From Heterotrichella gracilis (lineage: Eukaryota; Sar; Xanthophyceae; Tribonematales; Xanthonemataceae), in the NCBI GenBank assembly GCA_032358255.1, contig JAULBX010019966.1, positions 1 through 64,000 on the forward strand: 64,000 bases of DNA, written 5' to 3'. The notes under the pieces were generated by a model that saw only the letters and a program-made list of their open reading frames with translations, ran no database searches and was not told where the DNA came from. Shown piece after piece: positions 1 to 64,000 of this stretch. Numbering within the stretch: position 1 is the stretch's first letter; each line of letters starts with the position of its first letter. A program made the translations under genes and the position numbers.

Positions 1-1003
1 AGCACCCCCAACAGTCTCACGAGCCCGGGTTGGCTCCCTGAATGTGACTGTCAAATAAATCTTGTAAATCTTGTAATGTGAATGGTCATTATTATTTCTG
101 GGCCCCTGACGCCTTGAAGGCAGAAATTCTGCTCAGTGATTTTCGCTTGGATTTTGTTTAGATTTACCATGACCGTGCAACGCACAAACTCGAGAACACA
201 TTGAATTATGGTACAGATGCAGCAGACAAGAACAGCAAACAAGACCAATGACAGCTACAGCATTATGATGTGACATGCGACATGTGATATGATGATGGGT
301 TCCCTGACTGACTTGACTTGGGGGCTGTGCGTACTTTTTATGCCGTCTCATATATGCCATGGCGTCTGTTGTTTCTTCTTTTCTTTACTTGCTACAGCGC
401 TGCTAGCAACAGTGAAACGAAAGAAAAGTGAGTTTAGAATATCAATGGGACCCGGTGATCTCGTGTATTAATTAGCTACATAAGCAAAATCAACTAGCTC
501 TTTATCCGCTCTTGGCAGCTTTGTGTGCCACTACTGAGTGATCCCGTGGACTCCCGTGAGCAGTAGTTTTAAACGTACTTAGCGTTACAGGTTGCCATTA
601 ATATTTCAGGAGGTTGTTGTTTGCTGTGTTCATACTATGCCAATGTGAACTAATATGTGTGTGTGTGTGTGTGTAAGAGTGTAAGGAATGAGTATGTGCC
701 TATATATAGTCCTGGGTAAATATGTTGGTATGGCAAAGTGCTCAGCCCGGGGGGGCCATTGTGGGTGTGAGTGGAGGACAGTTCCCTTAAAGATGTTTGT
801 AGGCTTCAGCATAGTCATTGTCAAGTTACTGTGACAGTGCCCTTCAGATTGATTACTGTAAGAACTGAATCAGAGAGAATAAATATTTTGTGTCACAAGG
901 CATTCTTTGATATGACTGACACGGATATGTAACTATGGCGAATTGTCACAGGGTTGACTTGACAAATGTGAGCAATGGCTCATTCAGCAATTTTGCATAA
1001 TAT
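1..1003. other. Intergenic stretch, no gene recognised
   Basis: No convincing exon is visible. The stretch holds two TGTAA motifs near positions 65-78 (TGTAA is the usual green-algal polyadenylation signal), a (TG)n run at 656-674 and an AT-rich segment with TATATATA near 703. The short open frames lack codon bias and are not flanked by splice sites that would join them. It may include the 3' flank of ARM copy A, which ends at 1004. Confidence 0.5.
656..674. repeat. (TG)n microsatellite
   Basis: About nine and a half perfect TG dinucleotides in non-coding sequence. Confidence 0.9.
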
Positions 1004-4000
1004 TCACTCGCTCGCTGGAGACACCCCCCGCGAGATCTCCCGCATGTATTCCTCCCCTACCACAGCCCCATAGCTGCCCATCACCTTGACCCACACCTGC
1101 TCAAAGTAGTGCTCATCCACCCTGCTCGCCTCCCCATCCACCCCGCCCCGCAAGCACAGGCCAACGAGTATGCCCACCCCCCATTCCTGATAAGACCCCC
1201 CTTCCTCCTCGCTGGAAAGCAGTGCAATCGCATGATCCAGCCCCCCTGCCACCACTACATCCCCCCTGAGGCCCTGGTTCATGGCAATGTTGTGGATGGC
1301 CCTGGTGGCGTGCTCTCGCACAGAGTCAGCAGTACCCGGGGCCTGGGGATCCATGAGCGTTACCAAGGGACCAATGGCAGGCTTGATGAATCCCCATGCT
1401 TCGCCACCCTCGACATCCGTCACATTTGCAAACAGCAGGGCGGCATGGCGTCGGACCATTTCATACTGAGAGTGCAGCAGTCAGGCAGCGGTGGCCAAGC
1501 CCCCCGCCTCCATGAAGCTTGCCATGGTCTCATCCCGTGCGCCTGCGATCATGTTTGCGACGAGCCATGCCGCGCTCTGCTGAATCTGCGGCCAATCAAC
1601 AAGGCGCAGTAGGTACGTCACTGGCGCAGTGGCACCAGCGGCCGCCACCGCCAGCGCATGTCCGCTGTTGCCCCACGTGAGGTTGGCGAGCGCCCACAGG
1701 GCACTCTCCTGGCACACCATGACACTACAGCTGCAGCTGTCCTCGTTGAAAAGCGCAACCAAGGGGTGGATCACGCCTGCCGCCACCAGTGCCGCATGTT
1801 GCTCTGCTTCCCCCACCGCCAGGAAAGAGAACAGCCTGGCGGATGCCAGCTGGAACTCAGGCCTGCCGTTTGACAGCATGCGCACCAGCTGTGGAACCAG
1901 GCCAGAGGCAAACACCTCCCTCCGCAGCCTGATCGCCTCGGCGTCGTCCGCCGCACCCGGCCACACCACATGCAGCACCTCCGCCACATGCCGAAGGAAC
2001 TGGTGGCCGTGGGAGGGCCCAGCGGTGGCCAGCAGGGGCAGCAATGCATCGCTGGCGCCAGCTGTCAGCATCGCTTCCCATCCGTCATCGCCCCACTGGC
2101 TGACCATGAAGAGCGCGCGCGCAGCTGCCCGCTGGCACGCCACATCCACCACCCCCACCAGCCTCACCAGCTGCTCCACCGCACCACACAAGGAACGCCT
2201 CCCGGTACCACTGCTCCTCCGCAACAGATGCAATGTCACCCAGCCGATCCGCAGCCGCCGCCAGGTACTCAGGCGGGAGGGAGTGGTCACTGATCAGCGC
2301 CTGGAGGGCCGTCACCAAGCCTCCACGCACCGCATCCGCCGCTCGAGGCCTGATCAATTTTTTGACACCGGTATTGAGCCACGTGTCCAATGCAACCATC
2401 ACCCTGGCCACCTGGGCGGTGTTTCCTCCCCTCAGCATTTTTGCTACCTTGCTCACCTTGGCCCCCCGCAGCAGCCCGAGTGGGGATGGCGGGACGGGCG
2501 GGCGGTAGGGATAGCGGCGGCGGGGATTGGCGGGCGGCTGATTGGAACCCGTGGGTAAGGTTGTGGGTGTAGCCTGTGCTGCCAGGATGGCTGCTGAGGG
2601 ATTGGTGGGGGTGGGCACTGTGGACGGCTGCAGTGGCGATGGTGCTGCGGCTGCTGCTGCTCCCTGTGGTGGTGGTGGTGGTGGTGGTGGTGGTAATGCC
2701 GCATCCCATGCTATAATTGGTGCGGGGATCATTGCCTTTGTATGCGGGTGGGGTGCCTGATCCAGCGATGAGCTTGCCAATGGAGCTGGCCCTCGCTGCA
2801 CCTTGGTCGTTTCCCGCGCCTCCCCCCCACCGCCCTCCACATCGCCATGCGCCCGCTTCCTGCTACCCGCACCCTGACTCCTGCTGGTTTCACCAGTGGT
2901 GCTGGGTCCAGCCCCATCTGTGCGGTGTGCGAGGGTTGGTGCTTCACGCCCGCCCTCGCTCGCCTGGCGCATCAGCTCGGTTCGCAGGGCCTCCATGGCG
3001 GTGACGCGCTGCATGGATGGAAGGGTTTTTCAGGGTTCGACTGTCTTCATCAGGGTTTTCTTGTGCTCATCAGGGTTGGGACTAATTCGGAGTCAAGCCT
3101 CCATGGCGGGTTTAGGGTTTAAGGTGCCGCGCTGCAGGAGTGAGAGCGTGGGTGGGTGTAGGGTGTAGGCATAAGGTACACAGCGTAGAGGAAAGGGTGT
3201 AGACCGCCATCCATGGCAATGCTAGTAGGGTTGACATGTCATGAGTCATGAATGATACATCCATGGGTGGGTTTGGGGTTGATCCCAAACATAATTAATA
3301 ACCATCAAGCGGCAGTGGTGTGCTACGCCTAAAGGAAATTAAGTTTGGGATCAACCTGTACCCTGATGGATGAATTTGAACTCAACAAAATTCCCACTGA
3401 CAAATGCAAGGCAAAAGACTGGTCGTTTTATATGTAGGACACATTTGTTTGTCAGTGCTATTAGATATAATATTGCATGTACCATGTATTCACTTGTTCA
3501 ATTGAATGCCCCCCACCTGCTGCAATCCAGCCACCCCCAAGCCGCTCCTGCTTGCCACCCTGCCCTCCAGCCGCACCCTCACAACCTCAGCCTGCGCCTG
3601 AAGCTCACCCAGCTGCTGCTGGTCACTCGCTATCTGCACATCCAGCTCCCGCTGCCTGCCATGGCGCCGGTCCATTTCCTGCTGCACCACCCCAACCTCC
3701 TCCCGCAGCAGCTCGGGGGTGATGCCCCAGGCGGCCAGCGCACATGCCTGCAGGCACATGGCAATACATTAGTTTTTTGTATGATTTGTTCCTTTTTATT
3801 AATACATTAATATATATGCGCATGCGCACATGGCGCACATGAAGAACAAGGTGTACAATGGATAACCCAGCCTTGAACAGGCTTTTATATCTTATATTAA
3901 ATTTACACAAAGTGATTATAATATATTGAATGTAATATATTGATTTAAAGATTGAGCGATGTATTGAGTAAAAACCAGGTGAATGCGACTTGCCTGCTGT

Positions 4001-5244
4001 GCCCAAGCACCGCTGCCCCCCTCCTCCGCCAGTACCACGCCCAGGGCATTAAGCAGCCCCTTATCATTGGGACTCACCCGGTAGCTGGCTGCAGCAACCG
4101 CATCCACTGCACCGCCTCAGCGCAGTGGCGAGATCCTGTAACCACCATAGTTCCACTTGATTCCTAGCCCCGTCAAACTTTTTTTTATAAACTGCTCCTC
4201 TTCGTATGCACCTCAGCCTGCGACCGGCATTCCTAGACACTGGTGTCATGAAGCTCGCACACTGTTGTTGGTGGTCCGTCACAGCCGGCGCCGACTAGAC
4301 ACCCGACACCTCTGGTACATTGAGCGTTTAATCCCCATCGTCACAATCACATCACCGGGGCGCACTGTGGCTATGTGGCCATACCTGGGTGTGTGGCTGC
4401 TGCAGGGCAGATTTGAGCAACACCAGCGCCCCATGCAGCTTCTCAGAGACTGCCTTGAAGCTGTCAACCAGTTGGTGGCCACGCAGCGCCCGAGTGACTG
4501 GTGCATAGCCCACCACCCGACTGACCAGCTGCTGGGCGCTAACCACTACCTCACACACGCCACCTGCAGAGCATGTATGGAGGGTTGGCTGGTGGCCCAA
4601 CCCTAAAGGGTTTTAGAATTTAGGGCGTGGATCGGATCCCAGGATGCCCGGACAGTATCTTCTTGGCGCCGCTTGGCATCAGCTCGTGTAAATATGACTC
4701 CGCTGTTGATATGCATGCAGCTAACCCAGTAACTTAATAAGTTTGGAACGTGTAAAGTATTCAGCGCACGTGCATGGGATGCGAGGTAGGAGGTGCGTAC
4801 CCAGGGGGGGCTAGCTGTTGTTCCTCCGCACCCCACTGCACCTCCTCCACCTCATCAACTAGGCTGTGCTGTTAAAATGCATGCACCTCCACTAGTGCTC
4901 AGTGCGAAGTGGGCAACGCAACTGGCGCACATACAGGGCGCAGGGGTAACAAGGTAAACTAAACCCTAACCCTAAACCCTACATAACATACCTAGCGCGG
5001 CTAGTTGTGGCTCCTCTGGCCCCCACTGCACCTCCTCCAGCTCATCAACCAGGTTCTGGACGGCCTGCACCTGCCTCCGCAGCAGGTGGGGGTTGCTGCG
5101 ATGGACCGAAACCCCTTCAATGGAGGCGGTTGCCCTGGCTAGGGTGGGTGGGGCAGGGAGGGGGGTGGTGTCCAGCCGTACGCACAGCTTGCACGTTTCG
5201 TAGCAAGCACCCAGCACCTCAGCGATGAGGGTGCTGGCAGCCAT
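1004..5244 (-). pseudogene. ARM-repeat gene copy A (UND-like N-terminus, coiled coil, armadillo repeats), broken
   Basis: Exons read on the minus strand: 5244-4992 (N-terminus MAASTLIAEVLGACYETCKL), 4563-4385, about 4125-3994 (ending in a GC donor, CAG|GCAAGT), 3748-3517 (coiled coil) and one long exon from about 3008 to 1004. The first two exons resemble the helical N-terminal domain of plant U-box/ARM proteins (and the MLKL-like four-helix bundle). The long exon has a basic RKRAHG patch, a proline/alanine-rich linker, then at least six armadillo repeats of importin-alpha/Vac8 style (ALWALANLTWGNSG). No U-box is seen. Compared with copy C, the armadillo exon has a one-base frameshift near 2185 and a TGA in place of an arginine codon near 1480, and the third exon is 8 bases short. 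The family is known for protein-protein scaffolding; no specific partner can be inferred. A sequencing error could explain the frameshift but not all the lesions together. Confidence 0.7.
4809..4870 (-). repeat. Echo of ARM copy A exon 1 end
   Basis: About 60 bases in intron 1 repeat the 3' part of exon 1 (4996-5058), the segment coding for DELEEVQW, at roughly 80 percent identity by eye. It lies just downstream of the exon it copies. Confidence 0.75.
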
Positions 5245-6390
5245 GCTTGGCCACTTCCCAGGCAGGGGAGCTCGCTAGCTTCAGTCTTTGCTGCTCTTCA
5301 CCAACCTCCTAGCTTTATCTGACGTTCCCACCTTATACAGCGTCCAGACCTAGGCACCTGCGTGTCAAGGTGCAATACGTATGGATAAGGTCTGCAGTTT
5401 ATGCTGCGTCTAGGCCAGATTTGGTGGCCACTACACCATCTAGAACTCAGATGTAACCATTGGGCGATGATGAAAGGGCTTGGCACACACCGAAGAACTG
5501 GATGCAGCTCCGCAAATAGGCAATTTACACCAATATCCGGTCGAGATGCACTACTAGTGGCTCTCACGTCAACAAGCAGCGGCGCGTGCAGTGCAATGAC
5601 CCATGCATGCATTAGACTTACAGTTGCAATCAGCACTTCCACCGCGCAAACAAGCTCTTGAGCTCCTTGGCAGTGTACAATCCTAATGAATATGCGAGTA
5701 TCTCGACGCGCTGAGCAACGCCCGTTCACAATTGCGAGGTCGAGTACTCCACTTGTTTGAAATTCAAAATTAGGGTTTTGTCGGTTAAATTGTTTTCTGT
5801 TTCTTTTTCTGTTTTGGTCAAGCGGTTGGGCTGCCTTTGAAGTTACTTTGCAAGACGTTGCAAGCCCAACGTACCTGTTGTCGTAGCTTTGATTGGCCAG
5901 CTTACCACGAGCTGCATAGGCGCTTTGTAAGGTACCAAAGTGTGCCAACACCATGCATGCATGCATTGCGTACATCCCCACCAGGTACTTATAGACAACA
6001 GTTTGTGCGGTGCACAGGTACGCACACGGTATCAGTAAGCTGCAATTTACCATACACACAGCCCATCGCCTATACCTCCCGAGATCGCAGTCGCCTTTGC
6101 AAGGTTGTCTGAACCGATATCACGGGCCCAGCCCAAAACGCTGTAGCGCAATTCGCGCACGCTACACGCTGCAGCCCTACACCGCCAACGTTATCAGTCA
6201 AGTTTACCGTTTAATATGTAGGTTCTAAGTTGTAAACGGGGCACTCCACCGACTGAGACGCTCTCCACAAGTGCCCACACGGTGTTTCCGAAACCCTAGG
6301 CCTTTCGGAGGCTTTGGGGTTCCGGAAGGTGAAGACCGGGACCTCCTTGTTCAACACCTACCGCCCTTACCCCTGGTCTTTTGCCACAGT
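5245..6390. other. Spacer between head-to-head ARM copies A and B
   Basis: Non-coding by inspection. The last 100 bases before copy B contain TCCGGAAGGTGAAG, which also precedes the start of copy C, so part of the 5' leader is shared by the family. Alternating GCATGC palindromes occur near 5950. The long minus-strand open frame at 5298-6059 has no recognisable product and no support. Confidence 0.5.
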
Positions 6391-7176
6391 ATGGCTGCGA
6401 ATGACCTGGTTGCAGAGGTGCTGGTTGCCTGCTGCGAAACATACAAGCTGTGCGTGCAGCTGGACGAGACACCCCTCCCTGCCCACCCCACCCATGCCAG
6501 GACTACCTCAACTGGGACAGCCTCGGCCCACCGCAGCAACGCATACATGCTGCGGAGGCAAGTGCAGGCCGTCCAGAGATTTTTTGAAGAGCTGGAGGAG
6601 GTGCAGTGGCAGGTGAAGGAGCCACATGCAGTCGCCCTGGGTAGGTGCTCCCGCCACTGCACAATGGAAATTTCACATGTATACACCTGTGTGTGCCATC
6701 AGTAGCATCAGCGTTACACACCAATGCTGTGGATATATTATGCAATGTTATTTTATCCTAGAATCCTACGGTACCTGAATGGCTCCCCATGTGTAATATG
6801 TTTGAAGTGAGTATCGGAACGTGCCACCCAGATCCTGCTTGACAGTGGCAATTTGCACTGAGTGAAGAGGCATTGGTATGGGTGCAGTCTAGCCCTAAAC
6901 ACTACACAGCCAACGCTGCTCTGTGCAACTTGCAGGTGGTGTGCGAGAGGCTGTGTCCAGTGCCCAGCAGCTGGTCAGTGAGGTGGTGGGCTATGCTCCA
7001 GTCACTCGGCAAGCGGAGGGGTAGGCGGGGGAATGTGCAGCGTGGACCCGCGCTACGTTGGGCAGGTTCGCGCCAAGGTGGTAGCCCGGTATGGGCCAGT
7101 GGCAGGGGAGGGGTGCATGGAGGAGATTGAGCGCGAGGCATTGCGCAGTGAGGGATGCAATGCCATGCACGCCTAG
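6391..7176 (+). pseudogene. ARM-repeat gene copy B, internally deleted (N-terminal domain joined to C-terminal tail)
   Basis: Exon 1 is 6391-6640, starting MAANDLVAEVLVACCETYKL and ending at a clean donor GTAGGT. Exon 2 starts after TTGCAG at about 6935 with GVREAVSSAQQLVSEVVGY. Both match the first two exons of copies A and C. At about 7015 the sequence jumps to the very C-terminus of the family (VDPRYVGQV...MEEIEREALRSEG, stop at 7174-7176). All coiled-coil, linker and armadillo exons are missing. In the exon 2 frame a TAG follows within a few codons (about 7021), so a simple read-through product would be roughly 115 residues. The copy looks like an internal-deletion relic, though exon 1 itself is fully open. 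Confidence 0.7.
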
Positions 7177-8029
7177 TTGATTAATAATATCACTCATGTC
7201 GTGCTTGCGCTGCTGCAGCACTCGGTGAGGCTTGGGTTAAACCACCCATTTTAGTGATGGCATTGCCCAAATAAGCAATGTGCATCTGACTGCATGAATA
7301 GTTGCAAAGAGCAGTGTTTTGATGATCTGGCTTGCAGGCTCTGCGTACCATACAGTAACTGCGGCAATGCCATGCGACAATGATTGTCATTGCTGTTGTG
7401 ATGTACCAGGAATTGGCATCCTGGAGTCAACAATTTTCTGTGTGCATGTAGTGAAACATCATCTCTGTATGATAGTCCGGTAGTCTGTTGCTTGCAAAAG
7501 GGGAGACTGGTACGATTTGGGTCAGGATTGGATATCAGCCTCCTTTGCCTAGGTGCCAGAATCTGAGTAGCAGTCAGGGCTGGCCCTTTTACAGTGCCTT
7601 TGAGGCTCACTCCATCCAGCGTCCTAGCAAACTGCGGTGATCTCATTGCAGAATGGCGTCATCCTGTATTTTCCTGTGTGCTGCCCTACGTTATAGCCCG
7701 GGGTTGAGGATGGGCAGTGGTCACCGCTGGTGCAATGCTCAAAACCCTGGTTGCTGCTAGTGCAGTTTGCTCGTTGAATGGCAGCATGCGCTTGACAATT
7801 GGCATGTTAAGGTACTAGTCCTAGTAGCAATAGCTACCAATCTACATTCATGTAACCGCAAACTTTCATTTGTCGAGTAAAAAATAAAAGTAGCGCATGT
7901 TCATCAAGGGCCCCTGTCAGGGTAATTGTTGTAACATACAAGGCAACACTTTAGGCCTGGGTACACGGCAACCTTGCCATGTGTGTACCCCTTGCACCAC
8001 CGATCACTGCCCTCCCATCCCACCACCGC
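7177..8029. other. Spacer between ARM copy B and TRAPPC11 (convergent)
   Basis: No gene recognised. Codon use is patternless and both flanking genes end here, so it should hold two 3' UTRs. Confidence 0.5.
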
Positions 8030-11000
8030 TCACGCCCCGGTCGGCAGCGCCACCCCTTGTGGCAGCACGTACACGCTCCTCCCCTTGGACACATCCAGCC
8101 TGCAGGAGTAGCGCGTGGGGGTGACCCGCAGCTCGGGCAGTGCCAGCAGGCCGGGGGTGTATGCCACCAGGCGCCAGCTCAGCGTGGTGCCCTCGCCAGG
8201 CGGAACCACCACGGTGGAGCTGCGCTGGCCTGCGGAAGAGGGTGTAGAGATAGAGCGGGTTGGACTCCTTAATTACTTTTGGCCAGTTTGATGTGGGTGG
8301 TGAGGGAGGTTGTTGGAGCAATTGAAGGATGGTGCCCTTGGCCAGGCAGATCCACTGTGGCCTACTGGGACGGTTGTGAGGAGGAACGCATTTAATTTTT
8401 ATACTGTAATGGTACAGGTGTTGGGTGCAAGTGACAGACACGACCACCCCCAGATCTGCGCATTACACCTAGCACAAAACTCTGATACCGCAAGCTGCAC
8501 CCCATCCCCGCCCACCCACCTGAGAACACGAAGCCATGTGAGTCGCCCACCACCAGCCCCACCTCCTGGCTCAGCCCCGAGGCGTTGCCAATGGATATTT
8601 GGTAGTCAAAAGCACACCCAGCAGACGTGTGTGCGGGGCACTGGGCAGCCACTGAAAGCACAGGTGGGGAGAAGTGTGCAGAGGGGAGGGGGAGGGCGGT
8701 GGTGATGGTGGGTGTGGCTGTGGCGGCTGTGGCTGTGGTGGTGGGGGCTCGCCGCCATGTGACGTGTAGGTACCCCAGGGGGACGTTATAGGCGGGGGAA
8801 TGGTGGCGCAGGCGGTACAGGCATTGGTGCACGTCACCGTTCTGCAGCGCCTGCGTGACGCACAAGGGAGGAAGGATATGATCAAGGCAATCCCGAGGGT
8901 AACACCAGAGTTGGTTCACTGAAGAGGGGGACTGGCAGGTATCATGAGTAAGGAGGAATGCTGAGATTAACAAATGGTATGAACTGCACCAGAAGAGATC
9001 AGCTTGGCGCTGCGCATGCATCAAGGTGGAAAGTACTACATGTGGACATTGTTCCAGAACAGAGAATTGAAAATGCAAAGCGTGATAATAACACGTAAGG
9101 GGGGCAACCACCCACCACAGGGGAGGACACCGTTGCATGGGCTGCCGCAGACGTGCTGGCCTCCACATCCATCCTCCCCTCCTCACTCCAATCCGCGCTC
9201 TCATAGCTCACCCCCTGCACCTCCACCCCACAGGGGGTGGTAGCGCCAATGGCTGCAACCAGGGTGACATCCCCCCCTGCTGGCAGCAGCGCCAGGCTGG
9301 CATCGGGGGCTTTCCCTGCGCCGTCATTGGCCGGCAGGGGCTGGAGGATGGTGTGGTGGCCGGGCATGCTGAGCAGCTGGCATGTGAGTGAGAAGGGCTG
9401 CTGCCAGGTGAGTGCCAGCTGGCAGTGCTGCACCACCTCCACGGGCTTTGCCTGCAGGGGGTAAACCACGAGTTGGGGTAATTGTGGATCATGAGTTAGG
9501 GTAACGGTGAACCATGAGGTAGGGTATTTGTTTGCTTTCGATCTTTTTGCACACTGCAGTGAATCACATCGCCAATCTTCCACAGCCACCCGCCACACTA
9601 GCAACCATCTTACTCAGTTGGCACCAGCGGCCAACAGGCCAACTGTTATACATGCTCTAATATATGTGCTCCAAGTGCACATTGCCTTGCACACCGACGA
9701 CAATGCCGACCTGTACGCACCTCATGCGTCGTGTACCGCAGCTCGGCAGAGATCACCACCCCACCAGCCTTGGCCACCTCCAGTGCCACCTGCACACTGC
9801 GCTCCTCCCCTGCTCCCAGGTCAGACATGCGCACTATCTCCGGCGCAGCAGGCGCCCCTATGTCTGACATGCTGCTGCTTAGCGAAGCATCTCCCCCCGC
9901 GCTTGTTGACACGTCTGCGGCCCCTTGGACCTCGGGGTTGAGGTGCTTGAGGGGTATAGTTTGGTGTGAAGCGGTGTGGGTGGCGAGTAGGGTGATGGAG
10001 GGTTTCCGGAGCTGGTCGGCAGCTGTGATGCGGATGGTGTAGTGGAGCAACTCCCCCACCATTGCGGTTGTCTCCCCTTGCACCTGACCAAGCATTCAAA
10101 CAGGAGGGTCATGAAAGAATTGGCCCGCATGAACCACGCAGAATCACATCACAGGGAATCTTGTTGAACTGTTCACGGTCAAATCAAAACGAATGCCCAG
10201 GATTGAATTGAATGGCATGGCACAGACGATGTGCATGCGAGCGGCATACGCTGCATTTCATGAATTATTGATAAGTAAATACCTATAATCTATCTGATAT
10301 TCATAATACTTTGGTGTATTACCTCAAGCTGCGGTGGCTTGTGGGAGGAGGGCAGCGAGATTTCCACCCTTCCAAGCTGCACCCCTGCGCTGTCCTTGAA
10401 ATGCGGCTTCATTTGCACCCACTCCTCGCCCGCCAGGCCCAACGGGGTGCCCCCAAAACCTGCCCTCTCCAAATCCCAACGCAATGCTGACCCCCCACCT
10501 CCCACGTGCACCACCAGCTGGTGCGCTTTCAAGGGCCCAGGGGTCCTAATTGGCGCCTCCGCCTCCAAATACGTCCACATTTGCGGGCGCAATGTGAAGG
10601 TCGTGGAGGGTTTATCTGAGGGGGCATCCAATGCAAGCTGGGATAGGTCCTCTGTCAGGGACTGTGGCTGGGGATTCTGGCGCAGCTTGGCTGGGACAGC
10701 CACTTGCGACCCATCAGATTCCAAAAACCTGCACAAATGAAAATGGCAGGGGTAAGGGTATCTGTCATGCCATGCCATCATCAGCCTGCTAACAGCGACC
10801 ACGTCAGTACAACAAACATGCAGCCTGAGTCCTAGAACCTTCACAATCTCTAACCTCACAACAATCTCCTCCCATGACCTGATCCCAACACAGCCCCATC
10901 CCACCTCCAGACCCTACTAGGGTTTTCACCGACCCCACTTGTAGGGTTTTGGGCCACCGCGCACCTCACTTCCACCGCCTGCACCTCCACCTCCACAGGC

Positions 11001-14000
11001 AGGCGGCTCCAAAGCGCCACCCCAAACCGCACCCCCCCCGCCCCTGCCCCCACATCCGCAAACCCCGCATGCAGCGCCACGCAACGCGCAAGCTCCCCTT
11101 CCCCTCCTGCCATGTCATACTCCCCCCTGCCCTCCGCCTCACTGGAGGAGGCAAGGCCTGAGAGGGCTGCCTGTGCGGCTGTGGTGCGCTGCACAGCCCC
11201 CGCTCCCCGCTCTAAGCAGGCCAGCTCCAGCGCAGCCGCCACTACTTCCTGCGCCACAGGTAAGGGGATCAGGATTTGCAATGTGGGATTCCTTTGCGGC
11301 AAGGAGACTGTAGGATCCAACTTGTAAATCCAGGATTTGCAATGTGGGATTCCTTTGGGGCAAGGAGACTGTAGGATCCAACTTGTAATTCCACAAATGG
11401 CTATCACGCACACCAATTGTTTTTGAAGAATATTTAAGAGAGTTTTCCCTCCTAATGAGCGTTCCATCCTAGAGATTTCCCCTTCTTTATGAGGTTCCCC
11501 TCGTAAAAGAGTTTTCCCTCCTAATGAGGATAAATTTGATCTCAGCATTACAAAGCAGGTCGAAGTGCATCCTTAAATGTAAAGGTGAACAGTGCTAGTG
11601 GCACTCACCCTCCCATTCTTTGCGAGTGCCGCACTCCCCTGCAGCGCCCCCAGCACCGCAGCCAGCGCCACCTCCCAGCGCTCCACCCGGTACCTCCCCG
11701 CCACCGTTTTCAGCAACCGCACCGCCCCCGCGTGGTCCCCAGCCGCCGCGTGCTGCATCCCCAGCTGGGCCCCTATGCGCGTGATCATGCGCTCTGGGCG
11801 GGGGGTGGTGGCTGAGGCCAGCGCATGGGCGCCTGCAAGGATGTCCATGGCCTTGCGGGCAAGGGGGATCGCTGCGAGCTGCGCCTGCGGGACGCACGAT
11901 TTGTGGGTTTCAGCAAGGGTTTGTAAGGGTTTTGGTAAAGTTATTATGCGTGATGATGCAGTTTGGGCGGATAGGGTTGTGGCTGAGGTCAGTGCGTGTG
12001 CGCCTGCAAGGATGTTCATGGCCGTGCGGGCGAGGAGGATTGCACCCAGCTGCGCCTGCAGGATGGAGTTTGGGAAGGATTCTGGAAAGGGTTGTGCAAA
12101 GAGAGCCGATCCATACGCTAGATGCTGGTCCATGCACATAACATGCATTCCCACTCAAAAACAAGATAAGCAGTCAACTCCAATGCATGCAGCGCCAGCG
12201 AGGTCTTTCCTGACACTGCTTGTACGACTCCTGAGTACCCTAGGCGGCAACAAAGCGCTCAAGGGAAACCCTGGCACCGCACCTTATCAGCGACACACCC
12301 TATTGATAGTGATCACAACTCCCGTAGGATCCATATTAGCCCTTACAAACCCCCTAAACCCTTACCAGCAGGTAACCCACATACTCCTCCTGTGTGGGCG
12401 TGCGCTGCGACTCCCCCTCCTGAATCACCACCTGCCCAACATACTCCCCTGGCACAAAGAGGTCAAGGGGCACGCGGGGTTCCCCCCTCCACCCAGACAG
12501 GGCGCTCTTGGCCAGCTGTTGCTGCCTGATGACCACATCAGCAGCCGCAAGCAGGTAGGCGCTAGGCTGGACCTCCTGCGCCACACAGAAGATGCACATT
12601 CTCAGGGCTGGGCTCAGGTTTGTGGAGGGTGCTCTAAGCAAATATATACTAATCAGCTCTCCAAAAATTATGGTATTTTCCACTTTCCCCCATTTTCCCT
12701 CATTCTTTCCCATATTTTTCCACAGATTTTCCAGTTATTGTACCAACTACGAGTTTCTCTCCAGTATGTTTGCCGCACCTGTGCGGGGAGTGGGATGCTG
12801 TCCCCCTTGCCCACCAGCAGCTGCACAGCCACCTGGTACTGCCTTGCCAGCCAGGTGCAATGCGCGGCCAGTGCGGCGGTGGGCAGGTCGCCAGGGGGTG
12901 AGCCCCACTGGGTAACGTGGGAGGTAAGCTGGGCAAGGGCCTCGGGGAGGCGCCGGGCGGCCAGCAGGAGGGTCATCAGCTGCAGGAAACGGGGAGGTAC
13001 AATCAGCATGCAAAAGGGCAACATTGTCCTTTCTTTTCTATCCACTGGGGCTGCAAATACATGGTAAATGTGGTGCTCTGCTTGCACTCCCTTATTAACT
13101 CTGCAATTAGATTCTGCAAATTGAGGCAATTGCAGTACAAATCGTAGCAGAAGTACATATCCTCTATGTCATGCGAAGTACACTAAAGCTTTCAATACTT
13201 TATGTTTCAATCATTCTTATCCCCACCTTCAAGTGGACCCACTCCGCCACCACCGTCGCCTCGGCATAGGGTTTAGAATTAAAGCTGCAGGGTTTATGCT
13301 ACCTTGAAGTGGATCCACTCCGCCACCACCGCCGCCTCGGCATAAGGTTAGGGTCTAGGGTTTAGGGATTTCCCACCCACCTTGAAGTGGATCCACTCCG
13401 CCACCACCGCCGCATTGACATAGGGTTTACAGTTTAGGGTTTAGGGTTTTTGCCACTCACCTTGAAGTGGATCCACTCCGCCATAACCGCCGCCTCGGCA
13501 TAGCCCTGCGCAGGCGAGGGCCCCCGCGGCATGGGCACCCGCACCACCTCGCCATAGGCAGCCTGGTACATCTTGGTGGCTGTGGGCCAGTCGGTGCGGA
13601 ATTCAGCATAGGCTGCCACCTGTTGTCAGAGGGGAGAAAGGGTATGTGTTTAGGGTTTTAGGGTTGAGAGCAAAGCCGTTGTCAGGTGGGAAGAGGGTCA
13701 GGGCTTAGGGTTTTAGGGTGTAATCTCAGTGGTTGCGGGAACTCAGCATAGGCAGCAACCTGGTGTCAGGATTGAAGGGTGGCGCGGATGGGGCTTCTGT
13801 GTAGGAACTCAGCGTAGGGTGCCACCTGGTGTAAAATATCAGGGTTTAAAACATCACTACCGTTTGTAGGCTTTCATTTGCCATTTATAAAAAAAATCAT
13901 AATCAGTGCACCGTACTCACCTTGAAGTATGTGCGCACGTTGAGCTCGGGAGGGGGTGCACGCCTGTCCGCATGCATGGACAGCACCCTCCGAGCCGCAT

Positions 14001-15899
14001 CCGAGTAATACACCCCCGCCTCGCCGTACAGGGTTTTGCCTAGCAGGCCAAGGGAGGCATCCACGTCGGAGAGGGAGAGGAGGACAAGCGCCCTGGGGGT
14101 GCAGGGGGATACGTAAATATTTTTATTACTGTAGATCTTTGACCCGGGGTGGGGGTGTCAAGCGGGGATTGCCGGATGATGGGAGCCTACACCGCCAGTG
14201 ATAACAGTACAAGACTTGAAAATCTCCTTGACGCTTTTCTCATATTAACATATACTGTTTATCCATACACATACTGTTAGTCTATGTATACTGTTTGTCA
14301 ATGTACACACTGTTAATCCATGTGCCACATGCTGTCCCAATGGGCCGTGCACTCGGAAATGGTTTCGTCAACGCTGTCCTGTAGTTTATTGAAGTTCTCA
14401 TGCAATCCCTCCCCACCCACACCCACCCACCTGGTCTCGATGCGCGCCTGATTGCAAATGGCCAGCATCCGCTCCTCAGACACAGCCCCACCGCCACCAC
14501 CCACCGCACCCCCGTCGTCATGCACCACCACCACCACCGTGCGAGCATTGCGCGCATGCACAGCCGCCCGCAACGAGTCGATGTGCGCGCATGCCGCGGC
14601 CCATCCCGAGGGTCCTCCAGTGACGGTGTCGCTGCAGGATAGATAAGAGTAAGTATTAGCATTCCACCTTTCATGCCAGACTGGCATGTCACTGCGAGGT
14701 GCGTGGGTGGAATTGTTGGGGAATGGACATGTGTGGAGGGGTGTGCATGCACTATACAGCCAACTGTGCCCAGCTGCCAGGTGAGGGGGCAGACAGGGGT
14801 GTATGGTGTTCATCTCACATGAGGAGGAACAGCAGTGGGGCATCTCCCGAGGACAGCATGGTTGAATCCACATGGGTATACAGGCGTGGCAGGCCTGCAG
14901 GTGTGCAAAGCAGGCAAAGGGTGGTGGTGTGTCTCACCTGGGGAGGAAGAGCACTGCCACCGCGGGGCATCGCTGGCGGTGCTTGGCTAGCCACTGAGCC
15001 TGCGCGCCCACAAAGAGGGATCTACACATGCGCATGGGGTGCATGGAAAAAGAGTGATATTTTGTAGAAGCAAGTATATGCTGGACGTGTCGAACGTACA
15101 CCTGGCAGGTATATGCTGCACGAGTAGCGTGGTTTGCAGTGTCACTGCAAGCGGTGTGCGGGGTGGAGAGACGTGGGCGGTGGGTAATGGCCTGGTGTGG
15201 CTCGTACAGCCCCAGTGGTTGGGGAGGTGGTAGCACCACAGTGTCAAAGGCAGGTAGAACAGGTGCATGAACCCTAGCTGGGGTTTGGCTCACCTTGAAT
15301 ATGCCAGGTGGCACTGCAGAAGCACTTGGGACAGACTTACGGTCACCTGCGAGGGTGGGCGCGTGCCCTTGGTACAATGATGCATAGGGTTTAGGGTTTA
15401 GGTTACAAGCAAGGTGTACCGCTTTGACTAGCTTTTTCGGTATTGCAAGCACAAGGTGGCGAGCTGGAAAAATGCGTCATATGACTCGGGTACAATAATG
15501 CCGCTTAGGGTTTGGGATCTAGGGTTGCTCCAGCCAGGCGCACCGCTGTTGAAGGCAATTTTTCAGTATTGCTTGCACCTGGTGTGTTGAACTGGTGGCA
15601 GTGGTACATGCATAGAAGAGCATACAAGGGGAGGAAAAAGCAGCTGTTTCCACATACGCATACCCTCCATGAAACCCTAGGTACACCTTGTGCCCAACCA
15701 TATGCATGCATATGCACCCGTACGCACCAAACACCCTGCCGACCGTGCTGGGCTCCGCCACCCCTATGGTGTTCATGGGGGTGGGCTGTGACTGCAGATA
15801 GTCCTCAACAGTGGCGTGCACGTGCGGGCAGCCCAGCAGTGCCACGAGGGCCAAAGGGGGTGTGACCAACACGTCAGGGTAGGACGAGGACGAGTCCAT
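8030..15899 (-). CDS. TRAPPC11: Trafficking protein particle complex subunit 11 (foie gras / gryzun domains)
   Basis: TRAPPC11 is a core subunit of TRAPPIII, which acts as a Rab1 activator in ER-to-Golgi and autophagy traffic. The start MDSSSSYPDVLVTPPLALVA at 15899 leads into ALLGCPHVHATVEDYL, matching the family N-terminus. Exons include 15899-15728, 15346-15294, 14999-14938 (WLAKHRQRCPAVAVLFLP), 14631-14431 (ARTVVVVVHDD), 14092-13921, 13619-13461 (foie-gras core: TATKMYQAAYGEVV, MAEWIHFK), about 12980-12784, 12580-12367, 11890-11614 and 11260-10970. Four gryzun/C-terminal beta-rich exons follow at about 10730-10322, 10082-9715, 9450-9110 and 8852-8520, then the last exon, about 8232-8030 (LPELRVTPTRYSCRLDV). 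Phases of the first four exons agree. The region between 14431 and 14092 may hide a short exon. Several introns carry exon echoes. The gene is divergent from the ERD2-like gene 700 bases away. Confidence 0.88.
11270..11392. repeat. 61-64 bp direct tandem duplication in a TRAPPC11 intron
   Basis: Two adjacent copies (about 11270-11330 and 11331-11392) of a unit starting AGGATTTGCAATGTGGGATT and containing GGAGACTGTAGGATCC, nearly identical. It does not resemble the nearby coding sequence. Confidence 0.85.
11949..12065 (-). repeat. Echo of TRAPPC11 exon 5' portion (in-frame copy)
   Basis: A 117-base copy of 11779-11895 sits about 170 bases upstream in the direction of transcription. The true exon begins AQLAAIPLARKAMDILAGAH and the echo reads AQLGAILLARTAMNILAGAH, with its own acceptor (CTGCAG). 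It stays open and in the same reading frame as the true exon through the intervening sequence, so it could serve as an alternative exon start. Confidence 0.8.
13229..13435 (-). repeat. Three echoes of the 3' end of the TRAPPC11 foie-gras exon
   Basis: Copies at about 13229-13275, 13304-13348 and 13378-13425 repeat 13460-13505, which encodes EAAVMAEWIHFK plus the splice donor. They are spaced about 75 bases apart and separated by TTTAGGG-type sequence. All keep an AC (donor GT on the minus strand) at the copied boundary. Confidence 0.85.
13730..13835 (-). repeat. Two echoes of the 5' end of the TRAPPC11 foie-gras exon
   Basis: Copies at about 13736-13770 and 13801-13835 repeat the exon start at 13600-13627 (VAAYAEF plus acceptor CAACAG). 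They lie upstream of the exon, mirroring the downstream echoes of its other end. Confidence 0.7.
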
Positions 15900-16596
15900 G
15901 GTGGCTATTATTCTGTACCCGGTGGGTAGTTTATGCTTTAAACATACTAACTCAAGCTTAAGTGGTCATATGGCTAGGAGGTAGCCGCGACGCAGGGCTA
16001 AAAGGAGTATGCTTTGGGTTCAAGGGTATGGCTTCGTCATGGAAAGCCATGTGTCACCAGGGGTGGGGCAAGAACGCGTAACGAAAGCTGATCTGGTTGG
16101 TTAGACACCCACACAACTGGCAGAAACGCTGTCAGAAAGGAAATCGCATGTTGCAAAGGTTGAAAGCCCCACCGGCCGCTGGCCGTTCGCCCAAACAGCC
16201 GCCGTTTGGGCCGCGCGCGAATGGAAGTTTTTGCCTGTTTTTCCAGGTGGATCCTTCTCAAGTGGCGCGGGGTTCCTTGAAAGCATGAAATCGGTCAATT
16301 GGGTACATCATAACACCGTTACCCGCTTACTCTGCATCAGTGATTGTACACGAGACCCTTTTTTGTGCCCGCCGGCAACACAAAAGCAATTTGCGCGGCA
16401 TCTGCCTGTCCCAGAAACTGCAGCTTGCATGGTCTTTATGCACAGCCCCCTGTTGGTGCGAACCTAGGCAGCATCTGCCCTTGCCGTGACTGTTTCCCAC
16501 ACGATTCCAAAAGGGCTTGAGCGTCGGCCCGATTGGTGTGTATGTGGGGCGTGAAACCCATCAGCCAGTGAGCACCCAGAGCCCTTGCACGACACC
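15900..16596. promoter_or_regulatory. Putative shared promoter region of TRAPPC11 and the ERD2-like gene
   Basis: About 700 bases separate two start codons on opposite strands. No TATA box is evident. A short GC-rich patch with an imperfect inverted repeat (GGCCGCTGGCCG, about 16172-16183) is present. Promoter function is inferred from gene orientation alone. Confidence 0.4.
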
Positions 16597-18845
16597 ATGA
16601 ATCGCTCGTTTTCTGACGACAAGCTGGGCAAGAAGGTCAGGGATCCCGTGCTGCTGGTGTCACGATGGATAAAGAGCCGGAACCCGAGGGAGCGGGCGAT
16701 CCTGACGGGCATCGGGGCAGTGATGGTACGTGGCAGAGTGGGGTTGTGTACAACAACCTGGTAACACCGCAGACCTCCAGCAACGCATTGCTAGCTCTCC
16801 CAAGTGCCATGATGGGTCAACCTGTCAACCGCAGGTGCTTCTCACCATGTACATGGTCATTGAGGACCATGACACGCTCTTCATCTTGGCAGAGGTCATC
16901 CACTTTGGTGGCATCGGGATACTGGCATACAAGCTGCTGAGGAACAAGAACAGCGGGGGTATGTTTGCCTTGCACCATTTGCAGCACTGTTCAACAGGGC
17001 TCCATAGAAAGCTGTTTCCTGCTATGCAACCACAATGCTCATGCATATGAATTATTCCCTTGCAGCGGGCACTGCCTAGTAACACCAATCTTGCCCTCCT
17101 GCAGGGCTGTCGCTAGAAACCCAGTTCCTCACAGCCTTCTTCTTGGCTGTGCGTTTGTTGTGCAGGTGGGTTTCTGCTGCCCTGACACTGCGCTGTGTTG
17201 CTGTCCTTGTATGTGCTGTAACAGTTCCTGGTGCACCATGGCTGTCATTGCACTGGGTTGTAACAGTACCTGGTGCACCACGGGTGTCTTTGCATGTGCC
17301 GTACTGATACCCAATGCACCATGGGTGTCGCAGTTTTGTGATGGAGTACGACATCCACACCTTCCTGGACTTCCTGACGCTACTTGCGACAGGGGGCGTC
17401 ATCTACCTCATGTACTTCACCCTCAGGGACTCGTATGAGCACGAACTGGACTCGATCAAGACGTACTACGTGGTATGGCCTCCCTGCCCTGAGCGCCTTT
17501 TGAAGTTTTGCTATGGATTCTGTGGAGTTTGATACTGGCTGTATACTCTTAGACATAGGACTGCGCGCAGCGGATGAGCTCTCGGGGAAATGAGTGAAAT
17601 TATTAACAAATTGAGTGAACTCATGATTGGAACTTATGTGCTAACTGTGTGCCACAGATCATCCCCTCCCTCCTCCTGGCGCTCATCGCTCACCCAACCA
17701 CGAGGCACCCCTTCATCCTGAGGGTGCGTTTTCCATCAATGGCACCACACTTTCCATACTAGCTCGTAACTGCAACAGCGTGCCCAAGCATTGACCATTG
17801 CACACTGCTCATATCCTGGTTGCATCGAGATCCACCTACCCTGATGTACCCCCCCTCCCCGGTGTCCCCCGCCAGTCGCCAGGGCTGTGTGAGTGTACTT
17901 GGCGGCCGTGTCATGCTATGGTGTATGCGACTTGCTCATGCCATGTACAAAACGCTGAAGGGAGTAATGTGCATACCTGTCATCTGCTGCGAGCGGTGCC
18001 CACCCTACCCTATTGCTAACCCTCCCCCCTGGGTTTTCCCCACAGGTGGCCTGGCCTGTGTGCGTGTACGTGGAGGCGGTTTCAGTGCTAACACTAAACC
18101 CTAAACCCTAAATCCTAAATCCTAAACCCTCCTCCCGTGTCCCCCACCAGGTGGCCTGGGCCGTGTGCGTGTACGTGGAGGCCGTCTCGGTGCTCCCCCA
18201 GCTGCGCATGATGCAGCAGGCCAAGGTGGTTGAGAAGTTCACCGCGCACTACGTGTTTGCCCTGGGCCTGTCAAGGTTCATCAGCTGCGCGCACTGGATC
18301 CTGCAGCTCATAGACGGCAACAGCTACCTGCTGCAGGCCATCGGCAGCGGCCTGTGGCCCGCCATGGTGCTCATCTCGGAGATTGTGCAGACATTCATCC
18401 TGGCGGACTTCTGGTGAGCGGGTGCAGGAAGCAGCTAAATAGTTTACCTCACTGCTGTTGTGACTTTTATAGTCACCAAAAGATGGCATCCCTTCTACTT
18501 GTCCCGAAGATCATATGTTGTGTATGTATTGTATACATGAGCACTAGCTGAGCACTGATGCGTGAAATGTCAGTCCGGATGTGCAGAGCCTGTTTAGGGT
18601 TTAGGGTTCTTGTACATGGGCATCATGTATCTTTCTTCCTTCCTGGCTGCATCATTCTTACCTCGCAGCAGCTCATTTGTACTAATTTCAAAGCCTTGTA
18701 GTGGGATGTGTGAACTCTAGAGAGTTTCTTACATTGGGGACGCACAATTGCTGATATGGCTGTGCCACGTTCTTGCAGCTACTACTACGTCAAGTCATAT
18801 GCTGAGGGGAGTGGCGTCATTCACCTGGCAGCAGGCATTGTGTAG
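16597..18845 (+). CDS. ER lumen protein-retaining receptor family (ERD2/KDEL-receptor-like)
   Basis: This is a seven-membrane-segment Golgi/ER protein of the plant 'ERD2-like' (ERP) subfamily, which differs from true KDEL receptors by an extra N-terminal segment. Exons: 16597-16725, 16835-16958, 17105-17165, 17334-17472, 17658-17723, 18151-18413 and 18779-18845 (TAG). Family blocks are clear: MVIEDHDTLFILAEVIHFGG, GLSLETQFLTAFFLAVR, MEYDIHTFLDF, EAVSVLPQLRMMQQAKVVEK, FTAHYVFALGLSRFISCAHW and EIVQTFILADFCYYYVKSY. The protein is about 280 residues, as expected. Splice phases agree at the joins checked (AGG|GTG; TG|C TAC). Two introns carry echoes of their acceptor regions. Whether it binds a retention signal or has the less defined ERP role cannot be decided here. 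Confidence 0.92.
17210..17333 (+). repeat. Tandem echoes of an intron acceptor region in the ERD2-like gene
   Basis: Three imperfect units of about 47 bases carry CTGGTGCACCATGGCTGT (about 17229), CTGGTGCACCACGGGTGT (about 17271) and CAATGCACCATGGGTGT (17312-17330, followed by the real acceptor CGCAG). The two upstream units copy the sequence around the true 3' splice site. Confidence 0.7.
18031..18090 (+). repeat. Echo of the start of ERD2-like exon 6
   Basis: The segment copies 18141-18200, including the acceptor CCACAG and the coding start GTGGCCTGG (VAWAVCVYVEAVSVL). It is followed directly by a CCCTAAA array at 18091-18130. Confidence 0.85.
18091..18130. repeat. Interstitial telomere-type heptamer array
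   Basis: Five tandem CTAAACC / CTAAATC units lie between an exon echo and the true exon. Similar short arrays occur at 4957-4980, 13425-13450, 18593-18610, 41277-41310 and 38640-38670. They are too short and too internal to be a telomere. Confidence 0.85.
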
Positions 18846-19686
18846 GCAGCAACAGGGGGGAAGTGTTGCAACATGCGGGTCAGCGAGTGGCAGCAACTGG
18901 GCACAAAATCCCATGCTACTACTAGGTGCGGGGAGTGGCAACAATCAAAGTCCAGCACAGCACTGCTACTATGTCCGCTGCTGTGTGGTGGTGCGGGAGC
19001 AGATGTCAGCCATATACGGGCATCTTAATGGAAGTACGGAGGGAGAGTAGCGAGGTATTGCATGGCTTGGCATTGGTCTCAGCTGCCAGCTGTAAGCTGA
19101 GTGGGAGGGATGGCATTGTCAAGATGGGATCTGAATCTTGCTTGCAGTATTGTGGTTTGGCCATGTCGTTTCCAACCTCGCCAGGGTGGGGTAGCGTAAG
19201 GGGTGGGGTACGCCGAGATTCACATGGGATGGGTTTGCATGCGTTGCCACTTGAGTTGACCAGCGGACGGCGACGTGGGGATGGGGATGGGGATGCCAAT
19301 GGCTGAAGGAAGCTTTCTTAGGCCTTGAGCATCGTCAGGCTGTTGGGGTGTGCCCTTTCTGGCACACACACGACAAGGAGTGTCACGCTCAAGGAGGAAT
19401 GATGGGGCAAGTAATATGAAAGGCTTAGATTCAACTTGAGGGGCATTTGGGTAGGTGGCCTGGGCCCAAGATAGGCACTGGGTGCCGCCACAATCAATAG
19501 ATCACGTTTGGGTGCATGCATGATTTTGTCATGGTTTAATGCATGTGCCACAATGCACCTCCTGAAACCTTGATTAACAGGCTGTAGCTGCAACGTTACA
19601 ACCTGGCTAGCCAGCACTTTAACAAGGACATGCCGTTTGAGATTGACTGCGATTTGAGAGTGCATGTGGACATGCACCTCCTGCGC
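18846..19686. other. Spacer between convergent ERD2-like and LYR-motif genes
   Basis: Nothing coding is recognised. A TGTAA motif at about 19090 could end the ERD2-like transcript. Confidence 0.5.
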
Positions 19687-20953
19687 CTAGGAGGACCCAT
19701 CCTTTACCTGCTCCAACCGCCGCAGTGCTGCGGCCAGCTTTGCATTCACGCTGTCATCCCTGCATGGTGCACAACATTGTCAGGCATAATGCAGTCCACG
19801 TGCACCCACGTCTGCAGACCCGCACCCATGGCAATCATTATGCGTGGATATGCCATGCGCCCAAACACTTCCACACACCATGCATGATAGTTAGCCCCAC
19901 ACCAACATCTGAATGCAACAGTTGGTTTGCACGTGCGGGACCAAAGCACGTGCAAGTGGCAAGTACCTCGCACCATCACACCCTGAACCACCATACCTGG
20001 TGGGTGGCACCTCGTGCACCTCCACCTGCGGCACCTGGATGTGCCTGAGGCCGGAAGGCTTGTGGTGCAGGCGCGGGTAGGGGATGCCATAGTGCACACC
20101 CAGCTCTAGCCGGGACTCGCCCTCCGCTAGCTGCGTGTGCAACAGCCACACATCTTAGCCTATGCTTACTTTGTGCGCATGTGCTATTAAACACCTTGGC
20201 ATGCGAGGTTTGGCAGCAAAGTGCTATTGGACAGGGAAGTCACAGTGCACACAAGCTGTAACAGGCACCTCCTATACAGCTGCCACATGCGTATGCCCAA
20301 CTTGGGGGTGGTTTTGTGCCAAGACCCACTGGGGAGGTGCCACATGGACGCCCACACGATTTTGTTAGTGGCTGCTGTGCGGGGTGCTCAGAGTGTTGCC
20401 CCTGGGTTGAAGTGTGCCTGCTTGCGCGTTGATATAACCCTGCTGGGGCGCATCCATGCCCCTGCGATATTGCTCACCTATGGACCCTATATGTGCGTCA
20501 TAAGAGGGATGTCACAAGGTCCTACCTGTGCTTCAACCTCCTTGCTGCCTGCGCCCCTATTCTGCCTGAAGCTGTCCCTGCACTCAGCCAAAATGTAATG
20601 CCTCTCCTGCAACATAGACGTTTACAACAAGAACTCAAATTTTCGTGCAAAAAGCAAGCCCTTTGAGTTGGACTGGACCAGATGCATGCATAGGAAAATG
20701 TAATCCCTGGAGGTGTACAAGGCAACCTGGGGTATTGGGCAATCCCTTTGAGTTGTTGCAGGAACACCAGGGCAGTTTCGGTGGCGACAATTGCTGTTCG
20801 ATAGCAGGCAGATGCATGCATGCATTCAGCCATGACCTGCATGCAATGGACCTTTATTCGTACCTCAGCGGGTCCCTGCCAGTTCCTTGCGGCCCTGGAT
20901 ATTCTCCTGTACAGCGACAGGGCCCTGGCAGCGGTTGCCTCCACTCCTGTCAT
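19687..20953 (-). CDS. LYR-motif protein (Complex1_LYR family, Fe-S/respiratory assembly factor)
   Basis: Small LYR proteins act in mitochondria as adaptors for Fe-S cluster delivery or complex assembly, usually with acyl carrier protein. Exons: 20953-20864 (MTGVEATAARALSLYRRISR), 20606-20526 (ERHYILAECRDSFRQNRG), 20130-19997 (SRLELGVHYGIPYPRLHH) and 19759-19687 (stop TAG). Phases match at each join. The predicted length is about 125 residues. Residues 13-16 carry the LYR signature, followed by a conserved arginine/tryptophan helix and the ERHYI block typical of the family. The HYGIPYPRL segment matches the plant 'LYR family of Fe/S biogenesis' proteins, so that is the closest subfamily by memory. 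No exon echoes are seen in its introns. Confidence 0.85.
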
Positions 20954-21608
20954 ACTCTACTGGCGTGCAGGTGTCCTATGCACTGGCCACCGTGCAGCAC
21001 GGAGCCATTGAACCCTTGTACCCAGTGCCCTTGCTGTATTCAGCTTCACAGGTTGTAGGGAACTTGCGCTGCCTGTGCGTTGTGAGGTTTTACAGCTTTT
21101 AAAAGCGCACTTATGTCTGAATAGCGTACGCGTGTCTTGCAACCTGCCACACAAAAAAGACCCTACAAAATCCTGCAAAAAAAGGGCAACAATAACTTCT
21201 CATGGCATGAGCGCAAAAAAGTCTGATCAGGGGACGACACACGTGCTGCCCTGAAAGACAATGGGCACATCACCGTGAACAACATACTGAGAAAGCACAG
21301 ACTCCATACCAAACAGGGTAAAGGCGAGCCCTAGGCAGGCATCAAGTGCAAATTACTACGGTATATAGAATAATATTTTGCAGTGCGGCGCGGCGCAATT
21401 TGTAGGCGTTGTCAGAATAACGGTACAGCGATGTCAAAGTTTAGAAGAGGCTCTATTGGGCTGGCAGCGTTGCGGTGACACCTCGGCCTTGGGTTGCATA
21501 CAATGCCACTACCAATGACCAAGTAAACTCAGCCCAAGCCTTTGCCGGCTGTACCCATGCGAGCCACACCACCATCAACAACATACGGGACAAAAAAACA
21601 GTCGTGCT
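20954..21608. other. Spacer upstream of LYR-motif gene and downstream of ARM copy C
   Basis: No gene recognised. It should contain the LYR-gene promoter; no TATA box stands out. Confidence 0.4.
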
Positions 21609-24600
21609 TCACATCACATTGATTGGTGCCCGTATGCCTCCTTTAATCTCCTTCATGTTCCCCTCCCCCTCACTGAGCGCCGCATCCCCATACAGGAGCC
21701 CCACCTTGTCGCTAACCATCCCAAGGTAGCGCGGGTCCTCACTGCACCCTACCACGTCCCCCCCCTCCTGCGAGCACAGATTGACCAACAGGATCCTCGC
21801 CAGCTTCCGGTGCTCTTGCCTCCTCTCTCCAACAGCAATCCCCAGCTTGGCAACCGCGCGATCCAGCCCCCCCGCCGCCACCACCTCCGCCTTCAACCCC
21901 TCGGAGCAGGCGATGTTCCCAATGGCCTTGGTGGCGTGCTCCTGGCAGATATCAGAGGCCCCCCGGGCATCCATGAGCTGAGCCAAGGGGCGGATGACAG
22001 GCCTGATTGAGCCCCACAGCAGGTTGCTCTTGTCAACCGTGATGTTGGCAAACAGCATGGCAGCATAGCACCGGGTGTCCCCACCTGGGCCCAGCAGCCG
22101 CGCAGCGATGTCAAAGCCCCCTGCCTCCATAAGGGCGTCGACTATGCCTGTTGGTGCGTCTTGCGTGATGTTGGCCATCACCCACGTGGCGTTCTCCTGG
22201 ATCTCTGTGGCGCCATCCAGCGACATCAGATGCACCAGTGGGGGGATGGCGCCGGCGGCCGCAATCGCCGGCCCATGGTCGTTGTTTGTAGATGTGAGGT
22301 TCACGAGGGTCAGCAGAGCAGCCTCCTTGCTCGCATCCTTGCTGTCCTCCTTGATGAGCGCTACCATGTGAGAAATCACGCCTGCAGCCACCAGCCTCCC
22401 CTTCTTCCCTGGCCCGCCCATCGCCAAAAGGGCGCACAGCCGGGCGGACGCCTGCTGCAAGGCAGGCTTGGCACTCGACAGCATCTCCATCAGCTGTGGC
22501 ACCACGCCAGAGGCAAACACCCTGCCCCTGAGCCTGATTGCCTCCGCATCCCTTGCCTCGATTGGCCACACCGCAGCCAGCACCCCCGCCGCGTACGCCA
22601 CCCGCTGCCGAAGCCTGCTGCCATGCGCCGCCGAGGGCCCGGAGGCCAGCAACTGCAGCATTGCATCGCTGGCGCCAGTGACACCAGATCCCCCCACCTA
22701 CTGATCTGAAAGAGCGCCCGCGCTGCCGCCTCCTGGCTCTCCACATCCTCCGCCCCCACAAGCCTCACAAGCTGCTCCACCGCCCCCCTTTCAAACTCCT
22801 CCCCTTGCCACGGCTCCTCCGCAGCGCATGCGATGTCGCCCAACAGTTGCGCAGCCAGCAGCGGCACCACGCCCTGATCCGCACCCTCGGTAGGGTCTGC
22901 CGGGTTGCTGATGAGCGCCTGCAGGGCGGTGACCACACCCGCACCCACCGCATCTTCCGCCCGGCTCTTACCCACATTTACCAGCAGGCTCGAGCCAGGT
23001 CCCAAATGCCTTCAGGGTGCTTTCCAGCCAGGCAGGCTCGCTCAACTTCAGCAATTCCACCACCTCCTGCACCTTTCCCTCTATCAGCAACTGGAATGGG
23101 GTGGAGGGGCGGGCATTCCCTACTTGGCGGGTAGACCGGCGAGGGCGGGGATCCTGTCTGCCAGGCCGGTCATTACCCTGCGGGGGAGGGTGTGGGTGTA
23201 GAAACGCGTGCGCCATTTCGAATGGCTGGGGAGATAGTGGGGAAAGGAAGTGCCGCTGGTTCAAATGGCGCGGGCGTCGCTGTTGGTGATGCCCCTGCTG
23301 ATGGCGATGGAGGGGATGGAAGGGGTGGTGGTGCCGCTGACGGCGGTGAAGGGGATGGAGGTGGTGGTGGTGCTGACGGCGGTGGAGAGGATGGAGCTGA
23401 CCCGTCCCTTCTGCATTGCACCTTTGCCGCCTGTCCCGGCAAACCACCACCATCACCAACACCATGTGCCCGCTTCCTGCCTCCGGTCCCCTTGTTCCCG
23501 CTGCCGCTGCCACGGTTGGTGCTGGGCCCAGCCCCACCAGTGGAGAGCGCATGTGGCATTGCGTCACCATCATTGCCATGCATGCGTGCGGGGTTTGGTG
23601 CTTCACGCTCCCCTTCCCCCGCCTGGATCATCAGCTCTGTGCGCAGGACCTCCATGGCGGCGACGTGCTGCACGGGTGGGTGGGTGGTGTTGGGTAAGGT
23701 GGGTTTCGTAGCCAATCCGGGCTCATATGCTACATGAATTACTTGATGGCAATTAATTTAATACAGAACTTTTGTTTCACAGTATTGTACTAGGCCACCA
23801 TGGCATTGGCGCACTGCCTTATTGAACAGGCTAAGGGTTCAGATCAAGGGTGTATCAATGGGCCAGTGCTGCCTGGCACAGGTGGGTGTGTACATGCTTC
23901 TAAACAACGAGGCCCCGATACATCCAGGGGTCCAGAGTTTGAAGTTTACTTGGTAATTACATCACGTCCTCCCCACCTTTTGCACTGCAGCCACCCCCAG
24001 GCTCTTCCTCCTGCCCTTCCTGCCCTCCAGCTGCACCCGCACAGCCTCAGCCTTTGCCTGAAGCTCAGCCATCTGCGCCTCCAATTCAGCCAGCTGCTTT
24101 TCGTCGCCCGCTATCTTCCCATCCAACTCCTGCTGCTTGGCTAGGCGCCTGCCATGTCGCTGTGCACCCCCCCAATCTCCTCCCGCAGCAGCTGGGGTGT
24201 GAGGCTCCATGGGTGCGGCCCCAGCCAGGCAGCGCGCCTGCGCCTGCAAGTTTACATGGCGCATGTAACGATTGGGAAAATTCTACACAAATCCAAAGCC
24301 TTGCCTCTGGTCTGGGCATACCCCAAACGATATCCTATTTATTGCCAATTTTGGACTACCCGATATGGCTATATTAAAATTGGCATGGCAAGTATGTACA
24401 CAACCAGGGTGCAACAACCGGCCAGTCAACAACTGGCATGTACCCCTGTATTACATTCCCATGCATGTGCCCATGATTTTGAGTCCAAACTTGCATGCAC
24501 AATGGCATTGATGATGCACCTATCAGAGCAACATGGTGTGGATGATCCCAGCTCTGGCTGTTAAAAACATGCACACAATGCCATATCATGTTGGGTGTGG

Positions 24601-25828
24601 ATGATCCCAGCTCCAGCTTATAATGACGTGCACACAATATGAAGGTCAAAGCTAGCTACACTTGCCTTCTGTGCCCGAGCATCACTGTCCCTATCGGCTA
24701 GCAGGGTGGCCAGGTCATCAAGCAGACGCTGATCTTGAGGGGCCACTCGGTAGTGGGGGGTGGCAGTGAGCTGCATTGCCTCGCCACACAGCCCCAGTGC
24801 AGGGCCAAGGTCCTGTAGCCACCACAGGTATAAATTGCTTTGCGGCTCATGATGCTAGCCATACAAGACATGATGCATCTCACTGCGCGTGACCAAATCA
24901 AATAAATGCAGATCTTGATGGAAAAGGTCTTATTTTAAGTAACTGCTCCTCAGTTCAATGTGAGGGCAAAGGTTGCAGAGAGAAAAAGTGAAAGAGAGCC
25001 AGGCTGGTCCTCCTGCCACGTGTTCCTATCATTTGTCGTCAAACCCAGATAACCTACAAGTTTAGAGAGACACTAGGCCCAGTCCTGTCGGTCCTGTGCT
25101 AGCAGCTGTGGCTACACCTTACCTGGTTGTGTGCCTGCTGCAGGACAGAGTTTACCACCACCACCCTGCTTGGAGAAAGACTTGAATTTGCCGATCAGTT
25201 GGTGGCATTGCAGCGCGCGAGTGACGGGCGCATAGCCAACCAACTGGCCGATTTGCTGCCGCACATTAAGTATTGCCCCAAACACACCACCTGCAGTACA
25301 CATGGGAAGGTTGGCTGCTGGCTGAGGGCAGGGTTGGGAGTGGAGATTTTGGGGCTGGCCCAGGTTGACATGTAGATATCCTGGCCCCACCTGCACTTTG
25401 TTTCCATCACAACCTGTGTGATGATGTGGGGGGTGCTTAGAGTCATTGGTTAGTCGCACAGGGTTTGTGAGGCAACATGCTCAGGCCCCAGTGGCACAGT
25501 TCGCTTGCAAAGCGTGAGAAACAATCAATACCGGTTGATGCTTGGAGCTGGCATGGAAGCATCATGCTTAGTGTCACTCCGTACCCAGGGCGGCTGTGTG
25601 TGACTCCTCCACCTGCAGCTGCACCTCCTCCAGCAGGTTTTGGACGGCCTACACCTGCTTCCGCACCAGGTATGCGTTGCTGCGGTGGGCCGAGGGCCCC
25701 CCGGTGAAGGTGGTTCCCCTGGCATGGGTGGGGTGCGCAGGGAGGGGGGTCTTATCCAGCCGTAGGCATAGACTGTACATTTCGCAGCAAGCGTCCAACA
25801 CATCTGCAATTAGGTTACTCGCAGCCAT
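21609..25828 (-). pseudogene. ARM-repeat gene copy C, broken
   Basis: The exon order matches copy A: 25828 to about 25586 (MAASNLIADVLDACCEMYSL), about 25290-25125, about 24820-24670 (GC donor AAG|GCAAGT as in A), about 24247-23972 (coiled coil, AELEAQMAELQAKAEAVRVQ), about 23670-23170 (linker and basic GRKRAHG patch) and the armadillo region down to 21609. Armadillo repeats are well preserved from 22690 to 21700 (AMLFANITVDKSNLLWGS). Lesions include TAG for glutamine in exon 1 (about 25650), a 16-base deficit near 22685 that shifts frame, and further frame changes near 22980 and 23150. The tail (SEDPRYLGMV...) matches copies A and B. The copy is unlikely to give a full protein; the 360-residue armadillo block is the longest intact part. 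Confidence 0.75.
24530..24645. repeat. About 65 bp tandem duplication in an ARM copy C intron
   Basis: Two copies of a unit with GTGTGGATGATCCCAGCTC and GTGCACACAAT, at about 24533-24580 and 24594-24638. They are non-coding and do not match a neighbouring exon. Confidence 0.75.
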
Positions 25829-26153
25829 GCTGTAGCGACAACCCAGGGTGAGGGCCTTCACCTTCCGGACCTAGATGAGGGGTATGGGGGGTTAGTGTGC
25901 AGTGCGTCCCCCCGTTTCCTTTCGTCTTAAGAGTGATCACTGCGGCTCGGTCGGCTGAGCTTTGCTGTATGGGTGAACTAGCGGAGTACCTTTGCTGTCT
26001 GCATGTCATGGAAGCTACACACCACTGGGATTTGGTTGGGCTTTGCAAGCACACTGTAGGATTTAGGGGGCTGTGGGTAGGCTCTTCCAACAGCATTGTA
26101 GCTAAATTCCTAGGGTTTGGTTTAGGGTCATGGGTAGGGTTTTGCGGCCTTAC

Positions 26154-26982
26154 TTGATATCCTCCCCCACAGCGGGGCAGTGCAGCAGCTGCGATCCTGG
26201 AAACGTTGTCTCGCAGTGGTTGGCCAGATTGATGTTTGGACCCCCACCCGCTGTGCCATCTTTGAACATGTGGTTGAATGCAAGCATGATGGATGAATAG
26301 GCCCCGCTGGCGCAATACACCCGCAGGGGTTGCTCCCATGTGGCGGAATTTGGGTTCCCATTGCTGGCAGAGTTTTGGCCCCAGTAGCCGATCATCTGGC
26401 AGGTGGAGGGGGGGGTGGAGGGGGGGGGGGGTGTTTGTTGGCGGCGGTGGGTGGTGGTAATGAAGTTTTTGTGGTGTGCATTGACGGCGAGGATCTGGTG
26501 GTGGGTGGTGGGTGGTGGGCGGTCGGTGATTTGCCTCCCTTGCATTGCACATTGTAACCCCAGTCACAGCTCTGCACACAAAAACGCACCATGCATTCAG
26601 TGGATAATGTAATGGCATGGTTGCAGTATGCCTTTGCAGCTGCAGGAGATCCCCAACATTCCCAAACTGAAACTCAAAACCTCATCCCCAACCTCTGATC
26701 CTTCACATCGAGGTCCTGTTAAGTGATCGATTGGCATGGTATCTCCGCATCTGCAGCAATCTATCAACACACAATAAAAAAAAACTAAACCCAAAACCCG
26801 CAACCCTACCTGCTTGGCGTCATTGAACAGAGTGCCTGCCCCACACCCCTGATAGGCACTCCCCCCCGCGTAGCAATTGAAAAACGCTACGCACCCCTTA
26901 TGTGTGGCTGCGTACATCCCATGAGTTTTCTTTGAGCAGAAGCATGCGGCGCGCTGTGCATCAGTGCTGCTAGAGCAAGGCC
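26154..26982 (-). pseudogene. Two-exon chitinase fragment (CBM14 plus GH18 start), copied from the 40-48 kb gene
   Basis: Exon a, 26982-26810, encodes a chitin-binding peritrophin-A domain (STDAQRAACFCSKK, HKGCVAFFNCYAGGSAYQGC). Exon b, 26571-26154, has CDWGYNVQC, a proline-rich linker and the start of a GH18 barrel ([20 protein letters not shown]). These correspond to chitinase exons 5 and 6, with the same splice positions and the same GATATCAA|GTAAGG donor. The GH18 part is nearly identical to the parent, while the linker differs and changes frame near its G-homopolymer (about 26405-26430). No exon with the catalytic DxxDxDxE motif follows, and no signal-peptide exon precedes. It is a partial gene duplication, probably dead. 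Confidence 0.8.
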
Positions 26983-28060
26983 CTGCATAGGGTTTGGGTA
27001 GGGTAGTTGATGGGGGTGGGTGTGTATGGGCAGGTTGAATAATGTTTCGCTTTGCAAGACCCTCTATTGGCTGGAATGGGGTTCTTGCAGAGGTTATGTT
27101 CCTGTTTGCAATTCATGTTGTTCAGCTGGCGATTTGGGGTAAGGGTTGTTCTGTGGCCTGAGGAGTTTGCTGGTTCAGGTTTGCTACAGGTACCTAGGGC
27201 TCAGGTTAGCTCCATGGCAGTACAGGCAGGGATTGAAGTACTGCTGCCACACTGATGGTGTGACTGGACCAACCTGCTGTGAAGGTAATGGAATAAAATA
27301 CCGATATCTTCCAGCAGGACTTTAAGGGTTTGCAGTGTCATATTTTGCGTACCTGTGGGGGTAGCTGGTGGGGGCCGCCTCACCGTGACTGTGCCGCAGT
27401 GTGCCTGTATGGTCAGAAATGCAAGGGTTAAAGGGGGGATTTCGTTAGTCTGTGGTGGTGTACAGGGCATCGAGGGTTGGGCTGGACGCTATTCCCAAGG
27501 GTTGGCTTGCGAGCAAGTGCAACCAACTGTGTTGACGCCATGTTTGGTTGGGTACCCAACCCCAAACGCCGGTCACACATGCGACCAGACCCAACCCTCT
27601 TGCAACAATGCATGCAGACGGCAAGACCAGCTGCCAGTATTGTAAGCGCACGGGGTTACACTGACGCCTGCACACACATGCTCTGCTAAGAGCAGGTATG
27701 CGACGCACCTTGCAACCAATTTGCAAAGCATGGTCCTACCCAAGTTTCAAAATGTCAGTCAAAATTGCTGGCTCATGGTGCGCCGCCGTCCCACTGGGTC
27801 GGGGCGATATGTTTCTTTCCTGTTCTGGCTTTGAAACCCGCAGCCGCAGCTGCCTGGGTAAAATGGCCAAGGTCATTTGGCAAACTGCCATCCTCATTCA
27901 GGCTGAAACAGCTGGTCTTACCATTCGAGCATATAATGCCCCCCTCCCCCCATAATGCTACCTATCTTACCCAACACCCCCCGTTGGTCACCAAGAAGCC
28001 CCACCACTGCAGCAAAGAGCACCGCTGGAAGGCAGGCCCACCCTCAAATCCCATGCTGAG
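26983..28060. other. Region with no recognised gene
   Basis: Open frames at 27698-27955 (+) and 27201-27470 (-) have no recognisable domain or splice partners. Nothing else can be supported. Confidence 0.4.
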
Positions 28061-28330
28061 TGCTCATGGCGATGCTCATCCCGGTCAGTGTGGGTACACA
28101 TCCCCGTGCAGCACTAGTCCCCATCTTATGGCCATCCCATCCCATCCCCACGACCATGCTCATGGTGCCCATCTCGGCAGGCGGGGGTATCTCTCCCCCG
28201 AGTCTCCCGCCCACAGCAACTCCCTGCGCTGCAGATTGCAACTGGGTTACAGGGAGCCCGCCGAGGTTCCCATCCCAGGGAAAAGCCCTGCTCATCCCGA
28301 GATGGCGCACCCTGGTGTTCATCCCAGGCA
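28060..28330 (-). repeat. Degenerate echoes of the MurE last exon, downstream of its stop codon
   Basis: Segments at about 28068-28105 and 28168-28260 follow the spacing of 28367-28460, the end of the MurE coding sequence (GCTCATCCCGGGAAGTGCGG; later GGCGTACAGGTAGCCC). The second copy tracks the exon for about 90 bases with many substitutions. These echoes lie outside the coding sequence rather than in an intron. Confidence 0.55.
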
Positions 28331-28367
28331 AAAAAAGGGACACCGCGCTCATCCCAGGGGCGGAGCT

Positions 28368-31300
28368 CATCCCGGGAAGTGCGGGTACCTCTCCTCAGGG
28401 TACCGCGTCCATGGCAGCTCCCTCCTGTCCAGGTCACGGATGGCGTACAGGTAGCCCAGTTTGGACAGCGCGTTGCGGCACTCCACGCGGTCATCAAACC
28501 AGCCCTGGGGGTGGGGGGTGAGGTGGTGAGGTGGTGATTTGGGGGGAGGATTGGGGATAACAGGGGATGGGTGCAATGATGGGGTGATGCGAGTGGCGCA
28601 GTGGTGGTGACAGGGTGTGCGGATGGCGATGGTGGAGGGTAGAGATAACATCACCATCTCCCAAATGAAGCTTGCCAGCCACACTTTCATGCCCCTCTCC
28701 CCCCCCCCAAAAAACCAGTGATCTCAACCCTTCCCCCCTCACCTTCTCCAGGTTCCCCTCCCCGTCATCATACTCCTGGAAGTCCTCGTGCCCCTTGCCC
28801 GCAACAACAACCACGTCGCGCGGTTGCGCCATCCCAATTGCGGCGCGGATGGCAACAAATCGGTCCTCGACAATGTACGTCTTGACCTGCAGAGCGAAGC
28901 ACACATTATTTGTTGTTATAATGTTGATATTTTTATTTCACAACTTATTTATATGGTAAATTGTACGTATAATTACGGCAGAAATGATTATAGTTGTTGT
29001 TTGCAAGGTTTGGGAGACAATCAGCATACAACACATAAGATGAGTCAACGCACTTCAACCCCCACGCACTGCATGCCATACTATGTGCCTGACCCTATGG
29101 TATCCCACGCACCTCCGACTGGTACTGGTACACAAACTTCTCAAACCACTGCGGCACGCGCGAGATGTCCTGCAGCCATGGCTCCACGCTCCCGCTGTGC
29201 CTCTCAAGCACCTCCTCAGGCAGGCCAGCCACCACGTCAGCGATGATGTCCTCGGGCTGCTCGAAGCGCGGGTTGTTGTTGCAGATGAAGCGCCAGTCGG
29301 CCTGCGGGCGAAGACGGTAGGGGTCAAGAGGGTTGATGGTGGGGTGCAAGTTGGCGCACAGGGTTGAGACGGGTGTGTTTGTGATGCGGTAGAGTGCGGA
29401 GGTGTATTGAGAGCGTAATGGGCGCGTATTGGGAATATTATGAAGAATAGGTTGGTTGAAGCACCAGTCGGCCTGCGGGCGGGTAATGAGGGGTTGTGGG
29501 TGCAGTGTGAAGAGTGTAGAGTGGTGTTGTGTGGTGGTGGGTGGTGGTGACCATTTTCATCCCCACCCACCTTGTACAGCACCAACCCCCCTTGGCGTAC
29601 TCCAAGGTAGGTGCGCCTGTCCTTGTTGCGGCCCCCTTCACAGTCAAAACCCCCCTCCAGATACCTCTCCCCTTCCCTTCACCCGCCATCCCCCCCGCAC
29701 CTTGTAGTATGCCACCTCCCCCACGTACGCGCGCTTGTCCTTGTTGCGCCCCCCCTCACACCCAAACACCAGCAGCACCCGCTTGGCACCCGCCTCCTTG
29801 ATGGCATCCAGCAGCCGAGACAGGGAGTCGGGGGTGCGTGCGCAGTCCACCACCACACCAAAAGGCTGGCCCTCGTCGATCACCTCGTACCTCCCGGGGA
29901 CTATTTCCACGGCCTCAATCCCTGCAACAATGGACTGCGGGGACGGGGAAGGGTTTCAGGTTGAGGGGTAGGGTTTAGGGTGTTTGTGGTGCAGAAAGAA
30001 CAATCTCCATTCCTTCCACAATGGAGTGAAGAGGACAGATCGCATTGCACAGCGAGAGCATTGCATTAATGTTGACACAGCTTGCAAAGCACATCTCCCA
30101 AGAATAGCCTACGATAGACGTTCACCCTGCCCTGCCAAAACCCCAGGGCTAGGTTCTCACCTTGAGCGGTATGTTTCTTGCAATGCCCACCGCCACCGCC
30201 GCCAGCACGTTGTACACGTTGTGGCGGCCCATCAGGGGGGTGATGATCTGGGAAAAGGGAGGGAAGCACCGGATTAAGTAAGGGCAATTAGTAGTGCAAT
30301 TAGATCTGTGTAATTATATCTGTGTAATTAGATCTGTGTAATCAGATCTGTGTGGTCAGAATTGTGTGATCTATGTGTAATCAGTGCAGATCTGGGCAAT
30401 TGGCAAAGCAAATCAGGCTGCCCTTCCACGAGGTTGAAAAGGCACGAGTCGAAATGGGAACGGTGAGGTGTGTGTCATTTCATAACCACACATACCCTGT
30501 CGGGCCATAGTGCACCACTATGAGGCAGTTACGACGATTCCAGATTGAACCCCCCAGCACTAATCACACAATTTCACACCCACAAGTCACCTGTAGCCGG
30601 CCGTATGGCGTCTTGACCAGTATCTCGGTCTCCCAGATGCTCATCTTGACCTTCTCAGCATACACATCAGCGTCCCGGTCAGCCATGCCGTAGGTCACCA
30701 GGGGGACTGACACGGTGCGCTTGACCTCGTAGGAGTAGGGGTCTGCAGGGGTGAACAATGCTCTGTCAGGTGAAAGTCGCTTGCATCTGATGATTTGTTA
30801 TATTTCAACTTCACTACATCTATTTATACGCTTGATATCTTGCAGCGCGTGACCTCGTAGGAGCAGCGGTCTGCAGGGGGCCCATGCACTGGTCGATAAG
30901 AAACTAAATACGTCTCCTTTCATCTTCAATTTCAAATGCGCTCATGATGCAGCACAAGTCAATCGGAGCTTTATTTCCATTATCCAGGTTTTGTGTGTGT
31001 GCGAGGCCATTACTTGTGACCTGGTAGGAGTAGAGGTCTGCAATGAGGGCGCTGTAAGATCTTGATTCTTTGCAAGGCCATCTCTACCCCTCCACCAACA
31101 CCCACACCCACCATCAGCGTTCAGCACCGCCCGCTGCCTCTCAGGATCGGTCAGCCCCTGCATGAGCTGCGCAATTGCCTCCATAGCCGCACCCGCCTCG
31201 CCCCCCCGGCCCCCGCTGGCATCCCCATCTTGTTGGATGAGGTTGGTGAACACAGCCACATCCACATCCACGCTGTCAAGGCTGCGGGGGTGGGGGAGAG

Positions 31301-34300
31301 GAGGGGTTTAGGGTTTTGGGATCAGGGAAGGGTGTTTAGGGTTTTGAGATCAGGGGAGGAGGGTTTAGGTGGGGTGGACACAGCCACATCCACATCCACG
31401 TTGTCCAGGCTGCCGGGGTGGGGGAGGGGAAGGGGTTAGTGGGGGTTTGATGGCGGTTTTGGTACACTGCTGGGTCCTGATGCAGTTGCTGGGCTGAAGT
31501 AGGTAGGGTTTGTTGTCAGGAATTTAAAGGGTTTGCAACTTGAGCCATATAGTGTTTCGGTTTGGGCATAAGGGTTTTAGGACCACAGGCACTTACTTCC
31601 CCGCTGCCAGCGCCTGTGGCGTGGCCTCCATGATTGCCCAATCAGTGCCCCTGTCCGCCAGTGCAGCAAGCACGCGCTGCGCCCCCAGTGCGTCCGGTGT
31701 TGAGGGGGGGAATGGGTACTTGCCCATGTAGGGGGACACGTGGAAGGGGGTGCTGCAGTCCCTGGGGAGGAAACGAGGGGTGCGGGGGGGAGTTGGGATG
31801 GCCAGGTAGGGGCGGTGGTGGGGTGGGCGGTGGGCAAGGTGGGTGGGTGAGTTGAGCGATCCTTCTCTTATGCAGATGGAAAAGCACCTGTCCAGTAAGG
31901 GCGCCCCCACAAACCTCCCTCCGCTCTCGAGGCCCTTAACTTTAGACCCCAAATTTACAGAAACTTGCCTGCCCAGCATGGGGTCCTCCTCCTTGAACTC
32001 CTCAACCAGTGCCCTCTCTAAACCCTTAACCCTACTTTGCAAAACCCAAAACCCTTACCTGTCCAGGGTAGGACCGGCCTCTTCCGGCTCCCACAGCTCC
32101 TTCCCCTCCAGATTTACCCTAAACCCTCAGCTAAACCCCGAAGCCCCAAACCTAAACCTAAACCCTTACCTGTCCAGAGTAGGGTCATCTTCCTCCGGCT
32201 CCCACAGCTCGCCCTCCTCGGTCAATCGGTCCTCGGCAATGCTGTACTCTATGGTGCCCAGCACACCAACCACCTGCAGATAAAGGGTGGGGGGAGTGGG
32301 TGACTGTGGTAATGCGCCATACCAGCGCCGCACATATGATTCAGAAAGCGCGCACGCAAGTACAGCACTCCCCTCATTCGGGCGCCAAGGCACCAGATCA
32401 GCAGCGTACCATACCAAATCTCCCCCCACACCGGACAACCCAGCATCCCCCCCAACCCCGTCCACAAACACCGTGCTCACCACTGCCACTCCCTCCCCAC
32501 ACCCAACCCCCACCATCGCCCCACCTTGTTGACCCCATTCAGCCCCCCCCCCCCCTCCCACCCACCTTGTTGACCTCCTCCAGCACCCCCCGCACCAGCC
32601 ACCCGGTAGTGGTTTTGCCCAGCGACCCCGCCACCACCACGGTAGACAGGCGGGTGGATGGGGTTTGGAAGAAAGCAGAGGCCAGGCGGTGCTGGACAGA
32701 CATCACATCAGGGACCTGTGCAGCGAGATGTGTGTGTGAGGGGTAAGACTGATAGCTCCTCTGTTATCTAACAGATCTAAGAGATTGCCTTGCCATGTGT
32801 TGTTTACGTGCAGAAATGTACAAGGAACATCCAAGCCATTTGCACAGCATGAAGTGCGTATGACAAGTGCGTATGCACAATTATTGGCTTGTGAGAGAAT
32901 TTCACCTGTGGCCCTGCATGGACCACCTCTTTGCTTGTACATACCCACATGCAGGCGACCGACGACCCACCTTAACCATGCCCCACACACACATTTATGC
33001 CCCCCTACCCACATCCACGCCCTCTCCCCCACCATCACCCCCCTCACCCGCAGCCACAACCACCATTCCAAACGGCATCTGATACAATCACCAGCCGCAC
33101 TGGCCGCATGTGGGAGGTTATACCCAAAACACCTGCATGTGAAAACCTGCACTCCCCACCCCACCCCACCCGCACCCACCTGCAGCAGCACCGCCCCCTC
33201 CGGAGCCTCCACTTGCTCCCCCACATCGTCGTCATCCGCCACCACCACCACCGAGGCACCCATGTCAAAGGCGCCCTCAATGGCTGCGGCAGCGGCCCGA
33301 CCCCGCTCAAAACAGAAGAACAGGTCGCCCGGTAGAACCTGCATCAGGGATTTGGATAAATTAAATCCCCTGTAATTCAACTTGATAAGTTAATAACCTG
33401 TAATTCAACTTGATGAATTAAATACCCTGTAATTCAACTTGATATTTTTGTTCAATTGATATGATCGCCACTCGCAACAAAAGAACAGCCTGGTAGGACC
33501 TGCAGCGAGGGTTAGATCCTCTTACTACTCTGTAATTTTGTATGCAATTCATGAATAAATTGCCCCGGGAATCGCCCTTGCATGTGAACCCTTTTACATA
33601 ACTTAACTCCATGCACACGATATGAAGCGCCAGCACTCCCTTGCGACAGCGCACACACCTGCTCCTTGGCGTTTTAAACCCACCAGTAAACCCTAAACAT
33701 GCGCGCACCAGCTCAACATTGTTTGTGAGGTTGGCGATGGTGAGTGGCAGCGCTGAGTCAGCAAGGTTTGGCATGTCAGCCAGGCGAAGCAGCTCAGGCC
33801 ACAGGTAGGAGCGCTCAGGGAGGTCGGGGTACTCGAGCTGCAACGGTGAGGGAACACACACGGTGGGGGAACTGGGTAGTTGGTATTTTTGAAAAGAATT
33901 CATGTCAGCTAGGCGAAGCAGTTCAAACCACAGGGAGGTGCTTGGGGCCGTCAGGGAACTCGAGCTGAATGGAGAGAAAACACGCAGTCAGGTGGTGGGA
34001 TGGCATTTGCTAATAGTTTGGAGGATTTTTGAGGAATTTGGGGGACTTGATCATCATCATAGGACCATTGGCAACCCCTGGCAATTTCTGATCCCACAGA
34101 GGCAAGCAAAAGCAAGACGCGCTCCACGTGCACAGGAGAAAAAAACCACAATTCTGCGATTTTTGCGATTTTTGCATACAGAACAGTCAGGCCAACTACT
34201 AGGGTTTCATGTTTAGGGTTTTGGGCTTAGGGTTTTGCTTACCGGCTCCAGCTCCTCCTCCTCTTCCTCCACTTCTTCCTCCTCTTCATCTTCATCCCCT

Positions 34301-35414
34301 TGATCAAGCTGCTCAAACTTCTCCAAAAATGCAGCCGGGTCATCTGGGACCAGGGCAAGGTGTTAGGGGTTAGGGTAAGAGGATAATGTACCATGCAAAA
34401 CGTCGGCCGTGCACGGCCATAACATATTGATAGGACACGGCCAAAGATGTGCGAGGATGCGTTGTGATGCAGCCTGTCTTTTGACGTGATGTGGCAAGGA
34501 GGGTTGTGGCAACTTGGTATATGGTGAGGTGACGCATGGAAAGGGGCATGATAGGGGGAGGCCCACTCGTGCAGCTTTGACGGGGGTTCAGGCATGACAG
34601 GCAGCAGTTCATTTGCAGTCCTTAATTGAGTGCAGGCTGCTTGTGTTGCTGAATGCATGCTTGGCGATGCGCCGGCTGGCGGCTGGTGTGGATGCACGAG
34701 GGATGCAATGCATGGGCGATACGCCTAAATTTCAATGTCAATGCATTGGACCACATGCTTCACTACCACTCCATGGTTAAGGGTACCCAAGTACCAAGAT
34801 TCACAACTCAGGGAATTGCAAATAAACCCCTGACCTCCTTGCTCATCCACCCAACACTTACCCCGCATCGCTTTGCCCTTCTTGGCAGGTGGAGCCCCAG
34901 CAATGATGGCATCCAGGTCAACGATGTCGTCCTCATCGTCCACCTCTGCCCCCTCCTCCTCCTCTTCTTCCTCCTCCTCATCCCCTAGGAGAACCCTACC
35001 CCGCCGTTGTCGCCTGGGCAACAACGAGTCGTCGTCGTCCACCTGGGTCTCGTCAATCCCATCAATCTCGTCCTCCACATCCGCCTCATCGGCCAACATG
35101 GTCTCCTTATCAGGGTCAATGTCGTCCACTACGTCCTCCTCTTCAACCTCGTCGGCTGCATCCGCTACATCGTCGTCCTCCTCGTCGTCTTGAAGGAACA
35201 TCTCCTCTTCATCGGCATCCTTTCGCCGCTTGGCCCGCAGGGCCCACCGCCGCGGATGGAGTAAACTGACGCTGCCATGGGAAAGGGCTGTAGAGGTATA
35301 TCCAGTAACTGGCTGCCGGTGTGCTGTCAAGTGTCGCTGTGCTGAAACAGTTGGGTGGGCTGCTGCTGTGGTACAGTGGTGGTGAGGCCTGGCTAACCGC
35401 ATGCTGCACTGCAT
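28368..35414 (-). CDS. MURE: MurE-like plastid protein (Mur ligase fold, probably catalytically inactive)
   Basis: MurE adds diaminopimelate to UDP-MurNAc-dipeptide in peptidoglycan synthesis. The plant homolog (PAP11) is instead tied to the plastid RNA polymerase. The start at 35414 (MQCSMRLARPHHHCTTAAAH) gives a transit-like leader; an in-frame ATG at 35468 is possible. Next come a very acidic region (35200-34860, 34343-34243), LEYPDLPERSYLWPELLRLA (33837-33710) and VLPGDLFFCFERG (about 33338-33182). The P-loop is GSLGKTTT (about 32717-32574). Later exons lie at about 32277-32166, 31760-31598, 31285-31110, 30740-30589, 30250-30165, 29935-29700, 29302-29114, 28889-28742 and 28505-28368. GKGHEDFQ is kept. 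The RDHLDYH block after VFTNL is replaced by IQQDGDAS, MEVSSHAL by MEATPQAL, YAHTPDA by CARTPDS, and DNPR by NNPR. Family assignment is firm; loss of ligase activity is inferred. Confidence 0.88.
29567..29640 (-). repeat. Echo of MurE exon end (AYVGEVAYYK region)
   Basis: The segment copies 29700-29770, with CTTGTCCTTGTTGCG (true exon) against CTGTCCTTGTTGCGG, and keeps the boundary CTTGTA. It lies downstream of the exon in transcription. A second, shorter echo at 29456-29490 copies 29283-29310 (CCAGTCGGCCTGCGGGCG) next to the following exon. Confidence 0.75.
30290..30380. repeat. About 15 bp tandem repeat (AGATCTGTGTAATTA)
   Basis: Five to six imperfect copies in a MurE intron, decaying toward the right end. 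Not related to coding sequence. Confidence 0.85.
30843..31048 (-). repeat. Two echoes of MurE exon start (DPYSYEVKR)
   Basis: Copies at about 30847-30885 and 31016-31050 repeat 30708-30748 (GACCTCGTAGGAGTAGGGGT CTGCA). Both keep the acceptor-side CTGCA. They lie upstream of the exon in transcription. Confidence 0.8.
31370..31425 (-). repeat. Echo of MurE exon start (LDSVDVDVAVF)
   Basis: The segment copies 31250-31295 (CACAGCCACATCCACATCCA) about 120 bases upstream in transcription, with the flanking GGGGTGGGGGAGGGG also repeated. Confidence 0.85.
31875..32125 (-). repeat. Three echoes of MurE exon end (EPEEDDPTLD)
   Basis: Copies begin near 31884, 31968 and 32055, each about 85 bases apart, and repeat 32166-32225 (ACCTGTCCAGAGTAGG, then CTCCGGCTCCCACAGCTC). 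The closest copy, 32055-32120, is the best conserved. All keep the donor (CTTACCTG or CACCTG). They form a tandem array running away from the exon. Confidence 0.85.
33364..33452. repeat. About 33 bp tandem repeat (CCTGTAATTCAACTTGAT)
   Basis: Three adjacent copies in a MurE intron, 33369-33402, 33403-33430 and 33431-33452, separated by AT-rich spacers. Just beyond, 33476-33512 echoes the upstream exon edge at 33308-33345 (AGAACAGCCTGGTAGGACCTGCA against the VLPGDLFF exon start). Confidence 0.8.
33898..33978 (-). repeat. Echo of MurE exon (LEYPDLPERSYLWPELLRLAD)
   Basis: About 78 bases copy 33770-33847 (CATGTCAGCCAGGCGAAGCA against CATGTCAGCTAGGCGAAGCA), including the acceptor side CGAGCTG. 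It lies 60 bases upstream of the exon and is about 80 percent identical by eye. Confidence 0.85.
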
Positions 35415-36126
35415 GGTTATGTGGTGGCCTCCACGGGTCTGGCACCCTGCGACCGCCCCGCTCTGCATTGCCCCTTCACCTACTCATTGCACCCACTGGT
35501 TGCTGCCCAGGAAGAGACAGCCCAGGAAAAGACAGTGGCGTGGTGTGGTCCCCGGTGGCTAGGTATAAGCAATGGGTATTGCATGCATATGCTTTACTAT
35601 CTCTAACAGCCCGTGCGACTAGGAAACTGTAGAAGGAGTGGGTTTTGAAGACAACAGGCTTACAACATGCTCTGGTGGTGCTTTCACCGGCACGGTGTGC
35701 GTGTGTTCACAAACGGAAGCACAGTACTGGCTGCGCCGAGGCCGCCGGGCCTGCCGGGCCCGCCGGGCGCGCAGTTTTTCTGGCCTCGCTGTCGACTTCA
35801 GAGGGCTACAACTTGTAGTACAAGTTCCTTTGTGCCACACAACAAGCGCAACTACAGCCCAATTGCTTGCCTGCTTAGGTTTCGTGGCTTGTATTTAGTA
35901 CACTCGTTGCTTCATCTACCAACTGTCACTGGCCAACCCCTTGTTGCACGGAAGGTCACAAAGTGCACGCAGCCCTTGCGTTCGCTGTGGCCTGGTGCCT
36001 CTGTTGGCAGCGTCTCACACGTTTTCTGATATATTTTTATCTTACCGTAACAAGCAACGTTGCTCCCGTACCACGCACAACCTATTCCCGCCACACATGC
36101 AATGCATGCATATTGAGGCTCCGGCC
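35415..36126. promoter_or_regulatory. Putative shared promoter region of the MurE-like gene and EngB
   Basis: About 710 bases lie between the two start codons on opposite strands (660 if MurE starts at 35468). A triplet-rich segment, GCCGGGCCTGCCGGGCCCGC (about 35746-35765), is the only notable pattern. The regulatory role is inferred from layout. Confidence 0.4.
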
Positions 36127-38730
36127 ATGGCGGCAAGCCTGGGCAAAACCCTGGGCAAAACCCTCCTGAGGGCCAGCATGTGCTCCTGCAAACTCGCCAA
36201 ACCCTCCACCATCAAGCACACGCCGCACAGCCTACCCCACCAAGCCTTTTCAACCTCCCCAGCCCGCGCCTTCCCTCGACGAAACACCATCGCACCAGCC
36301 ATCAAGTTCACCCCACCGCAGCCCTCCCCAACCCCAGCAACCCAAGACGACTTCAAAGCGGCAGCTGACGAGTTCGACGAGTTCGAAGCCATAGAGCGGG
36401 GGTCTAAGGAGGTGCTCATCGAGCTCCCACCAGCAAAGAATGTCAGGGTGAAGACGGCAGAGTTTGTGAAGAGCAGCCCCAGCCTCAAGCTTTGCCCGCC
36501 GCCCACCTATCCGGAGTTTGCGGTGATAGGGCGGTCCAACGTGGGCAAGTCGTCGCTGGTCAACATGCTGACGGGCAGGAAGCAGCTGGCGCTGGTGTCC
36601 AAAACCCCAGGTAAGGGTTTGCACGTTCGCCCTGGAAAAACCCTCCACGCACCCTTACCAGGTAGGCCCTGCTACACGCCGGTGGACAGGGTTAGAAGGG
36701 GCATCTGGGCAGGAGCCTCGCATACTGCACACCTCCACTCCTGTGTATGATTAGGATCACGTTGCGGGTAGGTGTCGGCAGAGTGACTTGTGCAATTACA
36801 GCCCTGACTACACCCCCAACCCCCCACCCCCACATCACAGGCAAGACGCGTCTGATCAACCACTTCCTCATTAACGACAGCTGGTACCTGGTGGACCTGC
36901 CTGGATACGGGTGAGGACCCTAGGCTAGGGTTTGAGGTGGTGGTGGAGAACCCTAAGCTAGGGGTTGTACCCTGGTGGACATGCCCGGATACGGGTGAGG
37001 GACATAGCTAGGGTTTGCGGGGGATACCCTAGGGTGTAGGGTATAGAGTTGAGGACCCTTTGCTAAGGTTGGTGGTGGGGACCCAACCTAGGGTTGTAAC
37101 CTGGTGAACCTGTCGGGATACCGGTGGTTAAACCATAAGTAACAAATTGAAGCAAGCATTGTGTGTAGTATCGTACCCTCTTCATCTTGTCCTTTGATTC
37201 CCAGGAAGGGGGCAGCATCTTACGTGGTTTAGGAGGGCCCAGAATCGTAGGTTAATGTAAGAATAGTGATGCAAGGCCCGCCGCAGTCCGAGGAGGCACC
37301 GCTCCAATGCAACCGTCTCCTCCCCTCCCGTCTGAACCCTTCACCCCCCATCCCGCCTCACCTCCCGTCTCAACCCTTGACCGCGTACCCCGCCTGTGCA
37401 GCTACGCCAAGTTCTCCAAGGACAAGGTGCAGGAGTGGAACCAGTTCACGCGCGACTACTTCCTCAACAGGGAGACCCTGGCCAACGTGCTGCTGCTGGT
37501 GGACGCGTCGGTGCCGCCGCAGGTGGGTGGGTGTAGGGTTTGGGGTATCGGGCAGTAGTGCCTGGCCAATGTGCTGCTGCTGGTGGATGCATCGGTGCCG
37601 TCCCAGGTGGTTGGGTTTAGGGTTTAGAGTTTCGGGTAATAATGCCTGGACATACATATGGGGTGGATGGTGGGGGAGGGGAGGTTGCAGGGGGCGTGAT
37701 GGGCGCGTCGGTGCCGCCGCAGTTGGGTGGGATGGTCGGTGGGTGGGATGGCAGGTGGGTGGGAGGGTGGAGGTGGATGGTGGGGGGAGGGGGGAGTGCA
37801 GGGGGCATGGTGGACGCGGTGGTGCCGCTGCAGGTGGGTGAAGGTGGATGGCGGGGAAGGTGACATTGCAGGGGGCGTGGGAAGAAGCTCGTGGGCATCG
37901 TGGGCAAACCCTACACCCTAATCTCAAAACCCTAACAAAAACCCTGCTTCCCCGCAGCCGCTCGACCTGTACAGCACTGTGTGGTTAGCCACTCCGACGT
38001 GCCCTTCCCCATCGTGTACACCAAGGTGGACAAGGGGGTACAGGGCGCGAGGAGCGTGGCAAAACCCCAAACTGTGCACTCTTACACCCTGATCCTTAAA
38101 GCATAAACTATTAACCAAGGGTTTCCTACCTTGCAGCCGCTGGACCTGTACAGCGCCGTGTGGCTGGCCGACTCCGACGTGCCCTTCACCATCGTGTACA
38201 CCAAGGTGGATAAGCGCAAGAAGCGCCTGGCGGGCGTGGTGGACAACATGGCTGCCTTTGAAGATGAGCTGCGCAAGGCAGGGTTTGACCACATACCCGC
38301 CACGCTGCAGACCAGCTCCAATACCGGGGCGGGCAAGGCGGAGCTGCTCATGCATGTGGCGCAGGTGGGCTGGGGGTTTGGGTGGTGGGTGGGGAGTGAA
38401 ACATATATGTGAAGGGAAGAGCGCAAAAGCTATCATTGTGTTTCTTCCGCACGTCATTCATTTTTAACAAATGCATTGTGATTTATGTGTAATTTTCTTG
38501 ATGAAAATACTGGGGCGGGCAAGGCAAAGCTGCGCATGCATGTGGTGCAGGTGGGGTGGGGTTTTGAGGGAAGGATTGGGGTACGCCTGCAGGCGTTTTG
38601 TCAAGACAAACCCTAACCCCCAAACCCTTAATACCCTTAATAATAACCCTAAACGTTAAACCCTAAACCATGCCTGGGCCTGGTGCAGGTGCGCGAGTTC
38701 TTTGTCAAGACAAACCGCCTGACGCTATGA
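36127..38730 (+). CDS. EngB: GTP-binding protein EngB (YihA), organelle-targeted
   Basis: EngB is a TRAFAC GTPase for large ribosomal subunit assembly in bacteria and organelles. Exons: 36127-36610, 36841-36910, 37402-37522, 38137-38364 and 38689-38730 (TGA). The first 70 or so residues ([20 protein letters not shown]...) are rich in S, K and R and look like a transit peptide. An upstream in-frame ATG at 36097 is an alternative start. Motifs: G1 GRSNVGKS, G2-region [13 protein letters not shown]3 DLPGYG, G4 TKVD, G5 SSNTGAG. The catalytic core is the usual size of about 200 residues, with a short C-terminal tail ([13 protein letters not shown]). Every intron in the gene contains degenerate copies of an adjacent exon edge, the clearest cases in the window. 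Confidence 0.93.
36966..37130 (+). repeat. Two echoes of EngB exon 2 end (LVDLPGYG)
   Basis: Copies at 36971-37012 and 37092-37130 repeat 36888-36930 (CTGGTGGACCTGCCTGGATA, then CGGGTGAGG). The first keeps the donor GTGAGG and trailing GCTAGGGTTTG; the second is more decayed. Spacing is about 84 and 120 bases. Confidence 0.9.
37559..37860 (+). repeat. Three echoes of EngB exon 3 end ([15 protein letters not shown])
   Basis: The first copy, 37561-37643, repeats 37477-37559 almost in full: exon end, donor and the first 35 intron bases. It is an 84-base direct tandem duplication with about 12 differences. Shorter copies follow at about 37697-37730 and 37797-37845 (GGTGCCGCTGCAGGTGGGTG). Confidence 0.92.
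37948..38037 (+). repeat. Echo of EngB exon 4 start ([17 protein letters not shown])
   Basis: The segment copies 38127-38214, including acceptor CCGCAG and about 80 coding bases (CTCGACCTGTACAGCACTGT). One base is missing relative to the true exon, so use of this acceptor would shift frame. Confidence 0.92.
38500..38612 (+). repeat. Echoes of EngB exon 4 end and exon 5 start
   Basis: 38507-38558 copies 38322-38372 (GGGGCGGGCAAGGC, then CATGCATGTGGTGCAGGTGG). 38592-38612 copies the exon 5 start (TTTTGTCAAGACAAACC, true at 38699-38716). A CCCTAA-rich stretch separates them from the true exon. Confidence 0.85.
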
Positions 38731-40148
38731 GGGGAGTGGAGAACCCAGAGACCCACAATGAGCAAGGAAACACATGGCCACCTGTGCAGCTGCAGCACCA
38801 GCCTATGCAGCTTCAGCAGCAGCGTATTCAGCATGGATCTCCGTTGGGTCTCAATACCACCTTGAGCACCAACCCATGTGTGAGGGTGGACTCAGGGTTC
38901 AGGGTCCAGGGTTCTAGGGGTGGACCATGGTTTCAGGTGGACAGCCCAAGGGGCCAGCGTCAGGATCAGCCCACGTTGTTTACGCACAGGGATCGACCCG
39001 TGCGGGAGCAACGTGAGCTGTTTCTAATGCTGTCCCCTTAGGTGGTCACTTGGACCACGCAGGTCCAACCCTAAAACCCTAAAACAGAGTCCACGTCAGC
39101 ACTCGCACCTCTCCACGTGGTGCATTTCGTGGGCGCACATGAAAGATATGGCTGGCTTAGGCGGGCCCTACCATGGTTGGTATGAAGGGCTATGTGAGGG
39201 CGCTTTGCTGGAGGCTAAGGATGGACCGTTTTTTCTTGTAAAATTTTACTGCTGGCAACGATACTGCAACGTAAGTGCAACAAGCATTTTTCTAGGGGCA
39301 GCAAGTTGTTGCTCTGGGCATGGTGGTGTCGCCTTGGCTTATGTGTTTCATGCTGAACAATACAACCTGACCTTGCTATACAATCAGGGCTTATATCGTA
39401 GTTATATAAGGACATTATGGTTTCATTGAACAAGAATGGATGTAGGTGCGCATGCTTGGCAGAACAACTGGGCGACCGGCCAGGGCACCCACAGCAGTTG
39501 TTGTTGGCGAAGGCCGCCAGCAGTCACTCTCACCAAGAGGGAAGATGCGGCAATTATAAGATATTATAAGATAATTGTCACGATGATCCGAAGTTATTGA
39601 CCAAGGGCCCTGTGGAAACTTGTAGTTGGTCTGGCAGAACAGCCACCTGCAAGCTGGCTGATGTACAGCTCGTTGCAGGTACTAAAAGCCGGCATGCACA
39701 CATGCCATTGTGGGCGAATTGGGGGCGAAAGTCATCATGCAGGCGCATGTTTGTCGCAATAGCGTGAAAGAATTCCTTTGCGCAGCGTTTACAACCAACA
39801 ACCGTGTCCAGGCTCCCGTTTGGGCACCTCGGCTACACGTGTCCGTGACGCCAGTGGGAGGCGAGGCCGCGGTGCGACTGCGGTGGGTGCCGCCGGCTGC
39901 GGGCCCCGCCAATGCCTTGCCACCTGTCGGGTCAAGGGGCGAACTGCAATCCACCCGGCCACTGCCTTGCAGAACTAGCGTCAAGTGCAGTGCTATATCA
40001 GCTTCAACCATGCCACAACGCAAGGCAAGCACGGCAGAATACGGCAATTGCACTCCCTTGGCACTGTTTACAACATGTTAACAAACGTTTGCATGCATGC
40101 ATGACCGCCCACTTGCCTCACACTGCTCTTGCAGCGAGCACATAAGCA
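38731..40148. other. Spacer between EngB and the chitinase gene
   Basis: No gene recognised. Overlapping sense and antisense open frames at 39682-40081 lack domain similarity or splice context. It holds the EngB 3' UTR on the left and chitinase upstream sequence on the right. Confidence 0.5.
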
Positions 40149-40154
40149 TATAAA
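40149..40154 (+). promoter_or_regulatory. TATA box of the chitinase gene
   Basis: TATAAA (in CATATAAAGG) lies 73 bases before the chitinase start codon at 40222, a plausible distance for a core promoter with a short 5' UTR. The call rests on sequence and position only. Confidence 0.5.
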
Positions 40155-40221
40155 GGCCGCTTATACAGTACTTCTTCGTTGCACCTGTACATCATAGCGA
40201 CGGCATCCCTGAAGTTTCCCT

Positions 40222-43200
40222 ATGGTGGTCCATTGGGTGTTCCCGGCATGGATGGCACTCTGCGTACTGTTTGCAATTGCTCCCCAGGCAAGTCCACGGT
40301 GCACCACCAGCGCTCACTTATAGAGGCGGCATGCATGACGGAAGTCAAACTGTATTGCGCTTGAACCGTATGCCAGAACCCTTTTGCTCGCTGCGGTTGA
40401 AGGTGGAACGCCTGTCCAGGCGAAAAGCCAACCCGTTGCGCTAGACATGCCGAGGCCAGCTTGCACCCACATCCAAACACGTAACAAGGAGTGCTAGATC
40501 GCCCCGTATAGCCGCCACACAAAACCTAAGGGCACCCAGCACCCTCACCACGCTCGCTCTGTCAACGTTGCAGGCACAGGGTAGTGGTCGTCAACTGCTT
40601 CAATCCACCCCGGCAGCTTCGTACTGCTCTGGCAAGGCTGCGGGGTACTACCAAGACGTTGCTGCAGGCTGTGTGGGGTACTTCCAGTGCACAGGTAGGA
40701 AAGGTTAGAAATCACTTTTAAGTCGTCAAGGGTACGTTTCACGTTGCTGGGGGGATTCAAATTGGGCAATACTATGGTCACGGCATGTGCAACTCCCGCA
40801 TGCGTTCCAGGTATGCTGATGTTTTGCGCCATAGGTTGGCAATTGAATGACCTAAAAGGCCGAACTATTGTTGCTGTGGATGTAATTCGGGTGGCCTTCG
40901 CACGAATAGCCATGTCTGGGTCTATACTTCGTTTGTCATGCCAGCTGTCGCCCCGAGGCATGGCGATGCCCACCTTTGAAGTGCCAAGCCAACAACCCTT
41001 AGGGTTTAGGGTGAAGAGCCAGGCCACACCCTGGGCCGGCCAACATTTGCAACCATACATATGGCACTGATGCCAAGGGGCGAAGTGGTAAATTTAAAGG
41101 TGCAGGCACTGCAGGCCACAGGCTACCCAATACACTAGCGCCAGGGCGATGCCAGTGCAGGTTACCCTAGGGTAACAACAGTGCCGGCCAGTCACTGGTA
41201 CCCATTTTATTCCCCGCCTGTTATCCGTTGCAGATCCAAAAGGCTACTTCTAGTACCCTTGCCCCGTGGCACCTTGAACCCTAAACCCCCAACCCTAAAC
41301 CCTAAACCCTTCACCTGTTGCAGGCACCACGGGCTACTACTACCCCTGCCCCGCTGGCACCCTCTTTGACCCTTCCTGCACATGCTGCAACTGGGCGGCA
41401 CAGGTCACGTGCGGGGGCGCCACCACCACATCACCATCGCCCACCACCACCGCTGCCTCACCACCTCCACCCAAGGCCAGCCCTCCTCCAAGCCCAAGGT
41501 GAGTATAATGCAATCAAGAAATTACGCAATGTCATACAAAGTGTGATGCCCTCTTGTACTTAGAATGAGTGTGTTGCTGCGCATCGGCTAGGGTTGTAAG
41601 GGTAAGGAAGTTGGCAAAATGTATGCGTACTGCAGAGCGGGCCTCATGTACATTGCTGCTTTGAACCAAAGGCAATTTGAGTGAGCTAATGTATACGGTA
41701 TTAAGTATGCCGAGGCCTGACTTACAGAATGTTCTTTTTAGACACATGCTGGATGGCCACATACAGGCCGCCATCCCCATCCCCGCCACTTGCCAAATCC
41801 CCACCACCACCCACCATTGCCACCTCTCCACCACCACCCACCATCACCTCCTCCCCACCACCAACAACCATCGCCGCCTCACCACCACCACCAGGTAATA
41901 CCACTCCTGGCACTTTTCAACCCAAAATGTGTTCGCCTCAACCCCACAATCAGCCACACCATGGCAGACATGGTGTCCCTAAATAACATCCTTGATCCCC
42001 TTATTGTCGCCCTTTGAAATTGCCCCAAACCCTGTGCAGGGTCTTGCACCACCGGCACAGACGCCCAGCGCACCACGTGCTTCTGCACGGGCAAGGCCAA
42101 TGGCCAGTACGCAGACACATTCAAGGGTTGTGTGGCATACTTCAACTGCTACCCGGGCTCCAGCGTGTACCAGCCATGCGCTGCGGGAACCCTGTTCAGC
42201 GACACCCTAAAGGTGGGTCCAAAACCCTATCCTAGGGTTTGCAATATGTGTGATCTGTTCTTGTGCAACATATGGTGGTACTCGTTGTTAACATGAGTGG
42301 TTGCCTTGCGTGCAGTACTGTGACTACAGTGCCAACGTCCAATGCGGATCAACCACACCCGCATCCCCACCACCCACCACTACCACAAGCTCCCCACCAC
42401 CACCACCCACCACCAACCCTTCACCGCTACCACCCACCGCTGTTGCCAAGCCCCCACCACCTCCCTCCACCCCCTCCACCCCCCCCTCCAACTGCCAGAT
42501 GGTTGGCTACTGGGGCCAAAATTCCGCCAGCAATGGGAACCCAAATTCCGCCACATGGGAGCAACCCCTGCGGGTGTATTGCGCCAGCGGGGCCTATTCA
42601 TCCATCATGCTTGCATTCAACCACATGTTCAAGGACAGTACAGCGGGTGGGGGCCCAAACATCAATCTGGCCAACCACTGCGACACAACATTTCCAGGAT
42701 CGTCGCTGCTGCACTGCCCTGATGTGGCCACAGATATCAAGTAAGGCTGCAAAACCCTAACCATGTCCCTAAACAGTGTGCTTCCCAGATCCTAAAACAA
42801 CTAGGGATTCACAATGCGTCGCATTTTTGAAAAACGAATGCGTAATACGTCGCATTTTAGCCCTTTTTCGGAATGCGTACGCATTATGTGTGAAAAATGC
42901 GTTAATTAGATATTAAATCAAATTTAATGAAAATATATCGAAATAAGATCTCTAAATTTTTTTTTAGCTGTGAAACAAGCAGGGCTTGCCAAATGAGTTA
43001 AGATGTGGGCTGTTTCATGTAGTTGGGTGTGGCTTTTGTCTTTTACTTTTGATGATGTATTATGTAATTAACGCATTTTCACGCATTTTAACGCATGCTG
43101 AAGAAACAAATGCGTATTTTTACGCATTTACGCAATGCGCATGCGCACTACGCATTACGCATCATGAATCCCTAAAAACAAACCTCTAATACCCTAAAAT

Positions 43201-46200
43201 GTGCTTGCAAAGCCTCACCAAGACCCTGTGTTGTGTTGCTCTCATGACTGCCGGGCAAAATCAGGCCCCTGCACCACTGCATTGTCATCTACCGGAAGCT
43301 GTACTAAAATATTATCTGCCCCTTGTGAAAACACCACACATTAGCATGAACATGTGCACAATCTTCTGGTGTCAACCTCTTTCCCGCCTTCCTCAGGTAC
43401 TGCCAGAGCCTGGGTGTGCGTGTGATGCTGTCCCTGGGTGGTGCAGCAGGGGTGTACGGATTTGCTGCCGAGGCGGATGGGGGTCCCTACGCCACCCAGA
43501 TCTGGAACATGTTTCTTGGGGGCAGCAGCGCCACACGCCCCTTTGATGATGCGGTAATGGATGGGGTGGACCTGGATATTGAGGTAGGAGCCAAAACCCT
43601 AGCCAAAACCCTACACTCAAACCCTTTGATGATGCGGTGATGTATAGGGTGGACCTGGACATTGAAGTGCTGTGCCAAAACCCTAGCCAAACCCCTATAG
43701 AAGCCCTGCACAAACCATTCCTCTCCAGCCATCTGCCTTGCATGTGCTTGGGCCTGGGACATTGCTTGCTCCTTTGCATGCACTTTCACTCATTGGGTAA
43801 ATGCATTCAAGTGCGATGCTGTTGCCAATGCATCCCTCCCAGAGAGATGCGCACCACAGCCATCAAAACCATAGTCCTCCTCCTCACCTTACCACCATCT
43901 CCAACCCCCCTCCTGCAGGGCGGCAATACCCAAGGGTACTCCACGCTTGTGGACAGCCTGCGCACCCTGTACGCCCAGAACCCTAGCAAACCCTACATCA
44001 TCAGCGCCGCCCCCCAGTGCGTGTACCCCGACGCCTACCTTGGCCCTGCACCAGGCAAGGCGCTCACTACCTCCTGGTTCGACTGGGTGCACGTGCAGTT
44101 CTACAACAACTACTGCGGGGTGCAGAGCTATGGGGGCGCAAGCTTCAACTTTGACCAGTGGGATGCCTGGGCGAGGACAATCAGCAAGAACCCTAACACC
44201 AAGGTAGGGTTGAGCGCATTGCCGCTGCACCAGATATTTGCTGCACGGCGGGGCAATCATGATGTTCAATAACAATCATTGTAACTATAATTACAGTATA
44301 CACCTAGTCATCGTATCCAGCTGTTTCCTGGACAGCGGGTCCGGATCGTGATTGAACTACATATTAGTGGCCATATATACAAGTTCCTTCTGCCCTGTAC
44401 CTACGCTCTACATTGGCACTAGCGCGAACTTCCTGGGTGCGCCCGCCAGCGCCAGCTCAGCAGGCAAGGTGTACCCTTGCTTAGGGTTTCTTGCATCCAC
44501 CAAAACCCCCTTGCCCCCCCTCCCCAGGTCCTCTTGGGTGTCCCCGCCAGTGCCAGCTCAGCAGGCAGCGGCTACGTTGACTACACCACACTCACTGCCA
44601 TCCTGACCAGCCTCATCGCAAAGTACCCATCCACATTTGGGGGCGCAATGGTGTGGGATGTGGGCACCAGCGCCAACAACCCAGTCGGTGGCCAACCCTA
44701 CGCAAAGGCAGTAAGAGATTTTCTCAATGCAAATTGTGGGGCGTCCTCCCCTCCTCCAGGGGGTGTAATATCCTCCCCCTCCCCCCCACCGCCAAAAACA
44801 ATCGCATCCCCTTCCCCGCAACCACCCCTATTGGCCGCGTCTCCCTCACCACCACCGCCAAAGGTCACTGCTTCCCCCTCCCCACCACCACCAAAACCAC
44901 CCACCAGCAGCCCCAGTCCCCCACCATCACCACCACCAAAGCCACCTACCAGCAGCCCCAGCCCGCCACCAGCCAAAAGCCCCTCCCCGCCACCTGCCAA
45001 GAGCCCCAGCCCCCCACCACCCTCCCCACCTACCAAGAGCCCCTCCCCACCCCCACCCCCATCGCCACCGTCAGCAGGTAATCACAGCACCAATCTGCGG
45101 CAGATGTATCATGTCCTTTGCATGAATTTGTAACCCAGCCACTATCCCACAGGTCACGAGCAGTCCAATGCTAGGTTTTTAGATTGCTATTGCATTTCAG
45201 CACAAAATGCATCACCAATGCATCGGGTTTGAGCATCCAGCCATGCTGCCACCAAAAAAGTATAATAATAAGAATAGTATAGTTAGTTGTTAACAGCAGA
45301 TAGTGGACATTACTCCTCCCAGCCTATGCTTATCCACCAACCATAGTATCTCCCCCTTGCCGCAGGCACCAGCCCCAATGTGGTTGGCTACTTTGGCTCC
45401 TGGTACTGGTACTCCAACGCCAACTCCATCCCCGCCTCCTTCCTCACCGCCCTGCCCTCCCTCACCCACATCAACTACGCGTTTGCCTCCATCTCCTACA
45501 GCAAGCCCACAGACTCCTACTACCTAGACCTCACAGACCCTTGGGTGGATATGGCGCAGTGCGTGGGGGGGATGAGCTGCCCGTCGCAGTGCATCGCATA
45601 CAACTCCACATGCACCGCAAACTACAGTCCCCAGCTTTCTCTCATCCCGGACACAAAGACAGCGGTCCCAGGGGGGACGTGTTATGGTACAGACCAGTGT
45701 GTCAACAAGGGGGGTGGCGCTGCCTACCCACGCATCTGCAACACTTACCCGGCAGGTGGGGACAGAATAAACGACTGTGATTTATAACAAAATCCATCAA
45801 TTCATCAGTTGCTCTATTTCATGCATTTATGCATGCACCCATGCTCTAATTATTATTACCTTATAGTTTGCACACCCACCCTGCAGGAAACTACCCAGGC
45901 TACATCTGTGGCCAGATTGCGTACCTGCAGCAGCAAATGGCCACTAAATCTCCGGGGACCAAATTGATGCTGTCTGTGGGGGGGTGGTATGACTCAAACT
46001 ACTTCAGCCCTGCAGCCTCCGACCCCTACAGGTATGGGCTTCAGGTTTTGAACTTCGTGCAGTGTGCAGTGTTGCAGTACCCATTATGTGGCCCTGGATG
46101 CACACATCAGACTCCCCGATTGCTGCCTTGATTGCCCTCAAAGTGGCAATGCGCCTATTGTTCCAATGTTGACCATCAAAGCCTGACGAGATGTCATCGA

Positions 46201-48084
46201 TGATTCACAAGCATCTGATCAGATTGGCCTCATAATCAATACCGACAGCATGCCCTCCCCCAAAACCGCCCCGCAATGCACCCATTGCGCGACATTAACA
46301 TCGCACCCACCCCACCACACCACACAGGGCGCAGTTCATCAAATCCGTGGTTTCCTTCCTTGACACCTTTGGCTTTGACGGGGTTGACCTGGACTGGGAG
46401 TACCCCACATGGGAGCACAAGGGCCAGCCCCTGCCAGGGGCAAGCGACAGCGGAAGCCCGGAGGATGTGCGGGATTGTAAGAGTGAGGCATGCGTGTATG
46501 CGGGCAGGACGCAGGACACCGCCCGCCTCACAGCGCTGGTCACAGGTGGGTGGGTGGGGGGCTGACGGAGAGGGGGAGAGGGGGGGTGGGAGGGTATTGA
46601 GATTGGCGCTGCATGCAACACATGCGGTGACGCCCGGTGGAAATGCGTCTGTTCAAAAGCGTGTACACGGTGCATGGCTGGTTAAGATGTTGTGTCTGTC
46701 GGTATGTGTGGGGCATGTGCCAGCCTCATCGTGCCCTGTAGTATTATCAACCCCTGCATTCCTTCCTCACCATTGCCCTGCCCCCTGAAGGCTTACTGTC
46801 TCACTAGCCAGAGTAACACCCTCCGCCTCACCTGTTCCCTCCCTCCCTCACCCCCCTCGCTTCCCTCCCCCAGACCTGCGCACCGCCCTGAACGCCGCCA
46901 CCCCCAAGCGCGGGGGGCGCTACCTGCTAACCATGGCGGGGCCTGCGGGGATTGCTAAAATGGACGACATTTCCATGGGGTCTGTGTGCGCCCAGCTTGA
47001 CTTTGTCAACGTCATGACATACGACATGGCAGGTGGGTGGGGTGGAAGGAGGGTGTAGCTCATGAGCCGGTGCTGCCAAGTGTACTACCATTGCCTTGTC
47101 ACATGCTCTCATGATGTGGGTCAGGGTTGCAATGTAACTCGAGCTGTGTGTTTGCAAGTGTCACGCTGATAAGGTGTGTACATGGTGCCAATCAGATGGG
47201 TTACTGAGCGGCTGGTTGAAATGTTTAGCAGTAAACATGCAAACCACGTGGGTAATTCATCAAAATGGCATTGCGTAACAGCATGGCATTTGACTTATGG
47301 GAATCAGCAGTGACAGGCACTCCTGTTGGCAAGCCCATTAGGGTTCTGTAATAAAACCCTTCATTGGGGTTTCCCCCGCAGGCTCCTGGGACAGCACTGC
47401 CGGCCACCAGTCCGCACTTTACAGCTCAGAACCAGCTGGAACCACCACGCCCCTCCCCACAGTGGACGCAGCGGTGCAGTATTACACAACCCAGGGCTGC
47501 CCGGTAGGCAAGATCAACGTGGGGGTGCCCTTCTACGGGCGCAGATTCCTAGGGGTGAGCCAGGGGCCCAATGCCACATTGCCAGGCCTACGCCAGCCAT
47601 TCGACTCCGCACTCACCACATCCCAGGTAGGGTTTAATTTGGACAGGAGGGCGATGCTGTTCCCCATGATTGGTCACACCCCTGTGTTGCTCCTGGACTC
47701 TCAGCTGCCGGGATGACCTTCCTTTCTTGCTCCTGTTTACTCGCCTTGACCTGCGTGCCTGTTCAAGTCACTGGACAGGCTGGGCAATCATTGATACGCT
47801 TGTTATTTTATTTGCTTTCTTTGCCAATTTCTCAGGCTGACCCCATCCCCAACTACTCGACCATCAAGGGCCTTGGGTACCAGACATACTACGATGCAGC
47901 TGCCAAGGCGTCCTATGCATACAGCGCCAGCGCCAAGAGCTTCATTTCCTTTGACAGCACACAGGCAGTGGCGGACAAGGGGGCGTACATCAAATCCAAG
48001 GGGCTGGGGGGGGGCATGATTTGGGCGCTCACACTTGATGGGGACAATAGTCTGCTCAACGCCCTTACAACTTCTCTGAAATAA
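40222..48084 (+). CDS. Secreted multidomain chitinase: CBM14, CBM14, GH18 (class III type), GH18 (class V type)
   Basis: Exon 1 (40222-40287) is a signal peptide, [20 protein letters not shown], ending in a GC donor (CAG|GCAAGT). Further exons: 40574-40694 and 41324-41498 (first peritrophin-A domain); 41767-41891 (proline linker); 42040-42212 and 42316-42740 (second chitin-binding domain, linker, GH18-1 start [13 protein letters not shown]); 43397-43583 (DGVDLDIE catalytic motif); 43919-44203 ([14 protein letters not shown]); and 44528-45077 (end of GH18-1 plus long PSPPP linker). The second GH18 domain covers 45366-45755, 45887-46031, 46328-46545 ([10 protein letters not shown]), 46874-47032, 47382-47626 and 47836-48084 (TAA). 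Both DxxDxDxE motifs are intact, so both domains should hydrolyse chitin. The protein is about 1000 residues, secreted or wall/vacuole-directed. Introns hold three exon echoes and a MITE. Confidence 0.92.
41221..41275 (+). repeat. Echo of chitinase exon 3 start
   Basis: The segment copies 41314-41371: GTTGCAG acceptor, then GGCTACTTCTAGTACCCTTG against the true GGCTACTACTACCCCTG. It is followed by a CCCTAAA array and the true exon. Confidence 0.85.
42794..43182. mobile_element. Non-autonomous hAT-like MITE in a chitinase intron
   Basis: The element spans 42802-43174 (373 bp). Its ends are TAGGGATTCA (left) and TGAATCCCTA (right), a perfect 10-base terminal inverted repeat that extends imperfectly through ATGCGT. 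It is flanked by near-identical 8-base target duplications, AAAACAAC (42794-42801) and AAAACAAA (43175-43182). Subterminal regions contain many ACGCAT / ATGCGT motifs in both orientations and the interior is AT-rich without coding capacity. The 8-base duplication and TIR style fit the hAT superfamily. One mismatch in the duplication suggests an insertion that is not very recent. Confidence 0.85.
43622..43705 (+). repeat. Echo of chitinase exon 7 end (catalytic motif region)
   Basis: An 84-base direct copy of 43536-43620, spanning the exon end (CCCTTTGATGATGCGGT, then GTGGACCTGGA) and the first intron bases (CCAAAACCCTAGCCAAA). The copied motif would read RVDLDIE instead of GVDLDIE. Confidence 0.9.
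44421..44472 (+). repeat. Echo of chitinase exon 9 start
   Basis: The segment copies 44527-44576 (GTGCGCCCGCCAGCGCCAGC, then TCAGCAGGCA). The copied region lies upstream of its source exon. Confidence 0.8.
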
Positions 48085-50062
48085 AATGTAGCATGACAGT
48101 TACTGTATATAGGGCAAACATTAGGCTAAACAATAACTGAGTTGCATTTGAGAAAACAAGCTGTTCAATATTGAACACTAGTCCATCCTCATTTCAACAA
48201 TGATCCCCCTTTGATTGTGTGTTATGCGCTTAGTGAATCTTTTCCTGTGGACCAACACACTTTAGAAAGCTCAGCCTGGACAGCTGTCGGAATTTTGGCC
48301 AGGGCAGCGGCCCTAGCGGCTCTCTGGCATACAGCTCAACATTGTTGTCACACTAAGTGATAATGGGACGTTTCTGAACCTGCAGGCAATTAATGACTCG
48401 AGTCACTGTCAGCCCATTATCAGAACTGTTACAGACATTTGACAAACATTAGCCGTGGATGTTCTAAATTCTGTCTTTGGAGGCTCTGTACTTTTTTGTT
48501 GATTGGCCACTTGCGGCAATTTTGCACTGCTCTTCTTGAAAGGTCGCATCTTGCATCGAATGCGATCATCATGCGATGCTTATGTTCAGGATGTGCAGTA
48601 CGTCCTATACATATTGTTCGTCAAATAAAATATTGTACATCGACACGATGTGGTTGCTAACTCTTAGGTTAATCTACCCTAAGGAGTACCAAGCCTGCTA
48701 ATGCTTGCAAGGCAGGGGCAAAACAAGCAACTCCCCTATTTAATGTAGCCACCAGTGTATCACTAATTCAAACTTGTTTCTAACCGCTAGTAGCCAATAT
48801 TTTGATAGCCAACCTGCAGGCTATGGCTACACAATGCAGCCAAATAGACATCATGTCCTACAGAAAATATGTTTGCATGCAATACATGGCTGCACTCATA
48901 CATAAAAGGTGGTCAGCCAGACGGCGCGTTCCTGACTCCTACGGTTGCAAAACTCGACTACACTTTTCAGATACATGTAAACTCACTGAATGTTGTCTTT
49001 TTTATTGATATACTCAGGTAGACTTGCGTGCATCCGTAAAAACCCAGTTGTAAGTTGGATATAACTATATACAACAATCGTAGGGCTACGTTTGTTGTAT
49101 CTGCTCTATAAATAAAATTGTCATGATACACTCACACTACTAAAAATTCCCTACGTGTCTCCGCGCATACCCTGTTCACTTTACCTATCTTCACTTCCTG
49201 GCGGATTGTCACAGGCGACTCACTACCAGGCCTTACTCCATTGCTACCAATGCCGGGTGATTTGCCCTCCAGTGCCCTGGGTGATCATGGCACCGCATTG
49301 CACGAGGCAGGCAGCAAAGGGGGCACTGCCGCCGGAGCCCGTGCATACGCCAGCCAGCTGTGCTCCAGCTTGGTGCCTGGCTGGGATGCTTTGCCAAACC
49401 GCGCTGCAGAGCTGTTTGCCACTGCTGCCTCAAAATGTAATGCCCCACAGCAGATCACTGAGCGCTGCACACACGCCGCGCCCCCCCCCCCCCCCTCCCC
49501 AAAGTCGACGTCATTTTTTTCAGCACAGCCCCATCTTCATGCAAGCCCAGGGCTGCCTTCCTGTCGCTGACTCTTCAGGCATAGAAAGACGGAGAGTAAC
49601 GCTGCACGTTTGATGCCTGTGAGGATGACGAGCTGCATGGCTCAGAGCACAGCTGCCAATGACAGCACCTGCCAAGCTGCACCTACAGAAAGGAGGTGCA
49701 CACAAGTCTGCATAGCTCCACCACTGATATCTATGCAGTAAGTGGCATAACAGCAGTGATACCCCCTGGATCACCGCAATCCCTCGCCGATGGAAGTTTT
49801 TTCCTGACTGGCTTTTCAAAGGGGCTATGCGTCATTGGCAATCACTAAATGCTATGCCGACTTTTGGCGTCCCTCCCCCCCTCTAACAAAATGGGCAGTT
49901 GACTGCATGAGTCATGTACCTGGCCCCAGGTAGGGTTGTGTGCATTGCAGGAACCCTACCACCAAGGGAGGGTTGGGTGCAATGCCACTACACGAGCTGT
50001 CTGCTGCACGGTGGGGCCAGGTCGTGATTGGATGAAAAACCCTACCTTGCCCAACAAGTTCC
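48085..50062. other. Spacer between convergent chitinase and PARP-fusion genes
   Basis: AATAAAATA at about 48625 could serve in 3'-end formation. An open stretch at 49214-49470 (+), preceded by an acceptor-like CACAG, encodes a low-complexity alanine/glycine-rich peptide (DSLPGLTPLLPMPGDLPSSA). It has no recognised domain, and a (C)n run with CCCC at 49479-49498 follows. No gene is claimed. Confidence 0.45.
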
Positions 50063-53000
50063 TCAGGGCTTGATGTGCAGGATGTACTCGGGGTAGGCCT
50101 GCACGCGGTCGTACACTGCGTGGATGTTGATGCTGGTGGTGGAGTGGGCGCCAGGGGTTGGGCGCGTGCCCCCTGCAACAGGTAAGCAGGTTTTCAGGAT
50201 TGAGCAAAGGTGTAGTTGTATTTAGGGTGGGGCGCATGGCACCTGCAACAGCAAAGATCATGAACTGGCAATTGGAGTTACATCAACCCTGCTGAACATC
50301 CTCAAGATGTACTTGCAGTTTATTGGGGTGGGATGGATGTCACGATGAACTCTAATATGTGTGCATTGCTGGCCACGCCAGCGTGTGCACTAGGTCTGCA
50401 AGGAGTGCCACGTCCAAAAAACCCACACTGTAGGAGTTCATCTGCCTAACAGGTACGCTTGGCAGGACAGCTGGCATAGTACAGCTTTAATGTTCACACT
50501 ACAATAGTGACGAGTTCATGCCAGCGCACCTGGAATACCAGCCACGCTCTTGCCCAAAACCACCCTGCACAGCATCATCGCGTACTGTCCCTGGCACTCA
50601 AATTTGAAGCCACCGGGCACTTTTGGTACAGGTTGAGCTGCGGCAACTCCCCTTGCAACTGTCTGTGCTCGGCGTTGTGCTGCACCACGTCCCCTTGCAA
50701 CAAGTACCTGGCGGACATATGGACCGATACTGCCAGATGGAGGTGCGCCAAATGGCTGTGCGCCAAATGGCTGTGCGCCAAATGGCTGTGCGCCAAATGG
50801 AGGTCCGCCAAAAGGAGGTGCGCCTAATGGCTGTGCCCCAAATGCAGGAGCGCCATATGGAAGTGCGCCAAATGGAAGTGCACCATATGGCGCAGCCACT
50901 GGCATGGCCACCCTGCAATGCAATCAATTTGCTTTACTATGCCACTCTACTACTGTGTATGGTGCCACCCCCACTGTTAGAAATGGCGCAAGCACTGCCA
51001 GGATAGAGCTGAGTGGCGCATGCTTGCGCACGACAGCTTGCTAACCTGGCTGCATTGCTAACATGCGTGTTACCAAGCTAATTGACATTGCCACCCCCAT
51101 CTACATGCCCAGCACGCACCTTCTGCTGTACTCCCAGCTGTAGGAACAATGTTCTGCAAAGTAGATCCCTGCGCGGCACAACCAGAGCATGAGTAAGCTT
51201 TTAATGAGGAAGCGATCCAGTATCTCCCATGTAAGTAATACACATGTGTGTAACACGCCCAGAGGCCACCATGATCCATGCCCAAGCTACATGATACGAT
51301 TTCGCGTGCTGCCAATCTCGTTATGCCAAATCTTGCACAGTGGACCAGTAACCGCTGACAGCATCAAACAGGGAGCGGGTCCGTCTTGTGCGTGTTTGCA
51401 TGCATTGGTAACAGGTAGCTATCTGCAATGTTGAACATAAGCTAACATCATGCCACCAACATTCTGTATCATATACTGGTGTCAACGACTGCCATTGAAT
51501 ACAGGAACCGCTGTGAGATGTGCGTCGGCAGTGATTCACTCCCAAATCAATCCCCTTCCTCCCAGGATTGATTTCCAAACAGACTGCTGTGTATGCTACC
51601 CTGTACCCACCTACCTTGCCCCAATGCCCCAGATGGGTTGCTGACCCTTGGATCAAACCCTTCCTCCAGAATCGAGTCGATATTGGCGAGAGCAGTACCG
51701 TGGAACAGCCACTGCTTGTTGGCGGCATCTTCTCTGCCGCACTCCCGCACAATTCTGGTGTGAGCCAGTTGATGGGCTAGCCACAGCTCAGGGTTTTGGA
51801 TGCGCTGCGACACAAAATAACTTGAAGTATGAGTGAACTTACAATTTAGAAAAGTGTAATTTGAACATGCCTCATGCAGCTGCAGCATAGAAAGTTTTTT
51901 CCTCAATGTCCAATCCAAAATGGAAGAAATACAAATAGCAACGGTAGGACTGCAGCTTGCATGCCTATGTTGATTTTGAGGCATATTCCGGTGCTCAACA
52001 GCAGCTGTGAGGCAAGCACTTACTGGCATGCAGCAGCAAGACTACCAACCTGCCGGTGCAAACCCCAAATTAGGGGACACTACCACCCTATACGCATTTC
52101 CCAGGGCACTGTCTTACCTGGACCCTGACCACTGAAAAGGGGCATCTGCCGCCCCGCTGTAATGCTTGCGACACACGCTCCACCTCCTCCTCCAGCACTC
52201 TGGTATTTGCGTCTTGCACCCTATTGAACACACAGCAGCAAGCCATGTATGGGCATGGTTGTTCACTGCCAGCGCATGCACTCCTACCACAGCAGATCTA
52301 GAAGGGCAGAAAATGGGACCATAGAAGGCTGGGCTGGGCCGGACTGAGTTAAACAAAATTGCAGCTCAACCTACTTTTCAAGCATGTAGGAATTGCCACA
52401 GGTTGATGATGCCCGAGTGTCATTAATTGGCACATATAAAAGCGTTGCATGGTGCGCAGCATCATACCCCTCTGGCTGTTCCTGCACCGCCCACATCAGC
52501 GCCGCATCGGGGTCGCCACCAGCCGCTCGCAGCGCCTCCACAGCCCTGCTCTCTGAGAGCCCGTTGGCCAGCAGGGGCTCCAGTTGCTCTGCACCAAGCA
52601 CAGATGTGTTCAGGGCGTACGTGAAACACCTGTGGGCACTTAGCAATCCAGCCAGTTATGACAATGATTACGATGGTGGACTGTGATGGATAATGATATT
52701 GTGATGGTACAACCTGCAAGTGTTGTAATTCACACACCCAGCAGAAGCCAATAATGTGCTGGAGAGTACAGTAGCCAGTCAGTATACATACAATAAAAGC
52801 TGCCCGTGTACTGGCTATGATGTAAACCCACCAGTGGTTGCTGATTGTTTACTGTAGCCAACATCTGCTGCACGCATAGCGCAGCATTTCCCCTGCAGGT
52901 ACAGAGATTTACACATGCTTAACCCTGTCCACCTTACCCCACACCTACCAAAAGTGTAGGGGGCCGCTCCACTACCAGTTTTGGGCCAGGGCAAGTCCAC

Positions 53001-55752
53001 CAGGCGCACCCTCTCACCGCTTTCCCTGAGCACAGCCACACCAAATGATGAACTCCTGCTTCCAATCTGGATGTACTGCTGGCAGGCAGGTAATTGTAAA
53101 TATACAACATTGCAAGAAATCCACAGTGTGGCATGCCCATAAAGCACTGTGTGTCCACCCACTCACATTTGCTCCCAGTGGTCCGGGAGGCGCACAGCCG
53201 CCTGCACACTCGCCTGTACAGCTGCCTGTGCAGCTGCCAGCTTCGCCTGCAGTGATGTCACGTTGAAAAACATGAAGGAAAAAAGCGCCAGCGAGAATGG
53301 GAGAGCGAAGTACAATTGTACCACACTTTATAAACTACAGGAAAGGCTTGTAACCCAAACACCGGATTTAGACAAGTCATTGTGGTTCATAAAAAAAAAC
53401 ATTTATAATATTTTTTGCTAAAACAAGCAAAAAACAGTTTGTTTGGGGAGAAGTGATATTGACCTCAAAGAAGTCATGGCTGACAAATTGAGAAAATTTG
53501 AGTTCTGTGCACTGTGTAATAATAATTATAATAATAATATGGTACCTCTGCACACCCACCTTCAGCTTCTGGTTGCGACGCCGCTCGGCTTCCAGCAGCC
53601 GCTGATGGTCTGACACCTCACTGGGGACGTTCCAGACTGCATTGCCACCACCACCGAGCACCTCAACCACGTCCTCGTTGGCTGTCAGGTCCACCGCGCC
53701 TGCCCTTTTGACAATCGCCACCTCCTCCTTGGCGGTCAGGTCAACTGCATCCGCCTCTTCATCGCATGTGAGGTCAACCACGGCCATGTCGCGCGCCTGC
53801 CCAGCACTCCCACCACCTACGGCAGAGCATGGGCTTGACATCAACAGCTACTGAGGCAGGCTGTGCGCAGACAGTGCATAGGAGGCACCGCAGGATGTGC
53901 AAGCACGCCCCATTCTCCATATTCCATTCATTGAATAAGGCATAATATACTATTACTCCCAATTTTTGGCAATAAAAACAAATCAGCAATATTATAAGTC
54001 ATATGACGGCATTTTTACAGAGTGTCCAGCCACTCACCACCACTTGAGGACGCTGTGACGCGCTTACGCTTGCCATGCACCTGCCCTCCTCCTGCGGCAG
54101 GTGGTGCAACAACAACTGGTGCTGGTCGGCCGCTGCGCGCAACTCCCTTGCCCTTGCGGTCCATAGGTGCAGGTGCAGGCGCAGGAGGCTGCTGCACTTG
54201 TGCATGGGCAGGCCCCGCCTGGCCCCATCCAACGCTCCTGTGTTGCGCCTCCACGCGGGAGTAGGCTTGGCGAGCCTCCATCTCAGAGTAGGGCTGCAGG
54301 AGGACAGGCATTGAGTGGTCACGCACTGTTTGCAAATGCAGTCCGCTGCAGGGATGCCGCCCTGTTCCAGCGTGCTGCCTGTACTTCATCTAGGAGTCGT
54401 GGTGAGTCCTCAGTACTCATTTTTGTTCTTATTTTGCAATGCACACAAAGGCAATTTGTGGGGTGGCCCATGCGCCTGCGTGGCGACGTAGTTATGTGCA
54501 TTGTAGCAGTGCAGCCGGATTACCAGCCAACCTTGCACAAGCATGCACCACTCAGCTCTGCCTTGGCATTCTTATACCATTTCTGAATGTGCTTTGTGTC
54601 CCACACCTGCATGTAGTTGGTGTTGAAGTCCACCCTGAGCGGCCCTGACAGGCCCCCCGGACCAGTGGCTGTCTGCACCAGCACCGTCTCGCAGTCGATC
54701 AAGTTTTGCAGGACCACCTGGCACCACACACACACACACACTAGTTAGTCGCTATTTACAAGCAGCAAGCCACAGCAGCCAGTCTTGCACATAGGCGCCG
54801 AGCAGTTCAGTTCGTTTCTACACCACCAATTAATCACGCGCAAAGTGGGGTCCCGCAGACAAAGGCAATACCGCCACCCAGTCAACATCAAGTCTAGAAG
54901 TGAGTATGGCAGCGAGATCACACCAAAGGCAGCTCAAGGTACTCAACACACATACCGTAGTTGGTGAACGGTGAACTCGACCAGAGGGTGTCCACCATAC
55001 CCTACTGATGCAAACAAGCTTGCAGCAAACGGGAGGCAGCTCGCAGGCAAGTTCACTATTGCTAATACAGCCCTGCCAGCTGAAGGGATGTCCCACCTGC
55101 AGCACTGCATCGAAGCAGAAGTCGGGCTTCCAGCAGTTGCTGCTGCCACCGGTGCTCAGCACCTCGATGCAGACCGAGCCTCCAGCGGTGACGTGCCCCG
55201 TGTACATCTTGCAGCGGGGCGTGACCACACGCAGCAGGAAGGGTGAGGTGGGGTAGTCTGGTGGGAACACAGCCTCCATGAGCAGGTAGCCGTGGCCGTG
55301 GAGGGTGCCCAGGCGTGCCAGGTCAGCGTTCAGCTGGGCGCCACCAGGCAGGTCGGAGTCAAAGTTCTGCACTTTGAACTGCCAGCGGTTCACGCTGTCG
55401 CCGATCTGTGTCAGCTCCGACACCTGCAGAGGGGACAGGGTCAGCCAGTGGCAAGCGGTGTTTTTCTGTACTCAACTGAGGCCCGGTGTTCCTATACTCA
55501 AGTTCACTCCTGTCACCAACGTGGGTTTCCTGGTGATACAATCGACAACACAAGGAGTCTCAATAGCACTTTGCTTGATACGATCAACCTTAACCGCCAA
55601 TACTGTTGGCTGAGCCACCTCACACGCCTGCAGAAGCACACCTCCCCTTATCCATTGCATGGAAGCCCCAGACCCACCTGTGGCAGATTTCCTTTAGCTA
55701 TCTCCTTTCTGATGTATTTGAACTCTGCCACCATGCGCTTGACCCCGTGCAT
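50063..55752 (-). CDS. UBC (E2-like) / VDLT-motif / UBA / PARP-catalytic fusion protein
   Basis: Exons on the minus strand: 55752-55678 (MHGVKRMVAEFKYIRKEIAK) and 55423-55097 give an E2/UBE2Q-like UBC fold (FPPDYPTSPFLLRVV; catalytic cysteine in GGSVCIEVLS). Then 54717 to about 54532 and about 54335-54042 (YSEMEARQAYSRVEAQHRSV, basic GKRKR); about 53820-53562 with three VDLT motifs (VVDLTCDEE, AVDLTAKEE, AVDLTANED); 53251-53169; about 53090-52930; and about 52620-52376, a UBA-like segment (LEPLLANGLSESRAVEALRA). The PARP part is about 52230-52120, 51815-51610 (RIQNPELWLAHQ, LFHGT), 51187-51122 (GIYFAEHCSYSWEYS), about 50914-50532 (MMLCRVVLGKS) and 50172-50063 (YPEYILHIKP, TGA). The H-Y-E triad is present. 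Such proteins would link ubiquitin-type and ADP-ribose signalling. The gene should be full length, though some middle exon edges are approximate. Confidence 0.82.
50735..50895 (-). repeat. 15 bp coding minisatellite (PFGAQ repeats) inside the PARP domain
   Basis: Ten or so units of GCGCCAAATGGCTGT and variants (plus-strand view) encode PFGAQ / PYGAP / PPFGG repeats. The four units at 50745-50800 are nearly identical, implying recent expansion. The array is in frame with the catalytic exon. Confidence 0.85.
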
Positions 55753-56807
55753 AGCACGCCATGGGGCTTGCGTCATTTGGTGTTGCTTTTGTTGTCTGTT
55801 CTACCAACTCTTGCGCGGGCCCTCTGAAAGACCCTTTGTGACGAAATCAGCGCAGTAATTTCTCCTCACGGTTTAAAGGTTGCTCGCTCACTTCCTGTTC
55901 TTGTAAAAGAAGGAACATCACAACCTCCAGGGAAGGTTCTTGAGGGCGAAGCACGGCAGGCACGCATGCATGCATGCACTCAAGTCAACCGACAGACCGA
56001 TCCTCCTCGACCAGAGTTTTGAACAGGAACGCATGTGAATATTAGACTGACCTGAGTTGGTTGATGAATCCAGGCAATAAGCAATCCTGAGCAAATGACA
56101 AATGCCCGGGAGTTGGAGCGTCACAAGCGCCAAGCATGAAACCAAGTGGTGGGTCAGGGGTGGTGTATTATGGCACAGAAAACCTTGGTGCAAAAACCCT
56201 AGAAGTTTCCGAAGTGGCGCCGTCCCCAACCTGATTTCTTCCTGCTTTGCATTTGCAAGTTGCCAAAAATGAAGGCCATTTTTTGCCTTGTCTCAAGGCT
56301 CTTCTCTTTGGTGCAATATCGTAGTTCTTTGGATCTGTGAAGGATGCATGGCATGCGCATTGCGCGCCCCCACCATCGCCACCCATTGGATCCTTGCAGA
56401 CATACCTGGTATTGATTAAGTGACAGACTTTGCCAGGCTACCACCCATCCCATAAGTATACGTATGGCATTAATGTCTCAATACAGCTTGTTAGAGCTTC
56501 ACAGCATCGTTGGGATTACAGGTATGGGTTTTTTATCCCGCACAAAAGGTTTTCTGAAACAATAAACTAAATTAAGATATTCAAGGCCACCGAAACGCCA
56601 AGTTGCAACGACTGTAACATGCAGCAACAACCCATCCCACCCTTACGGCCACTCAAACACAACCACGACATCTCAATGTGGACTGTGGATGCACACAATG
56701 CAGCATTGGGGGATTGACCCCAACGCCCATGCGCGCCCCTCGTTCCCGCCAACAGGCCCCGACTTCTTGTGCCACAAGTTGTGGCCTGGTGAGGGTTAGG
56801 TCCCCAG
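55753..56807. other. Spacer between PARP-fusion start and NIPA end
   Basis: No gene recognised. It should hold the promoter of the PARP fusion and the NIPA 3' UTR. GCATGCATGCATGC alternation occurs near 55962. Confidence 0.45.
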
Positions 56808-59800
56808 TCAATCCTTCTTATCCCCCTTGTCCTTTGGCTCCCTCCCCTGTGCATCCGTATCTTCACCCCCCCCCAGCTCGTCATAACCCCTGAGGCCGGG
56901 AGACAGAGTGCGCAGGAGGACCCTGCAGCACCACATGCTAGGGTTTAGGGTTCAGGGCGACAGCGTGCACAGGAGAAAGCAAATAGTGACCACAGTGGTA
57001 GGGGTGAGGTTCAGGGCCGACGTCACACACTAGGGTTCAGGGTCCAGGGGGGCACCGTGCACAAAAAGAACCTGCGCAACCATACCTCTAGGGTTCAGGG
57101 TTCATGATCCACCACCACTGATAATGCAAGGTAGTGTAGAGTGCATCTGCCACACAGTGCAACAAATTTTCAACATGGCGCCACACCAGACACTGCCCCT
57201 AGCCACACAGAGTACCCTAGTAGGGATAATCCTACCCACCTTGGAGACAGCGGATTGCCTGACGGGGCCCGGGGCACCGGCCGGCCTTCCAACGAGGGGC
57301 CGCCCCCAGATCCAGATGCGGATTTCAAGGGGGGCACGCCTCTCGCAGCATTTGGGCCCCCTGTCCGGGCCTCTTGCGATGTGCTGGGCAGCGCAGCGGC
57401 AGGGGGGGCGGCCGACCTCCCCTGTTCCCTCACACTAGTGGATGAGGGGGTTTCTTCCCCTGGGGAGATTGTGGGTTCAATCCCAAAGTCCCACCCGCTC
57501 TCCTCCCCATCCTCTGACCCCGCATCGTCCCACATGCTGCTGCCGATGGGGTTCGTCCGGTGGGGCGCGGGGGGGTCAAAATCAAACGACTCCTGATCCA
57601 CCTACAAACAACCAATAAACCATTATTGTCATTTGCAGTGTAAAAAGCTATATGTTTGTCATTTAGTTTTTATGAAGAAAACGTCACTGTGATAGCCCAT
57701 TCCAAAAAGACACTCAGCTTAGGTTAAGGTATCTCCTCACCAGGCCTGTCATGGAGAGTTCCAAACCCCCCGATTCCTCCCCTTGCATCAATCCCCCACC
57801 CGCCCCATTGGTGGGTGGGGGTGGCGGTTTGCTGGCCATGTGGTTGGTGATGGAGGGCGCAATTTGGGGGCCCTCCTCGAAATCCATGAGCCACGGCATT
57901 TGCAGGGGGGTTACGACGGGGGAGTGTGCGGGGTTGTCAGACCAGCCCCCAAACACTTGGGTCATTGCGCCCAGCGAGAAATCCTCCATCAAGTCCTGCG
58001 CAAGTGCACAGGAACACACAGTAAATAGTGGCTAGCCACGCTGTTAAACACGACTAAAACAACCGGTAGTTACCAATTATTACGGCTGCGTGACAACTGC
58101 CGGTTCAAAGGCAAAACCCCTTGCCACACCCTGCTAAAAACTTTAGGTGCCACAGGGGCACTGAAGACCCTACAGGAACCCTACTGGAGTCCTCCATGCA
58201 GAACGACGCTGAAGACCCTACAGCTACCTCATTCAGCCCTAAAATATAGATTTTGATGTCAATATGCCAAACTGGTATCAAGACCCCTTGCCAAATCCTA
58301 GCCGGCGGTGCGTGTATACTATACAGAGAAACCCTATCAGATCCCTCGCACAAAATCTTACCTCATACAGCTCTGCCAGACCCCAGTTGGGGGTTTGGGA
58401 GTGTGTGGAGGGGGAGGGGACGGAGGGGGATGCGGGGGAAGGGGGGGCATCGGGGTCCATGTCACTGGCAACACCCTGCAAGCAAGGGGTGTACATTAAT
58501 ATATGTGAATTCTACTAGAATAAAACGGGAGGGCAGAGAGGGTGGGCACAGCCTACCATGGTGCATCATGACCACAGCAACAGCTACAACTTATAACCCC
58601 CCCTTTCAGCCCCTCTCCACCCACCTGGGTGCCTAGTAGCTCTGCAGCGGTCTCGCTCTGATTTCGCCGGTGCCCCCACAGCCTGCCCAGCGGGGTTGGT
58701 TTGGCTGTCTCCCCCTTGCCCTTACCCTGCACAAGCACAAGCAGGATGTGTCATAAGCACATAAGTTGGGAGGGCAACAGTCCCCGGCAATCCCCAGCGG
58801 GTCGCATGCATTGTGGGTTGGGACAGGTCGCGGAATGCCAGGACCTGGCAATCAGTGGTGTCGAAAGAAATGCACAGCGCTGGAGGATATCATCCTGGAT
58901 GTGGGATTTAGGTTTCCTCACTGAGGGGAGCGTGCCACAACATCGGCAGAAAGGGCGATCCGAGTTAACAAAAGGTTTATACTATTCCAGATCTTCTTCC
59001 CCGATGCAAGGTATTAGTTGTGAGAGTGAGATGGCTAATTATTGTGGTGCAGGAAGCAAATGGGCCCCTTTAGCAGTCACACCCCCTGACCCTCCCCACC
59101 CCACCCTTTACCCCACCTTGCGACCTACAGGCACAGCCCCCTGGCCCTGCTCCACGTCACCCCCCCTGACCTCCCCGTTTGCGTCTGCCACCGCCCCCTC
59201 CCCTGGGACCCCCTCCAGGTGCGCCAATTCCCCCCCTGGGATGCCCTCCCCTCTCCGCTTGTCCTTGAACCGCGTCAAAACAAACACGCCCACAAATACA
59301 GTCTGTAAATCCACACGAATAAATAAAGGGGCATTATGTTATGGAGAGAATATGTGTTATGGCATGTTGCGTAGATTTTTCTGTGGGCCGTCACACCCAC
59401 ACATGAGCTGTAATGGGTTGGTAAACGGTAGTGTTAATTGCCACTGACATTCCATGTGTAGTGGGTGTAGTGACATGGATGTAGCGAATGGCGGATAGAA
59501 AATTTTTGTTCAGGAATCAGTAAATAATGCAAAAAAAGTGGACTGTAAACCCTAAACCATTACTCACCACCACGCCCAGCGAGAACATGATTGTGGACAG
59601 CGGTGTGAACGTCTTGTATTCCTGGAAGTACACCATGCCCTCAAGCACGCTGAACAGGGTCCAGCTGATCTGCATCACAGGCACGATGACGGTGGCGGGG
59701 AACAGGCGCAGGGCCTATCGAGGCGGGAAGGAAGGGGTTAAGAGGGTGCATGGATAAAGGAAGATAGGTTTTGGCGTGGAGGCAGGCCTATGACAAGTGG

Positions 59801-62800
59801 GAAAGAAGTGCAGTTAGATGCGACAGCGAGAACAGGGCGATGGTAAAGAAGGGCCCAGCTGATCTGCATGACCGGCGCAATGACAGTGGCGGGGAACAGG
59901 CGGGGGACCAGGGTTTATAATGGTGCGGGGGAAGGAGTCAACGGGGTCTATAGCGGGATGCATGGTGGTGCATGGCAGTGTAGATGCAGGTGGTGCATCA
60001 GGGGAGGGGGGGTGCTTGGCCTGGGTGTGGGGTCTATAGACAAGGGGAAAATAATGCAATTAAATGCAGCAGCAGCAGATCTGGATTCTAGAATGGAGAG
60101 GTAAATGAGAGGGTCCATCTGGTCAGCAGCCCTGGGCAAAACCGCCCCCGCCGTGACCCCACCACCGCCAACGCATCCCCACCACTATCCCCACCTTGTT
60201 CAGCCTGGTGAGCCAGAATGCAGCAAACACCAGGAATAGGACCACCACCGCCACCACCGCCACCACACCACCAGCACCCCCAGTACTACCGCCACTATCC
60301 CCACCCCTCATCCTGTTCAGCCTGGTGAATAAAACTGATGCAATACAGAAAAACAGCACCACCACCACCAACCCCCACCTTGTTCAGCCTGGTGAGCCAG
60401 AATGCAGCAAACACCAAAAACAGCACCACCACCAGGTAGGTGAACCAGTACTTGAGCTGGTTATCCCCCTTGAAGGTCACCCGGATCAGCACGCTCAGGG
60501 TCTTGCCAAACAGCACCGACTGAGTCCCCAAAATGCCCGCAAATACGGAATACGAGGTGGGCAGCCAGAAGGCCCAGGGCCCCGTGGCGGTGCCAAGGTT
60601 TCCCTTCCCCACCCTGCGCTTGCCCAGGTGGTAGACACAGTACATGCCCACCACTGCGGCCACTCCCAGGCACAGGTAGGTGATGTAGGCGGGCCTGGAC
60701 GGGAGGGAAAGGGAGGGTGAAGGGGAGATTGAGTGTTGAAAAGTGCGGCTTTGTAGTGTAAGAGCATGGGTGCATGGGATGAATATCTGGATTTTGCCAC
60801 ATGATACATGTGTGAGAATGGGGCGATGGGTTTAGGGTTTCCCCATACCAAGCATGCTACCATATGGGTGGGTAGCCATGCGGCGCCGCATGAGCCACAT
60901 CAGAAACAATGAGATGCAAAATCCTACAGCCTAAACCCAACCACCCTCGGCCAATACTGTGCACTATTGATGCAGCGCATCGCTCTGTCCGCGTCACAAA
61001 ACCCTCCCAAACCCCTACCCCTACGCTCCACTCACTCTGTGTCAAGTTGCTTCAGCTCCCGCACCGTGAATGTCTCGCTGGTGTGGTTCCTAAAGCTCTA
61101 TATCCTCGTCACCCAAAACCCTCCCAAAACCCTACTCCCACCCCCCACTCACCCTGTGTCAAGCTGCTTGAGCTCCGGGAAAGTGGACATCGGCTGGTGG
61201 TTCCTAATACCCTAGCAAAAAGAAACCCTGTAACCAGACCCTAAGTATCGACACTTTTGTTATGTCCCCACTCACTCTGTGTACAGCTGCTTCAGCTCCG
61301 GCACAGTGAATGTCTCGCTGGTATGATTCCCAAAGCTCTATTTCCTCGTCACCCAAAACCCTCCCCAAACCCTACTCCCACCCCCCACTCACTCTGTGTA
61401 CAGCTGCTTCAGCTCCGGCACCGTCAAGACCTCGCTGGTGTGGTTCCCAAAGCTGACCAGCATGATGCAGCCTGCTACAATGAGCACGGTGGAGAAGATG
61501 ATGCGGCCGGTGATCTGCGCATAGGCAAGGTGGTTGTAAGTATTGTGTGATCATGTTGGAGCATGATGGGACATGATCAGTGTGAGGACAATGGCGATTT
61601 GATTGTGATCTGCGCACACGGCAATGTGGTTGTAAGTATTGTATGATCATGTTGGAGCATGATGGGACATGATCACGGTGGGGACGGTGGTGGCAGTTAC
61701 AAATTTTGCCCCCGTGATCTGATCTGATCTCATGACATGCACCCCAGATAAGCCTTTCGATGTAAATATATAGACCTGGATCATGTGAGGTACCTAGGTG
61801 GAGGCCTCATTTGTAGCTGCGACTATCAAGTTGGGATCATGCGGGGGTGCAGGAACCAACGATGGAGGCCTTTCTTGCAGTTGTAAGTGTAACCAAGTTG
61901 GATCATTTTGATCACTCCACACCTGCTCGTGGAGGACCAGGTAGGCAAAAATGACGTTTGACACAAACTGCACCGACCCCAGCGCGGCCAGGAGCGACTG
62001 TGCGGCAAACCCTGCGCAGGTAAGATGATGTTCAGGGTATAAAGGGGTGTAATGGGATTGGGATTTTGGGTTTTACGTGTGCTGCAGGCCACATGTGTGG
62101 AGCGTATATAAGGCGGCAAGTGACCAATGAGCTTGTATCAGGACAGGCTGCGTGGAGTTCTATTTTGCTTTTTATGGCACTTTATCAGTGTATTAATTGG
62201 ATTTGATTATCAACATCAAAATCCAAGTTTTAATTCCAGGCGGCCTCTGGTGTCACCATAGGCAGGCATAGGCAGGCGAGGTGTCAAGGGGTGCACACCA
62301 AAAGAAAGGCAACATTGCGAATGCTGCCCACTAGAATTTAGGGTTTAGGGACTAGGGTTGGGCTTTGTGCGCACCGAAGGAGGCAAAATTGAGGATGTTG
62401 CCCACAAGGAAGACTGATGCGCCTCCCTGCCACGCACGGAATTTCCTGCACCCATACATTTAATGATATCATTTTATTGGCCGATTCATCGCATTTATTA
62501 ACGTGGACACATTGCCTTGGGATGCATTTCTGTAACACACAATACATGGCCCGTAATACGCCATGTACCATCAAAAAGCGTATTGCTTTGAGGCATTTGT
62601 AAGGCGCCGGTGCCATGGCCCAGCCATCCGTTTGCCACAGGTTTGATTGCAAAAATTCCAACTAGCCATCCCGATTCTGGCTGCGATCATATGCAATTTA
62701 TTTGCATGCCATACACTTGCCTGTGCCAGGGTATGCACACTGCAGGAGTGGGCTCTGCCCTGATAGGGTTTTGGATGCACCGATACGGCAGCTAACATTG

Positions 62801-63694
62801 CACTGGGCCAAGCAATACCCTAGGGTTTTCCTCACCGTATGGGTGGCTTCTCCTCATCTGGTTGCTCCAATGCCGCGCGCCGGTTGTGGCCAAGCTTCAT
62901 GTAATTCTGAACCGGAAAAAATCACATGGAACTTTCAGTCGCACTGTTATCAACCCTTCCACACCCTATTAGGGTTAAATCCCCACCGGATCAGCACCAT
63001 CTGTGCAAAACCCCTGGCTGGGATATCATTGCCTGAACATTAGTGTGTCAAGCAAAGGAGCAGCTGCAGCTCATGCATGCCATATGAGACACATTCTTCT
63101 TGCTAGGGTTTGACAACATCCCTTGCTAGGGTTATGCAACACCCCTAAGCGAAAAAGATTGGAATAACAGCGGCGGAGACGGGCGCTGGAGTTTCTGCAC
63201 ACTAGATTATTGGAAGCGGTCCAGAGAAGAAGCAAAGCAGTGGGGATTCATCATGCCAACGAGGACGGTGCTAGCGCTGACCAAGCCTGCAACTAAGCGT
63301 GGCAATGCATACATGCGCAGAGCATGTGAGGGGGGCGGGGGATTGAACCCTGCAAATGTACGCCTTGCAGAATTCCTCAGTCCACACAGCTTGTGAGGGG
63401 TCCACCCTTACCGTGCCCAGGTTGATCATAATGCTGCCAAACTGCAGCGGCAAGGGCAGGGGAGTCAGTGCCTAGCACCTGCTTGTTTGCTCAGCTAGTT
63501 GGTAGAGGTAGGTAAGGATTCTTGGTGCACACTAGGGTGCTGGATGCTAGACGCATGCAACTGGCCACACCACCACATGGTATGCATATTGAAAGTTCAA
63601 ATGGCTCACAGTCGTCAACAAGTTTCAAGCATGGCCCCAACATGCCACCCACACTTACCAGGTTGATAATAGCGCCCACATACCACAGCGCCAT
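56808..63694 (-). CDS. NIPA-type magnesium transporter with long disordered C-terminus
   Basis: NIPA proteins are multi-pass membrane carriers for Mg2+. Exons: 63694-63659 (MALWYVGAIINL), 63441-63412 (FGSIMINLGT), 62906-62836 (NYMKLGHNRR), 62445-62375 (GASVFLVGNILNFASFG), 62011-61923 (AAQSLLAALGSVQFVSNVIF), 61514-61393 (ITGRIIFSTVLIVAGCIMLV), 60695-60380 (five or so membrane spans, FAAFWLTRLNK), about 59715-59570 (PATVIVPVMQISWTLFSVLE) and about 59304-59130. Phases match through the first seven. The GSIMINLGTNYMKLGH and SLLAALGSVQFVSN blocks are family hallmarks. The tail exons (about 58728-58632, 58477-58360, 57998-57733, 57604-57242 and 56892-56808) encode a roughly 300-residue Ser/Pro/Gly-rich, acidic region ending DKGDKKD, with no domain seen. 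Several introns hold multiple exon echoes. Confidence 0.87.
56900..57112. repeat. Tandem imperfect repeat with TAGGGTTCAGGGTT core
   Basis: Three or four units of about 60 bases (each with TAGGGTTTAGGGTTCAGGG or a variant, then a GTGCACA segment) lie in the last NIPA intron. They may be another decayed expansion seeded by telomere-type heptamers. Confidence 0.7.
59851..59908 (-). repeat. Echo of NIPA exon start (RLFPATVIVPVMQISW)
   Basis: The segment copies 59659-59714 (CAGCTGATCTGCATGACCGG against CAGCTGATCTGCATCACAGG; then GTGGCGGGGAACAGGCG). It lies upstream of the exon in transcription. Confidence 0.85.
60190..60365 (-). repeat. Two echoes of NIPA exon end (FAAFWLTRLNK)
   Basis: 60192-60258 copies 60376-60440 closely (CACCTTGTTCAGCCTGGTGA, then GCCAGAATGCAGCAAACACC). 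60308-60362 is a more decayed copy. Both lie downstream of the true exon end in transcription. Confidence 0.9.
61028..61340 (-). repeat. Three echoes of NIPA exon end (TSEVLTVPELKQLYT)
   Basis: Copies at 61032-61098, 61149-61205 and 61268-61345 repeat 61388-61455 (CAGCTGCTTCAGCTCCGGCA), each with CTCACTC donor context and trailing CCCTCCCAAACCC. The spacing of about 118 bases is regular, giving a four-unit array whose last unit is the functional exon end. Confidence 0.92.
61605..61690 (-). repeat. Echo of NIPA exon start with flanking intron
   Basis: The segment copies 61511-61590 (GTGATCTGCGCA, then TGGTTGTAAGTATTGT and TGGAGCATGATGGGACATGA) about 95 bases upstream in transcription. It mirrors the other-side echoes of the same exon. 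Confidence 0.88.
62286..62338 (-). repeat. Echo of NIPA exon end (GNILNFASF)
   Basis: The segment copies 62368-62415 (TGCGCACC, then AGGCAAAATTGAGGATGTTG CCCAC against GGCAACATTGCGAATGCTGCCCAC) downstream of the exon, followed by TTTAGGG sequence. Confidence 0.8.
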
Positions 63695-64000
63695 GGCTGC
63701 AACAGCTGACTGAAAATGCTAATAATATAGCCGCTTACGGTGCCCTGGGGTGCGTGGTGGCACAAGCTATAACCCGGTCAACCTGGGTGACGTGCGCCCC
63801 AGTCAGATCTCGTCTTGATAGCCTTGGTCCGCTTTCTTTCAAGGCGAGAGGCATAGATAAGGGAAGCCAGTCTGAAGGCTAGGGACTTCGCTTGTATAAT
63901 AGGCGGGCCTGCCTTGCGAACCAAGAGGCGGTGGCGGTGGCTCACCCATGTCTAGGCAGGTTTAGTTTGGGGTGCATAGCAGACTGCTAGGACAATGCAA
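63695..64000. other. Upstream of the NIPA gene, no gene recognised
   Basis: Probable NIPA promoter side. No TATA box, exon or tRNA fold was identified with confidence. Confidence 0.4.

Follow-up and report, generated by a model that had tools for sequence, protein, structure and literature searches.

Local copies of exon edges in introns of Heterotrichella gracilis and their association with the telomere repeat TTTAGGG

CST-Pol alpha duplications (CST being the telomere fill-in complex) are described from mouse and human cells, and the small duplications attributed there to staggered breaks repaired by fill-in and then end joining resemble the exon-edge copies reported here: the two copies are direct and lie side by side, their lengths range from tens to hundreds of bp, and they need no repeat to form (PMC8355091, in the sections concerned). 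In rice, insertions of 10–1000 bp are often tandem or partly tandem (patch-mediated) duplications, some with extra sequence from <200 bp away, according to the relevant part of a review (PMC7407515). Short interstitial telomeric sequences have telomere repeat at their junctions, sometimes with random sequence or a target duplication; as detailed in parts of PMC7215372, 3 of 66 horse loci involve duplication alone and 2 more involve duplication with further changes, and the intron share of the human sequences fits random insertion. Introns of Arabidopsis show no enrichment of telo boxes by the densities given in PMC3022908 (150.7 per Mb vs. 155.2 for the genome). Duplications at splice boundaries have also been described, in the portions of the reports that deal with them, for a potato RdRp locus, where a tandem duplication across the intron-exon boundary, on the acceptor side as in some cases here, gave a new intron and exon (PMC4974935), for human IFI6 (6-16), where a minisatellite repeat with several donor sites lies at an exon end and the donors are used (PMC4526556), and for Lipomyces stwintrons, where duplication of the donor element is ascribed to repair of an asymmetric break with a 3′ overhang (PMC7138796).

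Roughly one intron in five of the Heterotrichella gracilis DNA analyzed here holds worn local copies of the neighboring exon edge and its splice site, hereafter echoes. Unlike the staggered-break systems, this genome has dozens of such exon-edge fossils in 204 kb, with telomere repeat at about half of the junctions, and we infer the type of break and the enzymes; unlike known interstitial telomeric sequences, the motif is concentrated in introns (1819 per Mb, compared with the Arabidopsis value above) and tied to exon-edge copies. The potato case is a single locus that gained an intron and exon, whereas the extra copies here decay inside existing introns; IFI6 is one gene, whereas many genes are affected here and the echo splice sites are known from sequence; and the Lipomyces duplications, just 4–7 nt long, differ from the echoes in creating nested introns. 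Single boundary-spanning cases are already published; the pervasive, telomere-linked form is new, and among titles and abstract openings (subscription papers being mostly outside that scope) we recognized no report of pervasive exon-edge copies in introns together with telomere repeats.

The survey covered 204 kb in four eukaryotic stretches, namely the window (the whole 64,000-nt stretch analyzed) and three more, using our own gene models. With simple repeats and telomere repeats masked, self-alignment restricted to direct pairs at spacings of 25–800 nt and scores of ≥40 recovered 37 pairs in the window compared with 0.0 in three order-3 shuffles. The same procedure gave 32, 7, and 34 direct pairs in the other eukaryotic stretches and 3 and 1 in two bacterial contaminant stretches of the assembly. 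Within 800 nt, direct pairs in the eukaryotic stretches totaled 110 vs. 5 inverted. The echoes, proposed in an earlier note on this DNA, are thus real, being far above shuffled expectation and recurring outside the window. The window pairs clustered into 25 arrays, 19 of them boundary-spanning and located in the genes that the note had named (ARM copy A, TRAPPC11, the ERD2-like gene, MurE, EngB, chitinase, and NIPA). Once the 24 predicted exons that a rule marked as echoes had been dropped, 54 of 435 testable splice edges, in 49 of 230 introns, had a copy of their own edge on the expected side. In the window, echoes were borne by 18 edges and by 17 of 93 introns, with 28 copies in all, fewer than the roughly forty segments counted by eye, some of which score under the self-alignment threshold. 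One to four echoes per edge had been described and were found (33, 16, 4, and 1 edges), with a median divergence between copies of 11%. Two other descriptions did not hold: rather than units of 75–120 bases, the best echo of each edge lay 80–373 nt away (median 136.5), at 80–120 nt in only 22 of 54, and rather than decay with distance, the nearest copy was the closer match in 10 of 21 multi-copy arrays and the farthest in 9, with 2 ties. Copies just past a stop codon, also claimed for the window, were not recovered there at threshold, but one clear stop-codon-edge echo was found elsewhere (L024, 8557-8610/8651-8704).

Before removal of the echo-exons, copies lay on the expected side at 36 donor edges out of 227 and 34 acceptor edges out of 231, vs. 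15 and 13 on the wrong side, in line with the claim that donor edges are echoed downstream and acceptor edges upstream; 25 of the 28 wrong-side cases were on predicted exons of ≤102 nt, and 21 on exons later dropped as echoes. Controls gave 0 copies when the introns were reversed, when each edge was compared with a region picked at random from another gene, and when it was compared with a non-adjacent intron of its own gene (one per edge; 166 donors, 166 acceptors); a reverse-complement control gave 1 match. The copies are direct, local, and on the side demanded by tandem duplication, the order being exon edge then donor, or acceptor then exon edge, with each edge on its own side. This is not the arrangement of the Rogers AGGT intron-gain model, with a downstream-exon copy at the intron start and an upstream-exon copy at its end. 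At the exon break homology ends abruptly, running on in 2 of 76 cases against a null of 0.5%, and no split echoes were found. When 45 spacers were compared with the 204 kb for introner-type similarity, matches to other loci were only 23–42 nt long and were taken to be telomere-like or simple repeats, while longer matches came from the same array; a distant source of the spacer filler was rejected on these grounds.

On the minus strand of the window, the ARM copy A echo (4809..4863, 55 nt) is 85% identical to 4999-5053; the gene model there is on the wrong strand, and this region was left out of the edge counts. In the gene called TRAPPC11 by the reader, exon start 11884 has an acceptor-side echo at 11948..12063 (minus strand, 83% identity). 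Farther along the same strand, exon end 13461 has three donor-side echoes in 13224..13423 (13369-13423, 13301-13344, and 13224-13269; 87, 95, and 89%), separated by telomere-like tracts, and exon start 13619 has two acceptor-side echoes in 13727..13832. The ERD2-like gene (plus strand, Pfam ER_lumen_recept) has two acceptor-side echoes of exon start 18151 in 17864..18089 (17864-17912 and 18038-18089), with a telomere-repeat tract of 5.9 AACCCTA copies (18090..18130, plus strand) between echo and real acceptor. Minus-strand acceptor-side echoes were found at 29457..29481 in the MurE-like gene (exon start 29301, Pfam Mur_ligase_M), at 30845..31042 (30845-30879 and 31017-31042; exon start 30742), at 31373..31421 (exon start 31281, the spacer having a telomere-like tract), and at 33901..33975 (exon start 33837), and a donor-side echo of exon end 32170 at 32049..32099. 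In the EngB-like GTPase gene (plus strand, Pfam MMR_HSR1), exon end 36910 has two donor-side echoes in 36967..37126 (36967-37000 and 37099-37126); beyond it, also on the plus strand, lie donor-side echoes of exon end 37522 in 37561..37840 (37561-37616, 37697-37722, and 37808-37840), an acceptor-side echo of exon start 38137 at 37954..38034 (90–91% identity), and a donor-side echo of exon end 38364 at 38506..38561. The GH18 chitinase-like gene (plus strand, Pfam Glyco_hydro_18) has a donor-side echo of exon end 43583 at 43622..43679, followed on that strand by an acceptor-side echo of exon start 44528 at 44431..44466. In the NIPA-like gene (minus strand, Pfam Mg_trans_NIPA), exon start 59714 has an acceptor-side echo at 59850..59902. 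On the same strand, exon end 60379 has two donor-side echoes in 60189..60358 (60301-60358 and 60189-60249), of which the farther (93%) matches better than the nearer (79%), and exon end 61393 has three in 61028..61337 (61266-61337, 61141-61207, and 61028-61097). Two minus-strand duplications were classed as intron-only: 61605..61685, a 91% copy of 61510-61589 (5 exon nt plus 75 intron nt), and 11270..11393, a young tandem duplication of 61-bp period (97%) and one of the few recent events.

The link of the genome's telomere repeat, TTTAGGG, to the copy junctions was newly found in this analysis. TTTAGGG arrays, which we take as chromosome ends, open at least seven contigs, and the same motif occurs at echo junctions; the interstitial motif is the chromosome-end repeat, as in short interstitial telomeric sequences. 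A telomere 7-mer lay ≤30 nt from the junction in 27 of 54 cases, vs. 7.8% of intron windows and 14.6% in the same introns. Along the 32 spacers of ≥80 nt, motif density per kb was 42.7 at the splice-site end, 3.7 in the middle, and 32.2 at the junction end. Introns with echoes contained the motif more often (40 of 49) than the remaining introns did (55 of 181). Introns as a whole carry eight-fold more of it than intergenic DNA, with 7-mers peaking within ∼45 nt of both intron ends, also in echo-less introns. At 11 junctions with telomere sequence at the break, exon letters extended the telomere register beyond chance expectation (1.27 vs. 0.34 nt, p 0.0004), a result that, with 11 partly dependent cases, is suggestive only. 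Junction microhomology beyond the alignments was not found (1.69 and 1.38 matches in 6, random ∼1.6). Telomere orientation was C-strand at acceptors and mixed at donors; because selection may disfavor a TTTAGGG strand, with its AG, upstream of acceptors, we judged this orientation uninformative.

Our best reading, to which we assign a probability of about 0.55, is that the echoes stem from small tandem duplications made in staggered-break repair, with telomere filler and a filter of purifying selection. End-joining repair of staggered DNA breaks would yield small direct duplications with copies mostly 80–400 bp apart, complementary overhangs being filled in before joining such that the sequence between two nicks is doubled. 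At open 3′ ends the telomere machinery, whether telomerase or CST, would add telomere repeats and probably other filler, and junctions would hence be marked by TTTAGGG/CCCTAAA tracts. Duplications within exons would be removed by selection. An edge-spanning duplication could be tolerated because splicing would keep using the copy joined to the rest of the exon (the first donor or last acceptor), which would place each echo on its own side and leave the unused copy to drift. With one member kept in place by purifying selection, pairs that include an exon part would survive longer than intron-only or intergenic ones, and exon edges would come to dominate the surviving record. Boundary-spanning tandem duplications left free to decay had been one suggestion of the earlier note, and the direct, local, right-sided copies, with their broken frames and neutral loss of GT/AG (see below), agree with it. 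Counting against this reading are the eight-fold intron excess, which random telomere insertion does not explain, and the unbroken state of 49 of 81 echo copies. If this is correct, the echoes would document small break-repair duplications across the whole genome, legible because the exon member does not change and tied to the telomere repeats of the same introns; they would also form a standing supply of duplicate splice sites, and new introns or exon ends could arise from it.

Survivorship may account for most of the preference for exon boundaries, an explanation that has support without being settled. There were 56 boundary vs. 6 intron-only arrays. The observed boundary share set against simulated decay (below) was 0.77, and boundary or coding-end arrays made up 60 of 71 vs. 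a share of 0.33 by rigid shuffling. Within the same arrays, exon parts were recognizable in 43 of 53, but intron parts in only 10 of 53 without masking and 5 of 53 with it; this 4- to 9-fold difference weakens the argument that a preference for boundaries is not to be expected of ordinary duplications. So do the youngest arrays: at ≥94% identity there were 1 boundary and 3 noncoding arrays, compared with 59 and 8 below (Fisher p 0.01), the young set being four arrays only, two within one intron; at ≥92% there were 3 of each (p 0.04). Random placement with simulated decay gave boundary shares of 0.29–0.35 in seven settings with median identity ≥80% and 0.29–0.62 over all 15, vs. the observed 0.77, and pure random duplication was rejected as first modeled. 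Only an empirical detection factor closed the gap. Its lower value, 4.3, left a significant excess (p 0.001), and a factor of 8.6 did not (p 0.27); the factor presumes that the intron part was duplicated and would be an overestimate otherwise. Full-spacer homology was seen in 13 of 53 arrays vs. 84–96% simulated at the two lower divergences. Homology of the spacer with the flank past the echo was seen in 28 (z>2) or 32 (above all nulls) of 54 cases, and with the splice site left out, about one third of 46 exceeded the null's 95th percentile; the homologous share of the spacer on the intron side was <0.3 in 17 of 53 arrays. Intron-part duplication is doubtful for one third or more of arrays, and the survivorship control is in doubt because the full-spacer count and the one third of 46 spacers question intron-part copying. 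Among the 60 arrays at boundaries or coding ends, a single one was ≥94% identical, vs. 13–20% in steady-rate simulations, a scarcity that would reflect either an old pulse of events or loss of young copies in assembly.

Boundary-spanning duplications would be truly favored if telomere-like tracts inside intron ends stalled forks or broke and the restart of replication or repair switched ∼100 bp back into the exon, one breakpoint being fixed near the exon edge. The 7-mer peak inside both intron ends, in echo-less introns too, and at junctions fits this model, as does the continued telomere register, with its few, partly dependent cases. A switch away from the exon, however, should equally give intron-only arrays, of which there are 6 vs. 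56 (decay may hide them), and arrays frequently lack the tract past the echo, at the place to which a copied unit should have brought it (15 vs. 2 arrays); we regard the model as unlikely. We are equally doubtful that telomerase or CST-Pol alpha primase repairs exon-edge breaks in a boundary-targeted manner, repeatedly copying edge and splice site and seeding telomere repeats at intron ends, which, if true, would lengthen introns and supply ready-made spare splice sites. Less probable again is a boundary-targeted templated process, e.g., one in which pre-mRNA or spliceosome-protected fragments are copied back into DNA. The boundary share relative to rigid shuffling points toward it, and the 17 arrays with <0.3 of the spacer homologous look as if edge and splice site alone had been copied, but the other-gene and non-adjacent controls contained no copies, inverted pairs were few, a stop-codon edge without a splice site was also echoed (one clear case), the four youngest arrays show no boundary preference, and about half of arrays keep flank homology (only about one third once the splice site is left out). 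Templated re-copying was rejected as the main account, being unnecessary if the survivorship control holds.

The decay of the echoes is near neutral, which makes it very improbable that selection keeps them as functional exon alternatives or as spare splice sites: GT/AG was retained in 43 of 54 echoes vs. 42.8 expected under neutral decay, and the frame is disrupted by 26 of 33 gaps. By codon position the mismatches number 123/96/248, close to the pattern expected for a constrained exon and a neutral echo (∼215 at third positions); the slight third-position excess would favor function. We rejected constraint on the echoes, since this bias is mostly synonymous change in the real exon, and the echo-specific bias in arrays with ≥2 echoes (77/45/100) is confounded, the older echo's branch including exon evolution. 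Function would also be favored by the 49 of 81 copies with neither frame break nor stop, by the gene finder's acceptance of 24 echoes as exons, and by the scarcity of in-frame stops (3, where uniform change would give 12.3, an expectation that is too high because some of the differences belong to the exon). Least credible of all is that the echoes are assembly artefacts or ordinary minisatellites. Tandem Repeats Finder detected a few of the arrays (61, 84, 83, and 117 bp), but copies that are direct, local, and diverged by a median of 11% are not assembly duplicates and do not resemble misassembled reads, bacterial contigs of the same assembly have almost none, and instead of the several homogeneous head-to-tail copies of a minisatellite, most echo edges (33 of 54) have just one echo and spacers are often non-homologous.

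The 24 flagged exons are a warning for gene finding, as fossils of this kind are called as exons. One probable instance in the window is 29571..29654 (minus strand), which the gene finder called an exon and which pairs with 29725-29766 within exon 29701-29934.

The eukaryotic set analyzed here (204 kb) consists of the window, C50 (1-50000), C150 (1-50000), and C220 (20001-60000; C220 positions are numbered within this stretch), all contigs of the assembly that holds the window (68.5 Mb, 903 contigs). Two further contigs of that assembly, C1 and C100, have the composition and long open frames of bacterial DNA (GC 36%; ORFs of ≥300 aa cover 83% and 58% of bases, respectively); these contaminants served as negative controls. 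For this unannotated DNA, a small HMM gene finder trained for this analysis predicted 50 genes with 304 exons and 254 introns, with consensus splice sites CAG|GTGAG (donor) and TGCAG|G (acceptor). Many echoes, i.e., diverged intronic copies of a neighboring exon edge together with its splice site, were called as extra short exons; 24 predicted exons were taken out by rule as echoes, leaving 230 introns, and the echo counts hinge on these models. The echo at 4809-5053 in ARM copy A lies outside the edge counts, its gene model being on the wrong strand.

Local direct self-matches numbered 37 in the window, 32 in C50, 7 in C150, and 34 in C220, with 3 and 1 in the bacterial stretches C1 and C100 and zero in shuffled sequence. 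Before exon removal, exon-edge copies were found across the 204 kb at 36/227 donors and 34/231 acceptors on the side described in the earlier note (donor edges copied downstream, acceptor edges upstream), and the controls (reversed introns, other-gene regions, non-adjacent introns of the same gene, and reverse complement) gave zero matches except one in reverse complement. Wrong-side matches (n = 28) fell mostly on predicted exons of ≤102 nt (25), and 21 lay on exons removed as echoes. After this removal, echoes remained at 31/217 donors and 23/218 acceptors, amounting to 81 copies, and 49 of the 230 introns carried one. The exon part of the best echo per edge spanned 16-106 nt (median 45 nt), at an offset with a median of 136.5 nt and never <80; one additional, non-best copy lay at 62 nt. 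Echo-bearing edges varied by contig, from 18/177 in the window, 18/109 in C50, and 17/77 in C220 to 1/72 in C150. The C150:1-50000 stretch, nearly echo-free and with few telomere motifs despite similar GC and membership in the same assembly, may represent a different genomic environment or organism.

Classification of 73 arrays yielded 56 that span an exon boundary, 4 at coding ends (the stop codon clearly included in one, the other three ambiguous), 6 intron-only, 5 intergenic, and 2 exonic. In one stretch of C220 (L024:8557-8704; C220 28557-28704), a coding end and its stop codon have a downstream echo that includes no splice site. Rigid-block shuffling gave an expected boundary share of 0.33 vs. 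the observed 60/71 (p = 5e-19; 1e-9 and 6e-6 on the assumption that detection is two- or three-fold easier for boundary pairs). Simulating random duplication forward in time, with selection and decay, did not reach the observed share either, giving 0.29-0.35 in the seven settings with median identity ≥80% and up to 0.62 where settings left older, more decayed arrays. When the exon and intron parts of the same 53 arrays were each scored alone, the threshold was passed by 43/53 exon parts vs. 10/53 intron parts (5/53 with census masking), a detection factor of 4.3 to 8.6 that raises the expected boundary share to 0.68-0.81 (p = 0.001 to 0.27). The youngest arrays (≥94% identical) comprised one boundary and three noncoding arrays, two of the latter in one intron, vs. 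59 and 8 in the older set; at a 92% cut-off the young set held three of each. Because of this internal control and the make-up of the youngest arrays, the boundary preference may arise mostly from survivorship. The control presupposes joint duplication of the intron and exon parts; had the intron part never been copied, the detection factor would be overestimated and the boundary preference genuine.

Homology across the full spacer between exon edge and echo was observed in 13/53 arrays vs. 84-96% in simulations at 0.09-0.13 changes per site and 64% at 0.18, so that loss of the intron part exceeds what small-scale decay predicts. With the splice site excluded, about one third of 46 spacers scored above the null's 95th percentile. 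No echoes were split, and homology ended cleanly at the exon break. Given this excess loss alongside unsplit, clean-ended echoes, many spacers are likely partly filler rather than duplicated intron. Only 1 of 60 boundary arrays was ≥94% identical vs. 13-20% in steady-rate simulations, a dearth that either an old pulse or assembly collapse of near-identical repeats would explain.

A telomere motif accompanies the echoes. This intron motif is apparently the repeat of the genome's own telomeres, given that CCCTAAA arrays open at least seven contigs. Gene content together with the TTTAGGG telomere tentatively suggested a green alga. Across the 204 kb, the telo box AAACCCTA reached 1819 per Mb in introns, 223 in intergenic DNA (an approximately eight-fold enrichment), and 22 in exons. 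Telomere 7-mers peaked within ∼45 nt of both intron ends in counts made before echo-exon removal, and a weaker peak was seen in introns without echoes. The motif occurred in 40/49 echo introns vs. 55/181 others; echo introns are longer, and the corresponding counts were 13/16 vs. 20/60 at 250-400 nt and 25/31 vs. 15/25 above 400 nt. Within spacers of ≥80 nt (32/81), motif density per kb was 42.7 near the splice site, 32.2 near the junction, and 3.7 in the middle, and the motif was present in the spacer yet missing beyond the echo in 15 arrays, with the opposite in 2. This distribution fits filler added at the junction, which the portion of PMC7215372 on interstitial telomeric sequences describes; a putative splicing role of the motif copy beside the real splice site would be expected to produce part of the same pattern.

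The exon part of echoes had a median identity of 0.89 to its exon. Gaps broke the frame in 26/33 cases, and 32/81 copies had a frame break or in-frame stop, the other 49 having neither within the aligned stretch. The splice dinucleotide was unbroken in 43/54 echoes (neutral expectation 42.8). Mismatches at codon positions 1/2/3 numbered 123/96/248, each of ∼1255; the 248 third-position mismatches slightly exceed the ∼215 predicted when a neutral echo lies next to an exon under constraint, an unexplained difference that leaves the echoes near neutrality. In-frame stops numbered 3 vs. 12.3 under uniform change; the latter figure is an overestimate, as some of the differences fall in the exon. 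The decay with distance proposed in the earlier note did not hold, the nearest copy being more similar in 10 arrays and the farthest in 9.

Boundary-crossing duplication is already known one gene at a time, from potato RdRp (in the relevant part of PMC4974935) and from IFI6 (as cited in a passage of PMC4526556); among the papers listed by searches of an open-licence library, we found no report of a genome with about one fifth of introns bearing telomere-tied exon-edge fossils. The closest tested mechanism starts from complementary 3′ overhangs, which CST-Pol alpha primase fills in before end joining; small tandem duplications result, and CST also serves as the telomere fill-in complex (PMC8355091). 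For plant telo boxes, telomerase acting on exposed ends has been proposed as the source (in the corresponding part of PMC3022908). Joining the two, we infer an account in which overhang fill-in and end joining would generate small tandem duplications, exposed ends would receive telomere repeat from telomerase, selection would remove duplications internal to exons, and splicing would mask those spanning an edge.

Pfam backed the names KDEL-receptor (ERD2-like), EngB-kind GTPase, Mur ligase, GH18, and NIPA assigned in the earlier note; a search with one piece of its ‘TRAPPC11’ gene returned no match. By eye, 1004-5278 and 21609-25870 are two related ARM-repeat-like gene copies, echoes having been listed for copy A alone, and 62279-62337 is a further weak echo of an exon near 62377 that is absent from the gene model, with a score under threshold. 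The window also contains a 14-bp tandem array within an intron of the MurE-like gene (30294-30371) and a possibly coding tandem repeat of a 15-bp unit in 10.6 copies (50732-50890).
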